Shown in pieces: positions 1 through 42,393 of a DNA stretch of 42,393 bases. Below the pieces are notes generated by a model. The model worked only from the letters and a program-made list of their open reading frames with translations, had not been told where the DNA came from and made no database searches. Both the position numbers and the translations under genes were made by a program. Numbering within the stretch: position 1 is the first letter of the stretch; each line of letters begins with the position of its first letter. Origin of the DNA: a virus; the IMG/VR virus record IMGVR_UViG_3300038418_000209, positions 1 to 42,393 of that record. One strand, given 5' to 3'.

Positions 1-603
1 GGTGAGTCCCTCGGCGCTCCATTGCTTGATGCCCGTTTCGCATTTGGCTTTGTCGCGTTCGCGGCTGCGCTGGTCGGCATCGAGTCCCTTGATTCTGCGG
101 GCGCGCACGTCGGCGCGCTCCTTGTATTTCGCGTGTCGGATGGCGCCGGCGGCGCGCTCCTTCCAGTAGCAAGATTGCTCCCACATCTTAATGGATCGCC
201 GCATCCCGTTCTCGATGCGTTCGGCGTCCTTGCGGGCGTGCTTCTCGCTGTGATGGCCAACTAAAATCGGCTGGCCCAGCGGAATATTATCCGCAATGGC
301 AGAAACGGCCTTCCGGGCCTGATCGGCGTCTTTGGCGCGGTGCTGGCTGTAATCGCTGAACCGGTCGGCGCGCTCCTCGGCGCGGTCGACGAGCGTCGTG
401 TCCTCGTCGCCAATCTCTCCGGCTAACTCTATCAAGAGGTCCTCGCGGCTTGGGGTCCACATCGGGGCGACGAAAAAGCCTTGTTTCGGTGCCCATATGA
501 AGCCCGCAGCCTTGACGCGGGCGTAAGTCTCCGAGTCGAGCCGAGAGACGGAATACAAACGGAGTTTGTTATCCTCGGGTGAATAAGTCGCGGTGTAGAT
601 CAT
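1..603 (-). CDS. DUF3560 family protein, 3' end beyond the window
   Basis: The minus strand is open from an ATG at 603 to the window edge (201 codons, no stop). The N-terminus (MIYTATYSPEDNKLRLYSVS) is followed by AAGFIWAPKQGFFVAPMW, then ERADRFSDYSQHRAKDADQA, GQPILVGHHSEKHARKDAER, and YWKERAAGAIRHAKYKER with RARRIKGL. I recognise this order of motifs as the DUF3560 domain, found in proteins of plasmids, integrative elements and phages; the biochemical role is unknown. The start is supported by a GAGGAG Shine-Dalgarno eight bases upstream. It is the last visible gene of the leftward block and is preceded by palindrome copy 1 and a leader almost identical to that of the gene at 19662. The C-terminal part cannot be seen. 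Confidence 0.85.
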   Translation of the reverse strand, partial: MIYTATYSPEDNKLRLYSVSRLDSETYARVKAAGFIWAPKQGFFVAPMWTPSREDLLIELAGEIGDEDTTLVDRAEERADRFSDYSQHRAKDADQARKAVSAIADNIPLGQPILVGHHSEKHARKDAERIENGMRRSIKMWEQSCYWKERAAGAIRHAKYKERADVRARRIKGLDADQRSRERDKAKCETGIKQWSAEGLT

Positions 604-628
604 TGATTGCGCTCCTCATCGCTGCTCG

Positions 629-642
629 GTGCAGTCCTGCAC
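629..642 (-). repeat. Palindromic intergenic repeat, copy 1
   Basis: Perfect GTGCAG-NN-CTGCAC. Read on the minus strand it follows the TAA of the 649-951 gene by 7 nt and precedes the Shine-Dalgarno and ATG of the DUF3560 gene. Confidence 0.9.
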
Positions 643-648
643 TAACTC

Positions 649-951
649 TTATGCGTAAAGGTCAATTTGCTTCGCCGACCCTTGGGCCTCGCCGCTTGCT
701 CGCTTGTAAGCCTCTACCATTTCATGGCCGACGGCTGCGGCGCGCTTCGGAAATCGCCGCTCGTCGCTGCGACTCCAGCACGAAACCTTACGCCATACGC
801 CATCAAAGACTTCGATCAAGATCCGGTAGCATGGTTCGCCGTTGCCAGGGAATAGAAATACCTGCACGCGGAACTGGCCAACGCGCCGCTCTTCGATAAT
901 CGCGGCTGGCTGTACGGCCATCGTTCGGTAGCCTCTAACGTATTCAAACAT
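649..951 (-). CDS. Hypothetical protein, 100 aa
   Basis: Not recognised. The product is basic (many Arg/Lys), with a likely beta-rich central part (VGQFRVQVFLFPGNGEPCYR) and no signal peptide or transmembrane segment. The ATG at 951 lies six bases after the stop of the upstream zinc-finger gene, and its AGAGG Shine-Dalgarno sits inside that gene's end, so the two are probably translationally coupled. Palindrome copy 1 follows 7 nt after the TAA. Membership of the leftward operon is clear from spacing; the function is not. Confidence 0.65.
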   Translation of the reverse strand: MFEYVRGYRTMAVQPAAIIEERRVGQFRVQVFLFPGNGEPCYRILIEVFDGVWRKVSCWSRSDERRFPKRAAAVGHEMVEAYKRASGEAQGSAKQIDLYA

Positions 952-957
952 AGTCGC

Positions 958-1209
958 TTACCTCTGAGGCTCAAGCCTCGTCGCCGCTTGCCCTTCGTCG
1001 CTTCTAGCGCTGAACAATGACAAGGACTGAAACATATGCTCATTCTTCCAACGTTTAGCCCATACGTTCAACGCTTGGCCGGGCAGGTTCCGATAACAAA
1101 ACCCGCAGAGACCAAAATGATAATCAGGCCCCAATTCCCCAATCCCACACCGCGCGCACTTCCCCATTCCTTCATTGCTCGCGCTCTTCGGTGTCTTAAT
1201 CTTCGCCAT
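958..1209 (-). CDS. Small zinc-finger protein, 83 aa
   Basis: Residues 18-40 contain CARCG then CGFCYR, a CxxC...CxxC spacing typical of a treble-clef or zinc-ribbon knuckle. The N-terminus is basic (MAKIKTPKSASNEGMGK). An AAAGGA Shine-Dalgarno lies three bases before the ATG. It is the first gene downstream of the strong leftward promoter at 1316-1343 and therefore probably heads an early transcript. Small zinc proteins of this kind in phages often act as DNA- or RNA-binding or host-takeover factors, but nothing here identifies a target. Confidence 0.7.
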   Translation of the reverse strand: MAKIKTPKSASNEGMGKCARCGIGELGPDYHFGLCGFCYRNLPGQALNVWAKRWKNEHMFQSLSLFSARSDEGQAATRLEPQR

Positions 1210-1315
1210 ATGTCCTTTATTCTAAAGGAGAATCGACGGGCTTAGATGTCTCCGCCCAGTCCGCTCTGCATATTTGAGATTCGGGATTGCTCCAGCAAGC
1301 CGGTTCATGGGTTCC

Positions 1316-1343
1316 AGTATAAGCGGCTTATGGCATTTGTCAA
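1316..1343 (-). promoter_or_regulatory. Strong sigma70-like promoter, leftward
   Basis: On the minus strand TTGACA (1338-1343), a 16-base spacer and TATACT (1316-1321), preceded by TTCCC. It lies about 110 bp upstream of the 958-1209 gene. The TTCCCTTGACA core is shared with the rightward promoter at 3904. Confidence 0.75.
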
Positions 1344-1389
1344 GGGAAATCCTTAGGTGGTGGTAAGGTGTTGTTTCTCAGACGCTTGC

Positions 1390-1417
1390 GGTGTAAGTCT
1401 GTTAGCGTGTTTGTCAA
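1390..1417 (-). promoter_or_regulatory. Possible second leftward promoter
   Basis: On the minus strand a perfect TTGACA (1412-1417) is followed after 16 bases by TACACC (1390-1395), or after 15 by TTACAC. The -10 is weak. It may be a tandem start upstream of the 1316-1343 promoter. The remainder of the 1210-1547 gap holds nothing else that I can identify. Confidence 0.35.
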
Positions 1418-1530
1418 ACCCTCTTTAACATCAGTTTTGGTGTATTTGAGGCTTTGCGGGGGGCTTTTGAGCCTTGCGAGTGATCGCGGCTTGGTTTCCT
1501 AGTGGAATCCGCTTGACGGGGCTGCGTCAT

Positions 1531-1559
1531 TGTGACACCATTATGACATGAGAATGACA
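1531..1559 (+). promoter_or_regulatory. Three TGACA heptads at 11-bp spacing (candidate operator)
   Basis: TGTGACA (1531), TATGACA (1542) and AATGACA (1553) are direct repeats with exactly 11-bp periodicity. They span the start codons (1548 or 1554) of the ribbon-helix-helix gene. RHH repressors commonly bind short tandem half-sites about one helical turn apart and autoregulate; binding here is inference. Confidence 0.45.
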
Positions 1560-1853
1560 CTGAGAATACCAGAAGAGATTTACAATGGCTTGGTTGAGCG
1601 GGCGAAGGTAGACCGGCGGTCGGTCAACGCTCAGGTGGTCCACGTCGTGGCGCTCTACCTAAAAGCTAAGGGAGAACCGACGGAGAAGCCCTCGCTGATG
1701 GCACCGCAGCGCGCGGAACCGGCGCCAGCGGCGAATCCAGTCGGCGGGTCCTGGCTGCAGGATCTCGGTCGACTGCGCCAGTTCCGGGAAATGCGGAATC
1801 GGGACCCTAACTCCGAAGCGGAATGGGAAACCTTCAAGCGCAAGGGATATTGA
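1548..1853 (+). CDS. Arc-like ribbon-helix-helix DNA-binding protein
   Basis: Residues 1-40 (MRMTLRIPEEIYNGLVERAK, then RRSVNAQVVHVVALYLKA) match the Arc/CopG ribbon-helix-helix pattern: a short strand, an amphipathic helix, the R-S-x-N-A-Q turn and a second helix. RHH dimers bind DNA with the paired strands. The C-terminal 60 residues are Pro/Ala-rich and then charged. No clear Shine-Dalgarno precedes the ATG at 1548; an alternative ATG lies at 1554. It is the only rightward gene inside the leftward block and is separated from the converging 1899-2108 gene by a GC hairpin. It is a candidate regulator of the divergent leftward promoters and of its own start region, where TGACA heptads are found. 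Confidence 0.75.
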   Translation: MRMTLRIPEEIYNGLVERAKVDRRSVNAQVVHVVALYLKAKGEPTEKPSLMAPQRAEPAPAANPVGGSWLQDLGRLRQFREMRNRDPNSEAEWETFKRKGY

Positions 1854-1861
1854 AGGTGGGG

Positions 1862-1887
1862 CGGGCGCCGATGGTTCACGGCGCCCG
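1862..1887. terminator. GC-rich hairpin between convergent genes
   Basis: Perfect 9-bp arms CGGGCGCCG and CGGCGCCCG around the 8-nt loop ATGGTTCA. It lies between the 3' ends of the rightward 1548-1853 and leftward 1899-2108 genes, so it may act in both directions. There is no U-tract, so it is not a classical intrinsic terminator. Confidence 0.45.
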
Positions 1888-1898
1888 GAGTCGGTGGG

Positions 1899-2108
1899 CT
1901 AAAGGCGGGGGATGGAATTGAAGTTGGCCTGAGCGAGCTTCGCTCGGCGGTCGTGCAGTAATTCGCGATCGCGCCAGCCATCATAGCGGCTGACCGTCTC
2001 GGGCTCGATTTGGTCGAGGCAGGTGGCGCAGACGAGCTCGGCGCGCCGGGTCCAGTAGAGACCAGAGCAAGGGTTATTGCAGCGGGGGCAGGTAACGGGG
2101 TCAGCCAC
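1899..2108 (-). CDS. Small zinc-ribbon protein, 69 aa, GTG start
   Basis: The N-terminal half contains CPRCNNPC and then CATCLDQ, two Cys knuckles about 20 residues apart; the rest is charged and helical (GWRDRELLHDRRAKLAQAN). The GTG at 2108 is chosen because an AAAGGGGG Shine-Dalgarno stands just upstream and palindrome copy 2 lies immediately before that. The start overlaps the 3' end of the HTH gene (stop at 2101). The function is unknown. Confidence 0.65.
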   Translation of the reverse strand: MADPVTCPRCNNPCSGLYWTRRAELVCATCLDQIEPETVSRYDGWRDRELLHDRRAKLAQANFNSIPRL

Positions 2109-2421
2109 GGCGCGCCCCCTTTCCCGTCGTGCAGTCCTGCACTACGGAATCCCCGAAGCGAAGGAAGGTGAAGCGGCAGGCGGGGCAGGATTTGATGTGC
2201 TCCAAGGTTAGAGGCGTCTTGGTGAAGGCGAAGCTTGGGGACTTCGGGCAGGGTTTCATGTCTGCGGCCTCTTCGAGGAGGAGTATACGGCTGGCATGGC
2301 GGCAATCAGGTCCATTGGCACCGGTCTCCCATCGGGACCAAGTTGTGACGGAGATACCGAGTAGGTTCGCCGCGGCCGCCTGGGTGAGCTTGAGTTTACC
2401 GCGAAGGGTTTTCAGGTCCAT
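2101..2421 (-). CDS. XRE-type helix-turn-helix protein, 106 aa
   Basis: Residues 1-50 (MDLKTLRGKLKLTQAAAANL, LGISVTTWSRWETG) are a clear lambda-repressor/XRE helix-turn-helix: LTQAAAANLLGIS is helices 2-3 and TTWSRWETG follows. The second half carries CPAC and CPKS Cys pairs that could bind zinc. The ATG at 2421 has an AAAGGAG Shine-Dalgarno. The reading frame runs through palindrome copy 2 and ends over the start of the next gene. It is the best transcription-factor candidate near the repeat network, alongside the RHH protein at 1548; which repressor, if any, binds the palindrome cannot be read from sequence. Confidence 0.75.
   Translation of the reverse strand: MDLKTLRGKLKLTQAAAANLLGISVTTWSRWETGANGPDCRHASRILLLEEAADMKPCPKSPSFAFTKTPLTLEHIKSCPACRFTFLRFGDSVVQDCTTGKGARRG
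2129..2142 (-). repeat. Palindromic intergenic repeat, copy 2
   Basis: Perfect GTGCAG-NN-CTGCAC. It lies just upstream of the GTG start of the 1899-2108 gene and inside the last codons of the HTH gene. Confidence 0.9.
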
Positions 2422-2602
2422 CGGTTGTGACTCCTTTCGTCGGCCAGATGGCCAGCGCCGCGAAGGTCAGGCCAGCGGCTATAATAAGGTTAACCGTCGC
2501 GTCGCCGTGGAGGTGCCGCGCCGCGCAGTCGCCCGCGACGCCAGAAGCGACCAGCGCCGAGAGGAAATTAAGGCAAGAGACAATCTGTCGGGTTCGGTGC
2601 AT
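2396..2602 (-). CDS. Small membrane protein, 68 aa
   Basis: Contains two hydrophobic stretches, around residues 8-25 (IVSCLNFLSALVASGVAG) and 37-53 (VNLIIAAGLTFAALAIW), which fits a two-pass inner-membrane protein with a short polar tail. The start at 2602 has AAGGAG four bases upstream. The 3' end overlaps the HTH gene start by 26 bp, and the gene directly follows the small lipoprotein gene. The pairing with a lipoprotein recalls lysis cassettes, but neither protein matches a known holin or spanin. Confidence 0.6.
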   Translation of the reverse strand: MHRTRQIVSCLNFLSALVASGVAGDCAARHLHGDATVNLIIAAGLTFAALAIWPTKGVTTDGPENPSR

Positions 2603-2610
2603 GGGGCTCC

Positions 2611-2739
2611 TTATGGCTTCCCGTGGATCGGTGGCCGGCGGGCCGGGAAAGATTGGGTAGACGTCGGCTGCGGTGGCTGTGGGCAGGCGGTCAACGCAAG
2701 AATGGAAAGCAAGAGAACTGCTAGGGTGATTCGCTTCAT
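2611..2739 (-). CDS. Small proline-rich lipoprotein, 42 aa
   Basis: MKRITLAVLLLSILALTAC is a canonical lipoprotein signal peptide with lipobox LTAC (Cys19). The mature part is about 24 residues, with Pro-rich PQPPQPTSTQ. The ATG at 2739 is supported by GGGAGG nine bases upstream; a longer reading from 2856 lacks a signal and is disfavoured. Size, proline content and lipobox resemble an Rz1-type outer-membrane spanin, but no Rz-like partner with a coiled coil is adjacent, so the assignment is open. Confidence 0.6.
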   Translation of the reverse strand: MKRITLAVLLLSILALTACPQPPQPTSTQSFPARRPPIHGKP

Positions 2740-2800
2740 AGCTGATAACCTCCCACGGGCGCCAAGCGGAGCCGGACGCCCGCGGCGGGCGATCAGCATT

Positions 2801-3031
2801 CTAGTGCCGGAGATGTATATAGCTGTCGCCGGCGTTGATTTCCCGGCAGTCTCCACCGCGGCCCGCGAATGCTAGTGCCACGAGCGCCCTAAAACAGTTT
2901 TCCTCCTCAGTTTCGCAGCCGCGTGGCCCGTCATACGTCCACGTGGTACCGTCAGGCCCAGTTGCCAAGAATACTGCTGGATACGGCGGTCGTGATAAGC
3001 GGATGAGCGTGTTGGTTATGTTGATTGTCAT
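2801..3031 (-). CDS. Hypothetical protein, 76 aa
   Basis: Not recognised. The start at 3031 is set by a GAGGAGG Shine-Dalgarno and by palindrome copy 3 about 30 bp upstream. The sequence has a beta-like N-terminal half (AVFLATGPDGTTWTYDG) and an acidic middle (ETEEENCFRALVALAF). It is probably soluble and is part of the leftward block. Confidence 0.6.
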   Translation of the reverse strand: MTINITNTLIRLSRPPYPAVFLATGPDGTTWTYDGPRGCETEEENCFRALVALAFAGRGGDCREINAGDSYIHLRH

Positions 3032-3062
3032 AAATCCTCCTCGTCGCGCTTCCCTGCGCGCG

Positions 3063-3076
3063 GTGCAGTCCTGCAC
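3063..3076 (-). repeat. Palindromic intergenic repeat, copy 3
   Basis: Perfect GTGCAG-NN-CTGCAC. On the minus strand the TAG stop of the 3076-3228 gene shares its final G with the first base of the repeat. Confidence 0.9.
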
Positions 3077-3228
3077 TACGCCTCGGCGAGGACCAACCTC
3101 GCCACCAGGAAGTACACGGCATGCTCCAGCACGTCGCTCCATTCGATGCGGTAGGTCAGCCGCTCGCGCGTGTACTCTCGCCGCTCGACATCCCAGAACA
3201 TCCCCTCGACGGTTACGTAGCGGATCAT
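3076..3228 (-). CDS. Small hypothetical protein, 50 aa
   Basis: Translates as MIRYVTVEGMFWDVERREYT followed by RERLTYRIEWSDVLEHAVYF and a short hydrophobic tail. It starts just after a GAGAGGGG-like Shine-Dalgarno. The TAG stop runs straight into palindrome copy 3, exactly as at 7185, 12344 and 19626, which supports this frame over the overlapping longer reading in another frame. The function is unknown. Confidence 0.55.
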   Translation of the reverse strand: MIRYVTVEGMFWDVERREYTRERLTYRIEWSDVLEHAVYFLVARLVLAEA

Positions 3229-3291
3229 CTTCGTTACCCCTCTCGGCACAGCGCCGGGTCGGCGGTCTCGCCAGCATGCCAGCGACCGGTG

Positions 3292-3456
3292 CTACTCATC
3301 ATGCAGCCGTTCGATAGCCAGCGACAGGTCGTCAATCTGCACTACGGGGCGCCGGCGCGGCCATGCGATAGGCTCGCCTGTATGTAGCGACTCCTCGACG
3401 GCTGCGTTACATGCAGGGCAAAGCAGTTCATCGATGCAAGTGCAATCGTTAGTCAT
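3292..3456 (-). CDS. Small Cys-containing protein, 54 aa
   Basis: MTNDCTCIDELLCPACNAAV carries a CxC...CxxC cluster that could bind zinc; the C-terminus is acidic and helical. The ATG at 3456 (or the adjacent one at 3459) follows GGAGGGAAGG. A longer start at 3489 would overlap the -10 element of the promoter at 3488-3515 and is rejected. It is the first gene of that leftward transcript. Confidence 0.6.
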   Translation of the reverse strand: MTNDCTCIDELLCPACNAAVEESLHTGEPIAWPRRRPVVQIDDLSLAIERLHDE

Positions 3457-3487
3457 CATCCTTCCCTCCTCGTCGTCTCCAGTCTCC

Positions 3488-3515
3488 ACTATACACCTGC
3501 CAACGCACTTGTCAA
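3488..3515 (-). promoter_or_regulatory. Strong sigma70-like promoter, leftward
   Basis: On the minus strand TTGACA (3510-3515), a 16-base spacer and TATAGT (3488-3493). It drives the 3292-3456 gene and the leftward operon beyond it. It has the same 16-base spacing as the promoters at 1316 and 3904. Confidence 0.75.
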
Positions 3516-3826
3516 TCTAATTCTGGGGGCTCGCCGCAGATAGTTGGCCCTCGACGTGCGAGGAGCCTGCAACTGGGTGGAGGTTCGGCGCCAGGTCCGC
3601 CGCTCGCATCCTTATCTTATGCGCGCCTCCTGGGCGGTCCCTTCGGGGCGGATGGCTCGCTGCGGGCGACCGGCGCCACCCCATCTGGAGGACCGCGACA
3701 CCTTCCCCGTACTCCGCGACCGCGCCGCTCCCGCCGCGCGCGCCCAAGGCTCTCCCCCCGCCCGCCGCCGCGCGGTTTATTTTTTCACTGAGGACAGCGC
3801 CCTATCTCTAAATCGGAATTGAATTT

Positions 3827-3852
3827 TTGAAAAAAGGGGGTGATTTTTTCAA
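3827..3852. repeat. AT-rich perfect inverted repeat
   Basis: Arms TTGAAAAAA and TTTTTTCAA around the loop GGGGGTGA. It lies in the divergent gap 3516-3903 between leftward and rightward promoters. The left part of that gap (3530-3780) is very GC-rich and shows no convincing gene; the right part switches abruptly to A/T runs. It could be an operator, a UP-like element or an origin component; no assignment is possible. Confidence 0.4.
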
Positions 3853-3903
3853 GTCAAAGAAAAGGAAGGAAATAAAAAGCGGGCAAAAACCAGGAGAATT
3901 CCC

Positions 3904-3931
3904 TTGACATCAAGAAAAATCAGAGTAATCT
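3904..3931 (+). promoter_or_regulatory. Strong sigma70-like promoter, rightward
   Basis: TTGACA (3904-3909), a 16-base spacer and TAATCT (3926-3931). The expected transcription start falls at about 3937-3939, on the ATG of the HNH gene, so the transcript would be leaderless or nearly so. Confidence 0.7.
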
Positions 3932-3937
3932 AGGTTT

Positions 3938-4396
3938 ATGAAAACATGCTACACCTGCACGGCTGAAAAACCGGAGGCCGAGTTTTATAAAGGGCGGGGG
4001 GAGTGTAAGGTTTGTGCGAGGGCTCGGAATTTGAAGTGGCTGGCAGAGCATCCGGATAGGGGGGTGGAGTTAAAGAGGCGGTGGCGGAAGGAGCATAAGG
4101 CGGAAATCCGAGAGTACTACCGGAACTGGTACGACACAAAGGGGAGGAAACGGGCGAGAGATTACGCAGAGGTGATTAAGTCTTGGGATGCGGCAAATCC
4201 CGAGAAGCGGGTGGCGCGTGACGCTTTGAGGGTAGCGATTCGATCAAGGAAGATAGTTCGTCCGAAGCTATGCCAAGGATGCAGAAAGGCGCTTAGGCTC
4301 CATGCGCACCATAGGGATTACATGAGGCCGCTTGAGGTGATTTGGCTGTGCGCGAGTTGCCACAAGCTGGAGCATACCAACAGAAAGACGAAGTGA
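3938..4396 (+). CDS. HNH-type nuclease with zinc knuckles, 152 aa
   Basis: The N-terminus (MKTCYTCTAEKPEAEFY) is a CxxC knuckle common in phage HNH-like proteins, followed by CKVC. A basic helical middle leads to CQGC, LHAHHRDYMRPLEVIWLC and CASCHKLEH, the CxxC-x-HxHH...CxxCH layout of a zinc-stapled HNH (beta-beta-alpha-metal) site. It is predicted to nick or cut DNA. No Shine-Dalgarno precedes the ATG, and the promoter places the transcript start on it, so leaderless translation is likely. It may be a free-standing homing endonuclease; the next ORF has an HNH insertion of its own. Confidence 0.8.
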   Translation: MKTCYTCTAEKPEAEFYKGRGECKVCARARNLKWLAEHPDRGVELKRRWRKEHKAEIREYYRNWYDTKGRKRARDYAEVIKSWDAANPEKRVARDALRVAIRSRKIVRPKLCQGCRKALRLHAHHRDYMRPLEVIWLCASCHKLEHTNRKTK

Positions 4397-4403
4397 GCAG
4401 CTT

Positions 4404-6626
4404 ATGGGGAGTGGAAAGGTAAGCGAGATGAGCGAGGGGCTGGACGCGGTTGAATGGCGGGGTTGTTACGGTGGGGTGCGGGGGGACTTGTTCACGCGGG
4501 AGAGCAATGCGCATCCAGCGAAGATGGCGGTGGGGCTGTGCTACCGGATATTCGGGTACATGGAAGAGCGGGGGTGGGTGAATAAGGAGACTCAAATAGT
4601 TGTTGACGAACTAGGATTACATCACCTAAAATCTCTATATGACCACTGCACTCATCTGTCCTACATGCCTGAAACCATTCAAAGCCAAGGACACAGAACA
4701 GGTATACTGCTCTCAGAAATGCTGGTATCTTCGCAACGGCACCAAGGAAAAAACCTGCCAGGTCTGCCGAAAACCATTCAAAGCGAGCAATCGAAATCAG
4801 AAGTATTGCTCGATGAACTGCAGATCGGTTGTTCTGCTGGGCAACAAATTCGCGAAGGGGAATCCCCCGAACCACTCAACCTTCAAAGTAGGAGAGCATA
4901 CCGGAAAGAATCATCCCCGCTGGAAGGGCGGGTGGAGGGAGCACCGAGGGCCTGGTTGGAAAAAACAGAAGTCTCTACTACGAGAGAGAGACAAGAACTG
5001 TCGAATCTGCAGGGTGAGTCCCATCCTTGCCCATCACATAATCCCTTACCGCGAGACCGGGAATTCTTCACTAACAAATCTCCTCGGCCTGTGTTTCAAA
5101 TGCCATACCAAGATAGAGCACGAATACGAAAAGAAACTCAAAGAACTCCATGTAGTTTGGAGGAAGGACTTATTGAATCGTTGCCAACCTGCCCTCTCTG
5201 TCGAAATTTAATTCTTCCTACTGAAGGTTCAAGAATCCTGATTCAAGCCTCTAGAATATGTGAACCCATGGCGGGGATCGGGACGACGCTGGTGGTGGGG
5301 GCGAGTTTAGGGTACCAGACGGTGGGAGTGGAGTTGGAGCGGCATTTTCTGGAGATGGCGGACGCCAATGTGGAGAAGTTGATGGCGAAGATGCCGGGGG
5401 CGCCGCGACCGGTGGTGCTGGGAGGGGATGCGAGGAGTCTGATAAAGGTGTTGGCAGAGGCGCAGGTGGCTGGGGTGTTGACGAGCCCGCCGTACGCGGG
5501 AAACATTGGCGGGGACAGCGGGATAGACGCATCGCTAGAGAAAAAAGTCAGTGGGGTACACGCGCAGCACAAGATCCGCCAAGACTACGATGGTGTAGTA
5601 GCGTCGCCACCCTATGCGGACCAGGATTTAACAGGGGCTCGGCAGTTCCGGTCGAGATTCGAGCCGGCCCGGCCCGAGGCGAGGGCGAACCCGCATGAGG
5701 GATACGACGGCGTGGTGTCGAGCCCGCCATTTTCCGACCAAGCTGCGGCGGGCGGGGGATGCGGCATTGCCAAGCGGGGATACGGCCCGGGGGGAACGGA
5801 TAAGGTAGGCGATCGGGCGTACATGGCGCGGACGCAGGGAACATCGGACGGTCAGATTGGGAATCTCAAGGATCCGGCCGGCGACATTGACGCGGTACTG
5901 ACAAGTCCACCTTGGGAGCGTGGCGCCCGCGGCGGGCAGCAGGGATGGTCGGACCCGGACAAGGCGGCGGCAGTCGCGGCGGAGAAGTATAAGGACGGCA
6001 GCCGGAGGGGGCATCGCGCGTCTGCGGAGGCGATTGCGGCTCAGATGCGGCGCGACGAGAAACGAGTCTATGGCGAGAGTGAGGGGCAGATTGCAAACCT
6101 TCCATTCGGCATGATCGATGCTGCTTTAAGCAGCCCGCCCTATGAGGCAAGCTCGCAGTGCCAGGACAAGAACTTTAGGAGAGACGACCGTTTTAGGGAA
6201 GGAGATTGGCACCAACAAAAAAGGAATAATCCTAACTTCCCAGAATCCCCTTCCTCTGATGGTCAAATAGGAAAAGAGCGTGGAGACACCTACCTAAGCG
6301 CCATGCTCGCCGTGTACCGCGAACTCCACGCCGTGCTCAAACCCGGGGGCGTCTGCGCCCTGGTCACCAAGAACCCCGTGAAAAATGGCGCTATCCGCCG
6401 CCTGGACGAGGACACGATTCGGCTCATGGAAGCCGCAGGCTTCACGCTCATCGAGCGCAAGCACGCGATGCTCTCCGAAGACCTTGGCGAGCAGATGACG
6501 ATGGACGGTGGCATCAAGAAAATCCAGCGCGTGCGCATGAGTTTCTTCAAGCGCCTGCACGTCCGGAAGTACCCGGAACTTGCCGTCCTATGGGAAGACG
6601 TTTTGTTTTTCAGGAGCGCGTTATGA
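4404..6626 (+). CDS. DNA methyltransferase (SPPY type) interrupted by an in-frame insertion
   Basis: The ORF is 740 codons. Residues 1-65 include NAHPAKMAVGLCYRIFGYME, typical of the N-terminus of phage amino-methyltransferases. Residues 286-300 hold the SAM-binding motif CEPMAGIGTT, then QTVGVELE. The catalytic SPP(Y/F/W) motif appears five times, at Ser361, 401, 440, 501 and 577, separated by Gly/Arg-rich spacers with recurrent GQI(G/A)NL units. The C-terminal part (LSAMLAVYRELHAVLKPGG, then ALVTKN) is the conserved methyltransferase tail. Residues about 66-285 fit no methyltransferase and correspond to the insertion carrying the HNH gene at 4639. The ATG at 4404 is used; 4428 is an alternative. 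It probably methylates adenine-N6 or cytosine-N4 for self-protection against restriction. The stop overlaps the next start (ATGA). Confidence 0.8.
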   Translation: MGSGKVSEMSEGLDAVEWRGCYGGVRGDLFTRESNAHPAKMAVGLCYRIFGYMEERGWVNKETQIVVDELGLHHLKSLYDHCTHLSYMPETIQSQGHRTGILLSEMLVSSQRHQGKNLPGLPKTIQSEQSKSEVLLDELQIGCSAGQQIREGESPEPLNLQSRRAYRKESSPLEGRVEGAPRAWLEKTEVSTTRERQELSNLQGESHPCPSHNPLPRDREFFTNKSPRPVFQMPYQDRARIRKETQRTPCSLEEGLIESLPTCPLCRNLILPTEGSRILIQASRICEPMAGIGTTLVVGASLGYQTVGVELERHFLEMADANVEKLMAKMPGAPRPVVLGGDARSLIKVLAEAQVAGVLTSPPYAGNIGGDSGIDASLEKKVSGVHAQHKIRQDYDGVVASPPYADQDLTGARQFRSRFEPARPEARANPHEGYDGVVSSPPFSDQAAAGGGCGIAKRGYGPGGTDKVGDRAYMARTQGTSDGQIGNLKDPAGDIDAVLTSPPWERGARGGQQGWSDPDKAAAVAAEKYKDGSRRGHRASAEAIAAQMRRDEKRVYGESEGQIANLPFGMIDAALSSPPYEASSQCQDKNFRRDDRFREGDWHQQKRNNPNFPESPSSDGQIGKERGDTYLSAMLAVYRELHAVLKPGGVCALVTKNPVKNGAIRRLDEDTIRLMEAAGFTLIERKHAMLSEDLGEQMTMDGGIKKIQRVRMSFFKRLHVRKYPELAVLWEDVLFFRSAL
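4599..5258 (+). mobile_element. 660-nt insertion inside the methyltransferase ORF
   Basis: Joining the codons before 4599 (NKETQI) to those after 5258 (CEPMAG) restores a normal methyltransferase sequence; ATA occurs at both junctions. The length is a multiple of three and the host frame stays open throughout. Inside lies an HNH gene in another frame with only about 40-47 nt of flank on each side, which is too little for a group I intron core. The exact ends may shift by a few bases. Confidence 0.65.
4639..5211 (+). CDS. HNH homing-type endonuclease, 190 aa
   Basis: Two tandem zinc knuckles open the protein: CPTC...YCSQKC (residues 8-28) and CQVC...YCSMNC (40-60). A NUMOD-like KNHPRWKGGW follows at about 95, and the catalytic HNH region is CRIC...LAHHIIPY...LTNLLGLCFKCH (about 120-160). 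This order is typical of phage homing endonucleases. It lies in a frame different from the surrounding methyltransferase ORF. No good Shine-Dalgarno precedes the ATG, so expression may be weak or coupled to passage of ribosomes in the host frame. It probably mobilised the insertion at the SAM-motif codons. Confidence 0.85.
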   Translation: MTTALICPTCLKPFKAKDTEQVYCSQKCWYLRNGTKEKTCQVCRKPFKASNRNQKYCSMNCRSVVLLGNKFAKGNPPNHSTFKVGEHTGKNHPRWKGGWREHRGPGWKKQKSLLRERDKNCRICRVSPILAHHIIPYRETGNSSLTNLLGLCFKCHTKIEHEYEKKLKELHVVWRKDLLNRCQPALSVEI

Positions 6627-6838
6627 GTGAAGTTGGCGAGTACACAATCACTCGGGACGGCGACCGCTACGGGTCGCTCGGGTCGGACTTCCCCGACGTG
6701 CTGACCGTCGTCGGGACGCGCGAGCAGGCGCTACGCTTGGCGAACTACCTGTCGAATTACTATGTGGGGTGCGACCTTCTGTTCCGCGTCGAAGGCACGA
6801 CGGAGGGCGAGTACTATGCGGAGGACGTGCAGATATGA
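6623..6838 (+). CDS. Hypothetical protein, 71 aa
   Basis: The start ATG overlaps the methyltransferase stop (ATGA) and has CAGGAG upstream, so it is translationally coupled. The sequence begins MSEVGEYTITRDGDRYGSLG and is acidic, with no transmembrane segment; it is not recognised. Its own stop overlaps the start of the next gene (ATGA). Confidence 0.65.
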   Translation: MSEVGEYTITRDGDRYGSLGSDFPDVLTVVGTREQALRLANYLSNYYVGCDLLFRVEGTTEGEYYAEDVQI

Positions 6839-7185
6839 AATTGAAGGCGCGCGACATCGTTCCGGGTTGGCCGCGAGGACGATCAACGGAGAATTTTCGG
6901 GGCGAATCTCCGGGAGCGAATCGGCGGTACCACGCCAAGCAGGCGGCGATGGTCGAGAAGTTTAGGTGCCGAGAACTCACCGTCCTCTATCCGCTGGACG
7001 GTCTACGCTGGTACCGTGGCTCGTTCTGGGGGCTGCGCTGCGGGCTCTGTGGAGCCGAGTGGAAGGACGGCAATGCGCCAACCTGCGCTTGCCCACCACA
7101 TACCGTCATCGGCTTTGGGTACGACGCCGTGCTGAAAACGTGGAGGGGTGTCCTCCGGTCGGAAGCAGCGAACTTCAATTTCTAG
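6835..7185 (+). CDS. Hypothetical Cys-rich protein, 116 aa
   Basis: The start at 6835 overlaps the previous stop (ATGA); a longer reading from 6769 is out of keeping with that coupling. The N-terminus is basic (MKLKARDIVPGWPRGRST). The middle has CGLCGAEW...CACP, a possible zinc site. The TAG stop shares its last G with palindrome copy 4. The function is unknown. Confidence 0.6.
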   Translation: MKLKARDIVPGWPRGRSTENFRGESPGANRRYHAKQAAMVEKFRCRELTVLYPLDGLRWYRGSFWGLRCGLCGAEWKDGNAPTCACPPHTVIGFGYDAVLKTWRGVLRSEAANFNF

Positions 7186-7198
7186 TGCAGGTCTGCAC
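7185..7198 (+). repeat. Palindromic intergenic repeat, copy 4
   Basis: Perfect GTGCAG-NN-CTGCAC starting on the final G of a TAG stop. The next gene's GAGG Shine-Dalgarno follows within a few bases. Confidence 0.9.
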
Positions 7199-7212
7199 GA
7201 CGCGAGGTGGCC

Positions 7213-7464
7213 ATGCCCGTCGAACTGAACGCCAGCAGCGAAGCGAAGTCGTTCTACGGGATGTATCTGCGCGGCACCGAAGCTGACAAACTCCGTGCCG
7301 ACATCGGAGTCTCCGATCGTACCATTCTGATTTGGCGGGTTCTTAGCCAGCTTGAGCGGGATCGCACGGCCGCCACGGCGCTGCGGGTTCGCCGGCTGGT
7401 ATTGCGGCAGTTCGACGCACTGGTACGCGCCCACGAGCAGCACCGACAGCCGAAGGCTGCATGA
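7213..7464 (+). CDS. Possible HTH protein, 83 aa
   Basis: The stretch DKLRADIGVSDRTILIWRVL (residues 27-46) resembles a homeodomain-like/sigma-type helix-turn-helix, flanked by basic Arg-rich helices (RVRRLVLRQFDALVRAHEQH). The ATG at 7213 is preferred over the GTG at 7207 because of the GAGG spacing. It lies between palindrome copy 4 and the tRNA-like gene. DNA binding is likely; the target is unknown. Confidence 0.55.
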   Translation: MPVELNASSEAKSFYGMYLRGTEADKLRADIGVSDRTILIWRVLSQLERDRTAATALRVRRLVLRQFDALVRAHEQHRQPKAA

Positions 7465-7479
7465 AAGGGATTGAGTAGT

Positions 7480-7615
7480 GCAAGGCAAGCTGGGGTAGAT
7501 GTGTAGTTCAGCCGCGTTAGAACACCGTATGCGCACCTTAAATGGTGGGAAGACGGAGGTCGCTGGTTCGAGTCCAGTCGCATCTACCCTGGAAAGATTA
7601 AAGCAAGGCAAGCTG
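7480..7615 (+). repeat. 13-bp direct repeats flanking the tRNA-like gene
   Basis: GCAAGGCAAGCTG occurs at 7480-7492 and again at 7603-7615, bracketing the tRNA-like sequence symmetrically. It may mark a former insertion or recombination unit. Confidence 0.6.
7497..7586 (+). tRNA. tRNA-like gene with enlarged anticodon arm; isotype not assignable
   Basis: A 7-bp acceptor stem pairs AGATGTG (7497-7503) with CGCATCT (7579-7585), including one G-U pair, with discriminator A. Then come T8, a D-stem GTTC/GAAC and a T-arm GCTGG-TTCGAGT-CCAGT with canonical TTCGA. Between the outer anticodon-stem pairs CCGT (7525-7528) and ACGG (7553-7556) there are 24 nt instead of about 9. The extra segment forms its own small hairpin, CACC-TTAAAT-GGTG. 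CCA is not encoded (CCC follows). It could be an atypical tRNA, one carrying a roughly 15-nt intervening piece, or a decayed tRNA. Confidence 0.6.
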
Positions 7616-7708
7616 CCGCCGAGCCCCGCAGAGGGGGATTCTGACTTTACTAGCCGTGCCCCTTTGTACGGTTTCTATAGTCAGATCAGAAGTGTCGACT
7701 GAGCTGAG

Positions 7709-7858
7709 ATGCCCACGGCGGCACCAAAATGGCAGCACGCGGCCTGGGGATTCCTGAGACTGCGAGTTGCCAGAGGCGGGCGTGCGAACGTTGATAGCGA
7801 AAGTGACTACCATCTCAGTCCGCTGATAAGGTGGCGGCCACGCCCGCTGAAGGATTGA
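7709..7858 (+). CDS. Possible small protein, 49 aa
   Basis: MPTAAPKWQHAAWGFLRLRV is followed by an Arg-rich tail (HLSPLIRWRPRPLKD). The start has only a weak GAGCTGAG upstream. The stop lies two bases before the next small ORF, which suggests coupling. It is unrecognised and might not be translated. Confidence 0.35.
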   Translation: MPTAAPKWQHAAWGFLRLRVARGGRANVDSESDYHLSPLIRWRPRPLKD

Positions 7859-7860
7859 GA

Positions 7861-7986
7861 ATGGCACCGTGCGGCGTCCCAGACCAGACGCCAAAGTTAT
7901 ACCGCTACTGCCGAGTGGGCGCTGGTAAGTCGGCCACGATGCCAGAAAGGCAGGCAGGGGTGATTCGTGCCACCCACGGCAGGTAA
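7861..7986 (+). CDS. Possible small protein, 41 aa
   Basis: Starts MAPCGVPDQTPKLYRYCRVG. It begins two bases after the previous stop, with AAGGA about seven bases upstream. It is short and basic with no recognisable domain; its end overlaps a region with inverted repeats, so the region could instead be an untranslated leader. Confidence 0.3.
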   Translation: MAPCGVPDQTPKLYRYCRVGAGKSATMPERQAGVIRATHGR

Positions 7987-8023
7987 AGTTAGGGGCCAAG
8001 CGCGTTTCCCTAGCCACCCCTGC
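7954..8023 (+). other. Long-range inverted repeat upstream of 8050 gene
   Basis: GCAGGGGTG (7954-7962) is the exact complement of CACCCCTGC (8015-8023). The intervening segment also has GGGG/CCC complementarity (TTAGGGG...CCCTAG). It could form a folded leader just upstream of the 8050 start. Any function is inference. Confidence 0.35.
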
Positions 8024-8049
8024 CCTGCTGAATGAGAGGATGGTAAACC

Positions 8050-8346
8050 ATGAAACAACTTTCAGGCATTGAACGAATTGCAAAGGAACGCAGGCGACAA
8101 ATCCGCGTTGAGAAATGGTCTTCAAGCCACGATGACGCACTCATTAGACGCGAGTTGGCCCAAGCTGGTGCTCTGTATGCTCTTGGAGCGGGGCACCAAA
8201 CTGTGCTTCCTTGGAATTGGCCGTGGGATGCTAAATGGTGGAAGCCCGGTACAGATATCAGAATGTTGGAAAAGGCAGGGGCTTTGATAGCAGCTGAGAT
8301 CGACAGGCTCTTGAGGTTGTACCGTGCCCCGCCGAGAGGACGGTGA
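8050..8346 (+). CDS. Conserved phage-type protein of unknown function, 98 aa
   Basis: Begins MKQLSGIERIAKERRRQIRV and contains HDDALIRRELAQAGALYALG, NWPWDAKWWKPGTDIRMLEKAG and AALIAAEIDRLLR-like helices. The succession ERxRQ...HDD...WPWD..WWKP...KAGALIxAEIDR is one I recognise from many phage hypothetical proteins; no activity is established. It is probably helical and soluble. The ATG follows GAGAGGATGG. The stop overlaps a tiny ORF start (TGATG). Confidence 0.65.
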   Translation: MKQLSGIERIAKERRRQIRVEKWSSSHDDALIRRELAQAGALYALGAGHQTVLPWNWPWDAKWWKPGTDIRMLEKAGALIAAEIDRLLRLYRAPPRGR

Positions 8347-8411
8347 TGCCCGTTGACGACGAAACACCAACCACAGTTGAAATAGCGGGGGATGCACCGA
8401 GCCGCTGGTGA
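8346..8411 (+). CDS. Possible 21-aa coupled peptide
   Basis: MPVDDETPTTVEIAGDAPSR then Trp and stop. Its ATG overlaps the previous stop, and its TGA overlaps a GTG of the following ORF. The gapless overlaps suggest it may be translated, but at this length the evidence is thin. Confidence 0.25.
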   Translation: MPVDDETPTTVEIAGDAPSRW

Positions 8412-8452
8412 GTAACGAGTGTGAGCGCCGAGAGCGTGAGGAGGTAAGGGAG

Positions 8453-8668
8453 ATGAAAAGCTTTCTAGTGGGAGTTGAAATGTCCGTTGCTTTTCTTGCT
8501 TGGTTGGTAGGATTCGTTTTCCTGATGGGGAAGGCAGTCACGTTCCTCATGAAAGTTAGTTCCTTTCATGCTGAAGACGGCTTCTGGTGGGTTGGTGCAT
8601 GGATGCTGTACATAATCTTGAGTTGTGGATTGTGGGCATGGCTGAGAAGCGAAGGCCCTCTAAGTTAA
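8453..8668 (+). CDS. Small membrane protein, 71 aa
   Basis: Hydrophobic segments at about residues 3-32 (FLVGVEMSVAFLAWLVGFVF onward) and 44-66 (WWVGAWMLYIILSCGLWAWL) predict two or three membrane passes. The ATG at 8453 follows GAGGTAAGGGAG; a GTG at 8408 would add 15 charged residues. It could be a holin-like or superinfection protein by size and topology, but no lysin is nearby, so I leave it unassigned. Confidence 0.55.
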   Translation: MKSFLVGVEMSVAFLAWLVGFVFLMGKAVTFLMKVSSFHAEDGFWWVGAWMLYIILSCGLWAWLRSEGPLS

Positions 8669-8719
8669 TACCGGGAGCGTTGGGACCAAAACTTTAGTGC
8701 TTCTCACAGGGGGTGAGAG

Positions 8720-9310
8720 ATGAAAAAAGATTTTCCGTTTGCGGTATCTCTTGAGCAGCCAAGCGAATTGAAAGAGGCAGCCATGAGTGGTTACAATGTG
8801 CCTGCGTGTCCCAATTGCGCCACCCTCCACAAGCAGGTTGAGCGGGCCGAAGCGGATACACAGATAGCCAGGGATGAAATTATAGCACTGCAAGCCGACC
8901 GGAAAACTCTCATTGACAATCTGGAGGCATCGTTGGCGGCGTGCGCGGAGATGGCGGTCGCTTACCGCGCCGTTGGGTGTGAGGATGCGCTTTACAAAAC
9001 CAATGATAGCAACCCCGGCACCGCCCTGCTGGAGGAACTCAAGCGCCTGCGGGCGGTAAAGGAGGCGGCAAAGGCGTACATAGACGCGCTTACGATTAAT
9101 GAAAGAGACCGGAATATAATACCTTCGGCAGATGGTTTGAGGCCTCTCAAGGCTGCTTACGCAAAAGCCCTCGCCGCCTGCGGAACTGAAGTCCTAGTCC
9201 GGAGCATCCCCGTGGAGAGAACAATCCCAGTTAAAGTGAAGCCACTGGGCAGGCTGAAACCGATTGATGCCGCCTGCGAAGGAAGGGAAGGGAAGGAGCC
9301 CGAGGCATGA
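8720..9310 (+). CDS. Hypothetical coiled-coil protein, 196 aa
   Basis: Residues 30-80 include CPNCATLHKQVERAEADTQI, a single CxxC pair followed by a helical, probably coiled-coil stretch (ARDEIIALQADRKTLIDNLE). The C-terminal third is Pro/Val-rich (PVERTIPVKVKPLGRLKP). A GGGGGTGAGAG Shine-Dalgarno precedes the ATG. The stop overlaps the next start (ATGA). The composition resembles accessory phage proteins that vary between strains; the function is unknown. Confidence 0.6.
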   Translation: MKKDFPFAVSLEQPSELKEAAMSGYNVPACPNCATLHKQVERAEADTQIARDEIIALQADRKTLIDNLEASLAACAEMAVAYRAVGCEDALYKTNDSNPGTALLEELKRLRAVKEAAKAYIDALTINERDRNIIPSADGLRPLKAAYAKALAACGTEVLVRSIPVERTIPVKVKPLGRLKPIDAACEGREGKEPEA

Positions 9311-9483
9311 AACGAAAATCAGGGTGGTATTGGGTGAAAGGCGCTCCCAGTCAAATTTTCGAATACATCCCGGCCTACTGGTCTAGCTATTACCGCCAGT
9401 GGTGGGCGATGAGGAGTTCTGACAAGCTGACGTTTGGATGGGTGAGAAAGGTCGGAAGGCCTATTAAGGAGCCCCATGAATGA
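9307..9483 (+). CDS. Small aromatic-rich protein, 58 aa
   Basis: Translates as MKRKSGWYWVKGAPSQIFEY followed by IPAYWSSYYRQWWAMRSSDK and a basic end. It is unusually rich in Trp and Tyr. It is coupled at both ends: its ATG overlaps the previous TGA, and its stop overlaps the start of the zinc protein at 9476. It is unrecognised; the tight overlaps argue that it is real. Confidence 0.55.
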   Translation: MKRKSGWYWVKGAPSQIFEYIPAYWSSYYRQWWAMRSSDKLTFGWVRKVGRPIKEPHE

Positions 9484-9754
9484 GTTCAATAAGCAAATGT
9501 TTAGTAGTTGCGAGCGTTATTTGAAGTCGGTATGTCCCCCGCATCCTGGAGGAGACGCACAAGCCTATTTGCGCGGTTACGAAGATGGCGGCAATGCCGC
9601 CCTCGCAGTTGCGATAAAGGCGATATGTCCTCTTTGTGCCTCTGGTCCCCCGGCAAAGGCAGGAGTTCATACCTACCCCTGTCCGTATTGCCACAACATT
9701 ACGCACGATATGACTGAGGCGTGCAAGGCATGGCCGATTTACCAACTGCGGTAG
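9476..9754 (+). CDS. Small zinc-ribbon protein, 92 aa
   Basis: The N-terminal half has the helical YLRGYEDGGNAALAVAIKAI; CPLC and CPYCH follow about 20 residues apart, a zinc ribbon. AAGGAG lies directly before the ATG, inside the previous gene. Another member of the many small zinc proteins in this genome; the function is unknown. Confidence 0.6.
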   Translation: MNEFNKQMFSSCERYLKSVCPPHPGGDAQAYLRGYEDGGNAALAVAIKAICPLCASGPPAKAGVHTYPCPYCHNITHDMTEACKAWPIYQLR

Positions 9755-9763
9755 GAGATCCTC

Positions 9764-9964
9764 ATGAGTGAGTTTGAGAAGTGGTGTCAAGAGAAGTTCG
9801 GACACACTCCTTACCGCTATACCACGTCTGACGGAGAGGTTTTTTATGGGTACCCCTGGCAAGACAAGTGGGAAGGCTGGAATGCCGCGCTTGTCATTGC
9901 AGAGACCCTCGCAGAGTGTCAACGCGACCTTATTCACCGTCTGCGTGAGGAGGAAAAGAGATGA
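9764..9964 (+). CDS. Hypothetical protein, 66 aa
   Basis: MSEFEKWCQEKFGHTPYRYT, then a helical end (WEGWNAALVIAETLAECQRD). The WxGWNAAL pattern also occurs in small phage proteins of unknown role. The ATG follows a GGAG-type Shine-Dalgarno and the stop overlaps the next ATG. Confidence 0.55.
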   Translation: MSEFEKWCQEKFGHTPYRYTTSDGEVFYGYPWQDKWEGWNAALVIAETLAECQRDLIHRLREEEKR

Positions 9965-10374
9965 GCGAACCTACAAAGGAAGAATCCGTAATCTATGCTG
10001 CAATCATTGGCCTATTAGATGGGAAAGTGAAGGAATTAGACTTCTTTCACTTCATTATGGAAAAGCTCAATACCGCCGTCACCGAGGCCCAGGCGGAGAT
10101 GGTGCAAAGGTGCATCCAAGAATGTGCCATTGTGCGCGATTCCCCACTTAGATGTGTTGAGCCCTGCACCGAAGATTGGATTGCTCGGAGGATGCAGATG
10201 CTCTCGCCCGACCCCCACTGGCTGGAGGGGAAAGTGCTGGAGGCACGGAAGCAAACCATGGATGCAATAGCTGAGCTTTCTTGCCTCGATGAGGAAATGT
10301 TTCAGGAAGCGTTCAAGGCAGCACATGCCACCCTCGACGCCCACCTTGCAGTGCTGCCAAAGGTGAAGCCATGA
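9961..10374 (+). CDS. Hypothetical helical protein, 137 aa
   Basis: Mostly helical and acidic (IYAAIIGLLDGKVKELDFFH at the start, MDAIAELSCLDEEMFQEAFK near the end). It contains six cysteines but no paired CxxC knuckles. It overlaps neighbours at both ends by ATGA. No family is recognised. Confidence 0.55.
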   Translation: MSEPTKEESVIYAAIIGLLDGKVKELDFFHFIMEKLNTAVTEAQAEMVQRCIQECAIVRDSPLRCVEPCTEDWIARRMQMLSPDPHWLEGKVLEARKQTMDAIAELSCLDEEMFQEAFKAAHATLDAHLAVLPKVKP

Positions 10375-10448
10375 TCGTCAACGACATCGGCCAATGGGCA
10401 GAAGTCTGGGGCCGGGAAAAACAAGACTTGACTCCAAGCCGCTTCTGA
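10371..10448 (+). CDS. Possible 25-aa coupled peptide
   Basis: MIVNDIGQWAEVWGREKQDL then a short end. The ATG overlaps the previous stop (ATGA). Palindrome copy 5 follows 22 bp after its stop. It is too short to judge further. Confidence 0.35.
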   Translation: MIVNDIGQWAEVWGREKQDLTPSRF

Positions 10449-10470
10449 GAGAAGATGCGACGAGAGCGCA

Positions 10471-10484
10471 GTGCAGGACTGCAC
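10471..10484 (+). repeat. Palindromic intergenic repeat, copy 5
   Basis: Perfect GTGCAG-NN-CTGCAC extended to CAGTGCA/TGCACTG. It lies 15 bp before the ATG of the 10500 gene, with GGGAGG between. Confidence 0.9.
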
Positions 10485-10499
10485 TGAGGGAGGAAACGG

Positions 10500-10820
10500 A
10501 TGACCGACGAGAATCAAGGAACGCTGAAAGCCATGAAGGTTGAATCTATTTGCTTCCTCTGTACGCACGCTCGCATCATGGGAATTGAAATTGAGAGTCC
10601 TGGCGTACATCCGTTGACTCTGCACTCGGGCATGAACGTAAGGCAAGTGGCGCAGACCGTTTGTCACGCCCGTGGCGGAGCCACACCGCTCGGATCGAAT
10701 TGCTCCGTGAAAATGTGCAGCGACTTCGAGCAGCAAATCGAACCCCGGGAGTTAAAAGTTCCCTTGGTACCCGGAACGGCCACTGGAGACTCTGGACCCA
10801 CGCCATCGGTATTCAATTGA
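10500..10820 (+). CDS. Hypothetical Cys-containing protein, 106 aa
   Basis: Has CFLCTHARIMGIEIESPGVH and later VCHARGG and CSDFEQQ, with five cysteines in all that could bind metal. A GGGAGGAAACGG Shine-Dalgarno, downstream of palindrome copy 5, fixes the ATG at 10500. The TGA overlaps the TTG proposed as start of the deformylase gene. The function is unknown. Confidence 0.55.
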   Translation: MTDENQGTLKAMKVESICFLCTHARIMGIEIESPGVHPLTLHSGMNVRQVAQTVCHARGGATPLGSNCSVKMCSDFEQQIEPRELKVPLVPGTATGDSGPTPSVFN

Positions 10821-11362
10821 TCGAAATCCTCCGCTACCCAAACCGGATGCTCACGACGCCGACCGAGGCTTGGAATCCAGCAATCCCCTACACCGAAACG
10901 CCCTCTCAGATTTCCAGCCAACTCCAAGACGCTATGAAACTGTATGCTGGAGTTGGTCTTGCGGCGAATCAAATTGGTATGACAGTTGCCATTGCTGTCG
11001 TGCGGACGAAAGAGAGAGGCATCCTGACTTTGGTGAATCCCACAATCACCTTCACCAGCGATTCCATCGACCCCCGCGGTGGGTTCATCCAAAGCACCGA
11101 AGGCTGTCTCAGCCTTCCCGGAATCCAGTTCGTCATTACTCGGTCGGCTGAGATCGAGTTGGCATGGCTCGACGAAGAGCTTTCTCCGCACACTGAAACC
11201 TTCAAAGGCGAGGACGCAATCCGAATCCAGCATGAGACAGATCATTTGAAGGGCATTCTGGTACTAGACCATCTGAGCGCGCTCAAGCGCAACATGCTGA
11301 TTCGGAAAATCCAGAAGGTGGTCAGGCTTGAGAAGCGGTACGAGAAGGCGGTGCTGCGATGA
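10817..11362 (+). CDS. def: Peptide deformylase
   Basis: All three signature motifs are intact: GVGLAANQIG (motif 1), EGCLSLPG with the metal Cys (motif 2), and QHETDHLKG with the HExxH metal ligands and catalytic Glu (motif 3). The enzyme removes the N-formyl group from nascent proteins at the ribosome. Starting at TTG 10817, which overlaps the previous stop (TTGA), gives 181 residues beginning LIEILRYPNRML, a usual deformylase start and length; longer readings add sequence foreign to the family. Phage-encoded deformylases are known from other phages. The stop overlaps the next ATG. Confidence 0.9.
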   Translation: MIEILRYPNRMLTTPTEAWNPAIPYTETPSQISSQLQDAMKLYAGVGLAANQIGMTVAIAVVRTKERGILTLVNPTITFTSDSIDPRGGFIQSTEGCLSLPGIQFVITRSAEIELAWLDEELSPHTETFKGEDAIRIQHETDHLKGILVLDHLSALKRNMLIRKIQKVVRLEKRYEKAVLR

Positions 11363-11868
11363 TCGAACCCAAAAAGATTCTTCTCAGCCAACGCACAAGG
11401 GATTCGGCGACCGTCATCGAGGCGGGGTCGTTGAACAACCCGTTCATCGGAAGAATCCAAGTGCTTTGCACCGGCCCGCAGGCTTTCGCCGAGATCCTGA
11501 ATTACCTCGTCCACGCCGACCTTGCCATCGGTGCCGTGCAGCACGCAATCTCCTGCCTGCAGATGGCTCGGCGCCCCGAGGACCGCATCGACGACATGCG
11601 AATGCTCCAAGATGCCCACCACACGCTGACCGGCTGGCACTTCGATTCGGCATCCACGCCAGCGCCCTTGAGGGGGATTCGTCCATCGGCTGGCAGCATT
11701 AGTTGGGAAAAGGCAAAAGAAGTTATGGGCCAAATCGATCCTGCGAAGGTGCAAGAGATGTTTGGAGGCAACCCTTTAAGATTGGGCTCGGCGCATCCAG
11801 ATGAGGAACTCAAGATTGACAAAATGCTCCCTGAGAGCGTACCTTCCGAAGGAGAGAAAACCTCATGA
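11359..11868 (+). CDS. Hypothetical protein, 169 aa
   Basis: Coupled to the deformylase by ATGA overlap. The middle is helical (AEILNYLVHADLAIGAVQHA); the C-terminus is polar and charged with a Pro/Gly-rich linker. There is no transmembrane segment and no family is recognised. Its stop overlaps the next gene's start. Confidence 0.6.
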   Translation: MIEPKKILLSQRTRDSATVIEAGSLNNPFIGRIQVLCTGPQAFAEILNYLVHADLAIGAVQHAISCLQMARRPEDRIDDMRMLQDAHHTLTGWHFDSASTPAPLRGIRPSAGSISWEKAKEVMGQIDPAKVQEMFGGNPLRLGSAHPDEELKIDKMLPESVPSEGEKTS

Positions 11869-12344
11869 GTCCCGTTTACCCCATCCTTATCGCAGTAGTC
11901 GTAATCCTCTGCACGCTGGTTCTTGTCGCTCTGTTTTGCGTCGGAGGTCTTCTACTTTGGCAGGTCTGGGCGCTCGTCAAAATCAACCGCATCATCTCGG
12001 AGTCCGTCGCGGCCCTTGTCGATCCGGTGAAGCAACTGCCGGCGGCCACAGCCAACCTCATCAAGGTCTCGACGGAACTCAAGGAATTCCAAGAGGGTGA
12101 AGTCAGGCTCATGCGGCAACACATCAAGGCGGTGACGGACCTTACGGGGACCGTCGAAGAGTTTGAAGGGATGCTCGTGCGTCCGCCTTCTGCCGGAAGT
12201 CCGACACCAAGGGTTCGTCGCAGCGCGTCCGTCGCTCCCGCCACCGAGGGGGACGAAATGGAAATGGAGCAACGGCGAAAAGAATCCACAACGCTTGGGG
12301 GAGTTGACGTAAAGGATTTTGGGAAGAATGTTGGGACGGTTTAG
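11865..12344 (+). CDS. Membrane-anchored protein, 159 aa
   Basis: Residues 5-37 are strongly hydrophobic (ILIAVVVILCTLVLVALFCV and on), a single N-terminal membrane anchor. A helical cytoplasmic or periplasmic part follows (ALVDPVKQLPAATANLIKVS), then a charged tail. The TAG stop flows into palindrome copy 6. The role is unknown; the layout recalls small phage membrane proteins with a coiled-coil stalk. Confidence 0.6.
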   Translation: MSPVYPILIAVVVILCTLVLVALFCVGGLLLWQVWALVKINRIISESVAALVDPVKQLPAATANLIKVSTELKEFQEGEVRLMRQHIKAVTDLTGTVEEFEGMLVRPPSAGSPTPRVRRSASVAPATEGDEMEMEQRRKESTTLGGVDVKDFGKNVGTV

Positions 12345-12357
12345 TGCAGGACTGCAC
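12344..12357 (+). repeat. Palindromic intergenic repeat, copy 6
   Basis: Perfect GTGCAG-NN-CTGCAC beginning on the last G of a TAG stop. It is followed by an unusually long leader (57 nt) before the TTG start at 12415. Confidence 0.9.
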
Positions 12358-12414
12358 TGACGGTTTCCGTACCTCGGTTAAAAATAGAACTATATCGAGG
12401 AGAAAGGAGGCAAA

Positions 12415-12627
12415 TTGGATCCACTATTCGAAGTTCACAAATTGAACGAATTGGGTTTGAAGAAGGCACACGAAATCGCCTTCTTGTTCAACGACACTTT
12501 GAAGAAACTGAAATCATATGTTCCCGAAGGTCGGGAACTTGCGATTACGAAAACACATCTGGAGTCGGCCTGCTTCTTCGCAAAGAAGGCGATGGCAAAC
12601 GACCCAGTTAACCAGGAGCCGGAATAA
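12415..12627 (+). CDS. Hypothetical protein, 70 aa, TTG start
   Basis: TTG at 12415 is used because AAAGGAGG stands four bases upstream. The product (MDPLFEVHKLNELGLKKAHE...) is helical and lysine-rich, and resembles small Acb2-like phage helical proteins in length and in its KAHEIAFLFNDTLKKL pattern only loosely; I do not assert that identity. The TAA overlaps the next ATG (TAATG). Confidence 0.6.
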   Translation: MDPLFEVHKLNELGLKKAHEIAFLFNDTLKKLKSYVPEGRELAITKTHLESACFFAKKAMANDPVNQEPE

Positions 12628-13487
12628 TGCTGCACTATCGCTGGACTGAAGTATCGGGAGTTCGCGAATGCGTTCAATGCCTGGCGCTCGGCGAGACAAC
12701 AGTTCTTGAAAAGAAGTTGACACTACTTTCTGGCAACGATGCCTCGGTCAAATTCTCCTGCCCCGTTTGCGGCTTCGTCGCCGTGGGCATAGTCTCGGTG
12801 GACGGGTCGGAGCCACAGCAAGGCGAGGCGACTCCAGCAGCGAAGTCCCTCATCGTGGCTCCGACCGCCGAGGAAATAGAGGCCGTAAAGCCCAAACCTC
12901 CGCCGAAGGCTCAACGGATCATCGTGCCCACTGGCCCCCCAGTAGATGTCGAGGAACTCTATGCCCATGCCGTGGCGAAGTTCCCGAAGGCCCTGAGACT
13001 CGATACTGGCGAAGTGCTTGCGGGAACGGTCACCAAGGGAAGGAATCAGGACGCCGCGTTCATCAAGGTGGTTTACACTGATGGCCAACCGATCGTCGAT
13101 AAAGAGAGGGCGCCGAACCCGTACCACGTCGAGAAGCTTCTGTTCTGCGAGCCGACCCTGCCCGACGAGAAGGAGTTCGTCGAGGGCGTGAAGGCATCCG
13201 TTGAGGCCACGCTGAAGTCCAGAAACCCGCACCCGACCCGCGTCGTGGCTCCAGTGAAGCTCAACGAAGCGAGGTCGAGGCTCCGCACGATCTGCACTTA
13301 CCCAATCAACGATGTGGGGACTCAATGTGGTGACACGACGGGAGCTTGCGGCCATCCTGGTATGCTGCGGAACGTCGCATCGCCGGGTGGGATGCGGGCG
13401 AACGTGGACCTGCAAAGTGCCCCTGACGGAAGCAGGGTGCTGTCGCTTCAAGAGCGGCTTGACCCAGAATCTCTGATCCAGCAGTGA
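12627..13487 (+). CDS. Zinc-ribbon protein, 286 aa
   Basis: Residues 15-50 contain CVQC and CPVCG, a zinc ribbon. A Pro/Lys linker is followed by a beta-rich region (DTGEVLAGTVTKGRNQDAAF), and the end is LQSAPDGSRVLSLQERLD. The same LQERL ending occurs in the 19141 gene, hinting at a shared short C-terminal motif. It lies upstream of the packaging genes; the function is unknown. Confidence 0.6.
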   Translation: MLHYRWTEVSGVRECVQCLALGETTVLEKKLTLLSGNDASVKFSCPVCGFVAVGIVSVDGSEPQQGEATPAAKSLIVAPTAEEIEAVKPKPPPKAQRIIVPTGPPVDVEELYAHAVAKFPKALRLDTGEVLAGTVTKGRNQDAAFIKVVYTDGQPIVDKERAPNPYHVEKLLFCEPTLPDEKEFVEGVKASVEATLKSRNPHPTRVVAPVKLNEARSRLRTICTYPINDVGTQCGDTTGACGHPGMLRNVASPGGMRANVDLQSAPDGSRVLSLQERLDPESLIQQ

Positions 13488-13494
13488 GGTGAAT

Positions 13495-14085
13495 ATGAAA
13501 AACCTGATTTTAGGACTATTGTTTGGATTGCTTTTCTCGCTGGTCGGCTTCGGGCAGGAAGCCTACGTGGTTTCACTCAAGCCAGACGACGCGATGAAGG
13601 CGAAGGCCACCTACGACAAGTTGCAGCAGGCCCAAAAGGATTGGGCCGATACCCAAAAGCACATCGCCCTCAAGTACCTCATCGTCGAGCCCACAGACCC
13701 CGAGGCATCGGATAAGCACTATGTGGGAGAAACGGACACTGGGATTAACATCTCTTCGTCAGGAACGCTGTCGAGCGGCAACCTCGCTTTGCGGTATATA
13801 ACAACGATAGGCGGAAATCAATCTGAACCCACGAAAGAGGAGATTGCCCAACAAACCAAAGAAGAGAAAGCCTACATCGAACGATTCAACCGCGAGAAGC
13901 GCCAACGCAAAGGATTCGATGGGAATTGCTCAAACTGCCTGCCGAAGTTCGAGTTTACCCACGACTTCAAGTTCATCGTGCCTTCGAAGCCAGAGGTAAA
14001 GGCGCCAGTCTCGCCGTTCTATCTTTCGCCGGCTGCGAAGACTTTGACGACCGACGATAGTGGTAGTGCAGGCCTGCCGTGGTGA
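13495..14085 (+). CDS. Secreted or membrane-anchored hypothetical protein, 196 aa
   Basis: MKNLILGLLFGLLFSLVGFG is a Sec-type signal sequence with a Lys near the start and a long hydrophobic core. The mature part is helical (AMKAKATYDKLQQAQKDWAD), has CSNC, and ends with a Ser/Gly stretch. The ATG at 13495 is preferred to the GTG at 13489 because of GAGGTG. Its last codons run through a decayed palindrome copy (14066-14079). It sits immediately before the terminase genes. Confidence 0.6.
   Translation: MKNLILGLLFGLLFSLVGFGQEAYVVSLKPDDAMKAKATYDKLQQAQKDWADTQKHIALKYLIVEPTDPEASDKHYVGETDTGINISSSGTLSSGNLALRYITTIGGNQSEPTKEEIAQQTKEEKAYIERFNREKRQRKGFDGNCSNCLPKFEFTHDFKFIVPSKPEVKAPVSPFYLSPAAKTLTTDDSGSAGLPW
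14066..14079 (+). repeat. Degenerate palindrome copy in a CDS end
   Basis: GTGCAG-GC-CTGCCG; the right arm has lost the final AC. It precedes the 14089 gene as the intact copies precede other genes. Confidence 0.45.
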
Positions 14086-14088
14086 CCC

Positions 14089-14778
14089 ATGCCGATACAG
14101 CCATTCTGCACGAAGATCCTCCGCGAACGCGATGCTCCCAACCTTCCGCCGCCCGAAGACCGCCACGTTAAAGTTGCCTGCTTGGCGTTCGACGGAAAGA
14201 CGATCGGTGAAATCCGCTCCGAGTTCCCGCGAATCAGCGTGCAGATGATTGGGCAGTCGATTCGGCTGACTCGCGACGCGGTTCGCCGCGGCAAGCCCCC
14301 CGACGAGGTCCTGCGGTTTCCTGAACTCATCGAAGAACAGGTGGCGTACAAGGTAGCTCCAGGCAAGCCATCGAAGGCCAGCGCCACGACGCGAGCCCTC
14401 AAGAGCCTTTCGACGGCTCTCGTCAAGATCGAGTTCAAGAGCTTCCCCGACTTCGTGCGAAGCGTGAAGGAACGCTTTGCACCAATCGGAGTGCCGCTCA
14501 TCGTGCAGAAGATGTTGGAAGGCGTCGAACGTGAAGACCCCGAAATGATCAAACTCTCGACGCAGGTATTCGACCTTGCCCCGAAGGGTAAGGGGTTGAC
14601 ATTACAGCAGCAGTTCAACATTCCCGGCGGAACGCCCGAGAAGAGGCCGAACGCCGACCACCGTGTTGCATTCTTCGAAGAATTGGTGCGCAAGAACCGC
14701 GCCAAGATTGACTCAGCGACTCCGGCAGCGACCGCAGTAATTGACGCAGAAACCGTGGAAGGCAGCGACGAAGAGTAG
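14089..14778 (+). CDS. Probable terminase small subunit
   Basis: 229 residues directly upstream of the large terminase. The N-terminal third has a helix-turn-helix-like stretch (FDGKTIGEIRSEFPRISVQM, IGQSIRLTRDAVRR) fit for recognising packaging-site DNA; the middle is helical and the C-terminus acidic. The assignment rests on position, size and this HTH rather than on a family match. Small terminases recognise the pac/cos site and load the large subunit. Confidence 0.6.
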   Translation: MPIQPFCTKILRERDAPNLPPPEDRHVKVACLAFDGKTIGEIRSEFPRISVQMIGQSIRLTRDAVRRGKPPDEVLRFPELIEEQVAYKVAPGKPSKASATTRALKSLSTALVKIEFKSFPDFVRSVKERFAPIGVPLIVQKMLEGVEREDPEMIKLSTQVFDLAPKGKGLTLQQQFNIPGGTPEKRPNADHRVAFFEELVRKNRAKIDSATPAATAVIDAETVEGSDEE

Positions 14779-14786
14779 CGGGCCGG

Positions 14787-17700
14787 ATGGCACTCGTACA
14801 GGTTTATCAAGAGTCTGACATAGCCACAGCGGTTGAGGAACTCAACCATCTTCGGGAACAGGTCCTCTACGAGGACAAGGATGCTGACCCGTGGGAAGCG
14901 CTGTCTTCGTCGGAGCTTGAGTGGATCGACGCCGAGATTGGGAAGTGCTGCGCCGACTTCCGGTACGCCGCATACAACTACTTCTGGTTGGGACACACCA
15001 AAGATTCAATTCCTTGCCTCTTCAATCTCTGGCCTGCACAGGAACTTTTCCTTTCCATCGTCGAGAATATGTGGGCAGAGGGAGAGCCTGCATGGATAAT
15101 AACGCATAAGGCACGGCAATTAGGAATCAGCACAGTTGTCGAGGCCATCCTCGCTTGGAAGAATCTTTTCTTTTCCAACCAGATTTCGATGATCATCGCG
15201 CAGGATCCCGACCAAGCTGAGCACCTTCTGAAAATCTCGCTCTACATCATGGACCACATGCCGTGGTGGATGCGGCCGATGGAGCAGTCGCGAGAATTCA
15301 AAGAGGCTATGATTCTTGAGAACAAGGACCCCTATGAGCGTTCCTTCAAGGCTGGGCTCAATAATTGGATCATCGCAAACGGCTGCACGAAGATTTCCGC
15401 ATTTGGTCAGGGGAAACCCATACATATTTTTCATGGCAGCGAATTAAGCAGTTGGCCTTCCGACCGCGCCCGAAAGATCATTTCTCAGGACATGAAGTAC
15501 GCCTTCGCGAAGAAGCCAGGGTGCCTCGCCGCGATGGAGTCGAAGCCTCGCGGCATGGTGGGCTACTGGTACAATATGTGGCACGTCTTCGACGGCCAGG
15601 GGTTGAGCGCAGAGTACTTCCCCTTCTATGTGCCAGCGTTCTTCGAAAAGGACCGGCGCCTCGACCCGCCGCCAGCATGGGAGCCCGACGAAGAGGCTAT
15701 CGCCATTCGTGAGAACTACTCCCTGGAATGGACACAGTGTGACGAATGCGGAACTCCGCTGCCGATGCGCTGGGGGGAAATCGAGTCGTGTGTGAAGTGT
15801 GGATCGCCGAATCATTCGCCGATCCTGCTCGACGACGCTCAACTCTACTGGTATCAGGAAGAAAAGAAGACCGCCGCCGCGCAGGGGAAGCAGGAACTTC
15901 GCGACTTCTACCAGGAAATGAGTATCACGCCGGAACAGGGGTTTCAAGCATCGGGCATCATCGTCTTCCCCGACGAAGTGATGGCCTACCTCCAACGGAC
16001 TTGTCATCCGGGTCAGAAGGGCTACTTCGATGATGCCTTCAACTGGCATGCCGAGCGGAACTGCAAAATCTGCCACGACGACCACTTGGGGGAAGACTAC
16101 CCAATGGAAATGTGGGAGCCTCCGCAAGAAGGGGCGAGGTATGTAGCGGGCGTCGATGTCGCCGAGGGAGAAGAGGAAGGGGATTACTCAGTAATACACG
16201 TTATCAAGATGGGATATGGCTTCAAGATTCCCGACAAGCAAGTGTTTGAGTGGTACGGGCACATCGACGGTCACGAGTTCGCCCGCGTCTGCTACCTCGT
16301 CGGGAAGGCGTACAACGAAGCGATGATGGCGATTGACGCCATCGGGCCTGGGTACGGAACGCTCGGCCTGCTCCTTCATCAATTCAATTACGGCAACATC
16401 TATCGGTGGAAGCATCTCGACAGCTTCACGAAAATTCAGAGCAATAAGGCTGGGCTGTGGACGAATTACAAGACGCGGCGAACGATGATTACTTGGGGGA
16501 TTCGCTGGCTGCGCCGACAGATTTGGGAGATCCGGTCAACGCACTTCCTCGAGGAAGCTCCGTTCTTTCAGAAGGACGACGATGACGCCAAGGCAGAGGC
16601 ACTTGAAGGGCACTTCGACGACTGCGTTCCAGAGGGAACGCTTGTAACTACCTCGACAGGTCAAAAACCGATAGAAGAAGTACGAGCCGGAGAACTCGTC
16701 CTAACCCATAAGGGGAGATTTATGCCTGTCACCCACACAGGCTCCCGCTTTGAGGACAAGAAACTCATCGAAGTTATGGCCTATGGAAGACCACCGCTTC
16801 TCGTTACAGCCGAACACAAACTCTGGCTTTCGCAAAAGGAATTCATCTATTACGAAAAGGGGAAAACCTGCGAGTACCAACCGAAAAAAAAGAGATGGAA
16901 TCGCCATACCAGGGGAAGGCAAACGAAGAAGGTAGTCTATTCTGATCCGAACTGGGTTTCGTGGGAGTCGTCGCAGTTGAATTTGAAAGGTAAGTATGCG
17001 ACCTGTTCTGTCGCCGCAACTGCAGAAATTGAAACTGAGAGAGTTGACCTTTTCAAAGGGTTGCCAGAGAGCTATCGCATAGTCGACGGAGTGTTGACAG
17101 CTTTTGCTAAAGGGACGATGCGGGAAATACCAACGCAGCATAAGATGAAGAGGTTCGTTCCTGTTGACAAGAATTTTCTCAGAATGATTGGCTATTATTT
17201 GGCCGAAGGCGCACGGGGACTCAGTAGCATTGCCTTTGCATCGCATCGAAGGGAGTTTCCAATCCGAAACTGGCTGATTGGCTATATTAAGAGCCTCGGA
17301 GCACACGCTGGAGAGTCTAAAACCTCAGCAAACGGTTCAGAAGTTTGGTGTAGTTCGATCCCATTGAACTATTTTTTTAGAGAATTTCGGAAAAGAGAAG
17401 GGAAGCGTTTGCCCTCTTGGGTGACGCTTCTTCCCCCAGAAAAGCAAAAAGAGGTGATTGTCGGATACCTCTTGGGAGATGGCTGTTTTCGTAGAGAATC
17501 AGGCGCTATCCAATCTGCTACGATTAGCCCAGAGGCAGCCTTCCAGATTTTCAATATGGCCATGCGCTGTGGTTGGGCTTGCTCACTCATTGGCTACTCG
17601 GGACAGAATGGTCACAAAAAGCAATGGAAGATTAACTTTTCGTCGTGGACTTCCAAAGAGATAAAGTCTCTCATTGAGCCAGAAATACTAGCCTGCAAAA

Positions 17701-18194
17701 GACCACTAAGCCCGTTAAGAAGGATTTCAACGGACGTTATTAAATTGGTAGATGGTAGAATGTTTGGGACAATCTACAGTACAAAAGAAATCCCGTTTTG
17801 TGGAACCGTCTACAATCTCAACGTTGAGGAAGACCATAGTTTCGTTGCCAACGGAACTGTAATTTCGAACAGCATTATGGCCGGCCTCTGTGCGAATTAT
17901 GCTGCACATGAGGATGACCGCGACCCGATGACGGGCCGGTTCAACCTGCCGGCGGGAATCACGCGAAGTCGCGAGGGCGGAAACTATATCGCCACATGCG
18001 TCAAAGGTCACAAGTTTGACACTGACGACCCAAGCCAGGGCGGTCACGCAAGGTGCCCGAAGTGCAACTCATTGATTCAGGGAGCAGAGAAAAAGCCGCA
18101 GAGTGGAACGCTCGAAGCGGAGCGGCTGATAGCGATGGTTACTGGTCCCAAGGCGGAGAAAGGATTTAACATTCCCCCTTTCGACCAATTATGA
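14787..18194 (+). CDS. terL: Terminase large subunit with intein
   Basis: ORF of 1135 codons: about 719 of extein and a 416-residue intein. The ATPase domain has KARQLGIST (residues 108-116, Walker-A-like) and IHIFHGSELSSW (Walker B, Glu219). The RNase H-like nuclease domain has GVDVAEG (Asp457) and AIDAIGPG (Asp517), and the third acidic motif is FDD-S, restored only after splicing. Cys pairs at CDECG...CVKCG and CVKGHKF...CPKC suggest zinc sites. The enzyme cuts concatemers and pumps DNA through the portal at 20261. The intein splits the nuclease active site, so the unspliced precursor should be inactive. Confidence 0.93.
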   Translation: MALVQVYQESDIATAVEELNHLREQVLYEDKDADPWEALSSSELEWIDAEIGKCCADFRYAAYNYFWLGHTKDSIPCLFNLWPAQELFLSIVENMWAEGEPAWIITHKARQLGISTVVEAILAWKNLFFSNQISMIIAQDPDQAEHLLKISLYIMDHMPWWMRPMEQSREFKEAMILENKDPYERSFKAGLNNWIIANGCTKISAFGQGKPIHIFHGSELSSWPSDRARKIISQDMKYAFAKKPGCLAAMESKPRGMVGYWYNMWHVFDGQGLSAEYFPFYVPAFFEKDRRLDPPPAWEPDEEAIAIRENYSLEWTQCDECGTPLPMRWGEIESCVKCGSPNHSPILLDDAQLYWYQEEKKTAAAQGKQELRDFYQEMSITPEQGFQASGIIVFPDEVMAYLQRTCHPGQKGYFDDAFNWHAERNCKICHDDHLGEDYPMEMWEPPQEGARYVAGVDVAEGEEEGDYSVIHVIKMGYGFKIPDKQVFEWYGHIDGHEFARVCYLVGKAYNEAMMAIDAIGPGYGTLGLLLHQFNYGNIYRWKHLDSFTKIQSNKAGLWTNYKTRRTMITWGIRWLRRQIWEIRSTHFLEEAPFFQKDDDDAKAEALEGHFDDCVPEGTLVTTSTGQKPIEEVRAGELVLTHKGRFMPVTHTGSRFEDKKLIEVMAYGRPPLLVTAEHKLWLSQKEFIYYEKGKTCEYQPKKKRWNRHTRGRQTKKVVYSDPNWVSWESSQLNLKGKYATCSVAATAEIETERVDLFKGLPESYRIVDGVLTAFAKGTMREIPTQHKMKRFVPVDKNFLRMIGYYLAEGARGLSSIAFASHRREFPIRNWLIGYIKSLGAHAGESKTSANGSEVWCSSIPLNYFFREFRKREGKRLPSWVTLLPPEKQKEVIVGYLLGDGCFRRESGAIQSATISPEAAFQIFNMAMRCGWACSLIGYSGQNGHKKQWKINFSSWTSKEIKSLIEPEILACKRPLSPLRRISTDVIKLVDGRMFGTIYSTKEIPFCGTVYNLNVEEDHSFVANGTVISNSIMAGLCANYAAHEDDRDPMTGRFNLPAGITRSREGGNYIATCVKGHKFDTDDPSQGGHARCPKCNSLIQGAEKKPQSGTLEAERLIAMVTGPKAEKGFNIPPFDQL
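16623..17870 (+). other. LAGLIDADG intein in terminase
   Basis: Residues 613-1028. It starts with Cys (CVPEGTLVTTSTGQ, block A). LLVTAEHKLWLS is block B, with its TxxH histidine. MIGYYLAEG (about 800) and IVGYLLGDG (about 890) are the two LAGLIDADG endonuclease motifs. VYNLNVEEDHSFVANG and the ending VISN precede Ser+1. The penultimate residue is Ser instead of the usual His, a known but less common variant. Predicted to self-splice and to home. Confidence 0.92.
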
Positions 18195-18226
18195 TGTAGA
18201 ATCCCCACAGCGACGAGGAGGAAGTC

Positions 18227-18844
18227 ATGGAGCAAGAAACCTACCAGACAATCGAAGTCGAGGTTCCCCGGTCACAACTGATTATCCTGCGCAAGCTCTT
18301 CAACGGCGCGGCGGTGAAGGACGCCATCCAGAAGTGCGTTGAAACCTTCACAGCGGGTTGGCAGGCTGGGATTGAACTCACAACGGAAGGCATTACGGCG
18401 ATCAGCAATCTGCTGAACGTGCGGAGTTTCAACTCTGAGGCATCGCTCATCGAGGCGATTCAGAAGCGGTTCAACATGGGGCCAATGACCGCCATCATCG
18501 AACTCGACGGAAACCTCGCTGCGGCCATCAAGCGAGTGGCGGCGGGGAACAATATCACGGTCAACGCATGTCTGAGGAATTACGTCCAGGCGGCGTTCGC
18601 GTCGGGGTACTTCAATCAGCGCATGAACCTGCAATCCCTCTTCTTCAGTCCGAAAGAGTGGGAGACTCTCAAAAAGGCACTTGGCGAGGTTCCCTCGACG
18701 GGCGGGAATGTAGCAAGCATCGTTGCTGAGTGGAAGGCGCTAAAAGCTCTTCCTGTTCCGCCGGTGCAGGGCTGCATTGGAGAACCAGAAGCAGTCCCGG
18801 ATCCCGATGCTGTAGATCCATTGGGGGATATTCCGAGATTCTGA
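18227..18844 (+). CDS. Hypothetical protein, 205 aa
   Basis: Follows terL after a short gap with a GACGAGGAGG Shine-Dalgarno. It is helical with repeated amphipathic segments (AAIKRVAAGNNITVNACLRN, YVQAAFASGYF) and a Pro-rich acidic end. A degenerate palindrome (18764-18777) lies inside the 3' coding region. It is not recognised; by location it could be a packaging accessory protein. Confidence 0.6.
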   Translation: MEQETYQTIEVEVPRSQLIILRKLFNGAAVKDAIQKCVETFTAGWQAGIELTTEGITAISNLLNVRSFNSEASLIEAIQKRFNMGPMTAIIELDGNLAAAIKRVAAGNNITVNACLRNYVQAAFASGYFNQRMNLQSLFFSPKEWETLKKALGEVPSTGGNVASIVAEWKALKALPVPPVQGCIGEPEAVPDPDAVDPLGDIPRF

Positions 18845-18864
18845 AAGCAAGAGAGGAGAAAACA

Positions 18865-19128
18865 ATGCATTACGCAGACGGTTCTGAAGCCCACGCAGGG
18901 GACTTGGTGCTCCAGCGTGTTAAGACCACGGGAATCGAGTTACTCGGGATATTGATGTCGGCGACCGCAGACTCGACAAGTTGCAATGGCCAAATGCTGG
19001 GGCTTGCGAGGCGAGCAGTTTCCGATGCTGGCGAGACCGGCTGGATTCCCTACAACTACCCGTATGACTTAATGGTGACGGTCGGGGAACTTTTCCCGAT
19101 TATAAAGAATATTCACAGCGACAGCTAA
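18865..19128 (+). CDS. Hypothetical protein, 87 aa
   Basis: Begins MHYADGSEAHAGDLVLQRVK, a small-barrel-like start (ADGSEAxxGDLVL) seen in several short phage proteins. The ATG is fixed by GAGAGGAG upstream. No other motif; probably a soluble beta-rich protein. Confidence 0.6.
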   Translation: MHYADGSEAHAGDLVLQRVKTTGIELLGILMSATADSTSCNGQMLGLARRAVSDAGETGWIPYNYPYDLMVTVGELFPIIKNIHSDS

Positions 19129-19140
19129 GTGGGGCGACAG

Positions 19141-19626
19141 ATGCCAGTTTGGGACCTAATTTGCAAAGACTGTGGGTACGAGAGGGATGATAAGTTCTTC
19201 GCGACGATAGCCCTTTCGGAAGTTCCACAGCGTTGTCCAGATTGTCGTGGGATTCTCGATAAGAAAACTCCAACCGTTTGCTTCCAGCCGTTCAAGCCGT
19301 TTTTTACCCGGAATATTCGCAAGGACGGTTCCGAAGTATACGTTCGTGACCGCGCGCAACTTCGCCAACTGATGCGCGAAGAGCACCTTGTCTTCCACCC
19401 CTACAACGATTCTCCAGAGTCCAAGATGGACCCACGGGAGAAGCAGGCCGCCGAGGCTGAGGCGAGGAAGCGATTCCCGGCCCGGTACAAGAAGCTCAAA
19501 GAAGATGTGGCGGTGCTCACGAAGGAAAAGACTGAGCAAGTCGCCGTGAAGGCGCCGAATTTTGGGTTGGGACCCGATGGGAGAAGGGTTCCAACGCTTC
19601 AAGAAAGGCTACAGAAGCAGGCGTAG
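19141..19626 (+). CDS. FmdB-like zinc-ribbon protein, 161 aa
   Basis: MPVWDLICKDCGYERD with CPDCRG about 25 residues later is the FmdB-type regulatory zinc ribbon layout. Charged helices follow, ending in VPTLQERLQKQA. The ATG at 19141 is preferred over the GTG at 19129. The TAG stop overlaps palindrome copy 7. Such proteins are frequent beside portal genes in phages, but their function is not established. Confidence 0.65.
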   Translation: MPVWDLICKDCGYERDDKFFATIALSEVPQRCPDCRGILDKKTPTVCFQPFKPFFTRNIRKDGSEVYVRDRAQLRQLMREEHLVFHPYNDSPESKMDPREKQAAEAEARKRFPARYKKLKEDVAVLTKEKTEQVAVKAPNFGLGPDGRRVPTLQERLQKQA

Positions 19627-19639
19627 TGCAGGCCTGCAC
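19626..19639 (+). repeat. Palindromic intergenic repeat, copy 7
   Basis: Perfect GTGCAG-NN-CTGCAC starting on the last G of a TAG stop. From 19624 to 19656 the leader is identical but for one base to the leader of the DUF3560 gene on the other strand (644 down to 612). Confidence 0.9.
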
Positions 19640-19661
19640 CGAGCAGCGATGAGGAGGGAAT

Positions 19662-20240
19662 ATGGATAGGAGAGGGATGCTTTCAATTCTCGGACTAGGC
19701 TCGGTTTTTGCGGGGGCCAGCAAAATCACCTGTTCGCCAATTCGAGAGATCGAACCCCCCGACGAATTCGAGTACAGGGGATACCGAATAACCTGGACTG
19801 GATGGAAGAAAGGGCAGGACACAGCAGATCTGAAAGCCCAGTGGTTAGCCTACCCCAAAGAAGGCGATCATCGCCTTTACGTCAGCAACACTGGGACGTG
19901 GGGTTTGTTCTTCGACGGCGCTCACTTGAATTGCTCCTGGACTTGGGTTGACAGAGTTTCTTCCATTGACCAAAGCGCTGCTGGCTTGGCTTCAACGTGC
20001 GAACAGATGCGTGAAGCCATCATTCGACTCATTGACGATATCAACGAAAAGGGAATCGGTCCTGACAGATTATGGGAACCACCTTTGACTCATCCAGAGT
20101 TGAAGGGATACTTGGGTTGGAGGAAACTCAGTCCTGAACATTATGCCGTATGGGCGCGCGACGAGAGAATTGAGCAAGAGGGAAAAACTCGGATTCGTTA
20201 CGCGGTCGGTTTTCCACGTTTCGGCAGCCGTTACGTATAG
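19662..20240 (+). CDS. Hypothetical protein with Tat-like N-terminus, 192 aa
   Basis: Starts MDRRGMLSILGLGSVFAGAS, with twin Arg followed by a hydrophobic segment, then ITCSPI, which may be a lipobox-like Cys. The rest has a beta-rich part with many Trp (YRITWTGWKKGQ, WGLFFDGAHLNCSWTW) and a helical segment (CEQMREAIIRLIDDINEKG). It could be exported or membrane-attached. No family is recognised. It lies between the FmdB-like gene and the portal gene. Confidence 0.55.
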   Translation: MDRRGMLSILGLGSVFAGASKITCSPIREIEPPDEFEYRGYRITWTGWKKGQDTADLKAQWLAYPKEGDHRLYVSNTGTWGLFFDGAHLNCSWTWVDRVSSIDQSAAGLASTCEQMREAIIRLIDDINEKGIGPDRLWEPPLTHPELKGYLGWRKLSPEHYAVWARDERIEQEGKTRIRYAVGFPRFGSRYV

Positions 20241-20260
20241 GTTTGCACTGAGGAACAATC

Positions 20261-22204
20261 ATGGGGACACTCCAAGCAAGGCTTGAAGAACGTGTGAAGG
20301 AACCGCCGAAGGTAGCGGAAGTCATGGGCCGGGAGTACGGCACGCCGCCACCATTTGTCCGCGATGAAAGCGGTGCCGTCATCTACCAGAAGTATTACGA
20401 CAGCGAAACCTCGGAATGGTGCCGCAACGTTCATCATGCCTCGGCACAATCTCAGGGCGAAGACCCTGAACTTCAGGACATTCCGAAGTGGATTCAGGTT
20501 CTCAGCGGAAACCACTGGCCCCAAGGCCGGCCGTCGTACCGTGCGAAGCCCGTTTTCAACCTCTCCCTGCGCTACTGGAAAGAACTCCAGTCGATCATCA
20601 GCGACATCCGGCTCAACACTTACGTCCACTCCGAAAACGAAAACTACAAGAGCATCGCACAGAATATCACCAAACTTTCGGCGTCGAACTGGCTCGACCA
20701 GGACGGCGACATCACCATGATGGAAAGCGTTCAACATGCTTCCTTCGGAATCGGGTACACCAAAGTCGGCATGAACACGAAGGAACAGCACCCCGCGTTC
20801 CTGTCTTTGGGCTCTGACCAAGTTATTCCCATCCTCCCCTCGCGAAACGATTTCCAGCAAAGCGCGGGAGTCATCTACGAATGCTGGAAACCGCTCTCAT
20901 GGTTCTACGACAAGTTCTCGATTTTGGCCCGAGCTATCAAGCCCGAGGCCACGGGGTGGCATCGCTCGTTCGCGTCGCGACCGTTCTACATTCCCGAGTA
21001 CACTTGGAACAACATGAATCCAGGACTCAGGAACGTCATCGCCTCGACGATTGATTCGGAGAAGGGGGCGAGCATCATCGAGTCTGGCCGCATCCCGATG
21101 GCGCGCGCCCGCGAGTTCTGGTTCCAGGACGACCGCATCAATCAGGGAAAACATCCGATTCGAGTTGGTTGGGGGAACTTCACTTACACTGTATTGCCCG
21201 GTCATCCGGTTTACCCTTATGGCCGGTTGATTTGCACGGCTGGCGAAGAGTGCGACATCCCCATCTACGATGGCCCAAACTTCCACTGGCACGGCATGTA
21301 CCCTTATGACCCTCTACGGCTCCAGCCGGTCGTCTGGATGTTCTCTGGCCTCAGCGTACTCAAGGACATCTACCCGCTCAACTCCGCCATCAATCAATTG
21401 CTCGCCGACTTACAGGACTACCTCAAGCAGATTCTCAATCCGACCTTGATCGTCAAGCCGAGGACGATGACCGACGAAGCGTGGGAAGAATACTTTCCCG
21501 GAATGCCTGGAGCGAAGATCATGCTCCTGAGCGTAAGCGGAGGCATCGCCGAGGCGATGAAGTTCGAGCGCGTCGATCCCACCGCAGTCGGCATCATCCC
21601 CCAGGCCATCCAAATGTTGACCCGCTTCTTCTACGAGCAGGCTGGCATGGTTGACAGCGGGCAGTTGACGAACAAGAAGCAGATTCCGTCCGAAGGGACT
21701 ATCGAGCAGATTCAGAACATCCGGCAGTCGATTTTCCGGCTCATGGCTCGCCACGTCGAAGTCCACATGAAGCACATCGGGAAAATGCAGGTTTCCGACA
21801 TCCTGCAATTCACGAACCGCAAGCAGGCGTTCGCGTTCCTGGGTAACGACGGAGTGACGTGGCAGAACATGGATTGGGACCCAGATAGCTACGTCGAACT
21901 CAAGAGCGCACAGAATGACCCAGAACCGTTCCGCCGCGGGCGGGAATTCGTGAAAAACTTCCGGCAGATGGTATCGACGGGGACCGCGCTTCCGGCTCAG
22001 CGCCAAGCCATGGCATCGATGGCGAACACCATGAACGCACGCAACCGGATGTCCACGGAGACCTTATACAAATTCCTCAGCGACGCAGGCTACCCCGTGC
22101 CACCGTGGAGCGAAGAGAAAAACCGGATCATCGCAGAGATGGCCGAACTCCCGCAGCCCAAGCCTCCAAGAGGTGGCGGGGGGAGACAACCAGCACATGG
22201 ATAA
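20261..22204 (+). CDS. Portal protein (P22-like)
   Basis: 647 residues. NLSLRYWKELQSIISDIRLN near the start, the conserved central stretch INQLLADLQDYLKQILNPTL, and the later EGTIEQIQNIRQSIFRLMAR are typical of large P22-type portals; the C-terminus is Pro/Gly-rich. The dodecameric portal sits at one capsid vertex and is the channel for terminase-driven packaging. The start lies after a half-palindrome remnant (TTGCACTGAGG at 20243-20253). Its stop overlaps the next gene. Confidence 0.85.
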   Translation: MGTLQARLEERVKEPPKVAEVMGREYGTPPPFVRDESGAVIYQKYYDSETSEWCRNVHHASAQSQGEDPELQDIPKWIQVLSGNHWPQGRPSYRAKPVFNLSLRYWKELQSIISDIRLNTYVHSENENYKSIAQNITKLSASNWLDQDGDITMMESVQHASFGIGYTKVGMNTKEQHPAFLSLGSDQVIPILPSRNDFQQSAGVIYECWKPLSWFYDKFSILARAIKPEATGWHRSFASRPFYIPEYTWNNMNPGLRNVIASTIDSEKGASIIESGRIPMARAREFWFQDDRINQGKHPIRVGWGNFTYTVLPGHPVYPYGRLICTAGEECDIPIYDGPNFHWHGMYPYDPLRLQPVVWMFSGLSVLKDIYPLNSAINQLLADLQDYLKQILNPTLIVKPRTMTDEAWEEYFPGMPGAKIMLLSVSGGIAEAMKFERVDPTAVGIIPQAIQMLTRFFYEQAGMVDSGQLTNKKQIPSEGTIEQIQNIRQSIFRLMARHVEVHMKHIGKMQVSDILQFTNRKQAFAFLGNDGVTWQNMDWDPDSYVELKSAQNDPEPFRRGREFVKNFRQMVSTGTALPAQRQAMASMANTMNARNRMSTETLYKFLSDAGYPVPPWSEEKNRIIAEMAELPQPKPPRGGGGRQPAHG

Positions 22205-22448
22205 ACCCTCAGCAACGGCAACAGCGTTCAAATATACTCCAGACAACCGGCCCTACGGAGTCTTGACGCTGGACGGAAAATCGCTGGAAATTCATCCAGA
22301 CCTCTTCGAGGCGCTCGACGCGATGATTGGGAACTGCTTCAAAGCGGACGGCCAAGTGATAATTCACATCGCTGGCGGACGGATTGTGGACGTGAAGCTA
22401 AACAACACGCCAGTGCGGATTTTGAGGCATTATGCGGAACGCACATAA
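22197..22448 (+). CDS. Hypothetical protein, 83 aa
   Basis: The ATG at 22197 overlaps the portal stop by 8 bp and follows GGGGGGAG. The protein (MDKPSATATAFKYTPDNRPY...) has a beta-like middle (GQVIIHIAGGRIVDVKLNNT) and no membrane segment. Unknown; it is translationally coupled to the portal gene. Confidence 0.6.
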   Translation: MDKPSATATAFKYTPDNRPYGVLTLDGKSLEIHPDLFEALDAMIGNCFKADGQVIIHIAGGRIVDVKLNNTPVRILRHYAERT

Positions 22449-22479
22449 GCGGGTTGAGAAGATCGGCAAAATTTTGTTC

Positions 22480-22509
22480 TTGACAAAGGGTCTGTTCCGA
22501 GAGTAGGGT
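22480..22509 (+). promoter_or_regulatory. Possible promoter ahead of terminator
   Basis: Perfect TTGACA at 22480-22485; the -10 is poor (TAGGGT at 22504-22509, 18-base spacer). It lies 50 bp before an intrinsic terminator, so it would make an RNA of only about 85 nt, or it supports readthrough into the capsid genes. Confidence 0.3.
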
Positions 22510-22557
22510 TCAGTCTGGATTAAGCGGGGGTCTTTCGTCACCTCTTGAGTCGACGAG

Positions 22558-22600
22558 AAGGCGCTCAAAGCTGAAAAGGCTTTGGGCGCCTTTTCTTTTT
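22558..22600 (+). terminator. Intrinsic terminator after the portal block
   Basis: AAGGCGC...CAAAGC pairs with GGCTTTG...GCGCCTT (stem 22558-22571 / 22578-22592) and is followed by TTTTCTTTTT. A strong rho-independent terminator separating packaging genes from head genes. Confidence 0.8.
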
Positions 22601-22616
22601 GGCCCAAGAGGAAAAA

Positions 22617-22823
22617 GTGGACGAACCCTCGAAGCCCGCAGAAGTCCATTGCCCGATAGAGGACGCCAGAACACTCGTGAAGGCTCACGAGATCACCCGA
22701 GACAAACATCGTTTCAAGGCGGTGCGGAAGCACGCCGACAGCCTGAACAAGAGTCTCGGCGTGGGGATGGGCGCTGGCAAGCGCGTGAAGAAGTCGCGAG
22801 GACGACGTGCCGCTCAGCGGTGA
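22617..22823 (+). CDS. Small basic protein, 68 aa
   Basis: GTG at 22617 with AGAGGAAAAA upstream; the TTG at 22599 lies in the terminator U-tract and is rejected. The sequence (IEDARTLVKAHEITRDKHRF, then KRVKKSRGRRAAQR) is strongly basic at the C-terminus. Overlaps the next gene by 17 bp. It may bind DNA or act in head assembly; unknown. Confidence 0.5.
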   Translation: MDEPSKPAEVHCPIEDARTLVKAHEITRDKHRFKAVRKHADSLNKSLGVGMGAGKRVKKSRGRRAAQR

Positions 22824-22983
22824 CACGAAGAAGGATATTCCCGAGTTGCTTCATCGCTGCAAGCGCGGTGGCTTCGGGAATATCAAGGGAAAGAGTTTTG
22901 AAGTTTGCCGCCGATCAGCATTAGCGGTGGCGTACAGTGCCAAGCGTCGGAAGGGTCGCAAAAAGCGACGGTCACGACGATGA
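22807..22983 (+). CDS. Small basic protein, 58 aa
   Basis: GTG start preceded by GAGGA. Begins MPLSGDTKKDIPELLHRCKR and ends with the very basic YSAKRRKGRKKRRSRR. The MPLS...KK...AxAVAYSxxRR pattern resembles small basic proteins encoded next to phage head genes. The stop overlaps the next ATG (ATGA). Likely nucleic-acid binding. Confidence 0.55.
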   Translation: MPLSGDTKKDIPELLHRCKRGGFGNIKGKSFEVCRRSALAVAYSAKRRKGRKKRRSRR

Positions 22984-23117
22984 GCATCCAGAGAACGAAA
23001 GGACGCGGAACGGACGAAGGCGTCGAAAGGGCTCTGGAGATACTAAGGAAGGAGGAAACCACCATGTTCGAGAGAAACCGCAAAAAGCGCCACGGCGGGA
23101 GAAAGGGAAAGCGCTAA
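22980..23117 (+). CDS. Small basic protein, 45 aa, with internal start
   Basis: Coupled to the previous gene by ATGA. MSIQRTKGRGTDEGVERALE is followed by a basic end. An internal ATG at 23064 has a near-ideal AAGGAGG Shine-Dalgarno, which could give a separate 17-residue peptide MFERNRKKRHGGRKGKR. Unknown function. Confidence 0.5.
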   Translation: MSIQRTKGRGTDEGVERALEILRKEETTMFERNRKKRHGGRKGKR

Positions 23118-23220
23118 AACTCTCCTCCCCTGATGTCCGGCTAACGCCGTGATGTCCTCGGAGGACCGAGTCAAACGGGGAGGGGGAGCGGCGAGTAGTT
23201 CCCCCTCTTCACTTCATTCA

Positions 23221-23234
23221 GTGCAGTCCTGCAC
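23221..23234 (+). repeat. Palindromic intergenic repeat, copy 8
   Basis: Perfect GTGCAG-NN-CTGCAC, immediately followed by GAGGAG and the ATG at 23248. Confidence 0.9.
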
Positions 23235-23247
23235 GAGGAGCACTCAG

Positions 23248-23523
23248 ATGGCAATCGGCAAAGATGGTTGGGATTGCGCGACGCTGGTTTCACACAGCAA
23301 GAGCGTCTCCCCGCAAGCGAACAAAAAGTTTGGACCTGGGATGGAGAAAGAGGCCACAACGACCGTGAATCCCAGAGCCAAGGAAAGGCTGGGCCAAGCT
23401 GGCCAGCCGAAGAAGGGCTCGAACGACATAGCCCACGCCGGGACGGCATCACCTATCGGCTCGCCGAGTCCGACCAAAGGTAACCGGCCGGTAGCATGGC
23501 CGCCATCGCATCAAAAGGCGTAA
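23248..23523 (+). CDS. Hypothetical low-complexity protein, 91 aa
   Basis: The start at 23248 is set by the GAGGAG following palindrome copy 8. Starts MAIGKDGWDCATLVSHSKSV; the rest is Pro/Ser/Lys/Gly-rich and probably disordered. It abuts the next gene with no gap (TAAATG). Perhaps a minor head component. Confidence 0.5.
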   Translation: MAIGKDGWDCATLVSHSKSVSPQANKKFGPGMEKEATTTVNPRAKERLGQAGQPKKGSNDIAHAGTASPIGSPSPTKGNRPVAWPPSHQKA

Positions 23524-23883
23524 ATGTCAGCACCTCCGAACGTCCAAACTCCGCCGCTTCCGCCCAATCTCAGGGCTCAGCAAGGCCCGATGCCCGCCAT
23601 GGGCGCGACGCAGGAACCCACCGACAATCCGCAGGCTATCGTCGCGAAAATTGGCGCGGACGTTCGCAAGCTCGCCGAGGCACTCGCCAAATCCAAGGCG
23701 AAACCTGCGGCACTCGAAACCCTAAAGCAGATGATTCCAATGCTCGCTCAACTGACGAGCGACATTCTCGGTCCAGAGGACCAAGGGACGGCGACGCCGG
23801 CCCCACCGCCAACACCGGGAGAAGTCCTACCACCTCCGTCGCAATCGGCGGCGCCCGCTGGAGGCTATCTGCCGGGGGCATAA
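23524..23883 (+). CDS. Hypothetical Pro-rich protein, 119 aa
   Basis: Pro-rich disordered ends flank a helical core (IVAKIGADVRKLAEALAKSK, LETLKQMIPMLAQLTSDILG). Located just before the scaffold candidate; it may be an accessory head-assembly factor. No family is recognised. Confidence 0.5.
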   Translation: MSAPPNVQTPPLPPNLRAQQGPMPAMGATQEPTDNPQAIVAKIGADVRKLAEALAKSKAKPAALETLKQMIPMLAQLTSDILGPEDQGTATPAPPPTPGEVLPPPSQSAAPAGGYLPGA

Positions 23884-23896
23884 AGGAGAAACGACT

Positions 23897-24787
23897 ATGG
23901 GCAGATTCGACGACGTTTTGAAAACCATCAGCGACGCGCAAGAGCGCGACGCCATCGTAAAGGTTCTCGAAAAGAACCCTGACTTCAAGAAGGGGATCGA
24001 AGGGATCGAGCGGCTCGCTGCCGACGGGGAGACGTACAACGTATGGTACCGTGACCCCAAAGGCTACCCCGAGTTCAAGGCGGCGCACGATGCGCTGCCA
24101 AAACTCGAGCAGGATCTCGAAGAAGCGAACCGATTGCTCGCCGAAGCGAAGGCTGGCAAGCCCGCCAAAGGCGCGAAGGAAGAAGAGACACCCTTGGACG
24201 AGATGACACCCGAGCAGATGTTGGCGAGAGTGGAAGAGAACCTGAAGGCCAAGGGGTACGTCACCGCCGCTGAGGCGACGAGACTTGCTACTGAGGCCGC
24301 AACGACCGCCGCCGCTGGCGTGCAGGCCCGGGTTTACACCCAAGGGCTCCCAATGGTCGAGCGCATGATGGCCGTCCAAGACAAGTATCGCAAGGATTTC
24401 GGCAAGGACATGGACCGGAAGGCCTTCGGGAAGTTCATCGAAGATCAGAAGTTCTCCGACGTGGACCACGCCTACGAGGCCTTCACGCGCGAGGACTACG
24501 TCAACAAGGTCAAGGCGGAAGCCTTCGATCAGGGAGTCCTGAAGGGCACGAAGGATACGACGGAGAAACTCACACGCGAAAGTTCCGAAGCGGCTCTTCG
24601 AAGTCTGCCTGTCGATATGGGCGGAACGCATGGCTTCTCATCGCGCCCAGGGGAGCCCCCGAAGCCCGTCGCTATGTCGGACATCAAGGAAGACTACCAA
24701 CTCGGACCTCGCGGCGGGTTCAAGTTGGCGCACGCTGTTGCTGCGCAGATCGCCACCGACAAGGCGGCTGGCAAGACGCAGCCATAG
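23897..24787 (+). CDS. Probable capsid scaffolding protein
   Basis: 296 residues, highly charged and mainly helical: ALPKLEQDLEEANRLLAEAK is a coiled-coil stretch, followed by an Ala-rich acidic region and a C-terminus with FKLAHAVAAQIATDKAAGK. Position directly upstream of the capsid candidate, size and composition fit a scaffold that directs coat assembly and leaves or is degraded. The assignment is by context, not by sequence family. Confidence 0.6.
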   Translation: MGRFDDVLKTISDAQERDAIVKVLEKNPDFKKGIEGIERLAADGETYNVWYRDPKGYPEFKAAHDALPKLEQDLEEANRLLAEAKAGKPAKGAKEEETPLDEMTPEQMLARVEENLKAKGYVTAAEATRLATEAATTAAAGVQARVYTQGLPMVERMMAVQDKYRKDFGKDMDRKAFGKFIEDQKFSDVDHAYEAFTREDYVNKVKAEAFDQGVLKGTKDTTEKLTRESSEAALRSLPVDMGGTHGFSSRPGEPPKPVAMSDIKEDYQLGPRGGFKLAHAVAAQIATDKAAGKTQP

Positions 24788-24831
24788 AGAGCTTTTTGGA
24801 TTTCCCGGAGTTCGGATAAGAACCGGCCCGG

Positions 24832-25884
24832 ATGAAAAAAGGAGGCGGCTTCATCGCGCTAATAGCGCTTGGGGCTGTTATTATCATGGTACTGTCGTTA
24901 ACTTCTTTATCCGCTTACACGAACGCCTACATCGTCCCGAAGGCGTTCAACGTAGTCTATATGAAGTCCCCCCTCTTCATTCGGGCGATGACGAAGAACA
25001 ACTTCCGCTTTGAAGGTGGCAAGTTCATTCAGCAGCCCATTGTCCCCTTCAAGCTGTTGGGTTCTTCGTTTGGACCCGGCAGCCGCTTCAGCACGGCGTG
25101 GGTGAACACGGAAACCGCTTACCAAGTGAATATCAAGTTCTATATGGTGAGCGTCGTGTTGCTCGGGACGGACGGCGTGTTGAACATGGGCAACGAGGCG
25201 GCGTTAAGCCAAGTCGAACTCAAGATGTCGAACGCTTCGGCGAAGATGGGCGAAATGCTCGCCGTCGACAGCTTCCTCGCTGGCTTGTCGAACGCCAACG
25301 TCATCACGAACCTCGGGCAGGATTCCGACACGCTCTCGCTCGACGGGTTCGCGCAGTGGGTTGACGACGGGAACAACGTCACCACAGTCGGCGGAATCAC
25401 GCGCACGGATATCGGGACGACGGGCGTCGTGGGTGGTGGCAACGGCTACTACAAGGCCGTCGGCGGCACGATGCTGCTCACCGACCTCAACAGGGCCATC
25501 GCGACGACTACCTTCACCCCGGATCGCGTTGACCTGATCGTCGGGACGCCGCTGACCTGCATGGTCATCCAAGACCTCTTGCAGGGCAATCAGCGGTTCC
25601 TGCGCGAAGACACCGACATGGCGAAGGCTGGCCTCAAGGGCATCGAGTACATGGGCGCCTTGGTTGTCCCCGACAACTACGCGCCTGCCGGAGCGCTGCT
25701 CGGCATTTGCTCCGACTACTTTATGTTCTACATCTCGACGAACCCCCTGTTCCAATTCGGGTTCACAGGGTTCAAGGAAGACCAGGGGACGATCGATTAC
25801 GCCGGCCAGTTCCTCTATGCGGGGAACATCGTGTACCCGAACCCGCGCACCGGGTTCTACATGGTCACGATCTCCTTCTCGTAG
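24832..25884 (+). CDS. Probable major capsid protein
   Basis: About 350 residues after the scaffold candidate. From LTSLSAYTNAYIVPKAFNVV onward it reads like a coat protein of the HK97-fold class (large beta/alpha mix, central long Gly/Asn/Thr loop, C-terminal FGFTGFKEDQGTIDYAGQFL). The start is uncertain: ATG 24832 gives a hydrophobic, signal-like N-terminus (FIALIALGAVIIMVLSL), while ATG 24886 would remove most of it. An AAAAAAGGAGG lies just after the first ATG but has no start codon at proper distance. Capsid role inferred from context and length. Confidence 0.7.
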   Translation: MKKGGGFIALIALGAVIIMVLSLTSLSAYTNAYIVPKAFNVVYMKSPLFIRAMTKNNFRFEGGKFIQQPIVPFKLLGSSFGPGSRFSTAWVNTETAYQVNIKFYMVSVVLLGTDGVLNMGNEAALSQVELKMSNASAKMGEMLAVDSFLAGLSNANVITNLGQDSDTLSLDGFAQWVDDGNNVTTVGGITRTDIGTTGVVGGGNGYYKAVGGTMLLTDLNRAIATTTFTPDRVDLIVGTPLTCMVIQDLLQGNQRFLREDTDMAKAGLKGIEYMGALVVPDNYAPAGALLGICSDYFMFYISTNPLFQFGFTGFKEDQGTIDYAGQFLYAGNIVYPNPRTGFYMVTISFS

Positions 25885-25904
25885 GTCGTGGGCGTTCAGT
25901 AGGG

Positions 25905-25930
25905 GCCGCAGTGCAGGGCTGCACTGCGGC
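25905..25930 (+). repeat. Palindromic repeat copy 9, extended to 12-bp arms
   Basis: The core GTGCAG-NN-CTGCAC (25911-25924) is extended to GCCGCAGTGCAG-GG-CTGCACTGCGGC, the longest perfect palindrome of the family. It lies between the capsid gene and the next gene. Confidence 0.9.
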
Positions 25931-25954
25931 AGTAAGTTTGACGGAGGGACTAAA

Positions 25955-26557
25955 ATGTCCACCAAGTACTTCGGGTCGCTGATTATGGCGACGCCCGTTT
26001 TCAACACCGGTGGGGGGGATTTCACCCTCGTCGATGATGCGACGCAGAAGAATTACCCGCTGGGCGGGATCTACGTCTTCCCGGATGCTTCGGGTCGGCC
26101 ACGGGCCATCACCTATGCGCAATGGAATCCGACAGTCGCAGCGACTTACGTCCAAGGCGGTCCAGTCTATTACAAGGATGGGGCGCGCAGCGTCATCACC
26201 AACGAGGTTACTGAGGCCGCGACGTACCTCGTGAACACTTGTTCCGCGCTATTCTCGTTTGCCGGGATTATTTTGAATCCAACCGTTCCGACGACCGGCG
26301 ACTTCGTGTTCATCCAGTCGCAGGGGTTCTGCGACAAGATCAAGATGCCGGCGGCAACCACGGCTGGTGACATCCTGGTCCTGACGAACGCAGTTGGGAC
26401 GGCACCCACGGACAACGTGTGGACCAGACTTGGCGGGGCCACCGACCTGACATTGCTCAAGGCATTGTTCGCGGTTATTTATGTGACTACCGCCGTCGTC
26501 GGTGGTGGGGCAGGGCTGGGGAGTGGCTGGATTGAAGGTCCTCTGGGCCTGATTTAA
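25955..26557 (+). CDS. Capsid-associated protein A (decoration/head-fibre candidate)
   Basis: 200 residues from the ATG at 25955 (ACGGAGG Shine-Dalgarno). Contains GDFTLVDDATQKNYPLGGIY, ALFSFAGI and a Gly-rich end GLGSGWIEGPLGLI. It is clearly paralogous to the next gene, with roughly half of positions identical by eye. Beta-rich, without signal or membrane segment. Position right after the coat gene suggests a decoration or head-fibre role; no family is recognised. Confidence 0.6.
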   Translation: MSTKYFGSLIMATPVFNTGGGDFTLVDDATQKNYPLGGIYVFPDASGRPRAITYAQWNPTVAATYVQGGPVYYKDGARSVITNEVTEAATYLVNTCSALFSFAGIILNPTVPTTGDFVFIQSQGFCDKIKMPAATTAGDILVLTNAVGTAPTDNVWTRLGGATDLTLLKALFAVIYVTTAVVGGGAGLGSGWIEGPLGLI

Positions 26558-26576
26558 GCTCGATGGAGGGATCGAA

Positions 26577-27179
26577 ATGAGTACCAAAACTTACGGAAGC
26601 CTGATCATGCAGACCCCGGTTCTGAACACGGGTCAGGGCGACTTCACTCTGGTTGACGACGCGAAGCAGAAAAACTTCCCGTTGGGGGGCATCTACATCT
26701 ACGCGGATTCCTCCGGGCGGCCGAGAATCATCAAGTACGTCGAGTGGAACCCCAGCACCACACCAGCTTATTACCAAGGGGCTCCGGTGTACTACACCGA
26801 TCAGACACGGACTATCGTCAGCCCCATCGTCGCCGACGCGGCGACCTACTTGGTGGCTTCCTGCTCGACACTGTTCTCGTTCGCGGGAATCACTATGGGA
26901 GCGACGATCCCGGCGGCGGCGGGAGATTTCATCTTCATCCAGTCTGGCGGTTTCTCCGACAAGATCTTGATGCCAGCAAGCACCGTGGCGGGGGACATAC
27001 TGGTTCTGTCGAATGTGGCTGCGAATCTTCCGACGATCAACGTGTTCATCAGGGTCGCAGCGGGAACCGACCTGGGGATCGTAAAGGCTGCGTTTGCATG
27101 CGTGTTCGTCACCACCATCGCCGCCGTCGGCGGTGGATTGGGAAGCGGCTGGATTCAGAGTCCCTTGATGCCGATTTAA
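26577..27179 (+). CDS. Capsid-associated protein B (paralogue of A)
   Basis: 200 residues, the same length and architecture as its neighbour: MSTKTYGSLIMQTPVLNTGQ, GDFTLVDDAKQKNFPLGGIY, FSFAGI and GLGSGWIQSPLMPI. Arose by tandem duplication of the 25955 gene or vice versa. A terminator follows. Together they probably make a two-component capsid surface layer; this is inference. Confidence 0.6.
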   Translation: MSTKTYGSLIMQTPVLNTGQGDFTLVDDAKQKNFPLGGIYIYADSSGRPRIIKYVEWNPSTTPAYYQGAPVYYTDQTRTIVSPIVADAATYLVASCSTLFSFAGITMGATIPAAAGDFIFIQSGGFSDKILMPASTVAGDILVLSNVAANLPTINVFIRVAAGTDLGIVKAAFACVFVTTIAAVGGGLGSGWIQSPLMPI

Positions 27180-27205
27180 GTTCGTCGCTGCCTGGAGTCG
27201 CTGAG

Positions 27206-27242
27206 CCCTGGCTGGCCGATTAAGGTCGGCCAGGGCCTTTTT
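27206..27242 (+). terminator. Intrinsic terminator after the capsid block
   Basis: TGGCCGA (27213-27219) and TCGGCCA (27226-27232) form a hairpin with loop TTAAGG, with further CCC/GGG pairing possible, followed by CCTTTTTATT. Confidence 0.75.
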
Positions 27243-27256
27243 ATTGAGGAAGTACG

Positions 27257-27469
27257 ATGTCCGTCGAAATGCAGCCCGTCGTCAGTTCTCATGTTCGTGC
27301 CATCGGGTACGACGCTGAGACCGAGCGGCTGTACGTGAAATTCGACAATGGTACGTATGTGTATGACGGCGTCGAGCAGGGCACGTGGGAAGAGTTCCTG
27401 GGGGCATCGTCCAAAGGGGGGTTTCTCGCGGCCCGGATTAAGGGGAATTTTCCGTATTCGAGGATCTAA
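27257..27469 (+). CDS. KTSC domain protein, 70 aa
   Basis: MQPVVSSHVRAIGYDAETER, LYVKFDNGTYVYDGV, SKGGFLAARIKGNFPYSRI is the whole KTSC domain: the N-terminal VxSSxxxxIGYD, the F-x-x-G-x-x-Y-x-Y strand and the SKG...I+GxxPY end. KTSC proteins are small, widespread in phages and some bacteria, and of unproven function. The stop directly abuts the next ATG. Confidence 0.85.
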   Translation: MSVEMQPVVSSHVRAIGYDAETERLYVKFDNGTYVYDGVEQGTWEEFLGASSKGGFLAARIKGNFPYSRI

Positions 27470-28471
27470 ATGGCTGAGACGTTTCTGAGCGTTTGGCGCT
27501 CCGTACTGCAATACAACAGAAGGGTCCCGGCGACGCTTTGCAGGACATGGGTACGCCAGCGCTACGAGCAGATTCTCGACCGTCGCATGTGGAGTTTTCA
27601 GTGGGGCCATGGCTGCTGGAACGTCAAGGCACCGATTACCGGCAACGCGACCATCGTCGCAGGTTCGAACGTTTTGACCTTCGGCGCGGGTGTGCTTCCA
27701 GGCGACAAGAGGATCGTGGGTTGGGAAGTAATGATCAACGGGCAGATTCCGTACTACATGGTCGTGGATGCCGACGCGACGACGGTCACTCTCGACCGAA
27801 TTTGCGTCGAGACCTCAGCGTCGAACGTGCCGTGCCAAATCAGCATGGTTTACTTCATGTCGGAGCAGCCCGACTTCGAGAAGATGATTGCCATCGTTGA
27901 TCGCCAAAACAACTGGCAGTTCCGGCTGAACGTGTCCATCGAAGAGATGGATAACGACGACCCGCAGCGTTCGACGGTCTCCCCGCCGACGCGCATGGTG
28001 CCCCTGGGGTTCAACGACCAGTACCTCGCCATGATTCCCGACAGTGTGACGGACTGCTACGGACAGGAAAACGATTCGCAGTCGCAACCGTTCTTTGAGA
28101 CTTGGCCCAGGGCGAGCACCGCGCAACCTTATCCTTATGTGTACAAGAGGAAGACGCCGAGCCTTGCGAACGATGGCGACCCCCTGCCGGGGTTTATCCG
28201 CGGGCGCGCGTTGTTCGAAGGGGCGCTTGCCGACCTGTGCAGTTGGCCCGGAACGCAGACGAACCCTAACCCGGCGAATCCCGTGCAGGCCAACGTGCAT
28301 GAGCGGAAATTTGAGGACGCGGTGTTCGACATGATTAACCGCGACGAGCAAGTGTCGCTGCGGTCGCTGACATGGGCGCGAAGCTACCGTAACTTCGCGT
28401 TTGCGGAGTTAGAGAGCGCCCGGTATCGTCAAAGTCACGTTGACGCGTCGCTGGTGCTGCAGAAATTCTAA
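27470..28471 (+). CDS. Putative head-tail connector or tail protein, 333 aa
   Basis: Begins MAETFLSVWRSVLQYNRRVP and has repeated Trp/Tyr-rich segments (WSFQWGHGCWNVKAP), a beta-rich centre (ITGNATIVAGSNVLTFGAGV) and a helical C-terminus. Location between capsid and fibre genes suggests a connector, adaptor or neck protein. No sequence family is recognised. Its stop overlaps the 3' end of the antisense HNH gene by 4 bp. Confidence 0.5.
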   Translation: MAETFLSVWRSVLQYNRRVPATLCRTWVRQRYEQILDRRMWSFQWGHGCWNVKAPITGNATIVAGSNVLTFGAGVLPGDKRIVGWEVMINGQIPYYMVVDADATTVTLDRICVETSASNVPCQISMVYFMSEQPDFEKMIAIVDRQNNWQFRLNVSIEEMDNDDPQRSTVSPPTRMVPLGFNDQYLAMIPDSVTDCYGQENDSQSQPFFETWPRASTAQPYPYVYKRKTPSLANDGDPLPGFIRGRALFEGALADLCSWPGTQTNPNPANPVQANVHERKFEDAVFDMINRDEQVSLRSLTWARSYRNFAFAELESARYRQSHVDASLVLQKF

Positions 28472-29412
28472 TGACTAGGCTTCGCCAAATTCGCTTTGCG
28501 CTTTGCCTCGCGGCGCTGGTATGTCTCCCAAGCGTGGCAGTTAGGGCAAAGAACTTGAAGGTTGGAGCGTTCGTTATTCCAGGGGACTCCATCCTTGTGG
28601 TCAACTTGGAGAACTTCGGGATGCTCTCTCCATCCGCAGATTTCACAGCATTCAAGCCGCCCAGCCTGCTTCATGGTGTCCCTGTATCCGTTTTTTCTTC
28701 TGCCGCCTCTGGATCGTTGGGAACAGCGATTGGAGCAGTACTTCGTCGTGCTTTTACTTATAGTGGCAGACTCGTATGGATTTCCGCAAACTTGGCAGAC
28801 ATAAGTTCTAAACTGCTTGGAAGCCCAAGATCCCTTGCATTCATTGGAACAAAAATTCGAAGTGCGTCCTGGCTGAACCTGCCTACGATAAATGATGCCA
28901 CAATGCTTGCAGGTGCGTTTGATACTCAGAGTGCTGGCTGCTCGTCTCGCGATGTCCGTACACTTACGACTGCACCACTTCCTAGTTTCGAGTTGGCAAG
29001 CAGGGACATGGAAGGAGTTTCCGCAGATTGGGCATGTGATGTCTCCCCCAGTCTTTTGGGGTCGGCAAGCCCTGTCCTTTTTAGAACTAACGCATTTTCT
29101 GCAGATGCTAGGAGATCCGCCGTGCAGAGCGGAACTATCCTTCCGGCGCCTGAAGTGGGAACCACACTGCGAGCAGATTACGTCTATGGACCATACAAGT
29201 TTCTTGTAACAAGACTTGGAGCAGCAGATCGAGACTGTCGCTCGAAGAGGGCTGACCGTGTAGGAGCGACCACAGAAAGAGCAGGACTTGGTGACTCTAT
29301 TCGACATCCGATGGGCATAGGAGCAGGCGATGGAACAGAATCTCGCCACTCCATTTTTCCTTGGGCCTGCACGAAACTCTTTTTTGCACCATTCACAGGG
29401 TTTGATTTCCAT
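28468..29412 (-). CDS. HNH endonuclease with multiple zinc knuckles, antisense
   Basis: 314 residues. Seven or so Cys knuckle pairs in series (CEWCKKEF...CSIAC, CSFCGRSY...CSKSC, CSQCG, CPICG...CSRKC, CKHCG...CSNEC, CQVCG...CSNRC) precede a C-terminal HNH site CEICG...LQVDHKDGVPWNNERSNLQVL-type with CPNCH. This architecture is typical of phage homing endonucleases and is like the HNH at 4639. GAGGTG precedes the ATG. It is the only minus-strand gene in the structural region and lies exactly between the connector and fibre genes, as an invading element would. Confidence 0.85.
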   Translation of the reverse strand: MEIKPCEWCKKEFRAGPRKNGVARFCSIACSYAHRMSNRVTKSCSFCGRSYTVSPLRATVSICCSKSCYKKLVWSIDVICSQCGSHFRRRKDSSALHGGSPSICRKCVSSKKDRACRPQKTGGDITCPICGNSFHVPACQLETRKWCSRKCTDIARRAASTLSIKRTCKHCGIIYRRQVQPGRTSNFCSNECKGSWASKQFRTYVCQVCGNPYESATISKSTTKYCSNRCSQRSRGGRRKNGYRDTMKQAGRLECCEICGWREHPEVLQVDHKDGVPWNNERSNLQVLCPNCHAWETYQRREAKRKANLAKPSH

Positions 29413-29438
29413 GGCAATTTCACCTCGGAGGTAAGATC

Positions 29439-31811
29439 ATGAAAAAGATTATCACGCTACTTGGATTGCTGTCAATCCTATTAGTTTCGTTTCCATCCAC
29501 TTCTCTCGCAGTTTCGTCTATTTCGGGCACAATTACCGACCCCGCAGGAGCAGCGTACGCAAACGGAACCTACGAATTTACCTTCATCGGTGGGCCGGGT
29601 GGGGTCAACATCGGGACTGGTGAAAGTGTTGCCCGGGTGGCTGGAGCGCTGAACGGCTCTGGTGCCTTCAGCGGCGTGACGCTGGGCAATACCGACATCC
29701 TGGGTGGAGGGTCGCGCTGGCAGGTAAAGATTTGCGCTGTCAACGGCCAGTGTTTTACGACCCTCATCAATGTCACGGCCTCTACGTCGAGCCTTTCGAC
29801 GATCTTGCAGGCTGCGGCTCCGCTTCTGACGGGCGCTTCGATGAGCGGGACGGCGGCTGCCAACAGCACCTTCGCGTTTGCGAACTACACCAATGCGTGG
29901 ACTTGGGGCGCTGCGACGGGGGCCTCGACGAACCCGTTTACGCTGACCGACACGACACTCAACACTGGAACCGGCTACCTCGAAAAGGTCATTACTACAG
30001 CCGGTTCGGCGCTGGGTGGATTCCAAGTGGTCTGCGGCAATCAGGCTAGTGCTGCGGCTCCAGCAAATGCTCCAGCTTGCGTTACTCTGACGGCTGGCAA
30101 TGGTGGAGTATCGACCGTAGCTGGAACCCCTGGTAGTAACGGTGGAACCATTACCAAAACCACGGGGACTGGCGGCGCGGGTGCCGCGACGGGCACCGGC
30201 GGAAACGGTGGTGAGGGCGACTTAATCACCGGAAACGGCGGCGCTGCGGCGGGCGTCGGGTCACTCGGCGGAAACGGTGGTCTGATTAAACTCTTGGGTG
30301 GCACTGGTGGTGGAACTGTCAACGGCGGAGTCGGTGGAGCGTTGACGATGACAGCTGGCCCTGGTGGAAACGGTTCGACCACAGGCGGGACTGGTGGAGC
30401 GTTGACCCTCGGGTCGGGCGCGGCTGGAACCGGCGGAACCGGAACGTCTGGGGCGGTTGCCCTCAAGTCAGGAGCAAGCACGGTTCTGGGCGTTACAGGC
30501 TTGGGCGCAATCACCATGGCTTCGCCGGGAACCAATCTGACGAACGAGTTCCTCTTCACTGGCACGGCACAGTCGGGCACTCCGGCGAACAGTGTGTTCA
30601 GCGTGGTCGATACTACTGGAAACACCACGACTGGTCCGCTGCTTGACGTTCATACCGTTGGGAATTCGACAGCGCTCCCTGTGCGAATCACCGCGCAAGG
30701 AAGCACTGTCGGCGTTCAAATGAGCGCGGCTGGTGTGCTCTCGCCGATCAGCACCGGTAAAATCGCTCCCCGGTGGAACGACGTAACGGCGGCTGGCGCT
30801 GCTCAGAGCATCGCCAACACGATTTACACCACGGCGATTTCTCATACGAATCCGGCGGGGGCGGCTGACGCCATCACCTTCAGCATGGGCACCGCAACTT
30901 CGACGAGCAACCTGCTGACGCTCTCCGACGGTGCGGCCAATACCGGAACTGGCTACCTCTTGAACCTGTCGCATGGTGCGGCCTCACTTGCCAACGACCT
31001 CAAGATTACCGCCGCAGCGCAGACTGGTTCGCCTTCGAATTCTCAGATTAACATTCTAGATACAACTTCCAATACGAACACCGGCCCGCTGGTCAACATC
31101 CACACGGCGGGCAGTTCGACGGCTCTCCCGATTCAAATAACGGCAGTGGGAACCGCCAACGGCGTCCAGATGACCGCCGCTGGCTTGCTCCAGAAAATGG
31201 GGAGTGGCAGCATCAAGGCCGACGCTTCAACCTCTCCGACGGATGGCTACTACTGGGTGCCGTTACAGGCTTGCGGTATGCAGTTGACGACCGGCGCTCT
31301 GGCTGCGGCCTCGACGGTTGGTCAAAACCCGGGCATCCAGTACGTGGCTGCAAACAACATGGTGCTCGGAGTTACAACTTCTGGTGCCGCAAGTGCGGTG
31401 ACAATCGACTGCGACATCTCGCCACCGAGCCGCACAACCTCGACAAAGGGAATCACCATCACCGGCGTCAGAATGTTCTACGGCTATCAAGGTGCCGCAA
31501 CTCCGAACAGCATTGCCGGTCCAACCTTCTCGCAGGTAGTTTATAGTGCCGCTGCTGGAGCGGCGGCAGCCACACTGACGACGGTTGGTGGGGCGCTTAC
31601 AACCACCGTTGGTACCAGCCATAGCACACCGGGTGCTGTGACCACGACTGGCCAGTGCTACTCGGAATTGACGACCTTCGGAACACCCTTCGTCGCGAAT
31701 AGCGACCTCACACGGTACACGGCAGAATTGGTCATCAACCATACGACCGCTTCTTTGGCAACGTATCAACTCTGCGGAGTGGCCGTGGACTATACTAACG
31801 GCGTTTTGTGA
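29439..31811 (+). CDS. Gly-rich fibre/adhesin-like protein with signal peptide, 790 aa
   Basis: MKKIITLLGLLSILLVSFPS with cleavage expected after TSLA is a textbook Sec signal. Residues 25-115 form a small beta domain (ISGTITDPAGAAYANGTYEF). About 210-345 is a GGX-rich stretch (GGNGG, GGTGG repeats) like the polyglycine-helix bundles of some phage adhesins. From 365 to 600 there are two copies of a unit containing NTTTGPLLDVHTVGNSTALP or NTNTGPLVNIHTAGSSTALP. The C-terminus has several Cys. Probably a receptor-binding or surface protein. A GGAGG Shine-Dalgarno fixes the start. Confidence 0.65.
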   Translation: MKKIITLLGLLSILLVSFPSTSLAVSSISGTITDPAGAAYANGTYEFTFIGGPGGVNIGTGESVARVAGALNGSGAFSGVTLGNTDILGGGSRWQVKICAVNGQCFTTLINVTASTSSLSTILQAAAPLLTGASMSGTAAANSTFAFANYTNAWTWGAATGASTNPFTLTDTTLNTGTGYLEKVITTAGSALGGFQVVCGNQASAAAPANAPACVTLTAGNGGVSTVAGTPGSNGGTITKTTGTGGAGAATGTGGNGGEGDLITGNGGAAAGVGSLGGNGGLIKLLGGTGGGTVNGGVGGALTMTAGPGGNGSTTGGTGGALTLGSGAAGTGGTGTSGAVALKSGASTVLGVTGLGAITMASPGTNLTNEFLFTGTAQSGTPANSVFSVVDTTGNTTTGPLLDVHTVGNSTALPVRITAQGSTVGVQMSAAGVLSPISTGKIAPRWNDVTAAGAAQSIANTIYTTAISHTNPAGAADAITFSMGTATSTSNLLTLSDGAANTGTGYLLNLSHGAASLANDLKITAAAQTGSPSNSQINILDTTSNTNTGPLVNIHTAGSSTALPIQITAVGTANGVQMTAAGLLQKMGSGSIKADASTSPTDGYYWVPLQACGMQLTTGALAAASTVGQNPGIQYVAANNMVLGVTTSGAASAVTIDCDISPPSRTTSTKGITITGVRMFYGYQGAATPNSIAGPTFSQVVYSAAAGAAAATLTTVGGALTTTVGTSHSTPGAVTTTGQCYSELTTFGTPFVANSDLTRYTAELVINHTTASLATYQLCGVAVDYTNGVL

Positions 31812-31841
31812 AACACACGACTACGGTGTGAAGCTGGTTTA

Positions 31842-31855
31842 GTGCAGTCCTGCAC
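31842..31855 (+). repeat. Palindromic intergenic repeat, copy 10
   Basis: Perfect GTGCAG-NN-CTGCAC directly followed by GGAGG and the ATG at 31867. Confidence 0.9.
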
Positions 31856-31866
31856 TGGAGGCAAGT

Positions 31867-32418
31867 ATGGCAATACGAACATGGGGGTATCTCACAATCG
31901 CCGCCACCGACACGCCACAGCCTATTTTCTCGTCAACCCTTGCCTCGGCCGTCATCGCAGCGACGGACGGCTTTGGCCAACCCCTTCCTGGGCCGGTCCT
32001 GCCCTTCACGAGTGCTGCGAAATTCAAGAAGGGCGACCGGCTCATGATCGTCGAGACCGACGGGACGTTACTGGAAATCTCCTTGATCGTGGGCATCTCG
32101 ACGAACAATGTAACCGTCGACAAGATCCTCCATTCGCATGCTGCTGGCGCTTGGGTCATTCTCCACGAGTCCATGACTGCACCCTACGTGCAATGCGGTG
32201 AGGCCAACACAGCTATAATCGGCATCGGCACGGGGCGCACGGCGAGCCTATCGACGGGCGCAGCGCTGATAGCGATTTTGGAGCCTACCGTCGCGGGAGT
32301 CCAACCCGAGGAATTCTCCTGTGGCAACGTCTTCGGAGCGAATCCGATGAAGAGTTCGGACTTCTGGGTTGTCGGGACTCAGAGCGACAAGATCCTGCCA
32401 TCGTTTATCTCCACTTGA
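31867..32418 (+). CDS. Hypothetical virion-type protein, 183 aa
   Basis: MAIRTWGYLTIAATDTPQPI starts without any signal peptide, unlike its neighbours. It is beta-rich with AKFKKGDRLMIVETDGTLLE and ends with a mixed segment. It resembles the capsid-associated paralogues at 25955 and 26577 in size and general style but not in detail. The start is set by GGAGG after palindrome copy 10. Perhaps a decoration protein. Confidence 0.5.
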   Translation: MAIRTWGYLTIAATDTPQPIFSSTLASAVIAATDGFGQPLPGPVLPFTSAAKFKKGDRLMIVETDGTLLEISLIVGISTNNVTVDKILHSHAAGAWVILHESMTAPYVQCGEANTAIIGIGTGRTASLSTGAALIAILEPTVAGVQPEEFSCGNVFGANPMKSSDFWVVGTQSDKILPSFIST

Positions 32419-32429
32419 GGGGGGAGCCA

Positions 32430-33530
32430 ATGAGGAAAATTGCATATTTTTTTGTTGCGGTGGCTCTCTCCGCTGCGTTGGCGCTTGGACAGACTCACAC
32501 CGGAGGGGGCGCGGGCGGGGGAGTGGCCGGCAACCTCTCGACGCTTACCAACCCCACGGCGATCAACCTGTCGACGCTAACCTTTGCTGGTGCCGCAGGG
32601 ATCACAGCGGGAGGCACCAGCAACGTTACCTTCACGCCGGGGACTGGAGGCAAGACCATCGTAACAGGCGAGCTTGACGTAGGCTCTCTTGTGAGCAACG
32701 ACGGCTTCAACTCCAGCTTCAGCTTCACCGCAGGCGCAAGCGGATTTCACGCTCCGATAGCGAGCATTATCCAGTTTCAGCCCCCCGCCTCGATAACCGG
32801 GCATAACCGGGTGCTGGCAGGTGTGGCCCCCAGCGTCATATCATTTCCAGTATGGAGCGCCGGAGTCAATGGCGCGGCGACGTTCAATCCCACACCCACG
32901 GCAATTGGTGCAGCCTTTACGCAAGCTGACGTTGGGGTTTTGTTCACCGTGACAGGGTGTGGAGCGACTGGAACCATCACACAAGTGAATAGTGGCTCTG
33001 GCACAGGCGGAATCACAGCAATCGCGGTGGCGGCAGTGAACCCCGGCACTTCGGCGTGCTCAACTGGTGCAGGGCAGGCCATCACGGGTGGCCACGGCAA
33101 CAGCGCCACGGTGAATATCGCCACGGTGCTGCCGGTCAGCACGGAATCAATGGTGGCGGCTGCGTCTGTGGGAATGTCCGGCTTTGGTGCGACCTTCGAC
33201 GGTGGCGGATCGGCGCTTTCCACTGGCACAGCGTACATCACCATTCCGCACACTTGCACGATTTCCGCCGTCAACCTGCTTATCGACCAAGGCGCTGCGA
33301 CGTTCACGGTGTGGAAGATAGCAACTGGGACAGCTTTGCCAACAGTGACTCAGAATATCAGTACATCGGGTCTTACCATCACCGGTCAGACCGCGTCTCA
33401 TAGTACCGATGTCTCGGATTTTTCCACCCACACTGGGGTGGTAGCGAACGACATTGTGGCGGTTCACATTGTCCCCTCGGGTGGGGCGACGTGGGCGCAG
33501 GACTTGATTGAGTGTGACAGGACATACTGA
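32430..33530 (+). CDS. Secreted fibre-like protein, 366 aa
   Basis: ATG 32430 after GAGGGGGGAG; a longer TTG start is disfavoured. MRKIAYFFVAVALSAALALG is a Sec signal. A Gly-rich segment and fibre-type repeats follow (NLSTLTFAGAAGITAGGTSN), then a module with GCGATGTITQVNSGSGTGGI that recurs in other fibres here. The C-terminal domain is beta-rich with ISTSGLTITGQTASHSTDVS. Likely a trimeric fibre or adhesin. The stop overlaps the next ATG (TGATG). Confidence 0.55.
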   Translation: MRKIAYFFVAVALSAALALGQTHTGGGAGGGVAGNLSTLTNPTAINLSTLTFAGAAGITAGGTSNVTFTPGTGGKTIVTGELDVGSLVSNDGFNSSFSFTAGASGFHAPIASIIQFQPPASITGHNRVLAGVAPSVISFPVWSAGVNGAATFNPTPTAIGAAFTQADVGVLFTVTGCGATGTITQVNSGSGTGGITAIAVAAVNPGTSACSTGAGQAITGGHGNSATVNIATVLPVSTESMVAAASVGMSGFGATFDGGGSALSTGTAYITIPHTCTISAVNLLIDQGAATFTVWKIATGTALPTVTQNISTSGLTITGQTASHSTDVSDFSTHTGVVANDIVAVHIVPSGGATWAQDLIECDRTY

Positions 33531-33652
33531 TGATACAAATTTTGTTCGTCATATTTGAACTTATTATTATCGCCGCTACTGCGGGGATTTGCCATTACGA
33601 GGTAACCCGTATTTGGGGAAAGCGAGTTGGGGGGAAAACCCATGAAAAATAA
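33530..33652 (+). CDS. Small membrane protein, 40 aa
   Basis: MIQILFVIFELIIIAATAGI is one hydrophobic helix followed by a short basic tail (HYEVTRIWGKRVGGKTHEK). It overlaps the preceding stop by 1 nt and the following ATG by 11 nt, so it is wedged between two secreted fibre genes. Unrecognised; the tight coupling supports expression. Confidence 0.5.
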   Translation: MIQILFVIFELIIIAATAGICHYEVTRIWGKRVGGKTHEK

Positions 33653-35651
33653 ACTGAAGGCTCTCATTCTGGCCTGCCTCCTGCTTGCTTCGCCGTGCTT
33701 CGCCGTGAATCTGACCCAGAACCTTGTGAACTGGGAACTCAACGCCTCAGCGACGGCAGCGGATGTAAATGGCGGGGGATTCGATTGGGGCAACGCCAAC
33801 TTCCTGACAGACCTAGCCTGTACCACGGCGACCGGGAATACACCCGATTGCTCGTCAGCGTCCATCACTTTCGTTCAGGCCGATGCACTGCACTGGATAT
33901 TTGTGAAGTCTGGCACACACTGGGCTCCCGGCTGGTATTACATCACTGACGCCTGTGTTTCCAGCGTGTGGCAGCCTGCCGGGTCGGGAGCCTGTACCAC
34001 GGGCCACATTCGTATGAATGCCGCCAGCGGCGCGGCGGTGCAGCAAAACACCACAGTGGGCTTGCCGAGTCCCGCCTACGTTGCTAACACGGTGGCAGGG
34101 ATGTCCTCGGATGCAACGGCATCACTCACGGCTGGCACCTTTGGAGTGGATTACAGCCAAGCGACGGCTGCGATTACCAACGATACCGATCTTGGCTGCA
34201 CCAACGCCGCGCCATCCGTTTGCACATCTACGAATAAAGCTTTCGGTTTGAGAATGGTTGGCAACGTAGTTCACATCACCACAACTGGAACGGGAGCACA
34301 TTTCTTGGTGGGCTGGTACGAGGTCGTCTCCGTCTCTGGAGTGAATGCCACCTTGGACCGCAATGCCACAGACGGAGTATCAGCAGGTGTGGCTGGCACC
34401 TTCTACGTCGGCGGGGCAATCGGTTTGGGAAATGCCTTGGACCCTACAGTTTTTGCGCAAGGATATGCCACGGGAGTCACCGCAAACCGTTTCTTCATCA
34501 AATATGGAAGCTACACTTTAGGGGCAAACCTTACTGGTCAAACCGTGGGTCTGGCTGAGGCCCCTATGGTGGTTGAAGGCTACAATTCACTGCGTGGCGA
34601 TAGGCCGACTGGGGCCAATCGTCCCACCATCACCGTTTCGTCAACCTACGGGTTTGCCCTTACTAGTTATTGGGATGTTTACAACCTCATCTTAACTGGT
34701 TCCACTACTAGTTCTCCTCTGTCAATTGGCATTGGAGGTAAAGCCACAAATATCAAGGCAGTTCAAACTAGCACCACGGCTGCCGCCCATGCGATTACAG
34801 GAGTCACTAACGGCTTTTTCCTTAATTGTGAGGCTATATCCTACCGAGGAATTGCACTTTCTGTCAATTCTGCACAAGTTGAAGGATGTTATTTGCACGA
34901 CAGTGACATAGGTTTTTCGGCAGCAGCATCTCCGGTGGCAATTCGGAATTCAATTATTGAGAGCAATGTTACCGCCGCAGTTCAAAATACGGCGGTAAGT
35001 ACAAGCTTGTTTACGATTCAAAACTCTACGTTGTATGGTGGTGAAAACAAGACAGGTCTTGGGGTTAACCTATTTACAGGCTCTTATGATGTACGAATTG
35101 TTGACTCGATTCTCTATGGTTTTACTACGGGAATCACTCACGCCGATGCGAGTCAGACCGGCGGATATGACGACTACAACGACTTTTACGATAACACCAC
35201 TGCTGCGACGAATTGGCAGAAGGGGATTCACGATCTTGCTCTAAATCCAACCTTTACGAACGTTGCTCAGTATACCGGAAGCGGAGCTAGCACGACTACT
35301 GGCACGTTAACCGATGCTGCCGTGGATTTCACCACCTATGGCATCGTGGGAAATCAGGATTTTGTTAACGTGACTGCGGGCGGAACTCTCAATCTAGGAC
35401 AGTATCTTATCACTTCCGTGGCGAGCACGCATGTGCTCAACCTTAGTCCAGCCCCTGGTACTGGGACAGCGGTTACATACCAGATCACGACGGGTCGGAA
35501 CTTTATGGTAACCAATACAAGTCTGAAAAATGCGGGTTTCCCCGGTGCTTTCCCAGCAGGCATCACCACTGGATACGTGACCCCTGGCGCGGTACAGCCA
35601 CAGGTGACCGCTGCTGGGGCGAGCCAACATAACACGGGGTTTGTGCAATAA
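33642..35651 (+). CDS. Secreted beta-helix fibre/tailspike-like protein, 669 aa
   Basis: ATG 33642 with GGGGGG upstream. MKNKLKALILACLLLASPCF with cleavage after CFA is a Sec signal. The central part (residues about 320-560) has the short repeats of a right-handed parallel beta-helix: CYLHDSDIGFSAAASPVAIR, NSIIESNV, NSTLYGG, DSILYGFTTGI. This is the fold of pectate lyases and many tailspikes. Putative receptor-binding or polysaccharide-active protein. Stop overlaps the next ATG (TAATG). Confidence 0.6.
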   Translation: MKNKLKALILACLLLASPCFAVNLTQNLVNWELNASATAADVNGGGFDWGNANFLTDLACTTATGNTPDCSSASITFVQADALHWIFVKSGTHWAPGWYYITDACVSSVWQPAGSGACTTGHIRMNAASGAAVQQNTTVGLPSPAYVANTVAGMSSDATASLTAGTFGVDYSQATAAITNDTDLGCTNAAPSVCTSTNKAFGLRMVGNVVHITTTGTGAHFLVGWYEVVSVSGVNATLDRNATDGVSAGVAGTFYVGGAIGLGNALDPTVFAQGYATGVTANRFFIKYGSYTLGANLTGQTVGLAEAPMVVEGYNSLRGDRPTGANRPTITVSSTYGFALTSYWDVYNLILTGSTTSSPLSIGIGGKATNIKAVQTSTTAAAHAITGVTNGFFLNCEAISYRGIALSVNSAQVEGCYLHDSDIGFSAAASPVAIRNSIIESNVTAAVQNTAVSTSLFTIQNSTLYGGENKTGLGVNLFTGSYDVRIVDSILYGFTTGITHADASQTGGYDDYNDFYDNTTAATNWQKGIHDLALNPTFTNVAQYTGSGASTTTGTLTDAAVDFTTYGIVGNQDFVNVTAGGTLNLGQYLITSVASTHVLNLSPAPGTGTAVTYQITTGRNFMVTNTSLKNAGFPGAFPAGITTGYVTPGAVQPQVTAAGASQHNTGFVQ

Positions 35652-38600
35652 TGAGACTAAGATTCCTAATTCTTACCGCAGCGCTACTGGCTTTTCCTGT
35701 CCACGGCTTTTCTCAGACCTTGGCAATCGGAACGAACGATACACTGCCCACAGGTTACCTGGGTTCGTCTTACAGCGTTAACCTGACGGCTACTGGCGGG
35801 ACGCCTCCTTACAGCTTCGCTGTTACTGCTGGGAGTTTTCCTACGGGCTCGCCCACATTCGCCTTGTCGGCAGGGGGAATCAACGCCGTTGCCATCAACA
35901 CTGCTGGTACCACATATACTGTCGGTAACGTTCTTAAAGTGACTCAGGCTGGGGCGAGTGGTGGAGGATACGTTGTTACTGCCGTGGATGGTAGCGGCGG
36001 AGTGACTGCGGTTACGCGCATTTCGCCAGGGACTGGCTATAGCATCGCTTCTGGACTTGCCACAACCGTTTCACCGGCAGGTGGTACCGGCTGTAAGTTG
36101 AATATCACCGGCTTGGGCGGCGTCATCAGCGGGACGCCAAGCGTGGCTGGGACGTACACCTTTACGATCACTGTGACGGATGGAGTAGCAGCCACGGCTG
36201 TCAAGAGTCTCAGCATCCTGATCTTTGACCAGCCCCTTGATGTTTATGGGGGCTTAATCAATAAACCTTGCGCAGCAGACCCCAATCACACTGGCCATTT
36301 CTATACAGCCAAGATGAGCAGCCATTGGTATCTTTGCACGCCTGGCAGTGCTGGAACCAGTTGGATTGGCAACGCTTTCTGGATGAATGGTTCCTTCGTT
36401 CCCGGACAAATTGGAGGCGCGGACTACCAGCACGTCGTCAATACAACGCTTACCAACAATAAGTATGCAACAGGCTTTACCACCAACGGTACGTTGAACT
36501 GGGGCTTGTCGGTTACGCGTCGGGAGCAGAGTTGGGGAATAAATACCAATATTGATGCATTAACTAATTGGATTTTGCCCAATCAGACTCACAGTTCGTG
36601 GGGCACCAGCGATAGAACGAATCCTGTCCATATCCCCTATGTGGGCGCTGTTTCGTCCAGTCTGTATGCGTCGATTGATCTTAACGGCTGGGAGGCGGCA
36701 GCGGGTTATGGCCCCATGAAGGGTTACGCGGGGGCATTCAAGGTATCATCCGTGCCTGGAATTTACATGATGATAGCGGCGGACTTTTTTGACCCTGCGT
36801 TTGCTGCCTGGCTGGCCGGAGACCTTGCTGCCCCCAATGGCAACAGTTATAAAACCTGGCTGATCGGACCCAACACAAGCTATCTTCTGGGAATGATTAT
36901 GGACGAAGGGGACAACACCGGGGGATTCCGCGACGGAACTGATTTTCCCACCATCGCTCAGGCCAACTATCTGTACAAGCCCCCCGACGCCCATTGGGGT
37001 GTAATATCCCTGATTACCTCGCCCGTCTTGACGACAGCAGCCTGTACTACTGCCCCCAAAAACTATGCTTGTTCTACTCCGGGCCACGACTTCCTATTTA
37101 CACATACCGCATTCTACACCAAGGTGGAATTAGGTACCTGGGTGCAGCAGGCGCTTGATTCTGGTCCGAATTATGCCAACTTTGGTGCCCTCAACAACGC
37201 TTGGGGGTCGCACTATGACAGCTTGGGTTCAGACGCGGTAACACACACAGGGGAAGCATGTGCCACAGGGGATGGGACAACTGGCCCCTATACCTGCACG
37301 CTATCGGTACACCCGCTCACACCTCTCACTGTACAGGTTTTGGTGGGAGGGACGTTGACGGCGGGGGATGACGGCTCAGGCCCTCGGGCTGCAAGCCCGA
37401 CAGTTACAGGCTACTTCCGTGGAACCACTAGCAATGCTTACACCGGGACTAAACCGAGAAATCTTGGAACCATCAACTACACCACGGGGGCCGTTTCACT
37501 TACGTTTGCTACTACGGTTCCAGTCGGAACAGCAATGACGGTGACTTACCAGACCAACGGCTGGGGCACGGGATGGGGTTTGCTGGACGAAGATGGCAAG
37601 TGTCCCGCCAAGGCCAACGGGGGAACTACCTGCTGGATACCTGCCGATTACAACCTCACCCCGGCAACGCATGCTTCACCACCGGCGGGAACCACGGCAG
37701 CATTCATCGTTGACATGGACAACTTCCTCTATCACATGGCCAAAAATTACGCCAAGATCGAGCATGACGCTTTGGCCACGGCGGCCCCTGGAGTGTTGTA
37801 TATGGGTACCCAGTTGGGAAGTTGGAGTTCGCCCACGCGAGCGCCTGTGCTTAGGGGGTTTGGGGCATATGTCGATTTGGCATATTCACCTACTCTTCCA
37901 AGCATAGACCCATTGAGCGTCATCACCGACAATCAAGCGCGGGTGGATTTCTTTTTCAACAATTTGGGTGATATTCCCGCCTTTAATTGGGAAGGGTTCT
38001 ATGCTGAACCCGATTCTTATATGTCACCCTACACTCCTACCGATAACTATATCTACAGCACGCAGGCATTGCGTGGTGCTGGCTTTGGAACGTGGATGAC
38101 TGCGCTTTTCAATACGCAAGTTTTGTCTGGCGCACTTGCCGGAACCTACCCCATGGTGGGATATGGTTGGTGGAGCGCTTACTATGACTCTTCTCTTTCA
38201 AACTTCGGTTGGGTGACGCCCCGCGACGATCCCTATGATGGGGTTTCCTCCACGACCACACAGGGGTACGACGCCTGGGGCTATCCTACGGGCTGCCTGC
38301 CACAAGCCATGGTGGGGGCGGCGACCCCCTGCGAGCACGCCAACTACGGAGATTTTGTTGACAGTGCGCGAACTGAGAATCTGTGGATACTCGATCAAAT
38401 AGGCCAAGCTACCCCGCCCACGCCTGCGCTCGCCAGCTTGGATACATCATCCATGACGTTTCTCGATCAATCTGTGGGTGTTGCATCTATCACACAAACA
38501 GTCACGCTTTCCAATGTCAGCACCACGACTTTGAATATTGCGAGCGTCGCTGTGGCGGGGGCAGGGTACAGCATTACGGTAAACACTTGTGGCAGCACCC

Positions 38601-38809
38601 TTGCAGGACAGGCCAATTGCGCCGTAACAGTTGGCTTTACTCCGACTATGAAAGCTTCTGTGACCGCACCAATTACCGGGACGCTTACCTTCACCGACGA
38701 CAATCACGGGGTCGGGGGCAGCACGCAGGTGGTAACACTGAGCGGGACGGCGGGGGCTCAGGTGATGAGCGGTACGGCCAAGGCAAGTGGGACGGTGCTT
38801 GTACAGTGA
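35651..38809 (+). CDS. Secreted multidomain fibre with glycoside-hydrolase-like core, 1052 aa
   Basis: MRLRFLILTAALLAFPVHGF is a Sec signal, cleaved near FSQ. Then a putative-Ig domain (LPTGYLGSSYSVNLTATGGT...VISGTPSVAGTYTFTITVTDG). Residues about 190-900 read like a TIM-barrel glycoside hydrolase, with agarase/beta-galactosidase-like features (NFLYHMAKNYAKIEHDALAT, GVLYMGTQLG, FNWEGFYAEPD). The C-terminal 120 residues are a choice-of-anchor-D-like domain (SVGVASITQTVTLSNVST, CAVTVGFTPT). Such end domains are common in Acidobacteriota proteins. Probable polysaccharide depolymerase; enzymatic residues are only guessed. Confidence 0.55.
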   Translation: MRLRFLILTAALLAFPVHGFSQTLAIGTNDTLPTGYLGSSYSVNLTATGGTPPYSFAVTAGSFPTGSPTFALSAGGINAVAINTAGTTYTVGNVLKVTQAGASGGGYVVTAVDGSGGVTAVTRISPGTGYSIASGLATTVSPAGGTGCKLNITGLGGVISGTPSVAGTYTFTITVTDGVAATAVKSLSILIFDQPLDVYGGLINKPCAADPNHTGHFYTAKMSSHWYLCTPGSAGTSWIGNAFWMNGSFVPGQIGGADYQHVVNTTLTNNKYATGFTTNGTLNWGLSVTRREQSWGINTNIDALTNWILPNQTHSSWGTSDRTNPVHIPYVGAVSSSLYASIDLNGWEAAAGYGPMKGYAGAFKVSSVPGIYMMIAADFFDPAFAAWLAGDLAAPNGNSYKTWLIGPNTSYLLGMIMDEGDNTGGFRDGTDFPTIAQANYLYKPPDAHWGVISLITSPVLTTAACTTAPKNYACSTPGHDFLFTHTAFYTKVELGTWVQQALDSGPNYANFGALNNAWGSHYDSLGSDAVTHTGEACATGDGTTGPYTCTLSVHPLTPLTVQVLVGGTLTAGDDGSGPRAASPTVTGYFRGTTSNAYTGTKPRNLGTINYTTGAVSLTFATTVPVGTAMTVTYQTNGWGTGWGLLDEDGKCPAKANGGTTCWIPADYNLTPATHASPPAGTTAAFIVDMDNFLYHMAKNYAKIEHDALATAAPGVLYMGTQLGSWSSPTRAPVLRGFGAYVDLAYSPTLPSIDPLSVITDNQARVDFFFNNLGDIPAFNWEGFYAEPDSYMSPYTPTDNYIYSTQALRGAGFGTWMTALFNTQVLSGALAGTYPMVGYGWWSAYYDSSLSNFGWVTPRDDPYDGVSSTTTQGYDAWGYPTGCLPQAMVGAATPCEHANYGDFVDSARTENLWILDQIGQATPPTPALASLDTSSMTFLDQSVGVASITQTVTLSNVSTTTLNIASVAVAGAGYSITVNTCGSTLAGQANCAVTVGFTPTMKASVTAPITGTLTFTDDNHGVGGSTQVVTLSGTAGAQVMSGTAKASGTVLVQ

Positions 38810-38854
38810 GGTTTTGGATGAACAACAAGATCGGATGTGGAAGAGAGGGATTCG

Positions 38855-41800
38855 ATGTATTCAAAGTTAAGAATCTTTAGGTTAGCAATTATAGTTTTTC
38901 TCCTTGCCCTTTCTGGATCTCCTCTCTGCCAAGCGATGGAAGCTGTCCATGGTTTTTGCCAGGCTGGTGGCGTGACGATGACCGTCCCCGGCGGGCCGAC
39001 GCTCTCGCCGAAAGGGATGGCCACCTATCCAGGATGCCTCGTAACGGTTTACATCACAGGCAGCAGCCCTTACACAACGGCGACCCTCTACAGGGACAAC
39101 CTCGGGAACGGCCTGTCGAACCCCTTCCCGGCAAGTTCCACAACGGGAGCTTGGACTTTCTTCGCTCCCAATGGCCGGTACGATATCCGCATGAGCGGTG
39201 GCGGGATCCCGACGCCATTCACGTTGGGCGACAACATGGTGTTCGACCCGGGGAATACGGCTCCTGGACCTGACGCCTCGACGTATCCGGGCGCAGACCT
39301 TGGTGCCCAAGTCATTGCAGCGGCCGCTGGTTGCCCTGCCGCGGGCTGCACTGTCCACGCAGAAGGCATCACGACGAACTTGGCGATCAACTCAGCCCTC
39401 ACCCTCGCGTCGCCAGGGGGTGGCCCTGTTAAGGTGGTTTTGCCGATAGGAACGATCACGCGCGCATGTGGGGCTTCCATTATCGTCGTCTCTGGCAGCG
39501 GGATACAGGGGCAGGGCAAGGACGTGACGAAAATCGTATCCACCGGCTGCACAGACAGCGCCGTGACTCAGGCTGCGCCCAAGACTGCCTATGTCACCAA
39601 CCTGCTGTTCAGGGACCTCACGGTTGATAACAGTTCAAGCGGAACCAGCTTGACTGCGATGGCTTTTGACCTGCCGGGGGCGCAGAATGCCCTATGGTTC
39701 AACGTGGCAGGCCGAGCTTCTGGTATAGGACGGCGAATTGGCGGGCTCGCCACTGGGGGGAATGACTCCTACAACGTCGCCTACGCCTCCGACTTCTGGG
39801 GCAATACCGCACTCCCCGGGAGTTACGGCGACGACATGGAGGGCTACGCCAACTCTAACCACACCTTCGGCGGGAGCGTTTGGGGTTACACGGCAATCGG
39901 AAACGGCGGCTGGGGGAACTTCTACGACAGCACTGACATCGAATCCTCGAACACTCCGTTTGATACTCAGTCGGCAATTGGAACTGGTGGCAACGGCCTG
40001 AACGTCGTCGGCGCATACACCGAAAATGGCGTGGGCACCGCCATCATCCGGGCAGGCTCGAAGGGGAACTACTGGACCGGAATGTTCCCGGCGCTACTCG
40101 TCTCAGACCTCGATGCCACCTGTCAGAATTTTTACCAGTTCATGGGCAGCAATGCTTCAGATGGCTTTAACCCGGAGTGCATGGGCGTTCAGGATAGAAT
40201 CCAATTTGGGTCTGGGCCCTCTGGCTACAACGGCTCCTACTATATCCAGGGAGACCGAGGTGGGACCATCGCCTTGGAGGCAAAGTTTGACCAAGCCCTT
40301 AATCGCTTAGGCTACTACGGTGCTGCGCCCTTGCGCGTGGGCGAGTTAAGAGCACGCGGCATTCTCAGCTTGGGCCAGTTGCAGACCACCCAACTTGGCA
40401 CGCCCAACACGCCTGCGGCTGTTTGTAGTGGGGATGCTGGAGCAACGACCTACACGTATTACCTTGTCGGCCATGACTGGCGCGGCGGAACCACGCTTCC
40501 GTCTGCTGCATCTTCTGCTTATGGCTGCAACGCGACCTTGGGCTCATTGGCTTCGACAACTTCTACTTACGCTGCTGGAAGCGGCTATCATGCCAACGAT
40601 ATCCTTACCGTGGCGGGTGGAAGCGGAACGGGCCAAGTTAAAGTTTTGACCATCAATGGTAGCGGGGGCATCCTCACCGTATCCATTCAGACGCCGGGAA
40701 CCCTCTACGCCGATAACGTGGTTGAAACCCTGTCGGGTGGCTTCGGCTCGTCAGGCAGTGTTCTGGTGCGCTCCAACGTCGTCACCATCACGCCGTCGGC
40801 CAGCGACAGCGGCTTTTACACTTACGACTTCCTGAAAACGAACACCGCCACTGCCATCACGAGCCTTCTGGCTACCCGAGGGGTGCAAAAGGACAGCGGG
40901 CAGGCTACGGCAGCCTACGCAACTCCAACTTGGGATTCCACTGGCGACGCTATCATAGCGGGGAACCTCACAGTTTCGACGCTGACCTCGGGCAAATGCG
41001 TGCAGGCTGGCACGGGTGGTATTCTAACTTCGACGGCCGCAGCGTGCGGTTCTGGTGGAGGTGGAGGCGGCGGAAACGTCCTGAGTTCTGGGACTCCCAC
41101 AAACGGGCAAATCGCGCAATGGACTAACTCGAACACCATTCAGGGAATCTCGACCCTGCCGGCTGCGGTGCTGCCCGTGCCCACAGCCTCGACGCTTGGC
41201 GGCATCGAGTCGATCGCGCAGGTTCCCAACAATTGGGTGCAATACATCGACACCTCGGGGGTTCCGTGGCTCGCGCAGCCAGCCTTCACGGATATCTCGG
41301 GGATTGCCGATGCCTCGCAATTACCGCTGGCCACGTTACCGATTGGAGTGGTACTGGGTTCCCTGGATACTGGCTTTCCCAGCTTGACCTATGGCGTGAA
41401 CTCGATTACGGCAAATCAGCCCGTCACGGCGCCGGCGTTTGTTTCGAGCGACACGCATAACACAAATCAGAGTTTTGTCGGGGGTGTAGGCGGAGCCTAT
41501 GCCGTCGTCGCCTCGACGATTCAAGACCAAGCTCCGAGTTCTATCCAAGCTGCGGGGTACAATGAAGTCCGACCTGGAAACGAGCCGACGGCTGCGTCAC
41601 TTCTGATCTATGGGAATCCGACGGCGCACGTCACGACGAAGTCTTTTCTGCCAGGAGCTACGGCAGGCGACATCGCTTACTTTAACGGGTCCGCTTGGGC
41701 CAAGTTTGCAGGTAATACGGTTGGAACAAAGTACCTTTCGGAAACTGCGGCTGGCGTGCTTGGCTGGGGATCTGGTGGCGCAGGCGGCAGCCCTTCGCTG

Positions 41801-42393
41801 GACCTTGTTACTGGGGCAGCGGCCCTCGCCACCGCAACTGAGGTGGGGGCGGGCGACATCTACACATACAATGGTGTCGAGACAGCGGCACTGACTTATC
41901 CCTTTGTCATCCAGAACACCAGCGCATCAAACAATACTTCTGGTGCCCTGATTATCAACACCGCCGGCGCGGGAACCGGTCAAGTGCCTTTGGTCATCAA
42001 CGAGACGACGGCGGCCGGCAACTTCTTGAATTTGGTAAAAGGGGGAACCGTCACCAATGGAGTTCTGGCGGGTGGGACAAGTGAATTCTCCGTTGACAAA
42101 AATGGAAATGTTACAGTGAACGGAGATACGACGCTTACCACTGGCAGTGTAAAGGGAAGCGTTTATGAGGGTTCTGCTTCTACGGTCGCCACCTATTTTA
42201 TAGGCGGGCAGGATGCTTCTTCCACGGGCGGCATAACCACGGGAACCGCTCTTGTAAAGACTGGGAGCGAAACTGGCGCTACGGGAGCAAATGGCACAGG
42301 AGCGCTCACCCTGCACGCAGGCGACCTCACTACAAACAATGCCGGGGGCTCAGTCGGTGCGACTGTCATTCGTGCCGGCCGGGAACTCGCTGG
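38855..42393 (+). CDS. Secreted tail-fibre/tailspike-like protein, 3' end beyond the window
   Basis: Open for 1179 codons from the ATG at 38855 to the right edge. MYSKLRIFRLAIIVFLLALS with cleavage after CQA is a Sec signal. Residues 35-130 match a domain frequent at fibre N-termini (NPFPASSTTGAWTFFAPNGR, YDIRMSGGGIP). A beta-helix tailspike-like part follows (KVVLPIGTI...GSGIQGQGKDVTKIV). Further on come the GSGY...GGSGTG module shared with neighbouring fibres and Gly-rich fibre repeats similar to those of the 29439 gene. The product is probably the main long fibre; its end is not visible. Confidence 0.65.
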   Translation, partial: MYSKLRIFRLAIIVFLLALSGSPLCQAMEAVHGFCQAGGVTMTVPGGPTLSPKGMATYPGCLVTVYITGSSPYTTATLYRDNLGNGLSNPFPASSTTGAWTFFAPNGRYDIRMSGGGIPTPFTLGDNMVFDPGNTAPGPDASTYPGADLGAQVIAAAAGCPAAGCTVHAEGITTNLAINSALTLASPGGGPVKVVLPIGTITRACGASIIVVSGSGIQGQGKDVTKIVSTGCTDSAVTQAAPKTAYVTNLLFRDLTVDNSSSGTSLTAMAFDLPGAQNALWFNVAGRASGIGRRIGGLATGGNDSYNVAYASDFWGNTALPGSYGDDMEGYANSNHTFGGSVWGYTAIGNGGWGNFYDSTDIESSNTPFDTQSAIGTGGNGLNVVGAYTENGVGTAIIRAGSKGNYWTGMFPALLVSDLDATCQNFYQFMGSNASDGFNPECMGVQDRIQFGSGPSGYNGSYYIQGDRGGTIALEAKFDQALNRLGYYGAAPLRVGELRARGILSLGQLQTTQLGTPNTPAAVCSGDAGATTYTYYLVGHDWRGGTTLPSAASSAYGCNATLGSLASTTSTYAAGSGYHANDILTVAGGSGTGQVKVLTINGSGGILTVSIQTPGTLYADNVVETLSGGFGSSGSVLVRSNVVTITPSASDSGFYTYDFLKTNTATAITSLLATRGVQKDSGQATAAYATPTWDSTGDAIIAGNLTVSTLTSGKCVQAGTGGILTSTAAACGSGGGGGGGNVLSSGTPTNGQIAQWTNSNTIQGISTLPAAVLPVPTASTLGGIESIAQVPNNWVQYIDTSGVPWLAQPAFTDISGIADASQLPLATLPIGVVLGSLDTGFPSLTYGVNSITANQPVTAPAFVSSDTHNTNQSFVGGVGGAYAVVASTIQDQAPSSIQAAGYNEVRPGNEPTAASLLIYGNPTAHVTTKSFLPGATAGDIAYFNGSAWAKFAGNTVGTKYLSETAAGVLGWGSGGAGGSPSLDLVTGAAALATATEVGAGDIYTYNGVETAALTYPFVIQNTSASNNTSGALIINTAGAGTGQVPLVINETTAAGNFLNLVKGGTVTNGVLAGGTSEFSVDKNGNVTVNGDTTLTTGSVKGSVYEGSASTVATYFIGGQDASSTGGITTGTALVKTGSETGATGANGTGALTLHAGDLTTNNAGGSVGATVIRAGRELA

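Follow-up and report, generated by a model that had tools for sequence, protein, structure and literature searches.

Sets of short sites that are dispersed over a whole phage genome and tied to start codons are well described in mycobacteriophages and some of their relatives, with those of the start-associated type being without known function. The temperate cluster A phages have stoperators, asymmetric 13-mers to which a monomeric repressor of two domains binds (PMC6550527, PMC9283540, PMC5559632), and the repressor bound to a stoperator halts elongation (PMC6550527, PMC9283540). The start-associated sequences (SAS) and ESAS of cluster K phages comprise 11-19 near-identical short repeats located a few nucleotides upstream of starts; they at times overlap the upstream stop codon, and their site sets partly differ between relatives (PMC3203893, PMC12699233, PMC11373665). 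Among cyanobacteria, HIP1 is a contiguous 8-mer that commonly occurs at high frequency and is linked to methyltransferases (PMC4390886). Here, we characterized a palindrome, GTGCAG-NN-CTGCAC, that recurs throughout the genome of a peat-bog phage and provides a separate example of such a set, being a clean palindrome with a measured direction. Its copies inside genes separate a DNA-level need from start-codon control, and the set offers a compact test case for whether such sites act on elongation, on translation or on neither.

The window, by which we mean the whole stretch of DNA analyzed, is a virus record of 42,393 bases (IMGVR_UViG_3300038418_000209) and is part of a phage with a larger genome. 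Ten other motif-bearing IMG/VR records were assigned to the same species, 7 of them by direct alignment or by tracing at ≥99.9% identity, and the remainder by copy spacing or by proteins that are 97-100% identical. Two records (69.6 and 55.8 kb) that overlap at both ends gave a map of 96,575 bases, circular or circularly permuted, which serves as a coordinate frame only (window position = map position - 10905, +3 beyond ~20 kb). Gene calling was home-made and may miss small genes; copy orientation and gene starts rest on these predicted genes. The phage encodes a terminase with an intein, a head protein (phrog_9953), DnaB, RecT, RusA, several methyltransferases (one of C5 type), HNH endonucleases, and a 3,022-aa protein at map 68620-77688 (IMGVR_UViG_3300038451_000187; L090:2876-11944), whose parts have profile matches to DarB-like antirestriction, portal-like, endolysin-like and helicase proteins. 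Among the home-made gene calls, no integrase, ParA/ParB, RNA polymerase or sigma factor was recognized, nor was a classical multi-domain repressor or a recombinase. The failure to recognize an integrase, a partition protein or a classical multi-domain repressor leaves a lysogeny setting unsupported. One tail-protein region is 35% identical to the Acidobacteriota phages Tunturi 1 and 2, and from this one weak protein match the host is possibly a member of the Acidobacteriota.

Searches with the terminase, head protein, DnaB and tail protein yielded just one divergent relative, a single record of 31.1 kb with the same gene order, a head protein 79% identical and proteins elsewhere 28-65% identical. 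The head protein retrieved no prophages, and the phage record collection searched held no close match for the phage. Several features of the window were observed in passing. The gene for the terminase large subunit (14787-18194) contains an intein (Hint domain) that is missing in the relative, the gene of which carries ~1 kb extra at another point. Two adjoining genes for 200-aa proteins after the head protein (25952-27179) are paralogues, and the relative has one copy. A tRNA gene lies at 7497-7586 (Rfam RF00005). Upstream of the head genes, a TTGACA promoter-like sequence is followed within ~100 nt by a strong terminator hairpin (~22475-22595), a pair that is kept in the relative (L140/L141, ~9755-9870, reverse-complement orientation) and whose layout would be like that of an antiterminated late leader.

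GTGCAG-NN-CTGCAC recurs far more often than any other word of this form, with 22 perfect copies in the 96.6 kb map, compared to 0.009 expected. One-mismatch copies are likewise in excess (7 vs. 0.37 expected), and two-mismatch copies show little excess (7 vs. 4.0 expected). Chance and base composition were ruled out as the origin of the copies by shuffles, k-mer counts and this expectation. The arms are invariant among perfect copies, and the centre and flanks vary; two copies in the window, at 19626 and 629, have a 17-bp downstream flank in common. No strain variation was seen in the sites in 75 observations, a count that is uninformative at 99.9% identity. All ten perfect copies that the initial annotation had listed for the window were recovered at the same positions (Table 1). 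Its imperfect copies fared less evenly: the one at 14066 is plausible because it has the same S-A-G-L frame as the in-gene copies described below and precedes the next ATG by 9 nt, the one at 18764 is perhaps due to chance, and the half-copy at 20243 falls within chance at its mismatch level.

Table 1. Palindrome copies and associated genes in the window
Feature	Position	Strand	Context
Perfect palindrome	629..642	-	Sense-strand centre GA; 25 nt upstream of the ATG of a DUF3560/methyltransferase gene
RHH-like protein, 101 aa	1548..1853	+	Identified by eye
Zinc-ribbon-like ORF, 69 aa	1899-2108	-	GTG start; downstream of copy 2129
Xre-type HTH protein, 106 aa	2101..2421	-	Sole HTH protein recognized; inferred candidate site reader
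Perfect palindrome	2129..2142	-	In 3′ end of the HTH ORF; upstream of the GTG of the next gene
Perfect palindrome	3063..3076	-	Begins on G of a TAG stop; 31 nt upstream of ATG
Perfect palindrome	7185..7198	+	Begins on G of the TAG that ends ORF 6769-7185; ATG follows after 14 nt
Perfect palindrome	10471..10484	+	15 nt upstream of ATG 10500
Perfect palindrome	12344..12357	+	Begins on G of the TAG that ends ORF 11865-12344; TTG 12415 follows after 57 nt
Probable decayed copy, 2 mismatches	14066..14079	+	S-A-G-L frame; upstream of ATG 14089
One-mismatch copy, doubtful member	18764..18777	+	Within a gene, in another frame; G at -1
Perfect palindrome	19626..19639	+	Begins on G of the TAG that ends ORF 19129-19626; ATG 19662 follows after 22 nt
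Perfect palindrome	23221..23234	+	13 nt upstream of ATG; relative has GTGCAGTAAATGCAC at the same junction
Perfect palindrome, extended to a 12-bp inverted repeat	25911..25924	+	30 nt upstream of the gene after the major head protein
Perfect palindrome	31842..31855	+	11 nt upstream of ATG 31867; relative has perfect GTGCAGTTCTGCAC at the same junction

Most copies are found where genes meet. Seventeen of the 22 perfect copies occupy gene junctions, that is, the ≤20% of the map that lies outside called genes or at gene ends (p ~9e-9). Sixteen of these precede a start codon by 8-57 nt, in most cases with a Shine-Dalgarno-like sequence in the gap, and the seventeenth (map 7638) has no evident gene downstream. 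The placement of copies upstream of a ribosome-binding site, as originally proposed, was borne out for 10 of 10 window copies, which stand 11-57 nt before a start with a Shine-Dalgarno-like sequence in the interval. Likewise, the TAG stop of the upstream gene supplies the first G of exactly four window copies, namely 3063 (minus strand), 7185, 12344 and 19626, and of nine perfect copies in the whole map. The copy at the 3′ end of the HTH gene had been set apart as the one copy that is not intergenic; it does lie within that gene, but it still precedes the start of the next gene and is not an exception, because this GTG start is 20 nt downstream. The structural region carries copies as well, both behind the gene for the major head protein and ahead of other genes. 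A terminator scan listed no intrinsic terminator (GC hairpin plus T run) at the ten window copies and strong ones elsewhere, no correctly oriented match to -35/-10 promoter hexamers was seen at the window copies, and an Rfam scan of the window returned the tRNA alone, with no RNA family at the copies. With no match at the copies in any of these scans, a terminator, a promoter and an Rfam family were rejected as their identity.

The palindrome has a direction that is tied to transcription. On the sense strand, the base at -1 is A in all 22 copies (21/21 with unambiguous orientation, the strand of map 7638 being ambiguous), and the site therefore has a direction; the mirror position is T in just 9 of the 22 (Fisher p 2e-5). 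The centre begins with G in 16/22 copies, and the upstream flanks show little conservation beyond the constant A and a partial bias at -2. The rule of orientation holds on both strands and in short inverted gene blocks. At 8 of the 22 copies an RNA hairpin is unlikely in context (pair probability <0.15), and the sequence is still invariant.

Five perfect copies, all outside the window, are situated well inside genes: three in the gene for the 3,022-aa protein, one in that for a 326-aa protein and one in a helicase gene. They share a single frame, AGT-GCA-N-CTG-CAC, read as P/A-S-A-G/A-L-H, and fall in proline-rich linkers (4/5) or, in the helicase, in a loop that is longer than in homologues (alignment at ~25% identity). 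The S, A, L and H codons (AGT, GCA, CTG and CAC) are identical in all five, although the chance of those four codons is ~0.003 per copy given the phage's codon usage, and the full peptide is found nowhere with other codons. A protein motif S-A-G-L-H was accordingly rejected as the cause of the in-gene copies, and the identical codons point to constraint or origin at the DNA level. Moreover, with five copies inside genes, control of start codons cannot be the whole function. The alternative of translation control raised by the initial annotation thus keeps the association of most copies with starts in its favor, but the in-gene copies speak against its pure form.

The relative also carries the motif family. 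Its record contains seven copies of GTGCA-N4/5-TGCAC vs. 0.4 expected: three perfect GTGCAGNNCTGCAC, one GTGCA-TTCC-TGCAC and three identical GTGCAGTAAATGCACAAA. The three identical copies agree over 18 nt, and one is in a linker where the present phage has none. Three of the seven are at gene starts; two share junctions with window copies 23221 and 31842, and a further junction copy, before a 790-aa gene, is specific to the relative, since the present phage has no motif there. Two copies lie in signal peptides, and protein constraint may partly explain them. It had been proposed that the idea of a site set would fail if the motif were missing from the equivalent junctions of close relatives and not replaced by variants. 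Among five comparable junctions, the motif is kept at one (31842), a variant with a 5-nt centre is found at one (23221), and no motif is present at the three that match 12344, 19626 and 25911, so that the outcome is divided. The overlap of junctions is not beyond independent placement (hypergeometric estimate, p ~0.14, with ~20 junctions assumed). On the broader claim, the existence of a genome-wide site set is supported by the rest of the genome and by this one divergent relative. Multiple copies of the motif were absent from every other virus and GTDB genome searched, and 41.7 kb of the Tunturi phages contained no comparable motif. A host-derived repeat was rejected, as GTDB genomes, and IMG/VR apart from this phage, have the extended motif in single copies spread among unrelated taxa.

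Regarding the protein that might read the site, Xre-type families match the HTH protein, as does, though weakly, the P22 C2 repressor family (E 0.009). The HTH protein is the first candidate because its own operon holds two copies of the palindrome. TGACA-type repeats surround the start of the RHH-like gene (window ~1520-1560), which suggests that they are probably a separate operator of that gene's own, and the RHH protein was set aside as the palindrome reader on account of them.

The reading that we favor, to which we give a nearly even chance of being correct, is that the palindromes are the scattered members of one family of sites, bound by a putative phage DNA-binding protein that is sequence-specific and probably a dimer. 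At the level of sequence, it is supported by the number, invariance, junction position and transcription orientation of the copies, by the DNA-level constraint in genes and by their presence in the relative. Arms that stay constant while the centre and flanks change usually indicate that a dimer reads the DNA, whereas in RNA hairpins it is usually the loop that is read, and stems covary. A protein occupying these sites could act on RNA polymerase as it crosses gene boundaries, by pausing, blocking or gating it, by analogy with stoperators; we propose such an action because the sites are directional, lie in transcribed DNA and lack promoter or terminator signatures. The in-gene copies would then be extra sites, tolerated where S-A-G-L-H is harmless to the protein. 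Several points count against an operator: the 5-nt centre in the relative, which, unlike a 4-nt centre, might not suit a rigid dimer; the failure to recognize an integrase, a partition protein or a classical repressor; and the number of junctions shared with the relative (2 of 5), which independent placement would also give. The main rival, which we regard as possible but rather unlikely, is an mRNA hairpin (GUGCA stem, 4-5 nt loop) between stop and Shine-Dalgarno that would serve as a translational operator, a 5′-end stabilizer or a processing mark. It would be in keeping with sites that lie between these two elements and are oriented with transcription in all clear cases, and with the 5-bp arms that the relative keeps around a 4- or 5-nt centre; the hairpin is well formed in about half of the contexts. 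In addition, all three one-mismatch copies at junctions carry a change that preserves G-U pairing in the sense RNA, which hints weakly at a role for RNA. However, RNA hairpins are usually recognized in the opposite way to what an invariant stem without compensatory change around a variable loop would imply, the eight copies noted above are unlikely to form the hairpin in their contexts, and the five copies deep in genes have no start codon to control. Arm invariance and hairpin-poor contexts, set against the G-U pairs and the longer centre, are what led us to these two estimates.

Two further explanations seem less probable, although each accounts for part of the data. A spreading palindromic micro-element, dispersed by duplication and surviving where harmless with little or no function, would fit in-gene copies that are confined to linkers or loops and always in one frame, a helicase copy within a stretch missing from homologues, the three 18-nt copies in the relative with one in a linker that has no counterpart here, the 17-bp flank common to copies 629 and 19626, and the lack of a site at three of the relative's five junctions. 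Yet the 22/22 orientation with transcription and the strict invariance of the arms are unexpected of a neutral insert, we see no known mechanism here for moving 14-15 bp, and strains show no variation at the sites (uninformative at 99.9% identity); a neutral element of this type is decidedly unlikely. It is somewhat easier to envisage, though still unlikely, that a micro-element was copied into junctions and fixed-frame disordered linkers and recruited as a transcription-oriented, genome-wide regulatory set, with sequence and spacing differing between relatives. A site for DNA maintenance (methylation, partition, packaging or a recombination boundary), with an orientation that merely follows gene direction, is very unlikely. 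The copies are dispersed and the phage encodes several methyltransferases, including the C5 type, as well as RecT and RusA, but no ParA/ParB or recombinase was recognized in the genome, and such sites would have no reason to track the gene strand even in short inverted segments.

How, then, does the palindrome set compare with the known systems? Like HIP1, it is a repeated palindrome that also occurs within genes; in contrast to HIP1, it is a spaced 14-mer, biased to junctions and directional. The KorB/KorA operators of plasmids are dispersed near-perfect palindromes with a variable centre that answer to one global repressor, and the present copies share this dispersal, near-perfect symmetry and variable centre. 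KorB is capable of long-range silencing (PMC11790492). No KorB/ParB or KorA homologue was found in the phage, however. To our knowledge, orientation with transcription is not a feature of KorB sites. The likeness to the stoperators of cluster A (L5-type) phages is closer: these are ~20-30 short conserved sites spread genome-wide, mostly in short intergenic spaces and oriented with transcription, and here there are 22 perfect and 7 one-mismatch copies, with the sense-strand A at -1 in 22/22 (one site being strand-ambiguous). The differences lie in the site and may extend to its reader. Stoperators have an asymmetric 13-bp consensus ending in GTCAAG, which the present copies lack; the site here is palindromic with one directional flanking base, and five copies are in genes. 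The stoperator immunity repressor has an HTH and a stoperator domain; the sole HTH protein recognized in the present phage is the 106-aa Xre-type one, and no integrase was recognized. As in cluster K, copies precede start codons, although the spacing (8-57 nt for 16/22) is looser than the 3-9 nt of SAS. The SAS itself is an asymmetric 13-mer with the consensus GGGATAGGAGCCC, which includes the Shine-Dalgarno; the sequence here is another one, and the Shine-Dalgarno is downstream of the palindrome. SAS are confined to the non-structural half of the genome, whereas structural genes carry the palindrome too, and ESAS holds SigA-like promoter hexamers, none of which were seen at the present copies. 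The resemblance to stoperators and SAS that was first suggested thus extends to layout and direction, but not to the defining sequence features of either system. Judged by its anatomy, the palindrome set appears to resemble both while being a member of neither.

Follow-up and report, generated by a model that had tools for sequence, protein, structure and literature searches.

Predicted Sec signal peptides on the tailspike module of a phage point to probable export of spikes and their possible later attachment to the virion

Assembly of tailed phages is taught as a cytoplasmic process; the spikes of phage P22 are the last components to be added, and their addition is possible in vitro. No earlier report of exported phage fibres was found in the literature searched, which excludes most subscription journals and preprints. 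The endolysin Lys44 of phage fOg44 is a late phage protein exported by means of a cleavable Sec signal peptide (PMC6116005). It thereby resembles the proteins described here, but it is a lysis enzyme and neither a spike nor a fibre. Bdellovibrio exports phage-fibre-like MAT proteins, which carry a beta-rich domain of about 130 residues right after the signal peptide (PMC10769870); the likeness is one of description only, and the MAT proteins are encoded by the bacterium for its own use. Likewise by description, WceF of Pantoea stewartii is a glycan-modifying enzyme with a tailspike-like fold, encoded by a bacterial gene (PMC7949094). Homologous N-terminal domains are found in tailspikes of proteobacterial phages that bear a head-binding or 'prophage tail fiber N-terminal' domain, namely E. 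coli phages ECO1230-10, ep3 and Alux-21, Serratia phages MTx and MyoSmar, and Pantoea phage Vid5. Finally, the Tunturiibacter phages Tunturi_1, Tunturi_2 and Tunturi_4 have sets of spike genes with signal peptides, although they differ from the phage studied here in other gene content; the main text of the Tunturi phage paper mentions neither signal peptides nor proteomics of virions.

We analysed a stretch of 42,393 nucleotides of viral DNA (IMG/VR record IMGVR_UViG_3300038418_000209), hereafter the window. A preliminary description had proposed Sec signal peptides on five large genes of a fibre module starting at 29439, 32430, 33642, 35651 and 38855, with 31867 and 33530 as exceptions. This proposal was evaluated with an explicit rule requiring a net positive n-region, an uncharged core of 8-14 residues with a mean hydropathy of at least 2, and small residues at positions -3 and -1. 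All five N-termini pass, in agreement with the proposal, and the two exceptions hold as well: 31867 fails the rule and 33530 encodes a membrane peptide of 40 residues. When residues 2-40 were shuffled (2000 trials each), the five N-termini passed only 136 to 311 times (7-16%), so composition alone does not account for the result, and chance hydrophobic N-termini were set aside as an explanation. The rule missed one of eight E. coli positives (PhoA).

All features of the locus lie on the plus strand. The first module gene (29439..31811) encodes a fibre-type protein of 790 residues with a predicted signal peptide spanning residues 1-24, cut between SLA and VSS. Behind the signal lies a beta-rich domain that carries a conserved C-x5-C motif and is shared with a diverged relative, in which the homologue of this domain (L004:13815-15077) likewise follows a signal peptide. 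The companion of 183 residues (31867..32418) has a homologue in the same relative (L004:15131-15658, 45% identity) that is likewise devoid of a signal peptide. Next come a signal-bearing protein of 366 residues (32430..33530), the C-terminal part of which matches phrog_35197 (unknown function), the membrane peptide (33530..33652), and a signal-bearing protein of 669 residues (33642..35651) that appears beta-helix-like by reading only and had no match in a Pfam search. The 1052-residue product of 35651..38809 also carries a signal peptide and ends in an ASH-type Ig-like domain. A glycoside hydrolase in its middle part was a reading impression only and was dropped, Pfam, PHROGs and PDB searches all being blank. 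The tailspike-type gene 38855..42393 is cut by the window end, a longer contig from this phage giving its full product as 1306 residues; the signal peptide covers residues 1-27, cut between CQA and MEA, and is directly followed by a docking-type tailspike N-terminal domain with a cysteine pair (38936..39271). Just beyond the window, the longer contig carries a sixth signal-peptide gene (719 residues), which has an ASH-type C-terminus as well. Upstream of the module, 27470..28471 encodes a protein without a signal peptide, a head-completion or tail-type role being suggested by its position; its homologue in the relative is 61% identical.

The start sites were also considered. A purine-rich stretch occupies the Shine-Dalgarno position upstream of 29439, 32430, 33642 and 38855; the start at 35651 lacks such a stretch but overlaps the stop of the preceding gene. 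Those at 32430 and 33642 are internal ATGs within longer TTG open reading frames (ORFs). A lenient scan, accepting any in-frame start within the first 60 codons, additionally flagged three window ORFs that were judged false: 7598-8140 on the minus strand, 28471 and the capsid ORF 24832. For the capsid ORF, the signal is a start-site artefact, the capsid of the relative beginning at the equivalent of Met19; a clear Shine-Dalgarno sequence precedes neither candidate start. The shadow ORF 28471-29442 passes the rule and was judged spurious, the opposite strand holding a zinc-finger/HNH-like ORF.

The signal pattern recurs well beyond the window, as the comparison with relatives suggested in the preliminary description made clear: it was found in the diverged relative, in Tunturi_1, Tunturi_2 and Tunturi_4, and in many soil viral contigs. 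In the relative, eight of ten module ORFs of at least 150 residues pass the rule; of the remaining two, one has a Tat-like N-terminus, suggesting that the conserved feature is export as such, whatever the route. The nozzle-like protein matches only the isolates Tunturi_1 and Tunturi_2, whose host belongs to the Acidobacteriota. In Tunturi_1, a phage of Tunturiibacter psychrotolerans X5P2, five of the six genes of the same cluster pass the rule versus three of 98 other genes; Tunturi_1 and Tunturi_2 have the gene order of the window phage, and Tunturi gp12 carries the same post-signal domain as 38855. The fibres of Tunturi_3 bear no signal peptides, nor do those seen in Tunturi_5 (50 of 309 kb covered); export is therefore not required by the host. 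Moreover, an 832-residue fibre-like protein of the window phage carries no signal, and Tunturi_4 also makes tail proteins that are not exported, so exported spikes need not be the sole receptor binders. The capsid and 29439 proteins had no match in INPHARED. The N-domain of 29439 appeared similar by eye to the N-terminus of the unexported Tunturi_3 gp15, a candidate that was abandoned at an hhalign probability of only 0.6%, and a Foldseek search with a weak model of this domain returned nothing below 0.001.

The domain that follows the signal peptide of 38855 has homologues at the N-termini of tailspikes from the proteobacterial phages listed above; identity is about 35-50%, with 45-65% of the query covered. 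Outside the Tunturi phages, the best tblastn E-values were 4e-8 with the L066 domain as query and 1e-4 with the window domain. In both groups the spike gene lies within the structural cluster. The N-termini, in contrast, differ: a strict signal peptide precedes the domain in 26 of 28 distinct soil-virus contigs, whereas in all 16 fetched tailspikes of other phages, a subset of the 40 non-Tunturi tblastn records, the domain forms the start of the protein, with neither a signal peptide nor the cysteine pair. In a comparison with the fold of the P22/Sf6 head-binding domain, the predicted domain model (pLDDT 60.7) gave Z-scores of 6.0 for 1lkt, 6.1 for 2vky and 6.2 for 7sg7, tied with unrelated beta-sandwiches, and a Foldseek search of the PDB gave no match below 0.001.

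The cysteine pair within the domain is present in 27 of 30 exported rows versus none of 16 unexported ones, a count biased by the fact that the second cysteine was in the search pattern that fetched L046-L079. Even numbers of cysteines were counted in 24 of 29 mature exported proteins, the figures being 12 of 32 for structural proteins and 40 of 104 for the others; the rows of these sets are partly homologous to each other, which makes p-values optimistic. The median cysteine content was 1.83% in exported proteins versus 0.56%. One protein (L030a) was scored odd, as the cut site set by the rule leaves one signal-peptide cysteine counted as mature. The excess is weaker in a second set that overlaps the first (28 of 41 versus 43 of 97). 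Together, the even counts and the export-linked pair argue for true export.

Sequence comparison supports that the signal peptides exist and recur, that the domain behind them is homologous to that of tailspikes and that the cysteines go with export; export of the module proteins is considered very probable. The five genes and the sixth beyond the window would then be tailspike- or fibre-type proteins turned Sec substrates, synthesised late in precursor form and translocated through the inner membrane; once the signal had been cleaved, they would fold and form disulfide bonds under the oxidising conditions of the periplasm. The mature spikes would dock on an otherwise finished virion outside the cytoplasm, lysis bringing both together. 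Because 38855 keeps a docking-type domain right behind its signal, attachment outside the cytoplasm is thought most likely; further points are that the annotation of Tunturi_1 and Tunturi_2 holds no other large spike gene and that the exported gene often sits inside the tail cluster. We regard attachment after export as evenly balanced, and give about the same weight to the statement as a whole, that these are Sec-exported, disulfide-bonded tailspikes probably joining the virion at or after lysis. Slightly more tentative is the notion of a two-compartment lineage, in which capsid and tail would be assembled in the cytoplasm and the spikes, secreted via Sec and sometimes Tat, would be oxidised in the periplasm and dock at lysis.

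All evidence for export is shared by the possibility, real though somewhat doubtful, that the proteins never enter the virion and act at the envelope of the infected cell or after release, by digesting surface polysaccharide, by masking receptors so that superinfection is prevented or progeny are not lost to debris, or in escape from a matrix. The endolysin gene immediately following the module in the window phage fits such a role, as do the sugar-binding and Ig-like domains of some members (CHB_HEX_C_1 in Tunturi_1 gp17, Big_2 in Tunturi_4 gp114) and the export of MAT proteins noted above. However, this role would not call for the retained docking domain and would leave Tunturi_1 and Tunturi_2 without a large spike; lysis, moreover, could free enzymes lacking any signal peptide. 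That the hydrophobic N-termini stay uncleaved and serve in the virion, for instance as docking helices or membrane-active segments at infection, is improbable. The genes do occupy the fibre position, and hydrophobic N-termini alone are no proof of export, yet the N-termini differ in sequence while having the n-region, core and small -3/-1 residues in common, one is of the Tat type, the cysteine pair and the even counts are in keeping with an oxidising compartment, and the homologues that lack such a segment dock all the same.

Least probable is captured, moron-like host surface-gene cargo unrelated to virion spikes. ASH, Big_2 and chitobiase C-terminal domains in members speak for it, and a host may be the source of the ASH Ig-like domains that close 35651 and the sixth protein. 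Against it, unrelated phages have these genes within the structural cluster and the post-signal domain is homologous to tailspikes by sequence. Among 379 genomes searched from one non-Acidobacteriota phylum, that domain was clear in one and weak in one more, and the clear match lies in a 47-kb phage-like contig of a single-cell genome and is not usable as host evidence. The genomes listed for this phylum are mostly 0.5-1.1 Mb in size. Host cargo was set aside for the 38855 type on tailspike homology and gene position. The preliminary interpretation was hence right in that genuine signal peptides distinguish the module, while recruitment from host surface genes finds no support in the case of the 38855 type: its post-signal domain is that of phage tailspike N-termini and occurs in other phages without a signal.

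If true, the presence on spikes of export signals, together with a cysteine pair tied to export, would imply either that virions are assembled in two compartments or that phage proteins of a new class work at the surface of the infected cell, alternatives that are directly testable since cultured phages of this type exist (Tunturi_1, Tunturi_2 and Tunturi_4). For annotation, the mature N-terminus of such spikes would differ from the encoded one, and cytoplasmic production of receptor-binding proteins of this type may misfold them. Outside the module, export-type N-termini had also been noted on two small proteins, encoded by 13495..14085 and 19662..20240, the latter containing an RR pair, and both indeed pass the rule.

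Signal peptides were called by applying an explicit Sec rule (a net positive n-region, an uncharged core of 8-14 residues with mean hydropathy ≥2, and small residues at −3 and −1) to the translated N-termini of the module in the window, which is an IMG/VR virus record of 42,393 bases. As the preliminary description had proposed, the N-termini of 29439, 32430, 33642, 35651 and 38855 all pass this rule; over 2000 shuffles of residues 2-40, each of them still passed between 136 and 311 times. The exceptions named there, 31867 and 33530, also held, with 31867 failing the rule, and the export-type N-termini suspected at 13495 and 19662 were borne out, both passing it. The rule becomes lenient when any in-frame start within the first 60 codons is accepted; in this form its additional calls in the window are the capsid ORF plus two shadow ORFs and, in other loci, starts inside the nozzle gene and further low-score ORFs, all of which were taken as false. 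The capsid ORF (24832-25884) has an N-terminal stretch resembling a signal peptide, the capsid of the diverged relative IMGVR_UViG_3300031949_000132 begins at the equivalent of Met19, and a clear Shine-Dalgarno sequence was absent from both capsid starts in the window. Between 27470 and the module lies a Cys-rich HNH-like ORF (28468-29412, minus strand), by reading probably a homing endonuclease; the plus-strand ORF overlying it (28471-29442) has an N-terminus that passes the rule, yet is probably spurious.

A 69,565-base contig represents the same phage, the capsid and the 29439 protein both being 100% identical. Here 38855, cut by the window end, reaches its full length of 1306 aa, and the next gene encodes a sixth signal-peptide protein (719 aa). 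An endolysin (phrog_315), a membrane protein and tail genes come next, none of them with a convincing signal; an 832-aa repetitive protein among these downstream genes has a fibre-like look and no signal. The relative (79% identity in the capsid, 62% in the portal and 61% in the 27470 homologue) also possesses the module, with a gene set mostly different from that of the window. Its module has 10 ORFs of ≥150 aa, of which eight pass the rule, one carries MKRRNFIKLAAQ, which we take to be a Tat-type N-terminus, and one, the 31867 homologue, has no signal peptide, like 31867 itself in the window.

A search of 50,697 phage records with the nozzle-like protein from the longer contig matched only Tunturi_1 and Tunturi_2 (34.8% over 28% of the query, E 1e-22), which are described as podovirus isolates on Tunturiibacter, Acidobacteriota (PMC11924767). 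From this match alone, we infer an acidobacterial host for the window phage. Signal peptides are found on Tunturi_1 gp12, gp13, gp14 ('tail spike'), gp16 and gp17 ('virion structural protein'), whose genes lie between the gp11 tail protein gene and the lysis region. The rule is passed by 5/6 CDS of this cluster versus 3/98 others (106 features, minus two that were cut), the latter three being a 44-aa peptide and a pair of lipoprotein-like proteins. In this pair, the early-region gp78 (3745-4947) has a lipoprotein-type N-terminus (LLLTGC), and its 'tail protein' label is likely wrong. By reading, Tunturi_2 has the same set. The siphovirus Tunturi_4 carries signal peptides on gp113 and gp114, the latter sharing 50% identity with Tunturi_1 gp17 across about 660 columns. 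None occurs on the Tunturi_3 fibres or on the Tunturi_5 fibres within the 50 of 309 kb covered. Over Tunturi 1 (part), 3 and 4, 18 of the 326 annotated CDS pass, as do six of the 40 CDS of at least 400 aa, all six encoding spikes or fibres in Tunturi 1 and 4. For Tunturi_4 gp111 (36073-36433), the annotation seems to place the start too far downstream; in-frame upstream codons give a signal-peptide-like N-terminus.

Directly after the 38855 signal peptide stands a domain of about 110 aa that also occurs in the relative, three further phage contigs, a phage-like contig of a single-cell genome and Tunturi_1 gp12. In the single-cell contig (CAJEYI010000005.1), 5/5 module genes have a signal peptide; that genome belongs to a phylum mostly of very small genomes, and infection, an attached virion or contamination are possible. 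An IMG/VR scan for the domain returned 34 loci, 30 with a strict signal peptide directly ahead (26/28 with repeated contigs counted once); the failures were L056 and the identical group L061-L063, which is signal-like by eye. Searches with tblastn gave 42 records for the L066 query, another of the scan loci, and 20 for the window query, each including two Tunturi records. The homologues belong to cultured phages of E. coli, Serratia, Erwinia, Pantoea, Pseudomonas and others, and are annotated as tailspike, EPS depolymerase, 'head-binding domain-containing' or 'prophage tail fiber N-terminal domain' proteins. In all 16 records sampled from the 40 non-Tunturi ones of the L066 search, the domain forms the protein start, and no candidate start gave a signal peptide; three of these had no annotated start or one placed too far downstream, and for them the open frame was read from its first in-frame start. 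One docking-type domain thus comes in two forms: bare in the sampled tailspikes of cultured phages, and behind a signal peptide in the soil group. Its predicted fold is a weak model (pLDDT 60.7), from which Foldseek against viral models retrieved phage tailspikes with E values from 6e-5 to 1e-3, and P22, Sf6, Pam1 and Pan3 tail proteins appeared at Z 6-7, mixed with unrelated beta-sandwiches.

Cysteines were compared in an alignment of 30 exported rows, including the strict-rule failures L056 and L062, and 16 unexported rows. The first Cys column is occupied in 27/30 exported versus 0/16 unexported rows and the second in 30/30 versus 0/16, only the first being independent because the second was built into the search pattern. 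An even Cys count in the mature part characterizes 24 of 29 complete exported proteins (binomial p 2.7e-4), as against 12/32 structural and 40/104 other non-exported Cys-containing proteins, and median Cys content is 1.83% versus 0.56% (Mann-Whitney p 5.8e-10); these p-values are optimistic because the rows are partly related. A second neighbour set, overlapping the first, gave a weaker difference (28/41 versus 43/97 even). The pattern fits folding in an oxidising compartment.

We conclude that the module proteins are tailspike and fibre-type proteins converted into probable Sec substrates. As to their destination, we favour the mature spikes ending in the virion over a role on the cell. The docking-type domain is retained right behind the cut site, many contigs place the exported gene among the tail genes, and the annotation of the infectious podoviruses Tunturi_1 (whole) and Tunturi_2 (first 36 kb) contains no other large spike gene. 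In P22, spikes are the last component added, and addition is possible in vitro, so completion of the virion at lysis would be feasible. For proteins working on the cell instead speak the adjacency of the module and the lysis gene in the window phage, the presence of unexported beside exported fibres in this phage and in Tunturi_4, and the precedent set by the MAT fibres of Bdellovibrio (PMC10769870).

Exported endolysins are already known (PMC6116005), as are bacterial exported fibre proteins. A full-text literature search that covered few subscription journals and preprints returned no earlier description of tailed phages exporting their tailspikes or fibre sets, and 'signal peptide' has zero occurrences in the Tunturi main text (PMC11924767).

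Elsewhere in the window, the large terminase ORF (14787-18194) is interrupted by an insert of Hint/intein type (PF13403, aa 613-664), and by reading the terminase of the relative (1096-4383) has a similar one. The family matches of the DNA methyltransferase ORF (4404-6626) fall into two separate parts (about aa 284-364 and aa 571-658), perhaps around another insert. After the capsid, 25664-26557 and 26577-27179 encode a tandem pair of similar, decoration-like proteins, both, by reading, with an MSTK-YGSLIM-type start.
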